This document shows positions 1 through 64,000 of a stretch of DNA of 64,000 nucleotides, piece after piece (position 1 is the stretch's first letter; each line of letters starts with the position of its first letter). The position numbers were made by a program, and so were the translations under genes. The DNA lies in contig CM065801.1 of the NCBI GenBank assembly GCA_033398695.1, forward strand, positions 107,625,170 to 107,689,169, in the 5' to 3' direction. Under the pieces are notes generated by a model. It did no database searches. It was given only the letters and a program-made list of their open reading frames with translations, and had not been told where the DNA came from. The stretch is from Orobanche coerulescens (lineage: Eukaryota > Streptophyta > Magnoliopsida > Lamiales > Orobanchaceae).

Positions 1-1580
1 AAGGCCAAGAATGACTCACCGAGATGAGAGTAATAATGAAATGAATGATAGCTCAACGAAAAGATTGGAACCGTCGTTCCTTATGACTGAAGTGATTAAT
101 TGACAATAACAAGTTTTAATATGATTAATACAATGATGAATGAGTTATGATTATGAATGATCAACAACAAAAGGTATGAATATCCTTTTAACCGAGTAAG
201 AATTAACTTACTCAACACCGATGAAGAATGTCCGTCCACGAACAACGTCCTAAAAGAAGTGTCGGTCGCACGAACAACCTTAATTCAATACAATTACCGA
301 CAATCCGATCAATATACGAATTAAACACGAATATAACGAACTTAAAACGTCGATACGATAAAACTAAGTCCATTGAGGTATTGAAACAAACACGTTGCGT
401 CCAAACTCCGATTGTTTACAATCAAACTTCAATATACCAATATCAAATCCCCAAGAAGTGTTTCAAACCAATAAAACATCTCCAATACGATCAATAATCC
501 GTTATGTATATCCCAAAATGTGATTATAACAACAATTAGTCGAAAATCCCCAATTCCAACTCGATTTACAAGGTGTTCTTGAATAATCCCTCAATAATCC
601 AATGAATCCTTATACAAACTCATAATCATATACATATCCCTTCATATATCATGATTATAACGTCCAAAACATCATATTTCAACACAAAATCGAAGTCCAA
701 AGTGTTGAAGGAATTACCTCTTGATGATCCAAGTGCTTTAATCAGAAGAATACGCGTTAGATTGATTATCAAGCTTCACGATCGAAAGGAGATGAAGAAA
801 ATCAAACACCCAAATGATTTGTGAAGGAAAAACCTTCCCTCAAGCTTCCTCTCTCGGTTGCAAGTGAAAAAATGGGAAAGGAATGGAAGAAATCTTGAAA
901 AAAGCGAATTTAAGGGAGTTGATTGCACGGACACGGCCGTGCCGATCGGCACGGTCGTGTCGCAATGGGCCGACGTTGGCCGGCAGTGACTCGGCCGTGT
1001 CTCGCTTGACACGGTCGCGGCGAGGGCCTCCCGACGATGACTCCGTCCGGCAATGACTTCGGCATGACTCGGCCGTGCGAGGCACACGGTCGGGCGTGCA
1101 AGCGTCGGCCTCGCTTATCCGGAAGGGTTCGACTCGGCCGTGCTGCACGACACGGTCGGGTCTCGGTGCGCACTCGCACTTTCCGGACGAGTACGGCACG
1201 GGCCGTGTCGGGCGACACGGCCGAGTTCGTTCGGCGATGATCGGCCAATGAGCGGTTGAGCTAAAGCGACCATAAGTCTCTCGTCCGACTCGATTCACCG
1301 TTTGAACCATTGGAAAGCTAACTCGATGCTCTATAATATTGCAAAGATTTAGAATTTTTGGAGTTACCAAAAATTAATGGTGATCTAACAAAGTCGAACT
1401 CAAATGAGGAAAGTTGAAACAATGAACAATAACGATACACAACTCGAAGTTTATCCGAACGGTGAACACGGTGAATGAACATGATTGATGAATGATTATA
1501 ATTGAGTGAAAATCCACTGAGTGACAATCACCGAATGAAATTCTTGAATGATAATGACTGAATTACAACCGGGTATTACA
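1..1580 (-). repeat. 3' LTR of element A (partial, left end off-window)
   Basis: The segment matches the 5' LTR at 7217-8782 almost base for base outside the palindrome array. In minus orientation it begins with TGTAATACCCGGTTGTAATT at 1580, directly after a purine-rich tract (1581-1596, AAGGGGAGTA in sense). About 0.7 kb of the LTR, including its 3' terminus, lies beyond the left edge. Small open frames here and the arginine-rich frames at 840-1370 are by-products of the GC-rich array and are not genes. Confidence 0.92.
925..1225 (-). promoter_or_regulatory. CACGGCCGTG palindrome array in U3 of element A 3' LTR
   Basis: About 300 GC-rich bases in an otherwise AT-rich LTR hold many copies of CACGGCCGTG and close variants such as CACGGTCGTG. 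The matching 5' LTR has the same array at 8115-8425. In minus orientation the array lies upstream of a likely transcribed leader starting near 900; a TATA box is not clear here (TTAAATTCGC at about 903-912 is the best candidate). A role in promoter regulation is inferred from position only. Confidence 0.7.
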
Positions 1581-1611
1581 TACTCCCCTTAAAAAGAGTT
1601 TCGTCCCGAAA

Positions 1612-2848
1612 CTAAGGGTCAAACAACTCGGGATAACTCTCCCGCATATTCTCCTCGGTTTCCCCAGTGGCCTCTTCGACTCCGTGTCTAGACCACTGAA
1701 TCTTGACTAAAGGGATCGTCTTGTTCCTCAACTGTTTGATTCGCCGCTCTAACACTCGTACAGGACGCTCCTCGTACGAATGATCATCCGCGATCTCGAT
1801 TTCGTCGAATTGAAGTATGTGACTCGGGTCGGCAACATACTTCCGCAACTGAGAGACGAAACACATTACGAATTCGGCTCAACGCCGGAGGTAACGCCAA
1901 TCGATAAGCTAACTCGCCTACTCGATCCAAAATTTCAAACGGTCCAATGAATCTTGGGCTCAACTTCCCCCGTTTTACGAAACGGAAAAATACCTCGACT
2001 CTGGGATATGTTGACCAAAACATGGTCACCCGTCTCGAACTCTAGTGGTCGACGACGATTATCCGCATACGATTTCTGTCGACTACGAAATGTCAACATA
2101 CGACTCTTGATCAAAGCTACCTTCTCCCGGACGGCTATAAGCATATCGGGCTCGGTGCCGATTGATTCTAACAAGTCATCCTAACACAAAGGAGATCGAC
2201 AAAGACGACCGTACAAGGCCTCGTGAGGTGCCATCTTAATGGAAGCATGCCAACTATTATTATACGTGAACTCGATCAACGGTAGTTGGGCTTCCCAATC
2301 GTCCTTCCAATCGAGGACGCATGCCCTCAACATGTCCTCTAATGTCTGAATAGTTCTCTCTGATTGTCCGTCGGACTGAGGATGAAAGGCAGTACTGAGA
2401 TTAAGCTGAGTTCCCATAGCACGATGAACTGATTTCCAAAAATGTGACACAACCCGTCCGTCACGATCGGAAACAATACTTTTAGGAGTACCGTGCAGTC
2501 TCACTATCTCCTTGATGAACAACTGGGCCAGTCTCTTGGGACTCCACAAATCCTTGATCTCAAGGAAATGAGTTGATTTAGTTAAGCGGTCCGCGATCAC
2601 TCAGATCGTATTTATGCCACGATGACTCGTCGGCAATTCGTGACGAATTCCATAGAAATGTCTTCCCACTTCCATTCGGAATAGGAGCGGTATCGCATAC
2701 TCGGCCGCCGAGGTTCCATCTTGACTTGTTGTGAGTTAAGCATCTCGAAACAAATTCTCGCGACTTCTCGCTTCATATTACTCCACCGGTAATTTTGTTT
2801 CAAGTCCTTGTACATCTTGGGACCGGATGAACAGAATAAGGGTAGCAT
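1612..2848 (-). pseudogene. pol: Element A pol: integrase and chromodomain-like tail, frame-broken
   Basis: The integrase core is open at 2181-2600 in minus frame. It shows DRLTK, then SDRDGR, then HPQSDGQSERTIQ, giving the D, D and E of the retroviral-type integrase triad, followed by EALYGR. The zinc-binding region at 2612-2848 is damaged. The tail at 1612-1866 reads through ERRIKQLRNKTIPLVKIQWS and ends YPELFDP, a chromodomain-like module typical of Tekay/Del elements that is thought to direct integration to heterochromatin. Several frameshifts separate the pieces. Element E has the same region in a less damaged form at 25622-26883. Confidence 0.88.
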
Positions 2849-2872
2849 GAGCTCCTCTCAAAATAGAGTTTT

Positions 2873-4160
2873 TCAACTCGACAATCGCGATACGCACAAC
2901 CGGTTCTTAAACCTCAAAAGTCCATCCTCGTGGACCACGAATCGAGGGCTTTCCTGAGCCACATCTTCACGAATGCGCAACAATCCGGGTCCGAACCACG
3001 ATTCTCCCGATTGCATCCTCGAGATGATGAAATATCTAACATACAAAGTGTCCCCGAACTTGCTGAAGCTAGACCTCGATCTCGGGTCTAAGGAATTCTG
3101 TTGAAGCTCCTTCGAATCGTAAACGAGCAAGCATCCGCTCCGAACGGACTTACGACTCAAGGCGTCGGTGACAACGTTCGCCTTGCCCGGTGGTAAAGGA
3201 TCTCGATATCAAAATCTTTGATTAGTTCCAACCACCGCCCTGCCGCATATTTAACTCCTTGTGAGTAAATATATACTTCAACTCTTGTGATTGGTGAAGA
3301 TCGACAAGTGATTCCATAAAGGTAATGACATAAAGATAATGACGCCAAATCTTCAGCGAACACCACTACGCTAGCTCAGTGTCGTGGGTTGGATAATTAA
3401 CCAGCTAATCCGAGGAAAATTCGGATTTACTTAATATCTTTCGGAGGTTGCCAATCTCGGATAGTCTCCGACTTCCGAGGGTCGACACGAACTCGCTGAC
3501 GAAATTACATGCCCGAGAAAGTCACCGGACCTCGAACTCACATTTGGAAAACTTTCCATAAAGTTGCTCTCGTCTCAACACGTCGAGAACCTGAAGAAAA
3601 TGAACCTCGTGTTCCTCTCGGCTAAGAGAATAAATCAAAATGTCGTCGATGAAGACAACAACAACTGATCTAAAAAGTCGATGAAAACCCGATTCATTAA
3701 CTCCTTGAATACCACAGGTGCAATAGTTAGCCCGAACGACATAACTACGAGCTCATAATGACCATAGCGTGTATGAAACGTTGTCCTCGCGATATCCGAC
3801 TCTCGAATCCGCAACTGGTGATATCCAGATCTTAAGTCGATCTTGGAAAATACTGAAACTCCCTGAAGTTGATCTAAAAGATCATCAATACGAAGTAAAG
3901 GATACTACTCTTGATCATCGCCCTGTTCAACTCTTGGTAATTAATACACACACGAGATGAGCCATCCTTCTCCTTGACAGATCACACTGGTGCTCCTCAC
4001 GGGGACGCAATCGGTCGGAGATGACCTTTCTCGAACTACTCCTCAAGTTGAATCTTCAACTCATGCATTCTAGTCGGGGCCATCCGATACGGTGCCTTCG
4101 ATAAAGGGGACGTACCGGCTCCAACTCACTCCTGAATTCCCTTACTCTATGTGAAGGCAA
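2873..4160 (-). pseudogene. pol: Element A pol: RNase H and reverse transcriptase remnant
   Basis: The minus strand at 3157-3366 reads an RNase H piece ([18 protein letters not shown]). Nucleotides 3380-4160 align with the RT region of element E at 51960-52680, including the codons for the FIDD catalytic box near 3640-3660, but no long open frame survives. The damage is mostly small insertions and deletions. Positions 2873-3160 carry the linker between RNase H and integrase ([10 protein letters not shown], then [16 protein letters not shown]). This copy cannot encode a working enzyme as written. Confidence 0.82.
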
Positions 4161-4203
4161 CCAGATAACTCGTCTGGAAATACATCGTCAACCGATGACA
4201 ATG

Positions 4204-4850
4204 ATACTACGAATGATTGAACATTTCGATTGCCCTAGAATGGTCAATCGATAAAAAGAGATACCAATAATGATTGAACAACTCGATTGCCTTAGAAAGG
4301 TCAATCGATGAAGATGATATAATGAATGTTTGAATAACTCGATTGCCTTTGAAAGGCCAATCGATAAAAATAATACAATGAATGATTGAATAACTCGATT
4401 GCCTTAGAAAGGCCAATCGATGAAAATGATACAATGAATGATTGAATGACTCGATTGTCTTAGAAAAGCCAATCGATGGAAATGATACAAGGAATGATTG
4501 AATAACTCGATTGCCTTAGAAAGGCCAATCGATGAAAATGATGCAATGAATGATTGAATGACTCGATTGTCTTAGAAAAGCCAATCGATGGAAATGATAC
4601 AAGGAATGATTGAATAACTCGATTGCCTTAGAAAGGCCAATCGATGTAAATGATGCAATGAATGATTGAATGACTCGATTGTCTTAGAAAAGCCAATCGA
4701 TGGAAATGATACAAGGAATGATTGAATAACTCGATTGCCTTAGAAAGGCCAATCGATGAAAATGATGCAATGAATGATTGAATAACTCGATTGCCCTAGA
4801 AAGGCCAATCGATGAAAATGATACAAAGAATGATTGAATAGTTCGATTGT
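4204..4850. repeat. 56-bp tandem repeat array (about 11 copies) inside element A pol
   Basis: A unit of about 56 bp repeats from about 4204 to 4850. Each copy contains an inverted repeat, CGATTGCC...GGCCAATCG, around a short centre CTTAGAAA. Between about 4432 and 4740 two variants alternate (GTCTTAGAAAAGCC and GCCTTAGAAAGGCC), giving a 112-bp dimer. Element E lacks the array at the equivalent pol position, so it is an insertion. The same 56-bp unit, in the same orientation relative to the element, occurs in the LTRs of element J (30950-31385 and 37140-37560). Confidence 0.92.
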
Positions 4851-4859
4851 GGAATTTCT

Positions 4860-5448
4860 CTACTTCCGCCATAATAGAAATTCTACTGGAACAATGGGGA
4901 TTACTTCCCTGAAGCACACATTCGACAACCAACGACGGAAAGATAGCGACCAAACGCTAACAAACACTGAGGATAGTATCAAGACGGTTAGACCAACTAA
5001 TACCGAAATTACATCGTCCTCAGATAAATTCACCACGATTAGATCCATCAACCAATCGCGGTCATTAAGCTAATTCGGTATGATTCCGAAAATTCTTCCA
5101 TCGTCAGGTAGACCGATGGTATGATGTCTACAAGCAATATGACTTTCGCGAAATATGTATATTCAAGAATGATTCGAAAATGAATGAATGCGGTGTACCA
5201 AAGATCAAAAGGTACACACAAGTTGAAATAAAATTACGAGTATACCGAAATCGTCGGACCACCGGATCGTCGATCCTCCTCATCATATGAATGGGACTTG
5301 CCGGTCCCGAACCGACGCTCCGTCGATAAATACGAGCTCCAACTCTATTTGCTTCCATTGTCTTAAACGACGATGACAAAGCGCCTGATTCAAACGCTGG
5401 TTGCTTCGGGCTGAGATGCCGCGAGTCGACTTGGAGTCCTTTTCGCAA
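4860..5448 (-). pseudogene. pol: Element A protease region, degenerate
   Basis: The frame at 5128-5448 retains a match to the protease region of element E: PASPIHMMRRIDDP corresponds to the stretch before the DTG site, and PHSFIFESFLN corresponds to the residues just after it. The DTG catalytic triad itself is not readable in frame. Positions 4860-5120 align with the protease-RT linker of E (52830-53150) but hold no sustained frame. The protease would process Gag-Pol in an active element; here it is a pseudogene. Confidence 0.75.
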
Positions 5449-5968
5449 AAACGGGCCTTATGCCCAAAATTCCCACAATTATAGCACGTGATAGACGGTT
5501 TGAGACACTGGCTGAAATGACCTTGCCCACAATTGAAACAGTGATGACCGAACTGGCCGCTCGGGAATGAGATCCCGCACGATTATGCGCCATAGAAGGT
5601 CGCTCAGAAACGATAGGGCTCACACGAGGCTTCTTGAAGGTTGACTGACCGCCTTTGGGTTGATTACGCTTCGTTGATTTCCTGTTGACATATGCAGGTT
5701 GCTGCTCAGCAATTTCCTTAGCAGCTGGCTCGTACGGGAGAGTTCTCTCGATTAATCCGGTCAGAGTGGCGCAATGATGATTGAGCAACTGCACATGGGT
5801 CATCATGGCCTGCATAAAAGTGAGTGGATCAACCCGAACATCTTCTGATCGAGCCGAGTCACAGGCATGATTTCGGCAATGAGTGATTATTGCTCGATTT
5901 CGTCCGCACCGCGTCTCTCCCCGTGCATCCTCGATGACTCTCTCCATCTCGAAGTAGGAAGGTCGCAT
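5390..5968 (-). pseudogene. gag: Element A gag with capsid domain deleted
   Basis: A 192-residue open frame joins the N-terminal Gag segment (VRVDPLTFMQAMM) directly to the post-capsid segment (VQLLNHHCATLTGLIERTL). In elements E and J these two stretches are separated by the retrotransposon Gag domain (ILHW/VHWLEHF ... ERYYPAPLREAK), about 550 bp long, which is missing here. The CCHC zinc knuckle that follows in E (CFNCGDLGHVSTKC) is frame-shifted in A. The join keeps the frame open, but without the capsid domain the protein could not assemble particles. Confidence 0.82.
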
Positions 5969-6498
5969 AATGATTATATTACCCGCATGATTAGCACGTT
6001 ATGATTTTGTCATGAGATGATGAAAATGAGTATACATGCTCTAACTTAATGATTATATGAATGATTCTTGAAGTTACATGATTATCGATGAAATTCTTGA
6101 AATGATTATCTTGAATAACTTAACAAGATTGATAATATGATCATCAGTTGACAAATCGAGTAATGAAATGAATTGAGTAATTAATGAGTTAACATGATCG
6201 TCTCCGATTATTAATCGAGTAATGAAATGAATTAAGTGATTAATGAGTTAACATGATTGTCCTAATCACAATGAATGATGATGTTTGAGGATTGTTAATT
6301 GATGAATGATGAATGAATGACTATTGCCGAAATTATACCATGGCGTTAGAAATCTTACGCTTCTTCCTATTCGATTGGCTCGGCATTTGCACAGTCACAC
6401 GTGACGCGAAAGTCCAATGATACTAGTCCGATGACGATGATTTCAAATAAGACATGACTCGGAAGGTAGTATTCAAAACCACGCTCCGATACCAACTC
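5969..6498 (-). other. Element A untranslated leader and primer-binding site
   Basis: No gene is seen here. The primer-binding site is at 6484-6494: in minus sense it reads TGGTATCGGAG, close to the TGGTATCAGAG complementary to the 3' end of initiator tRNA-Met, and it lies two to four bases from the LTR edge. The rest is AT-rich leader with degenerate ATGAATGA-type repeats, similar to the leader of element E at 54620-55096. Confidence 0.8.
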
Positions 6499-8782
6499 GT
6501 AACACCCCAAACTAGGCGGATATTACGGCCGTAGATCCCCAACCGGGACCCACCAGTGCAAATGAAAATGAATGAATTACACAAGATAAATGTAGTACCG
6601 AACTACATTACAACAATAATTACTCCGATGAGGAGCTTAGTTACAACATACCAGGACAATATCAATACTAGTGTATTTTATTTGGAGATAAAATACACAA
6701 AACTGAAAGCAACGGAGTATCCAAATGAAAATCTGCGGCGGAAAATAAAGGACAATAATATTAATGACTGAAAGATCGGGTCCCCCTACTAGTATAACTA
6801 GTAATCCTCGACATCAACATGCTATTCCCGTGCGTTTTCCTTGCCATGAAATGAAAAACAAAATCCCCAAACGGGGTCAGTTACAAAGAACAACAATCCT
6901 CAAGGGTTGAAAAATACACAATCATGATTTAACTGAAGTTAAGAAATATTCTTAGTTATGAATTACGCTGAAGAGGAGTATCATCGTACGCCCGTAATGT
7001 TCTGTGCAAGTGTACAACACCCGTCCGTGTACCTAATTAGTCTCACGAGACAATATGACCCGTGTGCACGGTCTAATGTATCGGTGAACCCAATACAATA
7101 ACCATCGTGTGCCCGACTAAAAATTCCACACAGACACACCCGGCCACGCAATATGAACCCAGAAGGTCACATGAATGAGAATGACCATAATGAATATCAA
7201 TGAATAATAATTAGACAAGGCCAAGAATGACTCACCGAGATGAGAGTAATAATGAAATGAATGATAGCTCAACGAAAAGATTGGAACCGTCGTTCCTTAT
7301 GACTGAAGTGATTAATTGACAATAACAAGTTTTAATATGATTAATACAATGATGAATGAGTTATGATTATGAATGATCAACAACAAAAGGTATGAATATC
7401 CTTTTAACCGAGTAAGAATTAACTTACTCAACACCGATGAAGAATGTCCGTCCACGAACAACGTCCTAAAAGAAGTGTCGGTCGCACGAACAACCTTAAT
7501 TCAATACAATTATCCGATCAATATACGAATTAAACACGAATATAACGAACTTAAAACGTCGATACGATAAAACTAATTCCATTGAGGTATTGAAACAAAC
7601 ACGTTGCAATCAATCTTCAATATACCAATATCAAATCCCCCAAGAAGTGTTTCAAACCAATAAAACATCTCCAATACGATCAATAATCCGTTATGAATAT
7701 CCAAAAATGTGATTATAACAACAATTAGTCGAAAATCCCCAATTCCAACTCGATTTACAAGGTGTTCTTGAATAATCCCTCAATAATCCAATGAATCCTT
7801 ATACAAACTCATAATCATATACATATCCCTTCATATATCATGATTATAACGTCCAAAACATCCTATTTCAACACAAAATCGAAGTCCAAAGTGTTGAAGG
7901 AATTACCTCTTGATGATCCAAGTGCTTTAATCCGAAGAATACGCGTTAGATTGATTATCCGGGCTTCACGATCGAAAGGAGATGAAGAAAATCAAACACC
8001 CAAATGATTTGTGAAGGAAAAACCTTCCCTCAAGCTTCCTCTCTCGGTTGCAAGTGAAAAAATGGGAAAGGAATGGAAGAAATCTTGAAAAACGAATTTA
8101 AGGGAGTTGATCGTCGCCGACACGCCTGCGCCGATCGGCACGGTCGTGTCGCACACCGGCCGACAGCTTGGTCGACAGTGACTCGACCGCATCGCTTGAC
8201 ACGGTCGCGCGCGGAGGGCCTCCCGACGATGACCCGTCCGACAATGACTCGGCATGACTCGGCCGTGCTGAGCGACACGGCCGGCGTGGCCGGGCGATCG
8301 GTTCAGCTTATCCGGAAGGGTTCGACTCGCCGCGCTGCACGACACGGTCGGGTCCTGAGGCAGACACTTCGGCACTTTCCGGACGAGTACGGCACGGGCC
8401 GTGTCGGACGACACGGCCGAGTTCGTTCGGCAGTGATCGACCAATGAGCGGTTGAGCTAAAACGACCATAACTCTCTCGTCCGGACTCCGATTGACTCAC
8501 CGTTTGAACCATTGGAAAGCTAACTCGATGCTCTATAATATTGCAAAGATTTAGAATTTTTGGAGTTACCAAAAATTAATGGTGATCTAACAAAGTCGAA
8601 CTCAAATGAGGAAAGTTGAAACAATGAACAATAACGATACACAACTCGAAGTTTATCCGAACGGTGAACACGGTGAATGAACATGATTGATGAATGATTA
8701 TAATTGAGTGAAAATCCACTGAGTGACAATCACCGAATGAAATTACTGAATGATAATGACTGAATTACAACCGGGTATTACA
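6499..8782 (-). repeat. 5' LTR of element A (2.28 kb)
   Basis: In minus orientation the LTR starts at 8782 with TGTAATACCCGG and ends at 6499 with GGGGTGTTAC, next to the primer site. The expected final CA is shortened at the junction, which reads as a small deletion. It contains the palindrome array (8115-8425), a transcribed body, and near its 3' end a CCCC-GGGG hairpin (6868-6885). Small open frames inside it duplicate those in the 3' LTR and are not genes. Confidence 0.92.
8115..8425 (-). promoter_or_regulatory. CACGGCCGTG palindrome array in U3 of element A 5' LTR
   Basis: The array corresponds to that at 925-1225 and contains CACGGCCG, GACACGGCCG and CACGGTCGTG words. It is much less well conserved between the two LTRs than the sequence on either side. 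That could reflect rapid turnover of repeats or errors in a GC-rich palindromic tract. Confidence 0.68.
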
Positions 8783-8852
8783 GGATCGCCTTGCCTGCTA
8801 CTTCATTTTCCAAACCTGCTAAATTGTTTCGAACCTTATGGGTTCTGTATTG

Positions 8853-9013
8853 CGTACATAAGTGAGCAGATATTACGTACGTTAAATTCGTCGTAGCATA
8901 CGTTATTAAGAGGGAAACTCTCTGCCCAGTTTTGTGCAGCTCTTAACATACGTTAGGTAAGTTGATAGCATACGTAAGTAGAGTCAACTCTGTGTTTAGA
9001 GATAGCTTATAAG
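8853..9013 (+). promoter_or_regulatory. ACGTACGT-type array and TATA box of LTR I
   Basis: One perfect palindrome, TTACGTACGTTAA, and several degenerate relatives (GCATACGTTAT, ACATACGTTAG, GCATACGTAAG) lie within about 130 bp. They are followed directly by GCTTATAAG at 9005-9013, a good TATA box. Copia G uses the same word in the same position relative to its TATA box, although the two LTRs are otherwise unrelated. Confidence 0.72.
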
Positions 9014-10662
9014 CACGAATTCAGCAGCCTTCTTCCCATTATTTTTATCTCTTTCTCTGTTCGAGCTCGGCCAAGTGTAGATGGGCTAAGTTCTTCATGT
9101 CTTTATCAAGCTAATCCACTGGCAGCATCTAAGAATCAAGGCCCTAAATTCAATTTCCTCACTTTGCTTGGTGTTCGTCGATCTTGAGGTAAAATCGTCA
9201 TTCTACTCCGCTGATTTTCGCAGATCTCCTATTGTTGTTGTGTGATTTCAGGACCTATTAATCTTAGTTGAATCCTTGTTTTGTCATTCTTGATTTCCTT
9301 AGGTTGGAAAAAATCTCTCTCTTGGATCATTGAAATCGATCATTGACCGTAAAATGCTTGATTGAGGGCTTCCATTTAATATCATTCGTTTAACTGAGAG
9401 ACTCGTTGATTTGATTTTGTTATTTATCACCAAACTAATTCTCCTATGGGTTGGTTTTGGTATAGCCAGGATTTATCATCGAAGTCCGTCTTCGTTGGTG
9501 GCCGTGTTTGCTCATTGGGACGAGCCTCGCAGGGAAGCCTCGCGGATTGTTTGGTATCGTCATCCATTAATCTTCTTCGTATCACTGTCGATAGAGGCAA
9601 GTTATACGATCACTTGATTTATATTTTGTCACCGAATACTTGAATATTTAGGAATTTCGGTTTGAAAATCTTATGTTGTGCGTAGTACAAATTTTGTGAT
9701 AATTGAAGATCGTTGATAATCACATGACATGATAAGGCATATTCGAAATGGCATGGGTAACAAGTACATGTACATATATATTTACCACGAGTTAATAAAT
9801 GGTGTTAAATGGGTAAAGATAATTGGGTTTCGGGTAATCGAGGATTCCTATCTAATGGGTGTTATGAGGATCGAACGATGAGATAGTGTTGTGAATGTGT
9901 TTACGAGGAACACTTTAATGGTGAATTGCACTCAAAAAAAGTTAGCGGTCTAAGACACTCGAACTTTAGGCACATGGATTTTCTAGTTAACAAGCACGAA
10001 CGGGTAAACTAAACGGAATAGAGGTGAAAGAGATTGATTGTGGCGTGAATGTTATCATTCGGCTATCTATACTAGTTTAACTCTCACTATCTTATAAATC
10101 TTATTGAATTATCTCCTGCTTATACCGTTACCAATTCATGAATTTATGTGATCAACATATAATTGTAAAAGTCGAGACATGCAAATGGGCTAAACCTATA
10201 ATTGGTAAACTTGAGACATGTTAATATGATATATGTATATTTGGGTAGGAGAAGATGTGTTTTAACCTAATAAGAATAATGGTAATCTTAGTAGATAAAT
10301 TAAATGTTATATAGTTTATATGTTGTGTTTTAGTTTTGGTGTTAAATCATAAGGTATATGATTTACATACGTAAAATATATAATTGAGCATTTGGGCATA
10401 CGGTTTGGTAAGGCCGAAGTTATGAGTTTCTACAGTCTATGGTATGTGGATTTATCAAGTATTGAGATACGTAACTATTTCGGTTATTCTGAGTGGATTA
10501 ATGATAGTTATGAGATTGGATGTTACGTAGGTATAATCAAGAGTTGGATATTGTTGGTGATCATCGAGAAGGCCAATTCTAGCAAATACTTTAATATATG
10601 TCTTATCTTGTTTGTTTTGAAAATGATTGGAGTCGAAAGACTCTTGTGACTGGGCCGATGTG

Positions 10663-10878
10663 TTGAGGGATAAGACCTAAATGGAACCCACGTTCTGGAG
10701 TATTTCTGTGTAGATACTTACCTGACCCTTGGTTGCGACCTTGGGGTTTATTGTAATTGTATGTAATTTGTTGAGGGATAAGACCTAAATGGCACCCACG
10801 TCCCAGAGTATTTCTGTGTAGATACTTCCGTGACCATTGGTTGCGACCTCTGGGTTTAATGTAATTGAAAGATAATAA
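10663..10878. repeat. Direct duplication, 108-bp period, in LTR I
   Basis: Two copies begin TTGAGGGATAAGACCTAAAT at 10663 and 10771, each continuing through a conserved GAGTATTTCTGTGTAGATACTT and a GGTTGCGACCT block. They differ at several positions, so the duplication is not recent. Confidence 0.88.
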
Positions 10879-11773
10879 TAGATTATTTGAGAAATATCTG
10901 TTTCATATATTGTTGGTACTTGTCTAGATTGGTACTCGATTATCATAGTTCGAAATTGGATGATATTATCCGATAGATATTTGGGTTGGCCAGAAATGGC
11001 GTATTGTATTTGAGTTGTGATGACGTTTTGAGGATTATGGTATCGTTGTAATACAGTTCAGAGTTTGGATTATAGAATGGATTATATTGGAAGTGAATTA
11101 GGTGTGCAGTCCAGATCCTTAATCTATTTTTTTTCTGATGAGTAAAGACTAGAGAAATCCCCGAGATATCATGAGTTGGTCCTGCAAACTTGTTCAAAAT
11201 ATTGTACTCCTAAAAAATGCATTTTAGACTTTTGGAGTTGATTTATACCAGACAAATCATCTTCCCTAGTCAAATTGAGTATAGTGATCCCAATTATGAT
11301 CGAATCGGATATTCGAGGAGAGTATCTTGTGTCATTAGTTAAATTAAATGATTGTCGGTAATTGATGGTAAGCTATATTTCATGTGATTATATTACTTGC
11401 ACCAGCTTTCTGCTGACCCCTTTTTGGGGTGGTTACGTGTTGTTGTATCCAGGTTCAAGTACTTCAGGGCAGTTAGGGATCGACGCGAGGATGATGGGCC
11501 GCTGCGATACTAGATAATGTGAGAGGATGCACCATAGTCAGTTGCCGAGGAGTGAACTCCTCTGTTTTGACTGTCGGTTTCTTTAAGGATCTTGTTATGC
11601 TATGATGTAGTAATTTGTATTGGTCGTGTTGTATTTATGGAATGCTTGGAGTCAGTTGTCTTGTTGATTTGGCCATCTCGGTCTGGTGTTTAATTGTATT
11701 TAGCCTGGTAGATCCTCATGAGAGAGTTTACGGCACTATAAAATTCCTGAATATATTGGGGGTGTTACAGAAA

Positions 11774-11785
11774 TGGTATCAGAGG
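11774..11785 (+). other. Primer-binding site of element I
   Basis: TGGTATCAGAGG lies five bases after the LTR end at 11769 and matches the 3' end of initiator tRNA-Met. This fixes element I as plus-strand and its LTR here as the 5' copy. Confidence 0.85.
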
Positions 11786-11829
11786 TCTAGGTATATGGAT
11801 ACTTAGGCTGTCAGGTCAATTTTCTAGGG

Positions 11830-13093
11830 ATACAGTATCTCTCCGTATCTTTTTCTGTAGGCTTAAGATCAACCTCTCTCCGTATCTTTTCCTATGTGCC
11901 TACGTCCTCTCTCTGTGTCAAACGTGCTTACATCATCTCTCCCTATCTTTTTCTATAGGCTTAAGATCAACCTCTGCGCCTCTTCTTCTATCGGTCTTAG
12001 GGATACCGTTACAATCTCGTCTTCTATCGGTCCGAGATAAACCGTTACTCTCTTGTCTTTATGTCGGTCCAAGATAAACTATTTTCCTTTTCTATCGGAC
12101 AAGGAAGCAACCTATCTAGCTTTATATTGATACTAGACAAACCTCTCTTGGATTTAGATATGATTCTGTTATTATGATCAATGATCCTAATAACACCGAA
12201 TCAATCTACAATCCGTATTTTTTCTCTCGTGTATGATTTAGTGTATGAACACTCAAACACTTTATCAATTAAGCACAATTACAACAACGATATTGAATAT
12301 AGTGATATCTGATCAATATGATATTTGCTTGGAGTTGTTGTGTGTTGAATACCATTATAAGTGGTATTTATAGGCTCCAAAATATCAACTAGCCATTAGC
12401 ATCTTTTGCCTTCATTACGTATGTTATAGCACTTTCGTTAAGTACCTTAAGCTCATTACGTACGTTAGCACTTCCTGTTACGTGCGTTATGCTATATGTA
12501 AATCATTCTAGTAGCTTTTGTCCATCCATTACGTACGTTATCAATTAACTTTAGTCTTCATATCCGTTGCATGATGACCTACTCGATGACATCATCTTCA
12601 ACGGTTCCTTCTTTGAATCATATTCAAACTAATACGCACATTACGTGACTTGTATTACGTACGTTATCTTCATATGTATAGCGTACGTTATTCTTTATGA
12701 GTTGCGTACATTAAGTCATGTTGTCTGCACTCGTCTGCCTTCAGGTGACATTTCATTACATGCATTATCTTGATCTACATTACGGACGTTTGCTGATCAG
12801 GTGACTATTTCTCGTCTAATCTGATTAGTTAGCTTTTCCCATCTGGTCTAATCAGGTGACTTTTCCCATCTGGTCTGATCAGGTGACATTTACTCAGGTG
12901 ACTCTTCAGGTGAGTCTTCAGGTGACTTTCTCTCGTCTGGACTGATCAGGTGACTTTGACTCGTACTATTGATTCCTTTGTTGTTTTGGTTTAATTGTCA
13001 ATTCATCATCAAAACCATCACTAACATTATTAGTTCATCATCAACTCATCATCAAAATCAATTTATTATTATATGAAATATAATACTCCAACA
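11830..13093 (-). repeat. 3' LTR of element G (copia), outer end truncated
   Basis: The segment matches the 5' LTR at 62330-63360. In minus orientation it starts TGTTGGAGTATTA at 13093, directly after the purine tract. The final part of the LTR is missing at about 11830, where sequence of element I begins. A short duplicated CTCTCCGTATCTTTT block lies at 11837-11900. TATA is at 12366-12375 (minus sense CCTATAAATACC). Confidence 0.85.
12410..12790 (-). promoter_or_regulatory. TTACGTACGTTA array in U3 of copia G 3' LTR
   Basis: About ten copies of CATTACGTACGTTA and variants occupy the stretch directly upstream (minus sense) of the TATA box at 12366-12375. Upstream again, 12790-12970 holds about eight copies of TGATCAGGTGAC with variable spacers. 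Position suggests promoter function; no factor is known to me. Confidence 0.75.
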
Positions 13094-13106
13094 ATCTCCC
13101 CTTTTT

Positions 13107-13292
13107 GATGATGACAAAACAACAATCTTCGATGGGATTTTTGTAATACCCATAGTTTTATTAATTGTCGGCTTTGTCGTCCTTTCACTTTTGTCGTTCT
13201 TGTAAGCATGCTTTGAGCTGTTGTTGTTGATTTTAGAGATTCGTAGCTTTCGGGACATGTTCATATTGATTGGACTTTGCAGAGAGGATTTT
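13107..13292 (-). other. 3' internal remnant of copia G, up to the F insertion
   Basis: This is the last internal stretch of element G before its purine tract (13094-13106, AAAAAGGGGAGAT in minus sense). The short open frame here shows no recognisable domain. ATTTT at 13288-13292 is the left target-site copy of solo LTR F. Confidence 0.7.
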
Positions 13293-13411
13293 TGAGTCAG
13301 GCAGATAGCGCACGCCAGGCATAAGCTAACGCACGCTATTTTTGTTGAGTAGCGCGTGCTAGTTTCGCCTGTAACGCATGCTATTGGTCCGGGCTTGGCA
13401 GAGGCAGTAGC
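13293..13411 (+). repeat. Left part of solo LTR F, start of U3 palindrome array
   Basis: The segment contains TAGCGCACGCCAG, CTAACGCACGCTA, TAGCGCGTGCTAG and TAACGCATGCTA. CACG-to-CATG changes of this kind fit deamination of methylated CG. GTAGC at 13407-13411 is the left target copy of element E; the right copy at 58562-58566 is GTAGT. Confidence 0.85.
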
Positions 13412-15065
13412 TGTAACACCCCAATTAGGCGGATATTACAGTGCCATGGATCCCCGACTGGGACCCACCAGGCGAATGAAAATTGATGAATTAAATAATA
13501 TAATTGTAGTACCGAACCACATTATATTACCAAATACTCCAATGATGAGTTTAAGTACAAAGCACCAGGACAATACCGAATACTAGTATATTTTATATGA
13601 AGATAAAATACACAACACTGAATGAAACGGAGTATCCAAATGAAAATCTGCAGCGGAAAAAAAATGACAACAACATGAATGACTGAAAGAATTGGGGCCC
13701 CCTACTAGTATCATTGGGATTCCTCGCCGTCAACATGCTCTTCCCGTGCCTTTGCCTTGCCGTGACCTGAAAACAATATCCCCCAACGGGGTCAGTTACA
13801 CAGAACAACAATCCTCAAGAGTTGAAAATACACAATCATGATATATCTTTAGTTATGAAATATCCTTAGTTATGAATTAAGCTGAAGAGGAGTATCATAG
13901 TACGCCCGTAATGTTCTGTGCAAGTGTACAAGACGAATGACCGGACACACCCGTCCTTGTACCTAATTAGTCTCACGGAGGTAATCGTTACCGTATGCAC
14001 AGTCCAATATATCGGTGACCCAATACATGACCATCGCGTGCTCGACTAAAAATTCCACACATCCGCACCCGGCCACGCAATATGAACCTAGAAGGTCATA
14101 TGAACGAGAATGACCACAATGAATATCGATGAATAATAATCCGACAAGGTCTAGAATGACTCACCGAGATGAAAATAATAGTGAAGTGATTGATAACTCA
14201 ATGAAATGATTGGAACCGTCGTTCCTCGTGAATGAAGTGATTATTCGACAATTACAAGTCTCAATACGGTTAATACAATGATGAATGAGTTATGATTATG
14301 AATGAACAACAACAAAAGGAATGAATATCCTTTTAACCGAGTAAGAATTAACTTACTCAACACCGATGAAGAATGTCCTTCCACGAACAACGTCCTAAAT
14401 GAGATGTCGGTCGCTCGAAACAACCTTGAATAACACAATTACCAACAATCTGCTCAATATATGAATCAAACACGATTATAACGAACTCAAAACATCAATA
14501 CGACTAAACCAAGTTCATCGGGGCATTATATCGAACACGTTGTGTCCAATCTTCAATTGTTAACAACCAAACCTCAATTATACCAATATCAAATCCCCAA
14601 GAAGTGTTTCAAACCAACAAAACATCTTCAATATGATCAATAATCCAAAATGAATATCCAAATTCGTGATTACAACAACAATTAATCGAAAACCCCCAAA
14701 TCCAACTCAATATTCAAAGTGTTCTTGAATAATCCTTCAATAATACATTGAATAATCATACATATCCATAATCATGTGTACTTCACTTCATACAACATGA
14801 TTTTAACGTCCAAAACATCAAATCTCAATACAAAATCGAAATCCAAGATGTTGAAGAAATTACCTCTTGAAGATCCAACCACTTCGATCCGATGAACACG
14901 AGTTAAATAGAGTATCCAAGCTTCCCAAACGAATGAAGATGATGGAAATCTAACACTCAAGTGATTGATGATGGAAAATCCCTCCCTCAAGCTCTCTCTC
15001 TCGGAACAAGGTGAAAGAAATGAAAAACTGAACTGAAAGTCCCGATCAAGTCCTTATAAACTGCC

Positions 15066-15690
15066 GGAAGTTACGACCGTAACTCGGCCTACTTACGGCC
15101 GTAACATCCCAGGTCAACGGACTTACGGCCGTAACCAGCCAGCACGTACGGCCGTAACTCGGCTTCGTCCAGAAACTGCCGACAGCCATACGGCCGTACC
15201 CGCACCAGACTTACGGGAGTAACTCTCCCTCGTCCAAAATACTTGCCGACACCCGATACGCCCGTAACCGGCCAAACTTACGGGCGTAAGCCCCCTTCGT
15301 CGAAACTGACCAGGCACCTTGCCTGTAACGTACGGCCGTATCCGGCCAAGCCTTATGACCGTACTTGCCTCATCTTACGGCCGTATGCCGCAACCCTTAC
15401 GGCTGTAAGTTCTTCTCATCTGACACATCCTGAAAAATACGAATACCCCTTACGGCCGTATCCTGCCCATCTTACGGCCGTAACTCGCCTTCGGCCAAAA
15501 ATGCCTGGGCACCCTGCTCGACACGTACGGCCGTATCCGGCCAAGCCTTACAGCCGTACCTGCGCAACTTACGGTCGTATGCTGCAACCTTACGGCCGTA
15601 AGTCCCATTCGTCCAAAATGGCCTGAAATCAACGAACGCCTGTTACGGCCGTATCCGACAATCCTTACGGCCGTAACTCGTTGCTGGACA
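15066..15690 (-). promoter_or_regulatory. TTACGGCCGTAA palindrome array, E 3' LTR
   Basis: More than fifteen copies of TTACGGCCGTAA or one-base variants (TTACGGGCGTAA, TTACAGCCGTAC, GTACGGCCGTAT) lie in about 620 bp, ending just before the TATA box at 15053-15061 in minus sense. Spacing between copies varies from about 8 to 60 bp, so this is not a simple tandem repeat. Confidence 0.85.
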
Positions 15691-16695
15691 AGGTGAAAAT
15701 CCGATAACTCCGATTTCTCTCTACGATTGATGAATGGTCCGACATACCATATGTATGTGAAAGTGAACAAGTCTAACACTAGCCTGTAACACCCCCGATA
15801 TATTCGGGAATATTACAGCGCCGTAAATCCTTTACGTAAGGATTTACAAGGCTGAAGAATTGAACAAGTATAAAAAGGTACTGACGAATGGAAATAACGG
15901 AATTACAGTACATTAGTTCTGACCAAAATACGGAAATAGTACAATTTGTCCAACAGAACTCAATATTACATCACCAAATTCAAATCACCACAAACTACTT
16001 TGTACTCGAGTACTTATTGAAATGACGAATAAACGAAAGATAAATAAACCCGGTCGGGACATCACTCTGCACCCTCGTCGTCATACTGTTCCAGTGGTTG
16101 TTTCTCACTCTCCCGGATCCCGAACACAAACAAAATGTTCACCCCGAAGGGGTTAGCACAACGATGCTAGTACAAGTACCACAACATATTATTTATATCT
16201 CACGGTGAATAATAATAACGTAAACAACAAAATACCAACGAGTCTTCTCTACGAAACTCAAACATAACATACACAATCGATAATCACAACATGATATCAA
16301 TACATACACATGGTAATTCCATCGATCCAGCGCTTCATCGCCTAGAACCCACGATGATCCCGGACCAACCCGTGGTGGAAAACCCGTCCGATGATCCAAC
16401 AAGACGCTAGCATAGATCCCGATGATCCCGCTGACCAACACGAGGTGGACACACAATAACGACATACATGCACGAATATGTATAACAACAATACATAAAA
16501 CAATTAAGGTACTTGCCTCGATTTGAAGACAATAACAATACTTCCACGAAAATGAACACTCGAAGGTCGTCCTCCTCAATCAATCGCGTAATGAGACCAA
16601 ACCTTAACAAAAGAAATGATATAGGATTTATCTCACGTCGTATGAATGTTAAACAATTGATTAACGGTCAAAAGTTCATAAACCGCACCGCCCGA

Positions 16696-16910
16696 ATAGC
16701 TTAGCGCACGCTAAGTACTCGTAGCGTGGCGTTACGCATCGATAGCGCACGCAAACAACGAGCCTAGCGCACGCTAACGATGCATGGTCGGTACCTCACC
16801 GACCCGGCCGACTTCGCCGATGGTCTAGCGTGACGTTACGTACCAAACGTAGCGCACGCTAACGATCGCCGATAGCGCACGTTACACCGCATATCATAGC
16901 GCGGCGCTAT
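16696..16910 (-). promoter_or_regulatory. Second TAGCGCACGCTA cluster, downstream part of C 3' LTR
   Basis: The cluster includes TTAGCGCACGCTAAG, CTAGCGCACGCTAAC and variants, about 800 bp downstream (minus sense) of the TATA-proximal cluster. It lies in what should be transcribed LTR sequence, which differs from the single upstream array of the other families. The counterpart in the 5' LTR is at 23895-24110. Confidence 0.75.
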
Positions 16911-17748
16911 CTTCGCATGGCGCCATCAAAGCAAGAAATCGTTTCTTGCCATGTTTGGAACAACGAAATCTTGCGTGATAATTCATGTTACTTCCATGAA
17001 TACTATGTCTACACCCTCATGAATGATTATACGGATAAAGACAACTTCGATTCAAGGATATGCATGCCAATATAAAACCATAATCTTTTCAGACTTCAAA
17101 TCTTCATAAGAAAAAACTAAATGATAAACGGTTGATATCAACACCTCTATATCAGTCCATATTATCCCACTGAAGTTGATAAACGTCCTACATATACTAG
17201 ATAAATCTTTCCATGATCAGACCTTTAGATTTATCTAACAATAAGGATGTTAACGTCTAGTCCAAGATTATTATGAAATCATCTATTAGATTCGGTTAAC
17301 CATTGATAGAAGCTTCTCTTCACATATTCAGTATACTAAGATTCGAATCATGATGATTATAATCAAGGTATTCCAGGCTTATACAACTCACTATTCCAAA
17401 CATGATATACTTGGATAATTCATCTATGAAAATCCATATCTTGTTAACATGATCATCCAAATCGTTAGAATCCAACTCTAAGTCTGGAGATAGATTGAAC
17501 ATACCTTAAAATGACGAAATCACTGAATCGTAAGGTAAAATCCAACTCCGGTTGGTTGTATGCCCTTCCAAGGTGCTATTCCACTTCCATGAACATTCCA
17601 TGTGGGAACCAATGTATAAATATCAACAATATGTGTTCTAAGTGTATGGGAGTATTTCTACAACTCTCTGAACTCTCAAGATTGAGGAAAGTGCGAAAGA
17701 AATGCAAGCCAACACGGTTGATGTCCCATTTATAATTTCTGCATTGTT

Positions 17749-17970
17749 AGCGCACGCTACTAAGCATCCCTTAGCGTGCGCTAATAATGGTTGACTTCAG
17801 ATTTTGTCCGGTGCGCCGGGAATCTTATCCGACCCATGTCACCGGGCGCACGAGCCACCGCCCCGCTCAATAATTGAGTCCTTAGCGCACGTTACTCATA
17901 CCTGCATAGCGTGCGCTAAAAATGGCCCGATAGCGCGCGTTAAGATACATTCTTAGCGTGCGCTATCACA
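17749..17970 (-). promoter_or_regulatory. TAGCGCACGCTA array with TATA box, C 3' LTR
   Basis: Copies include TTAGCGCACGCTAC, TTAGCGTGCGCTAA, ATAGCGTGCGCTAA and ATAGCGCGCGTTAA. In minus sense the array stops about 10 bp before ATTATAAATGGG (17725-17736), the likely TATA box. Confidence 0.8.
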
Positions 17971-18139
17971 AGGTTGTATGAGCAATTTTGCAAGTTGCTA
18001 TACTTATGTACAATGATATTAATGCACTAAATATCATACTCCAATAATCAAAATCACCAATCCGAAATAATACATGGTTTGAATACGATGAAATACACCG
18101 TAATAAATCCGGATATTACATACTCTCGCTAAAAAGGAG

Positions 18140-19400
18140 TTTCGTCCCGAAACTCAAGACGAAAATAACTCGGGATATCTAAACTTCATATCGCCTTCCG
18201 CTTCCCAAGTGGCTTCTTCCGCTCCATGACGTGACCACCGAACTTTGACCAAAACGATTGACTTGTTCCTCGGTTGCTTAACTCGACTCTCGAGTATCTT
18301 GATAGTCTTTCTTCAAACGTCCCATCCTCGTTTCGACTTCGATTTCACAAATCGGCGACATGACTGGGATCTCGTATATATCTCCGCAATCGGGATACGT
18401 GGAACACGTTATGAACATGACACAATGACGGCGTAATGCTAATCTGTAGGCTAACTCCCCAACTCTCTCGAGGATCTCAAATGGTCCGATATATCTCGAC
18501 TCAGCCTTCCTTTCCTACCGAAACGAAAGATTCCCGGTAGGAGAAACCTTCGAAGTACGTGATCTCCGCATCAACTCCAATGGGCGGCGGCGTACGTCCG
18601 CATAGATTTGGCGACTGGGCAGCCAATGCCTTTCACGAATCAAGGCTATCTTCTCTCGAGTCCGCTCGATCAACTCGGGTTCTGTTCGATCAAGTCCGAT
18701 GAATCGTCCCAACATAAGGGCACTGCATATCCTTCCGTATAATGCCTCAAACGGTGCCATCTTAATGTAAGCATGCAAAATATTGTTGTAAGTAAATTCA
18801 ATCAATGGTAGATGAACTTCACAATCGTTTGACCAATCTAAGGCATGTGCCCTTAGCATATCTTCCACCGTTTGTATAGTTCTCTCGCATTGTCCATCGA
18901 TCGCGGTGATAAGTCAGATCAAGTTCAATTCGGTCCCCAAGGCCTTATGAATCGCCTTCCAAAAGTGAGACACAAAACGGCCGTCTCGATCGAAACAATG
19001 GTCTTCGGAGTACCATGTAATCTAACTATCTCTCGAAATAAAGACTCGCCAACCTCTCGGTCCCCACGTATCCTTAATGCCTAGAAAATGAGCCGATTTG
19101 GTTAAACGATCAACTATCACCCAAATCATGTTCATTCCTGTCTGGTTTTCGCATATTAGTGATGAAGTCCATTGATATGTCCTCCCACTTCCATTCGTGG
19201 ATCGGGAGCGGCTTCAACATTCCAAGAAAGCCGTTGATGTTCGATCTTAACTCCGACAAGTCAAGCATTTCAAACATAGTCCGCTACGTCTTTCTTCATG
19301 TTGCCCCACCGTAAATTCTGCTTCAAGTCCTTATACATTTTATCGGGTGCCCGGTGGATAGAATAGGGTGAACTATGAGCTTCCTTCATAATCGTCTGCT
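18140..19400 (-). pseudogene. pol: Element C pol: integrase and chromodomain-like tail, frame-broken
   Basis: The best open piece, 18515-18868, reads the C-terminal integrase segment (MEDMLRAHALDWSNDCEVHL, then APFEALYGRIC). Upstream nucleotides 18870-19330 align with integrase core and zinc region of elements A and E. Positions 18140-18420 match the chromodomain-like tail (LVKVRWSRHG and EEATWE can be read in pieces). Multiple small frameshifts remove any continuous frame. In an active element this would be the integrase and its targeting module. Confidence 0.82.
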
Positions 19401-19599
19401 TTGAACATCAACATCGGAACGCAGAGTCGGTCCCGAAATCTCAAAACTCCATCGTCATAAATTATGAATCCGGGGCCTTTCCTTTGATCACTTCGCCATG
19501 CAACCGAATCATCGAGGGTCATCTCGCCTGTCTAGATTTGATTTCTTCGGTTAATGACGGTTATTTCCATCACGCACGCTTGTCCTGGACTCTCTGTAA

Positions 19600-20010
19600 C
19601 CACACTTCAATCCCTTCACGAATCATCTCTCGTGAAGGCTAAGTTGGGAGGTCAATGTCTCCAGATTCGAATAGAGACAGGCTTGCGGCTAAGTGCATCG
19701 GCCACTACATTCGCTTTGCACGGATGATATAAAATCTCCAAGTCATAGTCCTTAATCGGTTCCAACCATCTTCTTTGCCGCATATTCAACTCTTTACATT
19801 GAATATGTACTTGAGACTCTTATGATCCGTAAAGATCGGCGGTGAGTCCGTCTGAGATAATGCCTCCAAATCTTCAAGGCAAAAACCACCGCCGCTAGTT
19901 CCAAATCATGTGTCGGGTAATTCACTTCATAAGGTTTCGATTGTCGCGATGCATAAGCGATCACCTTATCATTCTCGCATCAACACGCACCCAAGTCCTT
20001 GGTTCAAGCA
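19600..20010 (-). pseudogene. pol: Element C RNase H remnant
   Basis: Nucleotides correspond to the RNase H region of E at 26837-27430, with recognisable codons for the [21 protein letters not shown] segment near 19735-19790. No open frame of useful length survives. Confidence 0.7.
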
Positions 20011-20925
20011 TCAGTAAACTATGAATCCTCGGTTCCTCGGAAGTGATAGAATCGGTGCCGTCGTCAATCTCTTCTTCAATTCATCAAAGCTAATTTGACA
20101 CAATTCATTCCACTCAAACTTTTGAGTTTTCTGAAGGAGTCGAGTAAGTGGGCGGGATATTTTAGAAAACCCTTCCACGAATCGACGATAGTATCCAAGT
20201 CCTAAGAAGCTTCGGACATCTTTCACGTTCTTTGGAGGCTTCCAATCCAATATTGCCTCGATCTTCTGAGGATCCACTCGGACTCCTCTAGCTGACACCA
20301 CATGGCCGAGGAACATTACTTCTTTTAGCCAAAATTCACACTTAGATAGTTTGGCGTACAATTGCTCGTTTCTCAAGAGTTCCAATACAATCCGCAAATG
20401 CCGCGCATGTTCTTAGGACTCTTAGAATACACCAGAATGTCATCAATAAACACGACCACAAATTTATCCAAAAATTCAATGAACACTCTGTTCATCAATT
20501 GCATAAATACATCAGGTGCGTTAGTGAGACCAAACGGCATCACTACAAACTCATAATGCCCGTAGCGGGTTCTGAACGCTGATTTCGGAACATCAGACTC
20601 CTTAATCCTCAGTTGATGGTATCCTGATCTCAGATCGATCTTAGAAAATACTGTTGCTCCTTGCAATTGGTCAAACAAATCATCAATCCGTGGCAACAGA
20701 TACTTGTTCTTAATCGTCATCTTGTTCAGCTCTCGATAGTCAATACACAGTCGGAGCGATCCATCCTTCTTTCGGACAAAGAGAACTGGCGCTCCCCAGG
20801 GTGAAACGCTTGGCTAAATATAGCCCTTGCCCAGTAACTCCTCCACCGCTTCTTGATTCGTACATCTCAAGAGGTGCCATACGATATGGCGCCTTAGAAA
20901 TTGGTGTTGCTCTGTGTTCCACCAA
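20011..20925 (-). pseudogene. pol: Element C reverse transcriptase, two frames
   Basis: The minus frame at 20373-20720 reads [20 protein letters not shown], then the [15 protein letters not shown] and [17 protein letters not shown] boxes, and [12 protein letters not shown], whose FIDD is the RT catalytic box. A one-base shift at about 20385 moves on to the 20011-20397 frame ([35 protein letters not shown]). N-terminal RT at 20740-20925 includes ISKAPYRMAPLEMYE. Apart from about two frameshifts the domain is well preserved, so C is younger than A. Confidence 0.9.
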
Positions 20926-21067
20926 TAGTAAATTCTACATCCCTTCGTGGAGGTAGCCTGGGTAATTCATCAGAAATACATCCGGAAATTGCTCACAACA
21001 GAATAGATGAAAGTTCCACCATTTCGTCTTCTTTCTTCATTGCGTAACACCAGCATCTGACCTTGTT

Positions 21068-21473
21068 TCAACAATTTGTGACTTTCATCGCCTTGATCAA
21101 CTTTCCCGAGCTTCGGTTTCCATCCTCAAACAAAATCTCGGAACCATCGTCAGCGATCAGCGAGATATTCCTCCTTCGATAGTTTACAATTGCTCCGTAC
21201 CGATTAAGCCAATCGTCTCCGAGTATCAGGTCATCTCCTTGCATTTCTATCATGATCAGATTTGAGAGCCACTCTGCCTCCAAATGATACAGGGAAATTT
21301 CCAGTTTCTAAGTTTCCGACAATTCTTTCTCCATTCGGTAACCCAACCACATAAGGTTCACAAGCATGAAAACCGGAAATATTCAAACGATTTACACAAG
21401 ACAAGGATATGAAAGAATGTGTAGCTCCAGTATCAAATAAAACACTAATCGGCCGGAAAGGATCTCGATGCAC
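21068..21473 (-). pseudogene. pol: Element C aspartic protease
   Basis: The frame at 21231-21473 reads VLFDTGATHSFISLSCVNRL, with the DTG catalytic triad of retroviral-type proteases, and CEPYVVGLPNGERIVG. The next frame, 21068-21283, continues with the LIMIEMQGDDLILGDDWLNR segment, which contains the typical ILGxDWL motif. One frameshift near 21240 separates them. Confidence 0.9.
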
Positions 21474-22751
21474 GATGCGACAAAGAAGATCCGATCGTCG
21501 TCCTCCTCATCTCGCATGCACGTGGGAGCAGATCCGGCACTCGATGTCCCCTTTCGGTCCCATTGTCCTCGCCTCGCCCGCGGCCAAAATTCCGAGGCAT
21601 CCGAACACTTTGCCGCGTCTCGTGGAATACCGCCTCCTTCGGGTGTTGTGGTGTACGGGCTCTAAAAGATTTAGCAGCCTCTTCACAAAACACCGCCCGA
21701 TGTCCCTCTCGTCCACAATCAAAACAAATCACGGCAGGAAGGGGGCAATTCCGTCGATAGTGCCCCGTCTGGGCGCAGTTAAAGCATTTCCTGGTAACAT
21801 CAGTAAAAGTTGATGTCGCCCAAGTTCTTTCCGCTCCTAGCCGGGTGCGGAGGTTTCCTGAAAGAGTGAAAGGATGACTGGGCCTTACGGGCCCCACTGT
21901 TCTTGTGCTCTGTAAAAGTACCAGAGACTTTCTGTTTCTTGGTTTCCGCAAATTTCTCTATGGCTGCTTCCTTGATCTCATATGCCAACGCCTTATCCTG
22001 GTATTGGCGGAGTGTGGTACATTCAAATCCGGACATGTACCTCTGAACTTCTGGTTTCATTCTCATATCGAAATTGATCATCATTTACGCATCATTACGA
22101 CCAGATGTCGAACAAATGCCACCGTTGGTTAAACGCCTTGATCGCACAGGATACGGCACATCGGAAAGGCCGAGCGGAGAAAAACTCCCGAACATTGGCT
22201 TCCCTCACAGACGAGGGCAATCGAGCTTCCTTCATCAATCTAAACTCTTTCCAATAGGCATCATGGTCTACCGGCCGGATGGATTCCCACCATTCGGACG
22301 CTTCCCTATCGTAAAATATTGAGCGATAGAGGCTTTCCTATTGCAGGCGCTTGATTCCGCAAAGATTTTCTCCAGCTCCTTTAACCAATGATCCCAGGTG
22401 GGAGTCTCAGAAATACCGTCGAATTTGGGTGGTTGCATCTTTGCCACTTCTTGCAGCCACCGGTCACCTCGATTTCCCATATCTGGGATCCCTTGCTGTC
22501 TCTCTCCCTGCTGTAGTCCTACCGCCACTTGCATTCGGTCCACGACACGGGCGGCCAGTCATCTGGTTCACCACTTGACGAAGGATCTCTGGTACAGCAG
22601 GATCTGGTTCATTATTAACAGATTGCTGCGGCTCGCCGGAGCTATGACTGGCCTGGTTAGAAGGCGACGCCTCCCTTTCGGCATTTCTCCGTCCACGACC
22701 GCGACCACGTCCACGTCCGCCTCTCAACATACTGTAAGCATAAATACTCAA
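21445..22751 (-). pseudogene. gag: Element C gag with two CCHC zinc knuckles
   Basis: The start is probably in the frame at 22464-22751 with MLRGGRGRGRGRGRRNAERE. Continuation at 22268-22543 contains MQPPKFDGISETPTWDHWLK, which matches the entry to the Gag domain, and 21800-22084 carries MRMKPEVQRYMSGFECTT. The frame at 21445-21951 has two knuckles, CFNCAQTGHYRRNC and CFDCGREGHRAVFC. A double knuckle distinguishes C from E, which shows one. Frameshifts near 22270 and 21940 break the gene. Confidence 0.87.
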
Positions 22752-22965
22752 TATACAGAAAACAACATCGTTCTAATATCCGAGTATAAAGAAATACAAT
22801 ATGCAAAGAACGAGATAGAGTTTAGGAACTTACAACCACTGTTCGCATGAAGACGTAGGCAGTGCAGTGATGTCATTCACGGCCGGTTACCCCAAAAGAC
22901 ATAAATGACCCCTATTTTAACCCAACGGCCAAGATATCCATAATCTTTGCTATGATACCATATTC
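22752..22965 (-). other. Element C leader and primer-binding site
   Basis: The primer site at 22949-22960 reads TGGTATCATAGC in minus sense, five bases from the LTR edge at 22966, and fits an initiator tRNA-Met primer with one difference. The rest is short leader with no gene. Confidence 0.8.
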
Positions 22966-23894
22966 TGTAACACCCCCGATATATTCGGGAATATTACAGC
23001 GCCGTAAATCCTTTACGTAAGGATTTACAAGGCTGAAGAATTGAACAAGTATAAAAAGGTATTGACGAATGGAAATAACGGAATTACAGTACATTAGTTC
23101 TGACCAAAATACGGAAATAGTACAATTTGTCCAACAGAACTCAATATTACATCACCAAATTCAAATCACCACAAACTACTTTGTACTCGAGTACTTATTG
23201 AAATGACGAATAAACGAAAGATAAATAAACCCGGTCGGGACATCACTCTGCACCCTCGTCGTCATACTGTTCCAGTGGTTGTTTCCCACTCTCCCGGATC
23301 CTGAACACAAACAAATGTTCACCCCGAAGGGGTTAGCACAACGATGCTAGTACAAGTACCACAACATATTATTCATATCTCACGGTGAATAATAATAACG
23401 TAAACAACAAAATACCAACGAGTCTTCTCCTACGAGAAACTCAAACATAACATACACAACTGATAATCACAACATGATATCAATACATACACATGGTAAT
23501 TCCATCGATCCAGCGTTCACTGCCTAGAACCCACGATGATCCCGTCAGACCAACCCGTGGTGGAAAAACCCGTCCGATGATCCAGCGCACGCTAGCATAG
23601 ATCCCCCGATGATCCCGTCGGACCAACACGAGGTGGACACACAATAACGACATACATGCACGACAATATGTATAACAACAATACATAAAACAATTAAGGT
23701 ACTTGCCTCGATTTGAAGACAATAACAATACTTCCACGAAAATGAACACTCGAAGGTCGTCCTCCTCAATCAATCGCGTAATGAGACCAAACCTTAACAA
23801 AAGAAATGATATAGGATTTATCTCACGTCGTATGAATGTTAAACAATTCGATTAACGGTCAAAAGTTCATAAACTGCAATCTGCCCGAATAGCT

Positions 23895-24110
23895 TAGCGC
23901 ACGCTAAGTACTCGTGTAGCGTGCGTTACGTGCATCGATAGCGCACGCAAACAACAGAGCCTAGCGCACGCTAACGATGCATGGTCAGTACCTCACTGAC
24001 CAGCCAGTTGACTCGCCTGATGGTCTAGCGTACGTTACGTACCAAACGTAGCGCACGCTAACGACTGCTCGATAGCGCACGTTACACTGCATATCATAGC
24101 GTGCGCTATC
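23895..24110 (-). promoter_or_regulatory. Second TAGCGCACGCTA cluster in C 5' LTR
   Basis: At least seven copies including CTTAGCGCACGCTAAG, CCTAGCGCACGCTAAC and ATAGCGTGCGCTAT. It lies downstream of the TATA-proximal cluster and is probably within the transcribed region. A TATA-like GTTTATGAAC lies next to it at about 23868-23878, so a second promoter is possible. Confidence 0.75.
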
Positions 24111-24929
24111 TCTGCATGGCGCCATCACGAGCAAGAATCGTTTATTCTTGCCATGTTTGGAACAACGAAATCTTGCGTGATAATTCATGTTACTTCCATG
24201 AATACTATGTCTACACCCTCATGAATGATTATACGGATAAAGACAACTTCGGATTCAAGGATATGCATGCCAATATAAAACCATATTCTTTTCCGACTTC
24301 AAATCTTCATACGACAATACGAAAAGCTAAACGGTTGATATCAACACCTCTATATCAGTCCATATTATCCCACTGAAGTTGATAAACGTCCTACATATAC
24401 TAGATAAATCCTTCCATGATCAGACCTTTAGATTTATCTAACAATAAGGATGTTAACGTCTAGTCCAAGATTATTATGAAATCATCTATTAGATTCGGTT
24501 AACCATTGATAGAAGCTTCTCTTCACATATTCAGTATACTAAGATTCGAATCATGATGATTATAATCAAGGTATTCCAGGCTTATACAACTCACTATTCC
24601 AAACATGATATACTTGGATAATTCATCTATGAAAATCCATATCTTGTTAACATGATCATCCAAATCGTTAGAATCCAACTCTAAGTCTGGAGATAGATTG
24701 AACATACCTTAAAATGACGAAATCACTGAACCGTAAGGTAAAATCCAACTCCGGTTGGTTGTATGCCCTTCCAAGGTGCTATTCCACTTCCATGAACATT
24801 CCACGTGGTAACCAATGTATAAATATCAACAATATGTGTTCTAAGTGTATGGGAGTATTTCTACAACTCTCTGAACTCTCAAGATTGAGGAAAGTGCGAA
24901 AGAAATGCAAGCCAACACGGTTGATGTCC

Positions 24930-25175
24930 CATTTATAATTTCTGCATTGTTAGCGCACGCTACTAAGCATCCCTTAGCGTGCGCTAATAATGGTTGACTT
25001 CAGATTTTGTCCGGGTGCGTCAGCGGGAATCTTATCCGGACCCATGTCCCGCTGGCGCACGAGCCAGCTGCCCCGCCCAATAATTGAGTCCTTAGCGCAC
25101 GTTACTCATACCTGCATAGCGTGCGCTAACAATGGCCCGATAGCGCGCGTTAAGATACATTCTTAGCGTGCGCTA
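24930..25175 (-). promoter_or_regulatory. TATA-proximal TAGCGCACGCTA array in C 5' LTR
   Basis: The array at 24950-25175 contains TTAGCGCACGCTAC, TTAGCGTGCGCTAA, ATAGCGTGCGCTAA and TTAGCGTGCGCTAT. In minus sense it is followed within about 10 bp by ATTATAAATGG (24930-24941), the predicted TATA box. Transcription of C would start shortly after, near 24900. Confidence 0.8.
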
Positions 25176-25582
25176 TCACAAGGTTGTATGAGCAATTTTG
25201 CAAGTTGCTATACTTATGTACAATGATATTAATGCACTAAATATCATACTCCAATAATCAAAATCACCAATCCGAAATAATACATGGTTTGAATACAGAT
25301 GAAATACACTGTAATAAATCCGGATATTACATAGCCAAATATGATACTTCCAGCACAAGACTACCAATCACGATGAAAATGATAATACTCCCGTCTCGAT
25401 TGATAAACGGAGATGAAAAGACGATCGGTAACTCATACACGGTTACAACATGCCAACAACAGTGAACGCAAATGAATGAATCATGAATGATGAGTGATTA
25501 ATAATGAGTGAAAATTACTGAGTGACAAATACTGACTGATTAATACTGAATGAAAATGAATGAATTACAACCGGGTATTACA

Positions 25583-25912
25583 TACTCCCCCCCCCCCTTA
25601 AAAAGAGTTTCGTCCTCGAAACTAAGGGTCAAACAACTTGGGATAATTCTCCCGCATACTCGCCTCGGTTTCCCATGTAGCCTCTTCGACTCCGTGTCTA
25701 GACCATTGAATCTTGACCAAAGGAATCGTTTTGTTCCTCAACTGTTTGATTCGCCGCTCTAAAACTCGTATAGGACGCTCCTCATACGAATGATCATCCG
25801 CGATCTCGATTTCGTCGAACTGAAGTATGTGGCTCGGGTTGGCAACATACTTCCGCAATTGAGAGACGTGAAACACATTATGAATTCGGCTCAATGCCGG
25901 AGGTAAAGCCAA
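25583..25912 (-). pseudogene. pol: Element E purine tract and chromodomain-like pol tail
   Basis: The frame at 25622-25912 is open and reads ALPPALSRIHNVFHVSQLRK, then HILQFDEIEIADDHS, then the chromodomain-like segment RVLERRIKQLRNKTIPLVKI, WSRHGVEEATWE, ending NYPELFDP. This is the least damaged copy of the module in the window. The tract of ten or more C at 25588-25599 (G-rich in sense) is the purine tract that primes plus-strand synthesis; its length differs from the other copies. Confidence 0.9.
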
Positions 25913-25933
25913 TCGATAAGCTAACTCGCCTAC

Positions 25934-26883
25934 TCAATCTAAAATCTCAAACGGTCCAATGAATCTCGAACTCAACTTTCCCCGTTTTCCGAAACGGAAA
26001 ATACCTCGACTCGGGGATACCTTGACCAACATGTGGTCACCTGTCTCGAACTCTAGTTTTCGACGACGATTATCTGCATATGATTTTTGTCGACTCTGAG
26101 CGGTCAACAAACGACTCCTGATCAAAGATACCTTCTCACGGGCGGCTATAAGCATATCGGGCTCGGTGCCGATTCACTCTGATAAGTCGTCCCAACACAA
26201 AGGAGATCGACAATGACGACCGTACAAGGCCTCGTAAGGTGCCATCTTAATCGAAGCATGCCAACTATTATTGTACGTAAACTCAATCAATGGTAATTGG
26301 GCTTCCCAATCGTCTTTCCAATCGAGGATGCATGCCCTCAACATGTCCTCCAATGTCTGAATAGTCCTCTCTGATTGTCCATCGAACTGAGGATGAAAAG
26401 CGATACTGAGATTAAGCTAAGTTCCCATAGCACGATGAACTGATTTCCAAAAATGAGACACGAATCGTCTGTCACGATCGGAAACGATACTTTTAGGAGT
26501 ACCGTGTAGTCCACTATCTCTTTGATGAACAACTGGGCAAGTCTCTCGGGACCCCATGTATCCTTAATGTCAAGGAAATGAGCCCATTTAGTCAAACGGT
26601 CCATAATTACCCAGATTGTATTCATGCCACGATGACTCGTCGGCAAACTCGTGATGAAATCCATCAAAATGTCTTCCCACTTCCACTCTGGAATAGGGAG
26701 AGGTTTTAGCATACCCGCCGGTTGCTGATGTTCAATCTTGACTTGCTGACAGGTTAAGCATCTCGAAACAAATTCTGCGACTTCTCGCTTCATATTACTC
26801 CACCAGTTATTTTGTTTCAAGTCCTTGTACATCTTGCTAGACACCTGATGAACGGAATAAGGGGTAACATGAGCTTCTCTCAA
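25934..26883 (-). pseudogene. pol: Element E integrase
   Basis: The frame at 26338-26883 carries the zinc-binding region (CLTCQQVKIEHQQPAG) and first catalytic Asp (IWVIMDRLTKWAHF), then shifts near 26515 where a base is missing relative to element A, so the SDRD and SER motifs are in another frame. The frame at 25934-26155 carries the C-terminal segment (AQSRQKSYADNRRRKLEFE, GKLSSRFIGPFEIL). The 26160-26340 stretch links them without a stop-free frame. Role: insertion of the cDNA into host DNA. Confidence 0.88.
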
Positions 26884-27430
26884 AATCGAGTTTTTTCAAC
26901 TCGGCATTCGCCGGTACACACAACCGATTCTTAAATCGCAAAAGTCCATCCTCGTGGACCACAAATCCAGGGGCTTTCCCCTGAGCCACATCCTCACGGA
27001 TGCGCAACAATGATGGGTCTAAACCCTGATTCTCTCTGATTGCCTCCTCAATTGGCGATGAAATCTCTAACATGCAAAGTTGCCCTTGCACTCGCTGAAG
27101 CCAGACCTCGATCTTGGGTCTAAGGACTTCCTGCTGAATCTCCTTCTGAACTGTTAAACGAGCAAGCATTAGCTCCTGAACGGAATTACGACTCAAGGTA
27201 TCGGCAACCATATTTGCCTTACCCGGGTGGTACAGGATCTCGATATCATAATCTTTGATTAGTTCCAACCACCGCCTCTGTCGCATATTTAACTCCTGAG
27301 TAAATATATACTTCAAACTCTTGTGATCAATGAATATCTGACAGGTGACGCCATAAAGGTAATGACGCCAAATCTTCAACGCGAAAACCACGGCTGCTAA
27401 ATCCAGGTCGTGGGTCGGATAATTAACCTC
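26837..27430 (-). pseudogene. pol: Element E RNase H, C-terminal part, at insertion site of L
   Basis: The open frame 26837-27391 reads [50 protein letters not shown] and VADTLSR, typical of the gypsy RNase H domain, then the linker [10 protein letters not shown] and [11 protein letters not shown]. The domain continues on the far side of L at 51763: after removing L and one GTAAG copy, the reading frame is continuous. This shows that L is an insertion into pol. Confidence 0.92.
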
Positions 27431-28711
27431 GTAAGTGTTGGGATTCGGTGCCTAAAACGAAGGCCCAGCGGAAGCGGTAAAACGAAAATTAATTCGATCC
27501 GAATCCCTACGAGGATCGATCGAGCTACGTATATACGAATATATAAACGAAAAGCAAGAGTCGTAAGAAACTAACCCTCGAAGTCCGTTGATTAAATGGT
27601 AACCTTCTCTTGAGCTATTCCCCAAGCTCTTGAACGATCCAACGCCGAAAGCACCGCGTCTCTACTTGCCACACGCCGGAGAAACAACAGGAACGACGAT
27701 CACCTTGCTATCCTCCGAGGATACGGCTAGAGCTAAGTGATGAAGCTATATATGTAAAGATTATTACACTCTAAGTGTTTTAATCTTACTCTCTCTATAT
27801 GATTTTCTCTCAATTTTTCTCCAAGAAAAATGAAGAAGAAAATGAATGAAGAAGATGAAGATAATTGAGAAAATGGTTTTTCTCTCTCTCTCTCTCTCAA
27901 TCTCACTCACGTAGGAAGGCTTGGAATCTCAAGTGAGAGATGTCTTCTTCATTTATTCAACTCTTCACATGATACATCTCATTATTATGAGAATCAAAGC
28001 CCCACAAAGTCATCTTTTTCATATAAAATGAAAACAACAAGACAAGAGGAAAGTGGGTGGAAATTAGGGGGGCGGCTACCATGCAGAAACGGATGAGTTC
28101 GGTTCGTTTCGGACTCCCGTGAGTCCAAACAGATAAACTACGATTCCGTTCCGATGTATTTGTATTGATTAATTAATCTAATTAATTAAACATATCAAAT
28201 ACAAAATAACATAATTAATTTCTCCAAGAAATAATTATATTCATGAATTAAATTAATCACCAGTGATATATTTAATCCATTAAGCCGTAAATCAATTTAT
28301 CCGATAAATCGATTTAAACATCCAATGTCCCAAATTAGATATCCAATATCTAATATTCATAATGAGAGAATTAGCTTAATTCATTCCGTCGTCAATCCTA
28401 ATGCGCGACTCGGAAGGTCCGTCTCAGTCAGCAATGGGAGGAACCAAAGAGTAGTAGCACCACCTAGCCAGCCTGGTGGCCTACACTGTACCCCGACTGA
28501 GAACGAATGATTGGGATCATTCAAGAACCATTCTGTCGTGAATACCAGTATACGTATAAACCCTTCTTTCAAATATCCCGATCAAGTTATAGGGTCACGG
28601 TCAGTCAAACCCTATCTGTACTTGACGCTATGCATGCGTTAATGCAAATCGAGATCATCGAGCTCTCGTGTATCTAATACAGCTAGCTCCAATTCTTTGG
28701 CCAAAGACTTA

Positions 28712-29205
28712 CACTACTAGAAAAAACGGCTTTAGTGACGCTCAAAAGTGTCACAATAGGTGGTGTATTGTGACGCTTTTGCTATAGTGACGCTTTTCGA
28801 AAGCGTCACCTGATTTGGCGTTTCAATAGACCGTTGTTGTGACACTTAAAAGGTGTTGCAACAGATATCTAATGTGACGCTTTCTTGCATATTGTGACGC
28901 TTTTCATGCATCACATGAGTAAGCTTTAGTGACGCTTTTTGCCATTTTTTGCGACACTTTTTGGCGTCATACAAGTGAATTGTAGTGACACTTTTTAACA
29001 TCACTAGAGTTAATAACTAACTTAACTACTTTTATTAGTGACATATTTTAAGGCCACAATAGCATATTATAGTGACACTTTTTAGCATCACGTAAAAAAC
29101 ATAACTACCTTAACTAACTCTTTTAGTGACTCATTTTTGCATCACAATAGTGTGCTATAGTGACACTTTTTAACATCACATAAAAGTTTATAACTACATT
29201 GACTA
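28712..29205. repeat. Left terminal inverted repeat and subterminal repeats of K
   Basis: After the terminal repeat, the motif TAGTGACGCTTTT or GTGACACTTTTTA occurs about ten times in both orientations up to the J insertion at 29201, and continues at 38633-38700. The set GCGTCAC/GTGACGC can pair within the strand. In En/Spm, TNPA binds such subterminal repeats; the same role is inferred here. Confidence 0.88.
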
Positions 29206-29404
29206 TGTAATACCCGGTTGTGAATTCATTTATTATCATTCAGTAACTGTCACTCAGAAAATTTTTCACTCAGTAATAATCATTCATCATTCATATTCAG
29301 TCAACTATGTTCACCATTCGGCGTATTTTGGGATCATCACTGTTTGAGATCGAGCCGAGATTATTGTCATCATCATCATCATGTTTTGATTTTCAGTTTG
29401 AGAG

Positions 29405-29842
29405 GTAGCGCACGCTACACATTGTAGTTAGCGCGCGCTAATGAGGTGCATGTAACGCACGCAATGATTCAGTACTAGCGCACGCTAGCGCAAGTGAGGC
29501 GCATATCCGAAGGTACCGGGCTGATTTGGGAAATTCGTAGCGCACGCTACGAGTGGTAAGTAGCGACGCTAACTATGCGGGTAACGCACGCTAAGACTTG
29601 AGTAGCGCACGCCAGCGCGCCGCAATGCAGGATGAGGTTACGGACTCCGTGATTTTGGATATCAACTATCGTGTAGCGCACGCTAACATAAGGTTAACGA
29701 CGCTAAGGTCAGCCGTTAGCGCACGCTACCAAAGGTACTTAGCGCACGCTAACGATTGATCGGGGTCTGGACTACCGGTACACGCGTTAGCGCACGCTAA
29801 CATCGAGTTAGCGCGCGCTAAACCGGGACGATATATATAGGG
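29405..29842 (+). promoter_or_regulatory. TAGCGCACGCTA array with TATA box, J 5' LTR
   Basis: About fifteen words of the type GTAGCGCACGCTAC, TTAGCGCGCGCTAA and TTAGCGCACGCTAC occur in 420 bp. The array stops a few bases before GATATATATAGG (29830-29841). Pyrimidine-rich leader CATTTCTTCATTTCTCAATC follows, as expected around a plant transcription start. Confidence 0.85.
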
Positions 29843-30949
29843 ATGCTTTGGTCCAACGTTCGTCATTTCTTCATTTCTCAATCATTTGGACGAGCTCGGC
29901 GATTCGTAAAGGTCTTTTCGAGATACAATCATCTAGCATCATCTTCAACCTTCTAAGTTGGATTAATCATCATCTAAATCAGTTTCATCACTCCAAATCA
30001 AGGTAATGATTCTTGGATCTAGAATTTCGAGTCTTGGGTGTTTTGCCTTCGATCTCTTCGTGTTAAATCGATATTATGTTGGAATATGTTAGATATGGAT
30101 TATCTATCTTGGATACATGTATTTCTACGGATTCATTGGTGTAATTTTCGGAATTTGTGAATAATTGAGGAATTGTTCAAGAACCCTTACGGGTTGACTT
30201 TGGAATTTTGGGGGTTTTCGACTAAATGTTGTTGAAATATCGTTCTAAGTATTCCTATTGGATTATTGATAGTATTCATGAGTTTTTGTGGGTTTGAATC
30301 ATTCATTGGGAGTTGGTTTCGGATGTAATTGAGTTTTGGTTGTAAACAATTGGAGATTGTTTACAACGCGTTTGTGTAAATGCCCCAATGAGTTTCGGGT
30401 ATTGTTGTATCGACTTTTGAGTTGGTTGTGATTATGCTTGATTCATGTATTAAGAGAATTGTTGGTTTTTGTGTTGTTTAAGGTTGTTCAAGCGGCCGGT
30501 AATTTCATTAAAGACGTTGATCGTGGAAGTACCTTCTCGCCTTCGGTTTGAGGCAAGTTTTATACTTGTACTGGTCAATGAGCTAATGTCATCATGTATG
30601 TGTATGAATGTGTTGTATCATTCCGAGACTTAGTCTCTTCATGAATTCATTGATATCAAGAGATCGTTCGATACGATACCTTCCGGCAATTTTGCCAAAT
30701 GTTGATTGTTGTTCGTTAACGGCCGATTCAAGGCATTGTAGTACTCATTATTAATGTCATTGTCGATAGCCGGTTCGCGGTATCGATGTATCGATTGTTG
30801 TTAATATAGATGTCAATTTAAGACATCGTTCATTGTTATTCCTGTTTGGATCGTCATTAAAACCGCATGTGCCGATTAAAGGTATTGGCTTATTCATTTC
30901 TCACCTTCGTCGTCGGTAACCGATTAAAGGTGCCGAGGCATCATTCGTA

Positions 30950-31385
30950 TCATTGTCATCGATTGGCCGTTCTCAGGCAAATCTAAATGTTCAATCATTC
31001 ACTGCATCGTTGTTATCGATTGACCTTTCTAAGGCAATCGATGTATTCACTCATTCATCGTGTCATTGTTATCGATTGACCTTTCTAAGGCAATCGATGT
31101 ATTCACTCATTCATCGTGTCATTGTTATCGATTGACCTTTCTAAGGCAATCGATGTATTCACTCATTCATCGTGTCATTGTTATCGATTGACCTTTCTAA
31201 GGCAATCGATGTATTCACTCATTCATCGTGTCATTGTTATCGATTGACCTTTCTAAGGCAATCGAGGTATTCACTCATTCATCGTGTCATTGTTATCGAT
31301 TGGCCGCTCTCAGGCAAATCGAAGTGTTCAATCATCCGCTGCATCATTGTTGTCGGTTGGCCGTTCTAAGGCAATCGAGGTGTTA
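30950..31385. repeat. 56-bp tandem repeats in J 5' LTR
   Basis: About seven copies of a 56-bp unit, five nearly identical, each with the inverted repeat ATCGATTG...CAATCGAT around ACCTTTCTAAGG. Older, degenerate copies extend left to about 30690. The unit matches the array inside element A at 4204-4850. Confidence 0.93.
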
Positions 31386-31461
31386 ATTTGGGACTGTCAA
31401 GGACGATGTCTATCCGTGTGTTACTATCATCGTGTTGGCCGACTCAAGGCAGCACACTATC

Positions 31462-31690
31462 ATTCATTGTGATACGGCTTCGTGCCGTGGCTTCGGCCCT
31501 AAGTGTGATACGGCTGGATGCCGTGGCTTCGGCCCTCATTGTGATACGGCTTCGTGCCGTGGCTTCGGCCCTAATTGTGATACGGCTGGATGCCGTGGCT
31601 TCGGCCCTAAGTGTGATACGGCTGGATGCCGTGGCTTCGGCCCTCATTGTGATACGGCTTCGTGCCGTGGCTTCGGCCCTCATTGATACA
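31462..31690. repeat. 36-bp tandem repeats in J 5' LTR
   Basis: Six to seven copies of a 36-bp unit starting TGTGATACGGCT, with GGCTTCGTGCC and GGATGCC variants. Because the period is a multiple of three, open frames appear on both strands with a 12-residue repeat (CDTAGCRGFGPK). There is no start context or conservation to support translation. The 3' LTR copy at 37660-37865 is shortened by small deletions. Confidence 0.93.
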
Positions 31691-32457
31691 AATGGCCATT
31701 CGACTTCAGTGTTTGTGATATTTGTTAATTTCCATTTGAACGGCTTGTAAGCCTTTATTATTGTCTGGTAATTTCATTGGAGCCTTCGGGCATTGTGATT
31801 CATAATTAATTCAGTCTGGTTTGGTTCATGTCTTGTAATTCATTGTGGTATTCGTGATTTTGATTCGCCGTCGGGCACTTATGTTCTAACACGTCGAGCA
31901 ATGTATTAATAGTATGCCGTGGGCATAGTATTTCACGAATGCTCGGTTCTTACCTTGGTTTGTGAGCATCTCGTATTATTATTATCATTGTACCATTTCA
32001 TTACGCCTTTGGATGCATATCATGTTATACATGTATTTGATGTTCATTATACGGATGGTGACCGTGGGGCGGAACATGTTTTCATGTTTTAGGTGCTTGC
32101 GAGGAGAGAGTTGAGACACAGAGGCATGACGTTGGCAACGAGGCATTCGAGCGATACTAGTCCGAGTTGTTCATTGTTGGTCAGTCAGTTGGAGTGTACT
32201 CCGGCATCGTCAGTTGTTGTCATGTTGTATTACCCGAACAAATGTTCGTGGATGTTGTTGTATTTCATTTTGGCCATGTAGGCCACCTTTGTCATTGAAA
32301 TTCCTTATCGGAATATTGTGTCGGACATCATGGTAAGGACTATGATTTTCCCTTGTTGTTCAAATTAATGTATTTTTAGTCATGTTACTTTGGTGGATCT
32401 CCCGGCGTGGGGTCCACAGACCGTAATAACTTGATAGGATTTGGGGGTGTTACGAAA

Positions 32458-32470
32458 TGGTATCGGAGCC
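32458..32470 (+). other. Primer-binding site of element J
   Basis: TGGTATCGGAGCC lies four bases after the 5' LTR. It differs from the initiator tRNA-Met complement by CAG to CGG, as in elements A and E. Confidence 0.82.
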
Positions 32471-33423
32471 TTGGGTTGTGAAATACCCCGAGATGTGAGT
32501 TATGTGGTCCTAAGCGCGGTAGTAGTGGGATTGTCGTGTTATGACAATCTAGTCGATCTGTTTTGTGAGTCGTAATATTAGTGCGACTGCACGAGTCATT
32601 CATTCATCGAGTCGTCGTCAGTGAAGACTAGTATCGCGAGACCTCGAAGCTTCGTATGACCTGTGTAAGGACTCGATTCTCTTTATGTTCATACATTCAT
32701 CATGTCATTAATTGTTCATGCTTTGCTGGAACCTATATGTGATATTAGTGTTATGATTGATTCATGACTAATTGTTTTGGGACACGTGTGGCTTGTGTAA
32801 GCATTAAGGATCAACTCATTCATCAGTTAATAATCCTCAATCATCATTCTGATCTTGTCAATCATGTAAATTCATTCATCACTCAGTCAACATCATTACT
32901 CAGTTAATTCATCGCCCAGATTATTCACTCATCACTCAGTCAATATCATTACTCAGTTAATTCATCACTCAGTTAATTCATTCATCATTCAGTCAATATC
33001 AATACTCAGTTGCTTCGTTCATCACTCAATTAACCTCATCGTTCAGCTAATTCATTCATCACTCAATTAATCTCATTGTTTAGCTAATTCACTCGTCGCT
33101 CAGTCAATCTCATTGTTCAGTTAATTCATTAATCATTCAGCCCATCTCACGGTTCAGTTGTTGATCTTGAGGATCGAATTTTCAACCTTGTTAACTTGTT
33201 CAAGGTAATCATTTCAGGAATTTCATCAGGCAATCATGTTACCTCATTTGATGTTTCATACGGTCTTATCATACTCTGACGTAATGTCGACGATCATTTC
33301 ATTAAATCATTAATGCATTCATTGTGTTAGAGCGTGTATGCTCATTATTGTCACTCTGTAACGTAATCATAATGCGATATTCATGCGGAATCTATAATCA
33401 TCATGTGACTTTCCTACTTCAGT
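32471..33423 (+). other. Element J leader, AT-rich with degenerate repeats
   Basis: No gene is seen. From about 32810 to 33150 the sequence is a degenerate tandem repeat of ATTCATCACTCAGTTAATTC-type words. This matches, in the opposite strand, the leader of element E at 54720-54930. Confidence 0.8.
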
Positions 33424-34694
33424 ATGGATAGAGCTGTCAGAGGACGCAGGGGAAGAGGCCGCGGTGCGGGCCAGAACCCGGGATCTCGTGTGCATGCCCA
33501 CACGAACGCGAGGGATATCATTAATTCATCAAATAGCGAGGCTACTCATTCATCAGCAGATAATCATTCACTGTCAGGGAGTCGTACCCGAGAGGCATCT
33601 CACTCGGAAGGTGTTCGGGTTGATCCATTCATATTTATGCAGGGCATGATGGCCCAGATGACTCAGATGACGCGGATAGTGGAGACCATGCACGGACCTC
33701 GATGGGTTGTGGTCCACCGCAATTGAGGATACAGTGCCATTGCATGGACAGACTGGAGGAGTGAATCAGATTGTTGGCGATATCTCTCGTCAGATGCCGC
33801 CTACTTTTGAGGGTTCATCAGAACCAGCTGATATTGTTCATTGGCTCGAGCATTTTGATAAACTCTTCGACATGGTTCAGTGTCCGGAGGAGAGTAAAGT
33901 GGCCGTAGCGGCTTATTACTTGAGTAAGGGCGCTTATTCGTGGTGGCTTTCTGTGAAACCCATCGATCGTGATTGTATTTGGAGCGAGTTCAAGACTCTC
34001 ATGTTAGAGAGGTATTATCCGGCTCCACTTCGTGAAGCTAAGTTGTCGAGGTTTTGAACCCCGAACCCGATGGGGACGAGGGTGTTATTGTCATCGTTGA
34101 GAAGTTTCAGGGACTACTTGATTTGCTTCACAATAATCCGTCGAGGCGGATAAAATTAAGTATTTTAGCAAGAGGCTAAATCCTTGATTGAGGATGCGGT
34201 TGTTCAACCACAATTGTAATTCACTTAGTAAGTTCATCGGGAAGGCTCTTGGAGCAGAGCTTTTGATCAAGGAGCTTACTCAGAAGCATCCTTCAGTTTC
34301 TTCAGGTGAGAGGACTAGAATGCCGGCTCGTTCAGAGGGACATCGGGCTCCGCCATCCAAGGGGTCGTTTTCTAGTCGTCTTCGTCTTTGGAACAACATC
34401 TTCCTCTCGGCGACGAGTTCGACCGTTGTTTGCTTTAATCGTGATTCAAGAGGTCACGTTAGTACCGGTGCACGGTGCCGGCTATTGTTTGTTTTCTGTG
34501 TGGGAGGCGGGGACACCGGCGAAATCTGCAGGGGTTCTAGCGCCAGTAAATCTCAAGAGAGCTCGAGGGCCTCGAGAGACTTCGTTACTCCAGCCCGTGC
34601 ATCATCCAAGGGACCCTATCAGGCCTCGAGGGCCAGAGGTAAGGACATTCATCACCGGTTTGAACAAGTTAATTCTTGTGCGTTAATAGTATAA
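33424..34694 (+). pseudogene. gag: Element J gag, frame-broken
   Basis: The start at 33424 gives MDRAVRGRRGRGRGAGQN, followed by VRVDPFIFMQGMMAQMTQMT, as in E. A shift near 33715 leads to 33707-34057, which contains the Gag domain: FEGSSEPADIVHWLEHFDKL, AAYYLSKGAYSWWLS and ERYYPAPLREAKLSRF. After further shifts, 34188-34694 carries the post-capsid segment and two damaged zinc knuckles (CFNRDSRGHVST, then a CVGGGDTG-type remnant). Gag would form the particle shell and bind RNA. As written it is not translatable in one frame, though lost CAG/CTG bases may account for some breaks. Confidence 0.88.
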
Positions 34695-35389
34695 TCATTC
34701 ATTTCATTGTCGTTCATTCATTCATATAATTCATTCATCATATATATATATCAATCATATGGGGACTCATAATTATCGATTTATCATTCAATTCACGAGG
34801 AACAGCGGTTCCAATCACTTCAGGAACAATCACTCATGACATTAGTAATTCACCTTGGTGAGTCATTTTAAATCCGTGTCAGATTTGTAGTCATTTATCA
34901 TTCATCATTCATTTTTGTCACTTTCATTCTCGTGACCTTCTGAGGTCTTAGTTAGCGGCGAGTTCATCGTCGGATATACCTTAAATCGTTGAGATAGAGG
35001 AAATCGATGATGTGGGAGGATATCGATGTTGGGTACATTTGAGGTGTAACCTTGTTTTTGGATGACTGTGTTAATCTATCAGTAATAATGTATCGTGACC
35101 GTGGATCATTTATTGTTGATCTATCTTATTATGATCATACTCGAGAATCTTGAGATCTGGGTCATTTGTTGGGAGTTCATCCCTTCGACGTTGTGCTCGA
35201 GATTTCGTGATAATTTGGGAAATCGTTCACTGTGTTTCGAGACGTCAAGTCTTGGGGACTTGGGCTTGCGGTTGATTTGGTCCCGAGGACTATTTGGGCG
35301 TTATTGTTTTCAGATCGTGATGGATAGTTCATATCCCGAGTTGTTTACCCTCAGTTTCGAGGACGAAACTCTTTTTAAGGGGGGGAGTA
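34695..35389 (+). other. Element J: LTR-like fragment, pol tail remnant and purine tract
   Basis: Positions 34700-34950 align with the reverse complement of the LTR body of E (about 14080-14300), including the GAACAGCGGTTCCAATCACTT block, so a piece of A/E-type LTR lies inside J. Near 35328-35385 the frame reads SYPELF, the last residues of pol, then the TTTCGAGGACGAAACTC leader to the purine tract AAGGGGGGGAG (35378-35387). All of protease, RT, RNase H and integrase is missing. Confidence 0.82.
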
Positions 35390-38300
35390 TGTAATACCCG
35401 GTTGTGAATTCATTTATTATCATTCAGTAACTGTCACTCAGAAAATTTTTCACTCAGTAATAATCATTCATCATTCATATTGATAACTATGTTCACCATT
35501 CGGCGTATTTTGGGATCATCACCGTTGAGATCGAGCCGAGATTATTGTCATCATCATCATCATGTTTTGATTTTCGGTTTGAGAGGTAGCGCACGCTACA
35601 CATTGTAGTTAGCGCGCTAATGAGGTGCATGTAAGCACGCAATGATTGATACTAGCGCACGCTAGCGCAAGTGAGGCGCAGTCCCGGAAGGTACCGGGCT
35701 GATTTGGGAAATTCGTAGCGCACGCTACGAGTGGTAAGTAGCGACGCTAACTATGCGGGTAACGCACGCTAAGACTTGAGTAGCGCACGCCAGCGCGCTG
35801 CAATGCAGGGCGATGAGGTTCTGGACTCCAGGATTTTGGATATCAACTATCAGGTAGCGCACGCTAACATAAGGTTAACGTACGCTAAGGTCAGGCTATT
35901 AGCGCACGCTACCAAAGGTACTTAGCGCACGCTAACGATTCAGTCAGGGGGGTACTGGACTACCTGGTACACGCGTTAGCGCACGCTAACATCAGGAGTT
36001 AGCGCGCGCTAAACTGGGACAGTATATATAGGACAGTTTGGTCCAACGTTCGTCATTTCTTCATTTCTCAATCATTTCGGACGAGCTCGGGCGATTCAGA
36101 AAGGTCTTTTCGAGATACAATCATCTATCATCATCTTCAACCTTCTAAGTTGGATTAATCATCATCTAAATCAGTTTCATCACTCCAAATCAAGGTAATG
36201 ATTCTTGGATCTAGAATTTCGAGTCTTGGGTGTTTTGCCTTCGATCTCTTCGTGTTAAATCGATATTATGTTGGAATATGTTAGATATGGATTATCTATC
36301 TTGGATACATGTATTTCTACGGATTCATTGGTGTAATTTTCGGAATTTGTGAATAATTGAGGAATTGTTCAAGAACCCTTACGGGTTGACTTTGGAATTT
36401 TGGGGGTTTTCGACTAAATGTTGTTGAAATATCGTTCTAAGTATTCCTATTGGATTATTGATAGTATTCATGAGTTTTTGTGGGTTTGAATCATTCATTG
36501 GGAGTTGGTTTCGGATGTAATTGAGTTTTGGTTGTAAACAATTGGAGATTGTTTACAACGCGTTGTGTAAATGCCCCAATGAGTTTCGGGTATTGTTGTA
36601 TCGACTTTTGAGTTGGTTGTGATTATGCTTGATTCATGTATTAAGAGAATTGTTGGTTTTTGTGTTGTTTAAGGTTGTTCAAGCGGCCGGTAATTTCATT
36701 AAAGACGTTGATCGTGGAAGTACCTTCTCGCCTTCGGTTTGAGGCAAGTTTTATACTTGTACTGGTCAATGAGCTAATGTCATCATGTATGTGTATGAAT
36801 GTGTTGTATCATTCCGAGACTTAGTCTCTTCATGAATTCATTGATATCAAGAGATCGTTCGATACGATACCTTCCAATTTTGCCAAATGTTGATTGTTGT
36901 TCGTTAACGGCCGATTCAAGGCATTGTAGTACTCATTATTAATGTCATTGTCGATAGCCGGTTCGCGGTATCGATGTATCGATTGTTGTTAATATAGATG
37001 TCAATTTAAGACATCGTTCAGATCATTGTTATTCCTGTTTGGATCGTCATTAAAACTGTACAGGCCGATTAAAGGTATTGGCTTATTCATTTCTCACCTT
37101 CATCGTCGGTAACCGATTAAAGGTGCCGAGGCATCATTCGTATCATTGTCATCGATTGGCCGTTCTCAGGCAAATCTAAATGTTCAATCATTCACTGCAT
37201 CATTGTTATCGATTGACCTTTCTAAGGCAATCGATGTATTCACTCATTCATCGTGTCATTGTTATCGATTGACCTTTCTAAGGCAATCGATGTATTCACT
37301 CATTCATCGTGTCATTGTTATCGATTGACCTTTCTAAGGCAATCGATGTATTCACTCATTCATCGTGTCATTGTTATCGATTGACCTTTCTAAGGCAATC
37401 GATGTATTCACTCATTCATCGTGTCATTGTTATCGATTGACCTTTCTAAGGCAATCGAGGTATTCACTCATTCATCGTGTCATTGTTATCGATTGGCCGC
37501 TCTCAGGCAAATCGAAGTGTTCAATCATCCGCTGCATCATTGTTGTAGGTTGTCAGTTCTATGTCAATCGATTTGTTATTTTGGGTCTGTAAAGGACGGT
37601 GTATATACGTGTGTTACTTTCATAGTGTTGGCCGACTCAAGGCAGCACACTATCATTCATTGTGATACGGCCGTGCCGTGGCTTCGCCCTAAGTGTGATA
37701 CGGTGGATGCCGTGGCCGGCCCTCATTGTGATACGGCCGTGCCGTGGCTTCGGCCCTAATTGTGATACGGTGGATGCCGTGGCTTCGCCCTAAGTGTGAT
37801 ACGGTGGATGCCGTGGCTTCGGCCCTCATTGTGATACGGCTTCGTGCCGTGGCCGGCCCTCATTGATCTGACTTGTTACGACTTCAGTGTTTGTGATATT
37901 TGTTAATTTCATTGAACGGCTTGTAAGCCTTTATTATTGTCTGGTAATTTCATTGGAGCCTTCGGGCATTGTGATTCATAATTAATTCAGTCTGGTTTGG
38001 TTCATGTCTTGTAATTCATTGTGGTATTCGTGATTTTGATTCGCCGTCGGGCACTTATGTTCTAACACGTCGAGCAGTGTGATATGCCGTGGGCATAGTA
38101 TTTCACGAATGCTCGGTTCTTACCTTGGTTTGTGAGCATCTCGTATTATTATTATCATTGTACCATTTCATTACGCCTTTGGATGCATATCATGTTATAC
38201 ATGTATTTGATGTTCATTATCTGGATGGTGACCCGTGGGGGTGGAACATGTTTTCATGTTTTAGGTGCTTGCGAGGAGAGAGTTGAGACACAGAGGCATG

Positions 38301-38627
38301 ACGTTGGCAACGAGGCATTCGAGCGATACTAGTCCGAGTTGTTCATTGTTGGTCAGTCAGTTGGAGTGTACTCCGGCATCGTCAGTTGTTGTCATGTTGT
38401 ATTACCCGAACAAATGTTCGTGGATGTTGTTGTATTTCATTTTGGCCATGTAGGCCACCTTTGTCATTGAAATTCCTTATCGGAATATTGTGTCGGACAT
38501 CATGGTAAGGACTATGATTTTCCCTTGTTGTTCAAATTAATGTATTTTTAGTCATGTTCGCCTGGTGGATCTCCTGGCGTGGGGTCCACGGCACTGTAAT
38601 AACCCAATAGGATTTGGGGGTGTTACA
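35390..38627 (+). repeat. 3' LTR of element J
   Basis: The LTR is 3238 bp and matches 29206-32453. Palindrome array is at 35587-36015, TATA (AGTATATATAGG) at 36021-36032, 56-bp repeats at 37140-37560 and 36-bp repeats at 37660-37865. The hairpin CCCGTGGGGG is at about 38231-38242. It ends GGGGGTGTTACA at 38627. It differs from the 5' LTR mainly in the arrays. Confidence 0.94.
35587..36032 (+). promoter_or_regulatory. TAGCGCACGCTA array with TATA box, J 3' LTR
   Basis: The array parallels that at 29405-29842. It keeps CAG, CTG and CCTGG sequences (for example CAGTCAGGGGGGTACTGGAC) where the 5' LTR has shorter or changed versions. The palindromes themselves are mostly intact in both. Confidence 0.85.
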
Positions 38628-39069
38628 GACTACCTATTTTTGTGACGCCTACAAGTATCACTAATTAATTTCAAGTAACATATTTTGCTATAATGACAAT
38701 TGTCAAGTAAAACGTAACATTTTCTTTAAACATAAAATGTTGCTAATTATAATAGTATGAATAGTTGTTTTGTAATAACAATAGTAACATAAAATTTTAA
38801 TGTCCAACTCAAATACCAAGATCTATAACAGTAAAAATAAGATCCCAAACAGTAAACATAAGAGAAAATCTCAAACAACATTGCGGTCCAAATTACAAAA
38901 AAAGTAAGTTTTCATCTTAATGTCAATTAACTCCAAAATAAACCGAAAGTCTTTCATGTCACTTTTCTTATCTCGCATCTTCCACTTCAACCTATAATAA
39001 TAAACGAAAGAAAAAATTAATGATACTAAAATACTAAAAGAACAAGCAAACGATAATAATGAAAGATTG

Positions 39070-42000
39070 TTAGAAAAGACTTACCAAACACTTTGGCCAA
39101 GCAATGCTACCTCCTGTAGCTTGTCCAATAAATTTGACACTTCCAATTGACCTTATTAATGCATGATCATATTTAATTGGCACGGTAACTTTCACTTCAC
39201 ACCAATCAACACCCAATTCTTCATTCCCGACTAGCTTTGATGGATTTAAGCTTTGAACGGAACCTTTCGCAATATAATTTTGAGTAATCATGTCTTTCAA
39301 AAGAACCTTTGCTCCAACCTGGATCATACATTTCAAGAATGGAAAAACCCATTATAAATAACGAAAAAAAAAGTAATAATAGTGCTGAAAGCCCAGATAT
39401 TCCTTCAATCATATCTGGGCTTTTTGATATGGTCAGCAATATGTTAAATTAGAGAACAGGAGCATATGTTTACAGCCATACTGTTTTTCAGAATAGAAGA
39501 ACAAATTACCAACCATACACAGAAAAGCCCTGTTACGAGTAGCCCAGATAACACACTGTTTTTCAGTATGGCTGTAATTTAACATTTTGAAAATCCCAGA
39601 TAACACACTGACCATATCAAAAAGCCCAAATATTCCTTCAATCATGTAGAGTAAATCTAGAAACAAGGGGATTACAATACAGAACTCGAACGAAGCAAGA
39701 TGTACAGCAACTGCCACGTTCAAAACATGAATGGAAATGTTGTAACTCTACATGAAATCGCAGGCATACTGTACTCAGTGCAAGAGAGAACAACATTTCC
39801 ATTCTTGAAATTACAGCCATACTTGAAATCGCCTGATTCCATTCGGGCAGGAAAGTGTACTGGACTCGGTTAAATTACAGCCATACTTGAAATTACGGCC
39901 ATACTTGTAAAGTACAGTAGTTTAAAATCGCTGAATTATCGAGTCGATGCAAGGTATGCTGCGACAGGAGCATATGTTTGTGAAACGGCGGTATGCTGCG
40001 ACAGGAGCATATGTTAAATTACAGCCATACTGTTTTTCAGAATAGAAGAACAAATTACCAAACATACACAGAAACGACAATCTTTGACTGGAGCATTGTA
40101 TTATGAACAGGAGCATATGTATTATGAACAGGAGCATATATATTATGAACAGGAGCATTGTTTTAATAAGCTCCCAGTGAAACACAGCATATGTATTATG
40201 AACAGGAGCATTGTTTTAAAATACGAGAGGCATCCTGTTTTAAAATACGAGAGGTATCCTGTTTCAAATTAGTCCAAAATGACCTATTACATATTAATAT
40301 ATTCATGGTATTCTATATAACTTCCCGACAATACATCTAAATATATTCATGGTATTCCATATAACATGACATCCCATAATAGCTACTATAAGTACTATGT
40401 ACGTACCTGCAAGGGAATAGAACGGGTACTTGAGGGTTGAGCGAGGCAATTACTGAGTGCGCAAGGTTGATGGGGAAGATCCCTTTGTCAATCTTGAATG
40501 ATCATTTCCACTCGAGTCCACTTTGCTCAACAACATTTGAATTAACTTGTCCTTCTCTTCTAGTTGTATCGTCAATGCTTCTTTTTCCATGACAATGCGA
40601 TTGATATCATTATGGCCAAGTGAATGATCACCATATACCTGCTTCGTAGTTGTTCCGTAACCATACATGCGCACTCGTCCACCTTTATCTTCTCCAAGGA
40701 CTTGGGCATATATGTCATTTGGACCTTTGTCCTGTGCACCAGGTGGTAGTTGACTCTTTAATTGTCGCATTTTTTCCTATATACAAATTTACCGAAAAAA
40801 AAATCATTCGGGGTCATATATTTTGAAATGTTGTAGTAAGAAAAAAAATATTACAGAAGTACTAGAAAAGATTCACCAATGCATTTGTAACTTCCGGATT
40901 AGATGTATTCCCATCTCGAGAATAACATTTTGCAAAAATATCTGCTCGGCTCAGCTCCTTTATTCCTGCCTCCTTAACAGTTTCATCATCATCCTCATAT
41001 ATCCCAACATTAAGTGCAGCTTCTTCCTACAGCCAAAAACTTCTCTATTTTAATCATCACCCTTTAAGTTATAATTAGTTTTGAAAATGAAAAGTAGTTA
41101 CCTTAGCAGATTCATAAACTTGAGCAAAACTCTTTTTTCCAGTAATATGTTGCATTTTCTTCATTGATCTATTTTTTTTATTCTGCTCGCTAGTGTACTA
41201 TCGAGTTCAATCATACCAGAAGTTAGAGACAATAATAAAATGACTCTTTAACATAAAAATTATGAATCGCACCTTTGCGTTTTCACTGCACCAATGTTCA
41301 ACAAGAAATTTCCAATGTTCTTCCGTCACCCTCTCATCACGTGTATCAGGCCTCTTACGTAAGTTTTGTTCCAAACTTAAGTTTGGATTAAAATATAATT
41401 TTTTAATTCTACATTTGAAAATCCTCCAACTTCTAGCTAAAGCTTTCAAAACAATCTTTTCATATCCAGAAATAACAAAGCTCCCCTACAAAAATGTAAT
41501 AACCATGTAACGTTGGTAAATCACTACAATAATATATATCAATTCTATAAATTTATACCTTGATCATGCTCAACATTGTTTTTTGTTGGGGTCTGGTACC
41601 CTATGCCAATCTGGGTAATTAAGTGGAGCTACTTTCCCATTTCTTGCAATAGACCCCACAAATTCAACAAATTTGCTTTTATTAGGACCAATGGGTTTTC
41701 CATACCGATTGAATGAAACCTTCAGAGGCTGACTTTTGTTGTCAGAGCTTATGGCATAAATGTGAGGCATATAAGTAAATCCTCTAGTTTTATGTTGTTT
41801 ACAAGTGGCATCTACACATACAAGAAAAATAAGTTTTATAACAATATTGAAAGGGACAAATTATATCATGTGTATATGATGTAGTATCATGTGTAATATG
41901 ATGTAGTATACCTTGGGACTCAACATGATCTGTATTTGCTAACTTGTTAATATTTTCATCCACCCGGTTATCTACACCAAGAATGGACTGTTCGCTTCTT

Positions 42001-43187
42001 TTACTATTAATCACATTCCTAACACTCCGCCTTCTTGTTATTGCTCCAAGGTCCTCTAAATCAAGGTATGAAAACACAATTTAAGTAACAACAATCAACA
42101 TATACTAACTTAAAAAATGGACAACCAATACCTTCAGATTGTACATTCTGTGCATCATTTAAATCATCAACTTCATTTGTACTTTGCTTTCCCCTTTTGA
42201 GTGCTCCAAGGTTATCTGAATTACAAAATCCAAACTCTATATAACTAATAACTATCTGAATTACAAAATCCAAACTCTATATAACTAATAACAGTCAGTA
42301 AATATACATTAAGTTGGACAAGATGACACATCAATATCGCTACATTTTCTAATCTATTTCATACCTTGAGAATGTAAATTTTGCTCATCCATTGAACCAT
42401 TAATCGCTTTTGTACTTTGCCTTCCCCTTTTTGTTGCTCCAAGATTCTCTACATTATGAAATTCAAACACTATATAACTCAGAATAGTCAAGTAAATATA
42501 TAATAAGTTGAATAAGATGACAGATCAATACCGCTATGCTACATTTATAATCTATTTCATACCTTGCGAATGTATATTCTGGTCATCAATTAAATCATTA
42601 ATCGCTTTCGTACTTTGCTTTCCCATTGTCATTGCTCGAAGGGTCTCGAAATCGATTAAATCATCAATATTTGGAGCACTTTGTTGGCCACTACCTAATG
42701 TGTATTTTCCGCGACTATGGATAAAATTTGCACTTTTCTGTCCTTGCTTTATTACTACAATTAAACAACTCGATTAATGGGAAAACTTATTTTTTCAGCC
42801 AATATAATAAATGTAAAGTTACTAAAAATACATGGACACAATATGTATACAGATATGTACCTGGAGGGTCGAGATACTGCTCATTGGCATTCTGATCTTT
42901 ACTTTTTAGAAGATAATCTGGAATACTAGTAAATCTTGGTCCCCGTTTCAGACACACAACATTATCTATTAAGAATGTAAAAGACCGACCAAAGAATTAC
43001 AGTAAAGATTAAGAAATATAAACAAGACATATATGTATATGTACTGTAACGAACCTCGACGACCATCATGTTTCTTACTGAGATCCCCATCTGTATTTGT
43101 ATCACTCCAGCTGTCACCATCGTCTAAGGGTAAATGCAACCTTCTCTGGCCACTATTAGAAAAATTACTTCTTTGCCCTCTCGCCAT
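39070..43187 (-). CDS. K TNPA-like transposase (Transposase_24-type), multi-exon
   Basis: A probable start at 43187 gives MARGQRSNFSNSGQRRLHLP. Later exon pieces on the minus strand are 41912-42055, 42132-42215, 42365-42448 and 42563-42720 (repeated short exons), 41570-41770 (VSFNRYGKPIGPNKSKFVEF, typical of the Ptta/En/Spm transposase_24 family), 41207-41449 (RVTEEHWKFLVEHWCSENAK), 40450-40770 (coiled-coil-like MEKEALTIQLEEKDKLIQML) and 39070-39336 (IGSVKFIGQATGGSIAWPKC, a C-terminal domain common in these proteins). TNPA-type proteins bind subterminal repeats and help TNP2. Exon limits are inferred from GT/AG sites and are approximate; nothing was confirmed by transcript data. Confidence 0.78.
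39388..40262. repeat. Intronic repeat cluster with perfect 13-bp hairpin
   Basis: AAAGCCCAGATAT (39388-39400) and its exact reverse complement (39411-39423) form a stem with a 10-base loop. A module containing GGAGCATATGTT and TGTTTTTCAGAATAGAAGAA occurs twice (about 39453-39525 and 39966-40075). At 40093-40160 a 20-21 bp unit with ATTATGAACAGGAGCAT repeats three times and recurs near 40194. The stretch lies between the last two exons of the TNPA-like gene. Confidence 0.8.
41912..42720 (-). repeat. Tandemly duplicated short exons of the TNPA-like gene
   Basis: Two 84-bp exons (42132-42215 and 42365-42448) and the first part of a longer one (42563 onward) encode related 28-residue segments, each with a KRGKQST- or KRGRQST-like core followed by a DD/MD-x-QN motif. 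Each is bounded by plausible AG and GT sites, and intron pieces are repeated with them. The exon at 41912-42055 (144 bp) ends in a related segment. All lengths are multiples of three. Confidence 0.78.
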
Positions 43188-43410
43188 TGCTATAAGATCA
43201 TTCCTAGTAATAACGTGGCCCTTAACCCTTTTTCTGCAATTAAGAATCTTGGAAAAAAATATAATGAGGAGCAATATAAGTAAAAGTATATTTTCAATAA
43301 GGTAAATTTCACTAAAATTAAAAATCCAGAACTAGAACAATTAATTTCTCAAAAAACATAAGAAACTGATCAACTATCTCAAATAGAAAATAAGAACTCC
43401 TAATTGGACT

Positions 43411-46400
43411 CTATTCTTCTGCTAGAGTAGGAGGCACCCCTTCGCGAACCCAAAAAATGTCTGAAATCCCATCATTGGGTGGTTCGTTACATGGTGTGCT
43501 TTGAGCTATGATGTCGATATCACTTATTATTAAGTCATTTCCATCCTCAAATTTCTCTCGGTTTAGTTTTTACAACAACATGCCATCCTCTATCAGAAGG
43601 ATCCTCCACATAGAAAACTTGTTGTACTTGAGATGCAAGAACAAACGGCTCACTCTGACGCTTTATGTTTGTAAAATTCGCTAATGTGAACCCATCACTA
43701 TCTTGCTTTAATCTTCTACCCTTTGTGACCCAATCACACTCAAATAGTACAACTCTCTTTCCTTGGAGATAGTTTAACTCAATTATGCCTTTCACAATCC
43801 CATAATAGGTCAAATCAGAAGAGATGGGTCTTTTGTCTTTTTTGCTTGCAAAGCTAGTCGTTGCTGCACTAACCATCACTCCACAATTTTGAGTTTTTCT
43901 TTTTTCTCAACTTCCTGGTGTGAAATCGAAACCATTAGCAACAAACCCTTTAAATATTTGACCCACTGGAAGTGGCCCTCTCGCAAGGCATGCGATATCA
44001 CTTTGAATCATGTCATCGCATCATAATGATCAAGTCCTCGACACTGTGAAAAAATCATGTCAACAATATCGAAAACACATAACCAAAAAATAAAATACTT
44101 ACTAGGCTAGAGAACCATTTGGGAAAAGCACCTTTGTGAATTCGCCCGATCTCATGTTCGGGAACGACGCTTTTAAATCGATCATTGACTCATGATCACT
44201 GCACAACGTAAATATAATTGTCATGTGATGATTTAATGGATAAGGATTTTGTAGGTGAAAATTAGTCGCTTACTCTATTGTAGACTTAATTTCTTCACAA
44301 TTAAAAAGCACGTATCTATGTGCTTTTTCTAAGGTTTTATTGTCTAGAACCACTGGTTGTCCTGTGACAGAGGCCGACCACCATTGAGAAGATTTCCAGG
44401 CCATCATTATTTGTGTGATCTCTTTCCTCATTTCGACTAAGTCGATTACGCCTTGTTTCTACGTGATCATCAAAGTAAAGGGAACAAAATGATAAGCACT
44501 CCTCTGCTAAATAACCTTCGCAATTGACCCTTCAGTCGGCCTTTGTTGCGGACATAAGATTTAAGCGTGCTCAAGTACCTTTGACAATATAGAAAACAAA
44601 ATATATTACAAAGTATTATGTTCAAATCATAAAAGAGTTTGACAAAAATGAAAAGTTACCTCTCGGCGAATACATCCATCGATAGTGAACTGGACCTCCT
44701 AATTTTGCCTCGGTAACCAAATGCACGATTACATGAACAAGAATATCGAAAAATGCAGGAGGAAATATTTTTTCAAGCTCGCATAGTATTATTGATATAT
44801 CATTTTCCATTCTAACCAAATCACTGTGATGGAGTGTCTTGGAACACAATTCTTGAAAGTACTTGCACAAACGAATAATAGGTGAACGAACATAACTTGG
44901 TAACAGATTGTGTAGTGTTATAGGTAATAATTGTTGCATTAGTATATGACTGTCATGGCTCTTATTAATGGAAATCTTTTGAGGCTTTAGCTGCACACAT
45001 TTTGATATATTTGAGGCATATCCATCAGGCACTTTTATGTTTTTCAACACCATGCAAAATTGATGTTTCTCATTTTTATCCAATTCAAAACAAGACGCAG
45101 GTAACCATTCTCTACCATTGACATCTACGAAAGGATGAAGTTCGGGTCTTACACCTTTATCTTTCAAGTCTAGGCGTGCATTTTTGTTGTCCTTGGACTT
45201 ATCAGAGCTCAACAACGTGTATAAAATCTTATCACACACATTCTTCTCAATATGCATAACATCGAGATTGTGGCGTAATAAATTACTCTTCCAATATGGC
45301 AACTCAAAGAAAATACTCTTTTTCTTCCAGCCATAAGGCAAGCCTTGGGCACCTATTAGTTTCCCAAATTTATTTTCAATGTGTTTGACTTCATCAAACA
45401 CCTCCGAACTCGTAGGATAAGGAGGGGCTTCTCTATGCTCCTCTTTCCCGATAAATCAGCGTGTATCATTACGATAATGATGGTTACGAGGTAACAATAT
45501 TCGATGGCACATGTAGCAGTGCTTATGGGAGTTTTCAAATACTCGAGTTCGTGTTTTGAAGACACACCGGGCATGCATATTTTCCTTTAGTACTCCAACC
45601 CGACAAATTTGCAAGACCAGGAAGATCACTTATAGTCCACAATAATGCCGCATACATTTGAAAATTTTGCTTTCTTGAAGCATCGTATGTCTTAACACCT
45701 ACATCCCACAATTCCTTTAATTCAGCAATTAAAGGTTGCAAGTAGACATCAATGTTATTTCTGGTTCACTGGGACCGGTATAAGTGTCGACAACATACAA
45801 TATGACTTCTTCATGCACTCTCCAGGTGGTAAGTTATAAGGCATTAAAACAATTGGCCAAGTACTATGGTTAATCATCATGCTTCGAATGGACTAAATCC
45901 ATCCGAACAAGCCTAATCTTACATTTCGAGCATCCTTAGCGAAATTTGGATGATTGTAATCAAATGTCCGCTAAGCCGAGAGTCACTGGGTGTCTCATGA
46001 TACCATCATCTATGCGCTCATATGCATGCCATGCCATATTGGATGCAATTTTAGTTGTCATGAACAATCTTTGAAGCCTTGGCTTCAAAGGAAAATGCCA
46101 AAATGACTTGTTTGACACTTTGTTTTTCTTTTTTGTCTTCCAAGAGTTTTCAACGCTTGAAACATCACCTTCCAGAACTTTCCACCGAGACTCACCGCAA
46201 GTATCACAAAGTGTTTTGCTTTCATTTACACCCCAATATATCATGCAATCATTTATGCATGAGTCTATCTTTTGGTAATGAAGTCCTAAATCTCTCAATA
46301 TTTTTCTTGTTTCATAATAATTTTTTGGAAGTTGGACTCCATCTGGAAAAGATTCTCTAAGTAAATCTAGCATCATACAAAATGACCTATCACTCCACTG

Positions 46401-46901
46401 CCCAAGGCACTTTATTTGATGCATGCAAACAAGGAAAGAGAGTTTCGAGAACTTTTTGCATCCAGGATACAGTTCCTGTTCAGCGTCATTAAGAAGCCTA
46501 CAGAACTTTTCAGCTTCTTCATTTGGTCTCTCGCCCACGATATTAAAATTAAATTGCATATCGTTATCGTCACCAAACATAGGAAATTGATCATAAATCA
46601 ACTCACGCATATTATCAGACGTACCTGCACCACTGCTATATGCGTCAACTAAGGGCACCGTGTTCGAAATTCACTCACCATGGAACACCCATTTAGTATA
46701 GCCTTTCAGAAAACCTCTTGTAATTAGATGTGCTTTGACAATTTTTAGTTCTCTACATATGCCATTTTTACACTCTTTACAAGGACACAATATCAATCCA
46801 TCATTTGAATTCGAAAATGCAAAGTTCAAAAAGTATTGCACCCCTAGCTTGTAGGCATCCATTAACCTTGGTAATTCCATCCAACTCCTATCTGTATCCA
46901 T
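43411..46901 (-). pseudogene. K TNP2-like CACTA transposase
   Basis: Start at 46901 gives MDTDRSWMELPRLMDAYKLG with CPCKECKN and WVFHGE, the N-terminal Transpos_assoc-type zinc domain. Next, 45960-46658 carries the start of the transposase_21 core (CGESRW near its end). At 45740-45960 the frame shifts, but codons for the conserved SDGFSPF, the first catalytic Asp region, are present. Positions 45535-45741 contain CPVC. Positions 44622-45401 form the DUF4218 region (MHIEKNVCDKILYTLL, PSYVRSPIIRLCKYFQELCS). Positions 43547-43879 match DUF4216, ending WVREGVPPTLAEE before the stop at 43411-43413. The enzyme cuts the element ends. At least two frameshifts make this copy unlikely to work unless they are sequence errors or unrecognised introns. 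Confidence 0.88.
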
Positions 46902-46921
46902 ACTCTCGGACTGACAATAAC
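46885..46921 (-). other. Splice acceptor before the TNP2-like start
   Basis: In minus sense TTATTGTCAG (about 46911-46920) precedes TCCGAGAGT and the start codon at 46899-46901. Together with the GTAAGT donor at about 50684-50690 it suggests a 5' untranslated intron of about 3.8 kb. Inferred from sequence only. Confidence 0.5.
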
Positions 46922-47006
46922 ATATTAATTTAAAAATATAAACATTAAAGAAAGCAAATCAAGAGAGTTAGAAGGAGAAAAAAGCAGAGATGACAATCGT
47001 AGACAT

Positions 47007-50000
47007 TACAAAAGAACACATAATAAATCATTTTGTTTTATCTGACCTTTGTCAGACCAACATGACAATCATAACAATTTAACCTCATAACTCGTTACAA
47101 GTATATAACCTAGCCACTAACTTACTGCCCATAATTTTATTCCACGTAATTGCAAGATATTGCACATTAAACTCATAAAATCTTAAAACACTGAACTAAA
47201 AACCAAAATGCAAAAAACTTGGCTATATGTAACAAATATCACATCAACATGACAATCATAACACTTTAACCTTAGAACTCCATACAAGTATATAAACCTA
47301 GCCAATAACTTACTGCAAATTCGTAACATACTTGCAACCTTATTATTCTTTTCTTTAATTAAAGTAAACAAAAATGTAGCAATAAAAGAAAGAATTCGAT
47401 AAGAAATCGCCATTCTCTTGACCGAAAATCACAAAGATCAAGAAAGGGAGCACACAGCTGATGAGACTCAAATTCAGGGACTCGATTTGAATTTTGAGAT
47501 TAAAACCCGTTTAAATTAAAATCGGGATCCTCAAGCTCTTGACAAAGATCCGAGGGACACTTAGGTCTGGCACGCAAGATTAGTCTTGTTTTGGATTTTA
47601 AGGTTTTAATTTGTTTGAGTTTTAATTAATAAGAAAACAAGTCACCACGAAAAATGAATCCAACAAAGAAATAGGCGGCAAGCGAAACAGCAAGTAACAC
47701 TAAACAATTCAAGGACAGCTACTGCGACAATAGAACCGAGCTAGCAGCAATAATTAAAGACGAGGTTCAAGTCAATGGAGCCGTAATCGCCCTCCGAGGA
47801 GTCCTTTAATCAATTAACTTATCTTATGTGTAATCCTAGTTCACTTAAACAGTAAAGAAAATCCAAAATTTACAGGTAATATTTTTTTACTGAGAAATTA
47901 CTGAATCAACTAAAAATTAATGGAACTATACTTACCCAGAAGGCGATAAGATTTTTCACTACCCGCCTTCATCAAAAACCATAAGGAAACATATTAAAAA
48001 TAACATATCAATCTTCAATAAAGAGTTGAGGCAGCATTCGAGATTTTATTTCTAATAAAACAAAATCTACATTGATCAGTTATTGGTACAAAATTAAACA
48101 AATAAAAAGGTTATACAAGCACTAAACACATAGACAAAAAATGGGGCTGTAATATTGACATGTTCTCTGTGGAGACAAGAGAAAATATTTCTCTCAAAGT
48201 TCTCCTCCTTATCTCCGATTACAAAAGAACACATAATAAATCCTTTTGTTTTATCTGACCTTTGTCAGACCAACATGACAATCATAACAATTTAACCTCA
48301 TAACTCGTTACAAGTATATAACCTAGCCACTAACTTACTGCCCATAATTTTATTCCACATAATTGCAAGATATTGCACATTAAACTCATAAAATCTTAAA
48401 ACACTGAACTAAAAACCAAAATGCAAAAAACTTGGCTATATGTATCAAAGATCACATCAACATGAAAATCATAACACTTTAACCTTAGAACTCCATACAA
48501 GTATATAAACCTAGCCAATAACTTACTGCAAATTCGTAACATACTTGCAACCTTATTATTCTTTTCTTTAATTAAAGTAAACAAAAATGTAGCAATAAAA
48601 GAAAGAATTCGATAAGAAATCGCCATTTTCCTGACCGAAAATCACAAAGATCAAGAAACGGAGCACACGGTGATGAGACTCAAATTCGGGGACTCGATTT
48701 GAATTTTGAGATTAAAACCCGTTTAAATTAAAACCGGGATCCTCAAGCTCTTGACAAAGATCCGAGGGACACTTCCGGTCCTGGCAGCGCAAGATTAGTG
48801 CTGTTTTGGATTTTAAGGTTTTAATTTGTTTGAGTTTTAATTAATAAGAAAACAAGTCACCCTGAAAAATGAATCCAACAGCAAAAATAGGCCGCGGCAA
48901 GCGAAACAGCAAGTAACACTAAACAATTCAAGGACAGCTACTGCGACAATAGAACCGAGCTAGCAGCAATAATTAAAGACGAGGTTCAAGTCAACGGAGC
49001 CGTAATCGCCCTCCGAGGAGTCCTTTAATCAATTAACTTATCTTATGTGTAATCCTAGTTCACTTAAACAGTAAAGAAAATCCAAAATTTACAGGTAATA
49101 TTTTTTTACTGAGAAATTACTGAATCAACTAAAAATTAATGGAACTATACTTACCCAGAAGGCGATAAGATTTTTCACTACCTGCCTTCATCAAAAACCA
49201 TAAGGAAACATATTAAAAATAACATATCAATCTTCAATAAAGAGTTGAGGCAGCATTCGAGATTTTATTTCTAATAAAACAAAATCTACATTGATTAGTT
49301 ATTGGTACAAAATTAAACAAATAAAAAGGTTATACAGGCACTAAACACATAGACAAAAAACGGGGCTGTAATATTGACATGTTCTCTGTGGAGACAAGAG
49401 AAAATATTTCTCTCAAAGTTCTCCTCCTTATCTCCGATTACAAAAGAACACATAATAAATCCTTTTGTTTTATCTGACCTTTGTCAGACCAACATGACAA
49501 TCATAACAATTTAACCTCATAACTCGTTACAAGTATATAACCTAGCCACTAACTTACTGCCCATAATTTTATTCCACATAATTGCAAGATATTGCACATT
49601 AAACTCATAAAATCTTAAAACACTGAACTAAAAACCAAAATGCAAAAAACTTGGCTATATGTAACAAAGATCACATCAACATGAAAATCATAACACTTTA
49701 ACCTTAGAACTCCATACAAGTATATAAACCTAGCCAATAACTTACTGCAAATTCGTAACATACTTGCAACCTTATTATTCTTTTCTTTAATTAAAGTAAA
49801 CAAAAATGTAGCAATAAAAGAAAGAATTCGATAAGAAATCGCCATTTTCCTGACCGAAAATCACAAAGATCAAGAAAGGGAGCACACGGTGATGAGACTC
49901 AAATTCGGGGACTCGATTTGAATTTTGAGATTAAAACCCGTTTAAATTAAAACCGGGATCCTCAAGCTCTTGACAAAGATCCGAGGGACACTTCCGGTCT

Positions 50001-50653
50001 GGCAGCGCAAGATTAGTCTGTTTTGGATTTTAAGGTTTTAATTTGTTTGAGTTTTAATTAATAAGAAAACAAGTCACCTGAAAAATGAATCCAACGGCAA
50101 AAATAGGCCGCGGCAAGCGAAACGACAAGTAACACTAAACAATTCAAGGATACCATCTGCGATAATAGAACCGAGCTAGCGGAATAATTAAAGACGAGGT
50201 TCAAGTCAACGGAGTCAGTAATCGCCTCCGAGGAGTCCTTTAATCAATTAACTTATCTTATGTGTAATCCTAGTTCACTTAAACGGTAAAGAAATTCCAA
50301 ATTTTACAGTAATATTTTTTATTGAGAAATTCTTGAATCAACTAAAAATTACTGGAACTATACTTACCTGTAAGGCGATACGATTTTTCACTACTCCGCC
50401 TTCATCAAAACCATAAGGAAACATATTAAAAATAACATATCAATCTTCAATATTGAGTTGAGGCAGCATTCGAGATTTTGTTTCTAATAAAACAAAATCT
50501 ACATTGATCAGTTATTGGTACAAAATTAAACAAATAAAAAGGTTATACAAGCACTAAACACAGAGACAAAAAACGGGGCTGTAATATTGACATATTCTCT
50601 GTGGAGACAAGAGAAAATATTTCTCTCAAAGTTCTCCTCCTTATCTCCGATTA
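47007..50653. repeat. Three tandem copies of a 1.21-kb unit upstream of TNP2
   Basis: Units begin at about 47007, 48220 and 49439, each with ATTACAAAAGAACACATAAT. The 76-residue frame MAISYRILSFIATFLFTLIK recurs at 47183, 48396 and 49615, spaced 1213 and 1219 bp. Each unit also holds CTGGGTAAGTATAG in minus sense, a good splice-donor sequence (the third has a changed version). Copies are about 95% alike or better by eye, the third being most divergent. The repeated frame has a hydrophobic start but no recognised domain, and it may be non-coding. Confidence 0.9.
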
Positions 50654-51074
50654 CAAAAGAACACATAATAAATCTAACACAAAAACTTACCTTAGAAGAT
50701 TCAGTCATCCAGTGATGGCGCGAGCTCGAATCCGTAAGCGTCAGCAACGACTAAGGGACCGAGTTCAAAGATGAATGAACATACGCGCAAAATCGAAGGC
50801 CAACCGAAGAAGAAATTATTCTTGAGATCGAAAAACTTTCAGAGGTAAGGAGAGATGAAGAAATTCGACTGGATGGAGGCGGAGCAGATTAGATTCATTA
50901 AGCGGTGCAAATTAGGTTAAGAGAAGCGGTGTAGAAAGTAAAATATTAAAAGCGTCACATAATATAAATATAAAATTAATAAAACATTAAAATGTCATTA
51001 CATGTACATATAGCAACACTTGTTTAAAAGTGTCACAAAAAAAGTGTCACTATAAGGGTATTTTTCTAGTAGTA
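50654..51074. other. K right end: 5' exon candidate, subterminal repeats and terminal repeat
   Basis: A donor AAGGTAAGTTTTTG in minus sense (about 50680-50693) follows a candidate 5' untranslated exon. Positions 50948-51060 hold AAAAGCGTCAC, AAAAGTGTCAC and AAAGTGTCACTATA, the same subterminal words as the left end. The terminal repeat ends at 51074 with A in place of the last G. Confidence 0.8.
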
Positions 51075-51077
51075 TTA

Positions 51078-51757
51078 TGATCTCATCTGCCAATAACCGC
51101 ATAGGACATATAACCCGTTCACTAACAGGAGAAAGAATTCTATCTTGGTATTCAGTAGGACCTGCTACTTGCCCGTCAAGATGCACGTCGAGGTTGACCC
51201 CCGCCTTCCGGTTTACAGGGTCGAACTACTCTAATGAAAATCTTGACGTCACAAGCACATCCCTACTAAATCCTCAAGTCGAAGGTTCACGAATACCTAT
51301 CACAACCTTTCGATTCCGTCACTGACTGTCCCGGAGTGAAATCCGTGTGACGAATCGAGGGTGAGTCGGTTCGAGTATACTAATCTAATTAGCATACCTA
51401 TAACGTGTGCTACCACTAACCATTAGTGTTCGACAGGCACTCTCCATGTCAAAGAACACGTCATACAAGTCTTCACATAAACTTAACGCCCAGTCAAGTT
51501 TCATCGACTTGCGAACGATTAAGTATTTGAGCTATAAACCTTTCCAGTGCCGACCCCCTTCTCCAATAAGGAGTGGAACGTTTTGCTCTCAAATACACGG
51601 ACTAGTTTCTATATGTTTATTTACGAGTTAGGAATGCCAGTAACTACCAGTAAATAAAGAAACATTCATTTGCCTTATATAAATGGTTTACATAATTACA
51701 AGTACAATGCCCTCACTCAACAACCTCTGAGTGGCATTCGAGGGCATACTCCTAACA
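51078..51757 (-). repeat. Right part of solo LTR L with its promoter
   Basis: In minus sense this is the 5' part of the copia LTR L, starting TGTTAGGAGTATGCCC. A TATA box, TTTATATAAGG, is at 51675-51683, about 75 bp from the LTR start, so its U3 is short and has no palindrome array. No gene is seen. Confidence 0.82.
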
Positions 51758-51762
51758 GTAAG

Positions 51763-52656
51763 GTCTCAATTGTCGTGAATCATAGGCAATAACCTTCCCA
51801 TTCTACATTAATACACATCTGAGACCGTGTCCGTACGCGTCACTATAAACCACGAATCCTTCCATCCCTTGTGGCAAGGAAAGTACAGGTGCTGAAACCG
51901 TTGACACGTGTCAGACCACGTGTATTTCTTATCCTTTCGCAAAAGGTTCGTCAAAGGTTGAGCAATTTTAGAAAATCCTTCCACAAACCACCGATAATAA
52001 ACGGCTAATCCGAGAAAGCTTCGGATTTCCTTAACATTCTTCGGAGGTAACCAATATTGGATAGCCTCCGTCTTCTGAGGATCAACACGCACTCCATCTG
52101 TTGAAATTACATGCCCGAGAAACGTCACTTCGGATATCCAGAACTCACATTTGGAAAACTTTCCATAAAGTTGTTCTCGTCTCAACACGTCAAGAACCTG
52201 ATGAAGGTGAACCTCGTGCTCCTCTCGGTCACGAGAATAAATCAAAATGTCATCGATGAAGACAACAACAAACTGATCCAAAAAGTCAATGAAAACCCGA
52301 TTCATTAACTCCATGAATACCGCAGGTGCATTAGTTAACCCGAACGGCATTACCACGAACTCATAATGACCATAGCGTGTACGAAATGTTGTCCTTGCGA
52401 TATCCGACTCTCGAATTCGCAACTGATGTTATCCAGATCTTAGGTCGATCTTGGAAAATATTGAAGCTCCGTGAAGTTGATCTAAGAGATCATCAATACG
52501 GGGTAGAGGATACTTATTCTTGATTGTCACCCTGTTCAACTCCCGATAATCAATACACAAGCGAAATGAACCATCCTTCTTCTTGACAAACAACACTGGT
52601 GCTCCCCACGGGGGACACACTCGGTCGGATATAACCTTTCTCGAACAATTCCTCAA
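51763..52656 (-). pseudogene. pol: Element E reverse transcriptase and start of RNase H
   Basis: The frame at 52429-52656 reads [40 protein letters not shown] and DLRSG. One stop codon separates it from 51808-52422, which has [32 protein letters not shown] (FIDD catalytic box), [11 protein letters not shown] [20 protein letters not shown] and [16 protein letters not shown] copies the RNA into DNA in the particle. Apart from that stop and a shift near 51890 the domain is intact. RNase H begins here and resumes at 27430 beyond L. Confidence 0.92.
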
Positions 52657-53495
52657 GTTATTTCTTCAACTCCTGCATTTTGGTCGGGGCCATCCGGTAC
52701 GGTGCCTTCGATATTGGAGACGTACCAGGCTCCAACTCAATCGTGAATTTCACATCTCTCTGTGGAGGCAAACCTGGTAACTCGTCTGCAAATACATCGA
52801 CATATTCCCTCACTACCGGAATATCCGTCAACATTATTGGTGATTTCTCGGTTTTGGTCATATAGCACCAATAACCAATACACCCCTGACTGAGTAATTT
52901 GACTGCTTTCATCAAGTTGATGACTCTCCCGGAACAACTAGGATTACTCCCCTGAAAAAACACATTCGACCCCATCGTCTGAAATGATAGTGACCATACG
53001 CTTACGAACACTAATGATGGCATCATGACGATCCATCCAATCAATACCCAAGATGACGTCGCCTCTTGGAAAATCTACCACAATAAGGTCTGCTAGCCAT
53101 ACACGGCCATGAAGCTGAATCGGACAATTCTGAATCTCACGATTCCCAATAATTCATCTACCATCAGGTAGACCAATGACATAAGGCTCACAACTAGTAG
53201 CACTACCCAGACGTAGTCTACTCAAACATGACTCGGAAATGAATGAATGCGATGCACCAGTATCAAAAAGGGTACACACAGGTTGAGATAGAATATCGAC
53301 TGTACCTGAGATCATCCGGGCCTCTGGATCGTCGGTCTTCTTCATCTCATAAATTCGGGGCTTGCTAGTCCCAGCACCGGATGCTCCCATGTGATGACTA
53401 AAGGCTCCACCTTTATTCGCTCCTGTCATCTTGAACGACGCAGACTGAGTGGCCTGATTATGAACACCGGAGTAGGTTTGGAGTCCCTTAAGCAA
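52657..53495 (-). pseudogene. pol: Element E protease and linker to RT
   Basis: The frame at 53154-53495 includes VCTLFDTGASHSFISESCLS, with the DTG site of the aspartic protease, and CEPYVIGLPDGR. After a shift, 52658-53044 carries VVREYVDVFADELPGLPPQR and SPISKAPYRMAP, the conserved lead-in to RT. The ILGxDWL region near 53040-53060 is readable with a frameshift. Confidence 0.9.
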
Positions 53496-54619
53496 AAACG
53501 GGCCTTATGCCCAGCAATCTCTTAGTTATGACACGTGACAGTCTGCCTCGGGCACTTGGTGCTGACATGACCAAGATCCCCACAGTTAAAACAGGTGATG
53601 GCCGAACTGGCCGCTCGGGACTGCGATTCCTCCGGTCTGGGCACCACAGGAGGTCGCTCAGAGAATGTAGTGCCCGCACGAGGCTTCTTGAAGGTTGTCT
53701 GACCGCCTTCAGGCTGATTACGATTCTTCGATTTCTTGCTAGCAAATGAAGGTTGCTGCTTAGAAATCTCCTTAGCAGTGAGCTCATAAGTAAGAGCCTT
53801 CTCAATGAATTCGGCCAGAGTGGTGCAATTATGATTAAGTAACTGCATCTGCATCCGGGGTTTCAGCCTCTTGCTGAAATACTTAATTTTATCTGCCTCG
53901 GAGTGAATGATAGATGAGGCGAATGGAAGAAGTTCCTGAAATTTCTCGGCAATGGCGAGAACATCCTCGTCCGCTGAGGGGTCGGGAGTGAGTAATTATG
54001 ATAGCTTGGCCTCCCTGAGTGGGGCCGGATAATACCTCTCCATCATGAGAGTCTTGAATTGATCCCAAGTACATGATCCGTCAGTGGGCTTCAACGACAA
54101 CCACCAAGAATAAGCGCTCTTACCCAGGTAGTAAGCCGCAACTGAAACTTTGTGTCCTTCGGGACACTCTACCATAGAAAATAACTTCTCGAAATGTTCG
54201 AGCCAATGAACAATATCTGCCGGCTCAGATGAGCCCTCAAAAGTAGGTGGCCTTTGGCGAGAGATGTCGCCGAAGATACTGCCCACACTCCTCTCTTACC
54301 TCTGAGGTGGAGGCGGAGGAGCCTGTTGATTTTGATTAGCTGAGTTATGCATTGTCTCCATCAGTTGTGTCATCTGAGTCATTTGGGCTATCATGCCCTG
54401 CATAAAGGTGAGTGGATCAATACGAACACCTTCTGACTAAGCTGTGTCCCGGGTACGACTCCCCGACAGTGAATGATCACGTCCAGGTGAATGAGTGGCA
54501 GCGTCGCTGCTTGATGAGTTAGCATTATTCCTCGCGTTCGCACGTGTATTAACGTGAGTTCTCGGGACTTGGCCCGCACCACGGCCTTGTCCTCCACGTC
54601 TTATGCCTGATCTCTCCAC
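53496..54619 (-). pseudogene. gag: Element E gag
   Basis: The start is at 54619 (MERSGIRRGGQGRGAGQVPR). The Gag domain is at 53996-54286 (FEGSSEPADIVHWLEHFEKL, AAYYLGKSAYSWWLSLK, ERYYPAPLREAKLS). The C-terminal piece, 53522-53854, has MQLLNHNCTTLAEFIEKALT and one CCHC knuckle, CFNCGDLGHVSTKC. Two or three frameshifts split it. It is closely similar to J gag and A gag. Confidence 0.9.
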
Positions 54620-55115
54620 ACTGAAGTAGGAAAGTCACATGATGATTATATCTCTCGCATGAATATCACATTATGATTACGTCAAGAAATGATGAAAATG
54701 AGCATACGCGCTCTATCACAGTGATTACATGAATGATTAACTGAGGTGAGATGATTATCTGATGAAATTCTTGAAATGATTATCTTGAACAAGTTAACAA
54801 GATTAATGATATGATCCTCAAGATCAACAACTGAACTGTGAAATGAACTGAGTGATTAATGAGTTAACATGATCGTCCTGATCAAAATGAATGATAATGA
54901 GGATTGTTGACTAATGAATGATGAATGAATGATTCTTATTGCCAGAAATTATACCATGGCATTAGAAATCTTACAGTTCTTTCGGTCTGATTGGCTCGGC
55001 ATTTGCACAGGTCACACGTGACGCGAAAGTCCAATGATACTAGTCCGATGACGATGATTTCAAATGAGACATGACTCGGAAGGTAGTATTCAATACCACG
55101 CTCCGATACCAACTC
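54620..55115 (-). other. Element E leader and primer-binding site
   Basis: The primer site is at 55101-55111 (TGGTATCGGAG in minus sense), four bases from the LTR. The leader is AT-rich with ATGAATGA-type degenerate repeats and no gene. Confidence 0.82.
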
Positions 55116-57756
55116 TGTAACACCCCAATTAGGCGGATATTACAGTGCCGTGGATCCCGACTGGGACCCACCAGGCGAATGAAAACTGATGAATTAAATA
55201 ATATAATTGTAGTACCGAACCACATTATATTACCAAATACTCCGATGAGGAGTTTAAGTACAAAGCACCAGGACAATACCGAATACTAGTATATTTTATA
55301 TGAAGATAAAATACACAACACTGAATGAAACGGAGTATCCAAATGAAAATCTGCAGCGGAAAATAAATGACAACTTGAATGACTGAAAGAATCGGGGCCC
55401 CCTACTAGTATCATTGGGACTCCTCGCCATCAACATGCTCTTCCCGTGCCTTTGCCTTGTCGTGACCTGAAAACAATATCCCCAAACGGGGTCAGTTATA
55501 CAGAACAACAATCCTCAAGGGTTGAAAATACACAATCATGATATATCTTTAGTTATGAAATATCCTTAGTTATGAATTAAGCTGAAGAGGAGTATCATAG
55601 TACGCCCGTAATGTTCTGTGCAAGTGTACAAGACGAATGAAAGGACACACCCATCCTTGTACCTAATTAGTCTCACACAGGTAATGATTACCGTGTGCAC
55701 AGTCCAATGTATCGGTGACCCAATACATGGCCATCGCGTGCTCGACTAAAAATTCCACACATTCGCACCCGGCCATGCAATATGAACCCAGAAGGTCATA
55801 TGAACGAGAATGACCATAATGAATATCAATGAATAATAATCCGACAAGGTCAAAAATGACTCACCGAGATGAAAATAATAGTGAAGTGATTGATAACTCA
55901 ATGAAATGATTGGAACCGTCGTTCCTCGTGAATGAAGTGATTATTCCACAATTACAAGTCTCAATACGGTTAATACAATGATGAATGAGTTATGATTATG
56001 AATGAACAACAACAAAAGGAATGAATATCCTTTTAACCGAGTAAGAATTAACTTACGCAACACCGATGAAGAATGTCTTTCCACGAACAACATCCTAAAT
56101 GAGATGTCGGTCGCTCGAAACAACCTTGAATAACACAATTACCAACAATCCGCTCAATATACGAATCAAACACGATTATAACGAACTAAAAACGTCAATA
56201 CGAGTAAACCAAGTTCATTGGGGCATTATATCGAACACGTTGTGGCCAATCTTCGATTGTTAACAACCAAACCTCAATTATACCAATATCAAATCCAAAG
56301 AAGTGTTTCAAACCTACAAAACATCTTCAATATGATCAATAATCCAAAATGAATATCCAAATTCGTGAAAACAACAACAATTAATCGAAAACCCCCAAAT
56401 CCAACTCAATATTCAAAGTGTTGTTGAATAATCCTGCAATAATCCATTGAATAATCATACATATCCATAATCATGCGTACTTCACTTCATACAACATGAT
56501 TTTAACGTCCAAAACATCATATCTCAATACAAAATCGAAATCCAAGATGTTGAAGAAATTACCTCTTGAAGATCCAACCACTTCGATCCGATGAACACGA
56601 GTTAAATCGAGTATCCAAGCTTCCCAAACAAATGAAGATGATGAAAATCTAACACAAGTGATTGATGATGGAAAATCCCTCCCTCAAGCTCTCTCTCTCG
56701 GAACAAGGTGAAAGAAATGACAAAATGAACTGAAAGTCCCGATCAAGTCCTTATAAACTACCAGAAGTTACGGCCGTAACTCGGCCTACTTACGGCCGTA
56801 ACATTCCAGGTCAACGGCCTTACGGCCGTAACGGCCCAAAGACGACGGCCGTAACTCGGCCGTCCGAGAAAGCTGACCATACGGTGGTACCCGCACTAGA
56901 CTTGCGGGCGTAACTCGCACTCGTCCAAAATACTTGCCGACACCCATACGGCCGTACCCTCTCACCTTATGGGCGTAACTCGACCGATACGGCCGTAACC
57001 GGCCAAACTTACGGGCAAGCCCCCTTCGTCGAAACTGACCAGGCACCTTACCCGTAATGTACGGCCGTATCCGGCCAAGCCTTGTGGCCGTACTTGCCTC
57101 ATCTTACGGCCGTATGCCGCAACCCTTATGGCCGTAAGTTCTTCTCATCCGACACATCTTGAAAAATACGAATACCCCTTACGGCCGTATCCTGCCCATC
57201 TTACGGCCGTAACTCGCCTTCGGGCAAAAACGCTTGGGCACCCTGCTCGACACATACGGCCGTATCCGGCCAAGCCTTACGGCCGTACCTGCTCAACTTA
57301 CGGCCGTATGCCGCAACCTTACGGCCGTAAGTCCCGTTCGTCCAAAATGGCCTAAAATCAACGAACGCCTATTACGACCGTATCCGACAATCCTTACGGC
57401 CGTAACTCGTTGCTGGACAAGGTGAAAATCCGATAACTCCGATTTCTCTCTACGATTGATGAATGATCCGACATACCATACGTATGTGAAAGTGAACAAG
57501 TCCAACACATGCCAAAGATGATACTTCCAGCACAAGAATACCAATCACAATGAAAATGACAATACTCCCGTCTCGATTGATAAACGGAGATGAAAAGACG
57601 ATCGGTAACTGATACACGATTACAACATGCCAACAGTGAACGCAAATGAATGAATCATGAATGATGAGTGATTAATAATGAGTGAAAATTACTAAGTGAC
57701 AAATACTGACTGATTAATAATGAATGAAAATGAATGAATTACAACCGGGTATTACA
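55116..57756 (-). repeat. Full internal LTR of element E
   Basis: The LTR is 2641 bp. It is flanked on its left by E's primer site and on its right by a purine tract and pol tail, so it serves as 5' LTR of one copy and 3' LTR of another. TATA is at 56750-56760 (minus TTTATAAGG). Hairpin CCCCAAACGGGG is near 55481-55492, followed in sense by TTGTTTTCAGGTCACG. Confidence 0.94.
56768..57415 (-). promoter_or_regulatory. TTACGGCCGTAA palindrome array, E internal LTR
   Basis: Perfect copies lie at 56768-56779, 56790-56801, 56820-56831 and 57201-57212; at least fifteen copies and variants occur in 650 bp. Degenerate forms such as TTATGGCCGTAA are what deamination of methylated CG gives. Blocks around 57060-57240 and 57250-57400 are related, so the array grew partly by segmental duplication. 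Confidence 0.87.
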
Positions 57757-58211
57757 TACTCCCCCCCTTAAAAAGAGTTTCGTCCTCGAAACTAAGGGTC
57801 AAACAACTCGGGATAATTCTCCCGCATACTCTCCTCGGTTTCCCAAGTAGCCTCTTCGACTCCGTGTCTAGACCACTGAATCTTGACCAAAGGAATCGTC
57901 TTGTTCCTCAACTGTTTGATTCGCCGCTCTAAAACTCGTATAGGACACTCCTCATCCGAATGATCATCCGCGATCTCGATTTCGTCGAACTGAAGTATGT
58001 GGCTCGGGTCGGCAACATACTTCCGCAATTGAGAGACGTGAAACACATTATGAATTAGGCTCAACGCCGGAGGTAAAGCCAATCGATAAGCTAACTCGCC
58101 TACTCGATCTAAAATCTCAAACGGTCCAATGAATCTCGGACTCAACTTTCCCCGTTTTCCGAAATGAAAAATGCCTCGACTTGGGGATACCTTGACCAAC
58201 ACGTGGTCACG
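57757..58211 (-). pseudogene. pol: Pol tail of a second E-family copy (recombination remnant)
   Basis: The frame reads RFIGPFEILDRVGELAYRLA, VFHVSQLRKYVADPSHILQF and the chromodomain-like tail to NYPELFDP. It matches 25622-26000 closely. A purine tract (57757-57770) joins it to the full LTR. Its upstream part is cut at about 58211 and fused to an LTR stump, with a short filler that repeats TTGACCAAC from 58192-58200. Confidence 0.9.
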
Positions 58212-58221
58212 TTGACCAACC

Positions 58222-58561
58222 ACAAGGTGAAAATCCGATAACTCCGATTTCTCGCTATGATTGATGAATGATCCAACATACCATACATATGTGAAAGTGA
58301 ACAAGTCCAACACATGCCAAAGATGATATTTCTAGCACAAGACTACCAATCACGATGAAAATAATAATACTCCCGTCTCGATTGATAAACGGAGATGAAA
58401 AGACGATCGGTAACTGATACACGGTTACAACATGCCAACGGTGAACGCAAATGAATGAATCATGAATGATAAGTGATTAATAATGAGTGAAAATTACTGA
58501 GTGGCAAATACTGACTGATTAATACTGAATGAAAATGAATGAATTACAATCGGGTATTACA
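58222..58561 (-). repeat. LTR stump at right end of element E
   Basis: This 340-bp piece matches the first part of the E LTR (57420-57756 and 25337-25582) and starts TGTAATACCCGATTGTAATT at 58561. The rest of that LTR and nearly all of an internal region are deleted. GTAGT at 58562-58566 is the right target-site copy of E. Confidence 0.9.
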
Positions 58562-60206
58562 GTAGTTGGGTTCTGCCCTCTGGACTACCAGTTATTGCAC
58601 GCTAGGCATGGTCTAACGCATGCTATTTGTGCTTGGTAGCGCACGCTAGCATCGAGTGTAGCGCACGCTAACTTCTCGGTTTTGGGCAGTGGCAGTAGGG
58701 ATTTCTGCTCTCTCGACTAGCAGGTAGCGCACGCTAAGTGTGGCTAGCGCACGTTATAGGTGTTGCATAGCGCGCGCTATGCCAGATGTAGCACACGCTA
58801 TCGATGCAGGTCAGAGGCTACTGGACTACCGGGTGACCTCGTTAGCGCGCGCTATACTCCAGAATTAGCCCACGCTAATTAGACCCAGTATATAAACTGG
58901 GTCAGCCACCTTCTTCGTCATTCTCTTCTCATTTTCCACATTTCTGATGAGAGCACACCATAGAGGCGATTCTGAGGCATTTTGGAACAACTTTTCATCA
59001 TCCATCGCCATTGTCAGCTGGATAACAAGGATTTTTCAACATCTAATCCATTCCTTATCTCCGAATCAATGTAAATTTCTTAGAACCCTAGTTTGGAGAA
59101 TTTTAGGGGATTTTTCTTAGATCCGTCCGATTTATCCGTTTCGAAGCTTGAAATCCTTGAGATTATAATGTATCTACCCTGTGCCCACATTTCCCTTACG
59201 ATTATCCGAATATTTTGTGTATTACTTGAAGTGAAGAGGGTTTGGATGATTTTCAACCTCTATGTGAATTCTTTGAAGATTTATGAATCGTAATAGGGGG
59301 TTTCGGGAGTATTCCTTGAGAACTGAGTATTGATGATTGATTATTGTATTTACTTACGAATCGTTTAGGCCTGAAGTGCGTTCTTGGACCTCTCGAGCTT
59401 GAACACCGTTTTAACTCAGTTCAAATATCTCAAAGGCAAGTATATGTTTATGATTGTACGTTCTCGACTTTGAAAGTGAAGCATATGAATTGTATGATTG
59501 TATATATTCACTCTGGGAGCTTCCGACGAGGCCTCAAAGGGTTCCATTGTCTTTGGTGTGGTTCCATGAATATTTTGGGTTAGCCACTCTGGGAGGGTCT
59601 GACTGGGCCTCAGAGGGTTCTGTTGCCTCTGGTGTGGTTCCATGGTTAATCACGTATGAATTGAAATGAAGTGCTATGAGATTTAGTTATTCCGGAATAC
59701 TAGTCTTGAGTTCGATGAAATGATGATTAAATTTACTTTATTGTCGAGAAGTATTGTGTTTCATATTTGATATATTTGTACTAGCTATTCGACGGCTAAT
59801 CCCTTTTGGGGGAATGACTTTTCATGTATTTCAGGATCCAGGAGAAGAGAAAGGCATGTACTGGGTCAGCACGAAGATGATGGGCAAGAGTGATGCTATG
59901 TCTTGTTTCTGTCTGTTTTTGTACTTTGTCCCATTCGATTTAGTTGTTCTTGGAATGATTTGAATACTCGAGTAATGTTTCACACGTTCATGTTGTTGTG
60001 ACCGGTGTTGCCTTGGGATTGATTCTCGATGTATTGCATTTTGTCTTATCGAATATTGTCTTGGTTGTCAATTTTATTATCTTCCATTAGATTATGTTTA
60101 GACCTTATCGGTTGATGTTCATGGTTCCGCGTATGTATAGCCTTGTGGGTCCCACGACAGGGCTCACAGCACTGTAATATACCCTGAATAACTTGAGGGT
60201 GTTACA
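58562..60206 (+). repeat. Right part of solo LTR F: array, TATA and LTR body
   Basis: The palindrome array at 58594-58880 has GTAGCGCACGCTAG, GTAGCGCACGCTAA, ATAGCGCGCGCTAT and TTAGCGCGCGCTAT. A larger repeat of about 132 bp is visible (TTCTGCCCTCTGGACTACCAG at 58571, a related copy at 58703). TATA (GTATATAAAC) is at 58888-58897. The transcribed body is AT-rich, with TCCCTTTTGGGGGA (59801-59814) followed by TATTTCAGGATCC and the end motif GCACTGTAATATACCC. Open frames here resemble nothing I know. Confidence 0.88.
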
Positions 60207-60900
60207 ATTTTATACCTGCAAAATTAAAACAATTTATGAATCAAAGTTTTCGACTTTGTTCGTTTCGTTAGTTTTCTCCTCCGCATCTTTTCTTTTCTCT
60301 TTTCAACTACTTCTCATTTTTCAACTTCTTCTTTGATTTTCGACTTCTCGACTTTCTTCATCTTTTCTCCTCCTTTCATGATCTGTAATTGTTTTTATTT
60401 TTCTCGTCATTATTCCATGACTCGTATTCTCCATTTTCCCATCATTTTTCTCAACATCTTCTCCCCCTTTTTGTCATAATCAAAAAGTGCATAGTAAATT
60501 AACAAATTGATGCAATTAATCGGGTAAAACTTCCCATGAAAAATAGATTTCCCCATTTTAAAAAATAATGGAACTCCCCCTCACTTAAATATCAATTGTT
60601 AAAAATATAACTTATCAAAATACCAATTGATGGAAATATATTAATTTTGATTTTTGGAGATCCAACCGACTCTCGGTTTTTCTTTTAAAACATAGACGAT
60701 ATTTAGTATAGTGGTTCCTTTAGGAATCCAATTTTTCTTAATTTTTATCGTCCATCTTGGGCTTTTACAATTCGAAATGTGATGCCCAAGTTTTAAACAC
60801 TACTCACATCGGGGTATTTTAAAGTTTAAGGATTCGGTCTTATTACGCGATTTGAATCCTAACCCTTGTTTATTTAAAGAGTATTTTTGAACGGAAAGTA
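60207..60900 (-). other. Copia G internal region after gag, pol deleted
   Basis: ATTTT at 60207-60211 is the right target copy of F. In minus sense, codons for WIPKGT near 60730-60750 match the stretch after the zinc knuckle in SIRE-type Gag-Pol. The sequence then passes straight to purine-rich, 3'-end-like sequence (GAGGGGGAGTTCC near 60580 and AAAAAGGGGGAGAAG near 60470). No protease, integrase, RT or RNase H is present. Confidence 0.7.
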
Positions 60901-60922
60901 TTTGTTCAAATTTATCATTTCC

Positions 60923-61895
60923 TCAAGAAAATTTGTTCGTTAAATTTTTAAGTTCAGTTTGAACATTCAAAAGATCATCCTTTAATTTATTTTCATTTTC
61001 AAGACATTTAGAATGATTGGTTTCAACAAATTCCTCTTTTTCATTTATTTTGGAAAATTCGATTTCCAACATTTTAATTTTTGATTTGAGGGATTTATTA
61101 TCGCGTAAAGCATTTTGAAAACTGGTATGTAAAATTTCGAATGCTTCAAATAATTCGTCGTGAGACGAGGTACTAACCTGGCTTTTGACATCGCTTTCGT
61201 TGAATGAACTTCTTGCCATGAGTGCGAGGTTATTTTGAATATATTTATCATCATCCTCTTCATCACTCCATGTAGCTATAAGAACTTCATTCTTAGAATT
61301 TGAGCCTCGACAATTTTTAGCAAAGTGGCCTGGTTTACCACAGTTTCGACAGTTGTTGTGAATTTCTTAGATTCGCCCGATTTGATGTCCTTCCTTCTCT
61401 AGTTAAATCAGTTTTGAAACTTATTTATATTCTTGGCATAATATGCCGATTCTTCATCATCTTCATCAACCGGGAGTTCTTTTTTTTAGACATCTTTGCT
61501 TTCAAATCTATGGATTTTTCCTTTGATTTCGGTTTGGCATTTCGAGATTTAAGAACAATCTCATAATTAATTAGCGAACCTACAAGGGCGCTAAAGTTGA
61601 GCGTGTTGAGATCTTTATATTCCATGATCACTGTAACGGTTCCGTCCCATTCGCTAGGTAGTGATCGTAAGATTTTCTTGACTTTTTCACTACTCGATAG
61701 CAGTTTCCCGAACGAAGCAAGACCATCGGTGATGATCAAAAATTGGTCAAACATATTGGTGATGGACTCGTCACCCTTCATCATGAATAACTCGTAGTCA
61801 TGAAGAAGCATATTAATCTTCATCTCCTTGACTTGATTTGTTCCCTCATGTATGATTTCCAGAATTTTCCAGGTTTCTTTTGCACTTTCACACAA
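60923..61895 (-). pseudogene. gag: Element G gag (copia, SIRE/Maximus-like)
   Basis: The frame at 61425-61895 reads CESAKETWKILEIIHEGTNQ, VKEMKINMLLHDYELFMMKG, LPSEWDGTVTVIMEYKDLNT and LINYEIVLKSRNA, the UBN2-type Gag domain of plant copia elements. A frame change follows. The zinc knuckle at about 61296-61345 reads CRNCGKPGHFAKNC. The frame at 60923-61219 has a coiled-coil-like NKSLKSKIKMLEIEFSKINE. Upstream codons to about 62206 match the DUF4219-like Gag N-terminus, with stops. Gag would package the RNA. It is the only protein left in this element. Confidence 0.85.
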
Positions 61896-62243
61896 AGAAA
61901 TACGGTTGATCTCCTATGGATTTAAGGCACAATATAAAAGTCGAGTGGCCTTACAATTGAGGTGATCGTTCTTCCAATCCTTGTCATTGTACTCTTCGAA
62001 GCTCTTAAGTGACCGTCGGATTTGGTCACAACTTTCGGACCAAGACAGATGAACTTCCAGATTTCTATATCATAGGCACGAATGAAGATCTACATATTTT
62101 TCTACAAAGTCATGTAATTCGATCCGTCGAAAAATGGAGGTCGATTTACAGAAAGACCTTCGACCTAGGAAAATTGAAATGCCATTGGATCTTCCTAGGA
62201 TGTTAAGTCGATTTTTATGGACACCCACTTCGATACCAATTGT

Positions 62244-63366
62244 TGAAAATAATTGGCACCCACTTGGAATGGTGGAAGATAGAGTTATCAAACTCTTCTG
62301 CATTGCGGAAGCGTAATTAAAGTGCGGAAGATAAACGACACAAGATTTATAGAAGTTCGCCCAAATGTGCTTACGTACTCTCTCCGTATCCTTTTCTATA
62401 GACTTAAGATCAATCTATGCGCCTACACTTTTATCGATCCGAGGGATACCTTTATAATCTCGTCTTCTATCGGTTCGAGATAAACTATTACACTCTTGTC
62501 TTTATGTCGGTCTAAGATAAACCATTTTCCTTTTCTATCAAACAAGGAAGCAACCTATCTTACTTTCTATTGGTACTATACAAACCTCTCTTGTATTTAG
62601 ATATGATTCTAACAATGCCGGATTAATGATCCTAATAACACCGAATCAATCTACAATCCGTATTTTTCCTTTCGTGTATGATTTAGTGTACGAACACTCA
62701 AACACTTTTCAATTAAGTATAATTACAACAACGATAATGAATATAGTGATACCTGATCAATATGATATTTGCTTAGAGTTGTTGTGTGTTGAATACCATT
62801 AGAAGTGGTATTTATAGGCTCCAAAACCTCAACTAGCCGTTAACATCTTTTGCCTTCATTACGTACGTTCTAGCACTTTCGTTACGTACGTTAAGCTCAT
62901 TGCGTACTTTAACACTTCCTGTTACGTACGTTACGCTCTATGTAAATCAGTCCAGTAGCTTCTGTCCATCCGTTACGTACGTTATCAATATGTCTATTAC
63001 ATACGTTAACTTTAGTCTTCATATCCATTTCATGCTGGCCTACTCCATGACGTCATCTTCAACAGTTCCTTGTTTGAATTCATATTCAAACTAATTACAC
63101 ACGTTACGTGACTTGTAATACGTATGTTATCTTCACATGTATAACATACGTTATTCTTTATGAGTTGCGTACATTAAGTCATGTTGTCTGCACTCGTCTA
63201 CCTTCAGGTGACATCTCATAACGTACGTTATCTTGATCTGCATTACATACGTTAGCTGATCGGGTGACTATTTCTCGTCTGATCTGGTCAGTTAGCTTTT
63301 CCCATCTGGTCTGATCAGGTGAATTTTCCCATACGGTGTGATCAGGTGACATTTCCTCAGGTGAAA
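62244..63366 (-). repeat. 5' LTR of element G (copia), outer end truncated
   Basis: In minus sense the LTR ends ATTATTTTCA at 62244, next to the primer site TGGTATCG (62231-62238). Array of TTACGTACGTTA words is at 62855-63255 and TATA (CCTATAAATACC) at about 62806-62817. Compared with the copy at 13093 it lacks about 190 bp of its start, ending at 63366 in CCTCAGGTGA, where copia H begins. Confidence 0.86.
62855..63255 (-). promoter_or_regulatory. TTACGTACGTTA array in U3 of copia G 5' LTR
   Basis: About ten copies, including CATTACGTACGTT, GTTACGTACGTTA and ATAACGTACGTTA, with decayed forms such as TTACATACGTTA. The array is directly upstream (minus sense) of the TATA box. Repeats of TGATCAGGTGA follow at 63257-63360. 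Confidence 0.78.
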
Positions 63367-64000
63367 TGGACCCATAAGTCCATCCTTTTCCATTTTGTAA
63401 ACCTTGGTCTGACCATCATGACCAAGTCTAAGGTGCTATTTCAAAACTTGATTAGTTTCATCTCTACCACGCTTCCTAGTCATAGTATTCACAATGACTT
63501 TGTTACTGAGTTTAGATGATACAATCCATTTAATAATGTAGCAGTGCCCATTAGTTTATTTATAAAATAAATTTTACAAGAACCATCACCAATGAAAAAT
63601 GAAAAGCCTTTCCGATCCATGACCGAAATGGATACAATGTTTTTATGCCCCTTGGGCAGAACATGTACATCTTCTAAAGTCAGAACAAAACCGGATTCTA
63701 AACCCAAAAGAAGTGATTCTATGTCGGTTGCCTCGACACTATGCCAGCTTCCGCAGTAATCATCACTTCCCCAGCTCCAAGCTTCCTACTTTGTTTCAGA
63801 TCCTGATTCACTGTACAAATATGAGAACTATCACCAGAATCCATTATCCAAGAAGTAGAAAATACAGTAGCAGAATAATTTGTTTCCAAATCTAAAGTTT
63901 TGTACCTGAAGCGCCATGAAGAATCGGATAGTCTCTTGCCCAGTGGCCCAGCTCACCGCACCTGAGACATGCGTCCTTTGTCTTCTTGTTCTTTGGAACC
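63367..64000 (-). pseudogene. pol: Element H: copia gag-pol fragment (zinc knuckle, protease, GAG-pre-integrase)
   Basis: In minus sense from the right edge, the sequence reads a zinc knuckle CLRCGELGHWARDY in which the final Cys is replaced by Tyr, then SWIMDSGDSSHICT with the DSG site of copia proteases, then the frame 63489-63707 (VHVLPKGHKNIVSISVMDRK), and HLRLGHDGQTKVY of the GAG-pre-integrase domain, whose preceding Trp codon is a stop (TAG). It ends abruptly at 63367 at the LTR of G. Its 5' part lies beyond the right edge. It is an inactive fragment. Confidence 0.85.

Follow-up and report, generated by a model that had tools for sequence, protein, structure and literature searches.

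LTRs of both Ty3/gypsy and Ty1/copia retrotransposons in Orobanche coerulescens carry arrays of one 12-bp CpG palindrome, laid out on a short regular lattice and in many cases in register with a TATA box. Judging from the DNA pattern itself, these arrays probably serve as binding sites for a host protein that attaches to DNA as a dimer and would switch on the LTR promoter. The evidence comes from the window, by which we mean the whole 64,000-bp stretch analysed, from random stretches of the same genome and from genome-wide word counts.

Identity and abundance of the palindrome

The preliminary description had reduced the repeated words to RCGNNCGY and proposed counting them against dinucleotide shuffles. 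This count gave 129 occurrences against 28.8 expected in the window (4.5x) and 297 against 90.1 in 20 random 10-kb stretches (3.3x). In the same shuffle test, RCG..CGY with a centre of 1, 3 or 4 bases was not enriched (0.57-0.96x), and YCGNNCGR was enriched only slightly (1.3-1.4x). The common word therefore stands as enriched, but it can be sharpened to a 12-bp palindrome, TWRCG-NN-CGYWA, in which two inverted half-sites, TWRCGY (or TTACGG), abut. The 12-mer was found 216 times against 2.15 expected in the 20 random stretches (200 kb), and 50 times against 0.7 in seven later stretches (70 kb). When the frame TWR-xy-NN-x'y'-YWA was filled with each base pair combination, xy = CG gave the 216 sites and the 15 other pairs gave 0-15 each, so that the CG arm alone is enriched. 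Among 256 sites from 24 random stretches, the centre was CA, TG, TA or CG in 237, GC (core CGGCCG) in 15 and another pair in 4.

Across the whole 3.65-Gb genome, exact TWRCGYRCGYWA sites number 2,337,506, whereas the reversed control gives 21,793. Together with the shuffle counts, this indicates that the arrays of CpG palindromes are real and far above chance. LTRs make up 23,288 of the 64,000 bp of the window and contain 75 of its 77 12-mers and 115 of its 129 RCGNNCGY words. The exact pair TAGCGYRCGCTA-N11-TAGCGYRCGCTA, which has a 23-bp step, occurs 30 times in 240 kb of this genome, in no contig of a bacterial and archaeal collection and in one contig of a viral collection (a piece of GC 0.72); the TWACGYRCGTWA form of the pair was found in one viral contig.

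Arrays in the window and the elements that carry them

The arrays and the associated features of the window are as follows.

F 5' LTR, 29206-32454: array 29406..29820 (+), 11 exact 12-mers TWRCGNNCGYWA; TATATATA box at 29832 (+), 23 bp past the start of the last exact site
F 3' LTR, 35390-38627: array 35587..36011 (+), 10 exact 12-mers; TATA at 36023 (+), 23 bp past the start of the last exact site
F target-site duplication GACTA: 29201-29205 and 38628-38632
E 5' LTR, 55116-57756: array 56768..57405 (-), TTACGGCCGTAA-type, 7 exact 12-mers and 12 further RCGNNCGY; TTTATAAG at 56750-56757 (-), in the next slot after the array
E 3' LTR, 13412-15784, resuming beyond the nested C up to 25582: the same TTACGGCCGTAA-type array at 15071..15676 (-); TTTATAAG at 15053-15060 (-)
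C 3' LTR, 15785-18120: promoter-side array 17748..17965 (-), 6 exact 12-mers; TATAAA at 17729-17734 (-), 25 bp past the last site; second array 16702..16884 (-), next slot without TATA
C 5' LTR, 22966-25331: promoter-side array 24951..25175 (-), 6 exact 12-mers; TATAAA at 24932-24937 (-); second array 23895..24108 (-), next slot without TATA
C target-site duplication TAGCC: 15780-15784 and 25332-25336
K partial LTR: array 58637..58877 (+), 6 exact 12-mers and a degenerate site at 58866; TATATAAA at 58889 (+), 23 bp past the degenerate site
I LTR (Ty1/copia): array 62859..63230 (-), 4 exact 12-mers and more ACGTACGT-type sites, several of them decayed through CpG transitions; TATAAATA from 62816 downwards (-), 54 bp past the last site
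I copia-type gag (PF14223): 61428-61913
I2 LTR (88% like I): array 12415..12690 (-), 5 exact 12-mers and a degenerate last site; TATA at 12367-12372 (-), 54 bp past that degenerate site
Family A LTR: 931..1020 (-), three RCGNNCGY words of CACGGCCGTG type, in steps of 18 and 60

Arrays had been ascribed to every major LTR family, and family A is a counter-example: it has the CACGGCCGTG words, and both of its LTRs lack the 12-mer and the lattice. The array-bearing elements include both copia gag (PF14223) and gypsy-type pol (SH3_Tf2-1, RT, RNase H). The preliminary description had left open whether the factor was of host or element origin; since the arrays occur in Ty3/gypsy and Ty1/copia LTRs alike, a host factor appears the better candidate.

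It is improbable that a VANC-like protein encoded by the elements would bind the arrays and relieve silencing in trans. VANC proteins do recognise clusters of short motifs in non-coding regions of the elements that encode them (PMC5735166), and some sunflower Tekay elements carry extra ORFs (PMC11728184), but the same word class is found in gypsy and copia, and the C element has just 4.84 kb between its LTRs, about the size of gag-pol. The analogy with VANDAL elements drawn at the outset is also loose. Short motifs at high density in transposon non-coding parts are common to both systems, and motif density matters in VANDAL elements; according to the available text of PMC5735166, however, the VANC21 word YAGTATTAY lacks CG and palindromic symmetry, keeps one orientation throughout its tandem repeats and seldom occurs in other families, whereas the palindromes described here have unrelated spacers and show no same-orientation spread by tandem duplication.

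A 23-bp lattice with unrelated spacers

Spacing had been called irregular, which our data contradict. Steps between sites are mostly 21-24 bp, with wider gaps clustering at 51-54 and 62-68 bp, and genome-wide 208,018 of the 242,414 exact TAGCGCACGCTA pairs lying 14-42 bp apart (86%) are at 23-24 bp, against 0 for the control. As 23 bp corresponds to 2.2 turns at 10.5 bp per turn, neighbouring sites do not face exactly the same side of the helix.

Site identity in arrays was 91% (1,042 pairs), and spacer identity was 28.5% within arrays (229 pairs) and 25.8% between arrays. In this and the other counts, an element's two LTRs, and related families, are non-independent. In local alignments of six gypsy arrays, sites were 92% and other bases 60% identical. 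The difference was only modest in copia cluster 0 (84% versus 71%), and in the copia pair I1/I2 the sites were less conserved than the other bases (85% versus 92%). The spacers are thus unrelated and the arrays are no satellite, as the preliminary description had maintained; tandem duplication was rejected on the same ground, while an ancient duplication of which only the sites were kept is still conceivable.

That the arrays are functionless old tandem repeats, or an effect of Z-DNA or composition, is very improbable. Diverged tandem arrays are indeed reported there by TRF, the spacers are slightly more alike within than between arrays, and RCGYRCGY alternates purines and pyrimidines. On the other hand, spacers diverge far more than sites do, both in single arrays and from one gypsy family to another, and E-type sites are non-alternating. 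Z-DNA was rejected because other alternating 8-mers occur near expectation (830 versus 742; 29 versus 40 for those with at least two CGs).

Register with the TATA box

The mapping of distances to TATA that had been proposed supports, for many arrays of the window and the sampled stretches, the earlier statement that arrays end near a TATA box. In Ty3/gypsy the box commonly occupies the next slot, 22-25 bp past the last site, and in Ty1/copia it lies about 53 bp past it. Among 48 TATAWA boxes located 12-70 bp after an array site, 20 were at 22-26 bp (11/33 in the first 20 stretches, 5/7 in the window and 4/8 in the seven later stretches) and 28 outside this interval, 8 of them at 53-55 bp and the rest elsewhere. 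The E family has TTATAA at 23 bp in 6 of 8 copies. Of the 14 gypsy LTRs that contain 12-mers, 5 have no strict TATAWA 22-25 bp after an intact site, and the second arrays of C and L014 have no TATA in the next slot. The fixed relation between site and TATA expected of a promoter driven by a host factor was found in many LTRs, not in all.

The register also bears on the idea, in our view quite improbable, that the palindromes work in RNA or as DNA hairpins, for instance by giving rise to hairpin-derived small RNAs. Maize Sirevirus LTR palindromes were reportedly proposed for such a role in a 2016 paper. Neighbouring sites are mutually complementary, the U3 of the 3' LTR is transcribed, and the F array is somewhat more stable when folded than its shuffles (z = -1.99; 3 of 100 shuffles as stable or more). 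This folding excess is small, however, the 2-base centre precludes a hairpin inside one site, and RNA pairing would explain neither the 23-bp pitch nor the TATA register.

A second motif in the wider gaps

Of 29 gaps measuring 51-54 or 62-68 bp, 14 contain CTGGAC on one strand or the other; among 12 gaps of 40-49 bp, one does. The motif lies 19-26 bp ahead of a site in 18/68, 4/16 and 4/15 cases, against 0.79, 0.13 and 0.22 expected, and shows no overall excess (79 versus 73). Three examples from the window are given below.

29767..29773 (+): CTGGACT in the F array, in a 48-bp gap, 21 bp before the next 12-mer
58822..58828 (+): (TA)CTGGACT in the K array, in a wide gap, 21 bp before the next 12-mer
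62949..62955 (-): (TA)CTGGACT in the copia I array, 22 bp before the next site

CpG decay and methylation

Methylated CG had been expected to decay to TG/CA in the LTRs around the arrays. CpG shows no general depletion: its observed/expected ratio is 1.09 for the window and 1.02 for the 20 stretches. Sites with one mismatch near arrays show a CpG-to-TG/CA change in 45 of 71 cases. In nine LTR pairs, decay to TG/CA affected 19 of 202 site CpGs and 143 of 928 CpGs elsewhere (Fisher p = 0.027), with 3 and 60 other changes, respectively, set aside. Because CpG-transition decay is present at the sites, merely somewhat below that elsewhere, the suggestion that they resist methylation is unsupported.

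The symmetric CGs and this decay point to probable germ-line methylation of the sites, as would be expected if a host protein read the CpG palindromes and recruited the methylation machinery, the lattice then serving host defence and not the element. The word is also common to many families, as a general sensor requires. Nevertheless, we consider such silencing beacons rather unlikely, given that purely harmful sites should vanish and yet are numerous in gypsy and copia LTRs, and that the TATA register indicates transcription initiation.

Comparison with Sirevirus palindromes and host-factor promoters

The shared design had been thought undescribed, which is wrong for Sireviruses. Bousios et al. 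(2010, BMC Genomics 11:89; PMC2829016) reported a closely similar one, the RM boxes, CpG-containing palindromes present eight or more times in each element. Within LTRs, most of them cluster from 200-400 bp in, over the next 300-500 bp, and form CpG islands just upstream of TATA (37 bp mean distance after the island). The boxes were reported as specific to Sireviruses (Ty1/copia), with element-variable words and a CGG-CCG core in 12 of 13; the available text suggests a regulatory role and names no factor. CpG palindromes before TATA having been published in 2010, the idea is not wholly new.

Except for family A, the arrays described here resemble the RM boxes as high-copy CpG palindromes in the upper LTR, upstream of TATA. 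They differ in that one word class is common to Ty3/gypsy and copia, and their presence in Ty3/gypsy-type elements departs from the restriction to Sireviruses. Most sites are RCGYRCGY, and E-type sites (CGGCCG) alone fit the CGG-CCG core. The available text of PMC2829016 gives no fixed spacing, unlike the 23-bp lattice, TATA register and second motif found here. The PPT word AGGGGGAG, which Sireviruses carry in multiple copies, was sought among the copia carriers as a simple word match on either strand; it occurs in L017 (4), L021 (2), L023 (4) and near I of the window (2), and is absent from L024, L027 and L029.

A literature search limited to CC-licensed papers, and hence a weak negative, retrieved no report of one word class common to gypsy and copia, nor of a 23-bp lattice, a TATA register or such a scale. 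Among the eight papers listed as containing one of six 12-mers, none concerned plant promoters or transposons. In the heat element ONSEN and in Tnt1, with its BII boxes, host transcription factors recognise LTR sites and drive transcription (PMC3907296, PMC3316501, PMC12786077); the available texts describe these promoters for single families. In the arrays described here, two CGs underlie every site.

A possible reader of the arrays

The proposal that the words bind a shared factor fits very well with the fixed 12-bp dyad, the unrelated spacers, the 23-24-bp lattice, the frequent TATA register and the occurrence in LTRs of both Ty3/gypsy and Ty1/copia. We infer that each palindrome holds one dimer and that neighbouring dimers, 2.2 helical turns apart, may touch and bind cooperatively. 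The last dimer would meet the machinery assembled on TATA at a constant angle, and CTGGAC(T) in the wider gaps would be the target of another protein. With two CpGs in the core of every site, the array as a whole could probably be shut down by CG methylation, or turned on by it should the protein favour methylated DNA. Dependence on one common host factor would be the reason why unrelated elements retain a single code.

Lambda repressor dimers bind cooperatively to the palindromic operators OR1-OR3, whose centres are 23-24 bp apart; this is a phage repressor system, and the likeness is one of geometry only. To our knowledge, none of the NAC, BZR, SPL, E2F and CAMTA sites matches the full dyad. 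NAC half-sites (TTRCGT) resemble one arm of the 12-mer, with a different dimer spacing, and we can name no known plant factor for the exact palindrome.

A broader reading, which we put forward only tentatively, is that most gypsy and copia elements here converged on one promoter grammar, in which a single CpG-binding host factor might polymerise along more than 2 million 23-bp-phased palindromes up to TATA, so that the mobile fraction, half of a 3.6-Gb genome, would be under the control of one methylation-gated protein.

If the host-factor interpretation is true, more than 2 million places in a single genome carry a stereospecific promoter code, based on CpG and common to unrelated retrotransposon superfamilies, and the arrays would be a concrete bait for the factor. 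They would also offer a handle on how CG methylation switches LTR elements on or off, and a possible cause of the bursts that enlarged this genome. The Sirevirus palindromes of 2010, whose reader is unnamed in the available text of PMC2829016, would then widen into a testable general principle.

LTR retrotransposons of the window

The window, part of a genome of 3.646 Gb, is a nest of LTR retrotransposons. Among the 120 best relatives listed for one ORF are several named Tanacetum proteins, which points to a plant probably belonging to the aster family. Self-comparison located the paired LTRs of the elements, their primer sites and their target-site duplications (TSDs). The C element (TSD TAGCC), which encodes a reverse transcriptase, is inserted within E; F has the TSD GACTA, and the comparison further revealed A, a partial K and the copia element I, which a copia-type gag adjoins. 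The E interior and a partial interior starting at 57757 contain SH3_Tf2-1 and a chromodomain match slightly under the Pfam cut-off. Other features are:

4189-4849: 56-bp tandem repeats with ATCGAT, interior of A
30945-31378 and 37138-37572: F LTRs, 56-bp units with ATCGAT in tandem on the strand opposite to A's; related to the units of A, a different element
44625-45455 (minus strand): ORF carrying DUF4218 (PF13960), a domain of CACTA-type transposases
47005-50674: 1,213-1,219-bp unit three times in tandem, full-length similarity about 95-97%
55116-58561: E LTR, second partial interior and another partial LTR, which looks like a head-to-tail LTR-interior-LTR product

The palindromic word and its placement

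The enrichment of RCGNNCGY proposed in the preliminary description was confirmed: the window holds 129 occurrences where shuffled sequence gives 28.8, and for 20 random 10-kb stretches the corresponding figures are 297 and 90.1. The same word with a 1-, 3- or 4-base centre showed no excess over shuffles in the window and the 20 stretches, and the excess of YCGNNCGR was slight (1.3-1.4x). The commonest CG-to-CG distance is 4 in the window; in the random stretches it is 23, followed by 4. The flanking bases define a 12-mer, TWRCG-NN-CGYWA, observed 216 times in 200 kb versus 2.15 expected, and versus 0-15 for each other dinucleotide replacing CG in this frame. Its centre is mainly CA/TG, TA or CG (GC in E-type arrays), and the most frequent half-sites are TAGCGT, TAGCGC, TTACGT, TAACGT and TTACGG. 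In the whole genome TWRCGYRCGYWA was counted 2,337,506 times, and its reversed control 21,793 times. With seven later stretches added, at least one 12-mer was present in 21 of 27 (266 in total), in a sample covering parts of ten contigs only and related families, whose counts are not independent.

LTRs hold 75 of the 77 window 12-mers while covering 36% of the window. Five LTR pairs of the random stretches (L012, L014, L021, L024 and L026, some truncated by stretch ends) showed 51 sites in the left-hand and 57 in the right-hand LTRs, with one between and 13 more outside the pairs (9 in L024, 4 in L026). In L013, a sixth pair truncated by the stretch end, neither LTR has a site and seven lie between, and two more repeat pairs, possibly not LTRs (L018, L021:9319-9806), have none. 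Arrays of at least three RCGNNCGY numbered 45 and formed 20 sequence clusters. Sites of the 12-mer class are present in 19 of the 20 clusters. Not every major LTR family carries them: family A lacks the 12-mer in its two LTRs read.

Spacing of the sites

The spacing, previously considered irregular, proved to be a lattice. Between adjacent sites (at most one mismatch) of 18 hand-picked arrays, 125 of 141 steps of at most 40 bp measured 21-24 bp, and longer gaps clustered at 51-54 bp (17) and 62-68 bp (12). Genome-wide, 208,018 of the 242,414 exact TAGCGCACGCTA pairs 14-42 bp apart lie at 23-24 bp, against none for the control word. Short steps of 21-24 bp recurred in the seven later stretches (18/21 exact, 38/45 near-exact). 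Spacer identity is 28.5% inside arrays (229 pairs) and 25.8% between arrays, versus 91% for sites, indicating that what is kept is the sites and not a repeat unit.

Wide gaps carry a second motif, TACTGGAC, in gypsy (K, L010, L012, L026) and copia (I, L021) elements, and TCTGGACT in the F array. Among the 29 gaps measuring 51-54 or 62-68 bp, 14 contain CTGGAC on either strand, spread over 9 of the 18 arrays, compared with 1 of the 12 that measure 40-49 bp. It shows no overall enrichment (79 observed versus 73); 38 of the 79 are no more than 80 bp from a 12-mer, where 6.8% of bases lie, and their commonest position is 21-24 bp before it. Some copies form inverted pairs separated by 6 bases (five at up to one mismatch).

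Register with the TATA box

Twenty LTRs were examined in element orientation (14 gypsy with 12-mers, 4 copia-type, 2 family A). That arrays stop near a TATA box stood for nine of the 14 gypsy LTRs, with TATAWA 22-25 bp past the intact 12-mer terminating the promoter-side array. Four more fit this slot only through a TATA variant (TTTATAAG in E, twice; GATAAATA in L013) or a degenerate last site (K), and L026a does not fit. TTATAA lies exactly 23 bp past the last site in six of eight E-family copies, L002 and L003 being the exceptions. The register is not general: in a mechanical count of 48 TATAWA boxes 12-70 bp past an array site, 20 lay at 22-26 bp, eight at 53-55 bp, and 28 altogether were outside the 22-26-bp slot. 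The boxes at 53-55 bp belong to copia-type promoters, which contain a conserved block, AACGGCTAGTT or a close variant. This block (62831-62841; L017, L021, L027) separates the TATA box from the last palindrome. The gag ORFs of L021, L027 and L029 match PF14223, that of L017 falls under the cut-off, and L012, L014 and L026 contain gypsy-type pol.

A second phased array, whose next slot has no TATA box, was observed in C (16702-16884 and 23895-24108) and L014 (2101-2356), at a position roughly 0.7-0.9 kb deeper within the LTR than that of the promoter-side array.

Decay of CpGs

The suggested resistance to methylation was not supported: 45 of 71 near-site mismatches in the 20 stretches are CpG transitions, and in nine LTR pairs, other changes set aside, 19 of 202 site CpGs had decayed to TG/CA versus 143 of 928 others (p = 0.027). 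After insertion, the fate of site CpGs thus largely resembles that of other CpGs, which are probably methylated. The observed/expected ratio of CpG is close to 1 in the window and the random stretches, and the premise of a CG-depleted background therefore fails.

Putative host-factor arrays

The arrays are of the same type as the Sirevirus RM boxes (PMC2829016), but most of them have neither the CGG-CCG core nor the copia-only carriage reported there. In the 27 random stretches CGG-N0-CCG is over-represented (95 versus 30 expected) and CGG-N5 to N7-CCG more weakly (55-63 versus 28-35), and this genome may therefore also contain longer-centred palindromes resembling those of Sireviruses.

We infer from these sequence patterns that the arrays are putative sites for a cooperatively bound host factor. 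Against this stand the modest conservation of copia sites, with one pair showing the reverse, the absence of the 12-mer from family A, the second arrays of C and L014 whose next slot has no TATA box, and the 28 of 48 TATA boxes outside the slot. A fixed dyad, a fixed pitch, free spacers, a TATA register and presence in two superfamilies are what a cooperative array of host-factor sites would predict.
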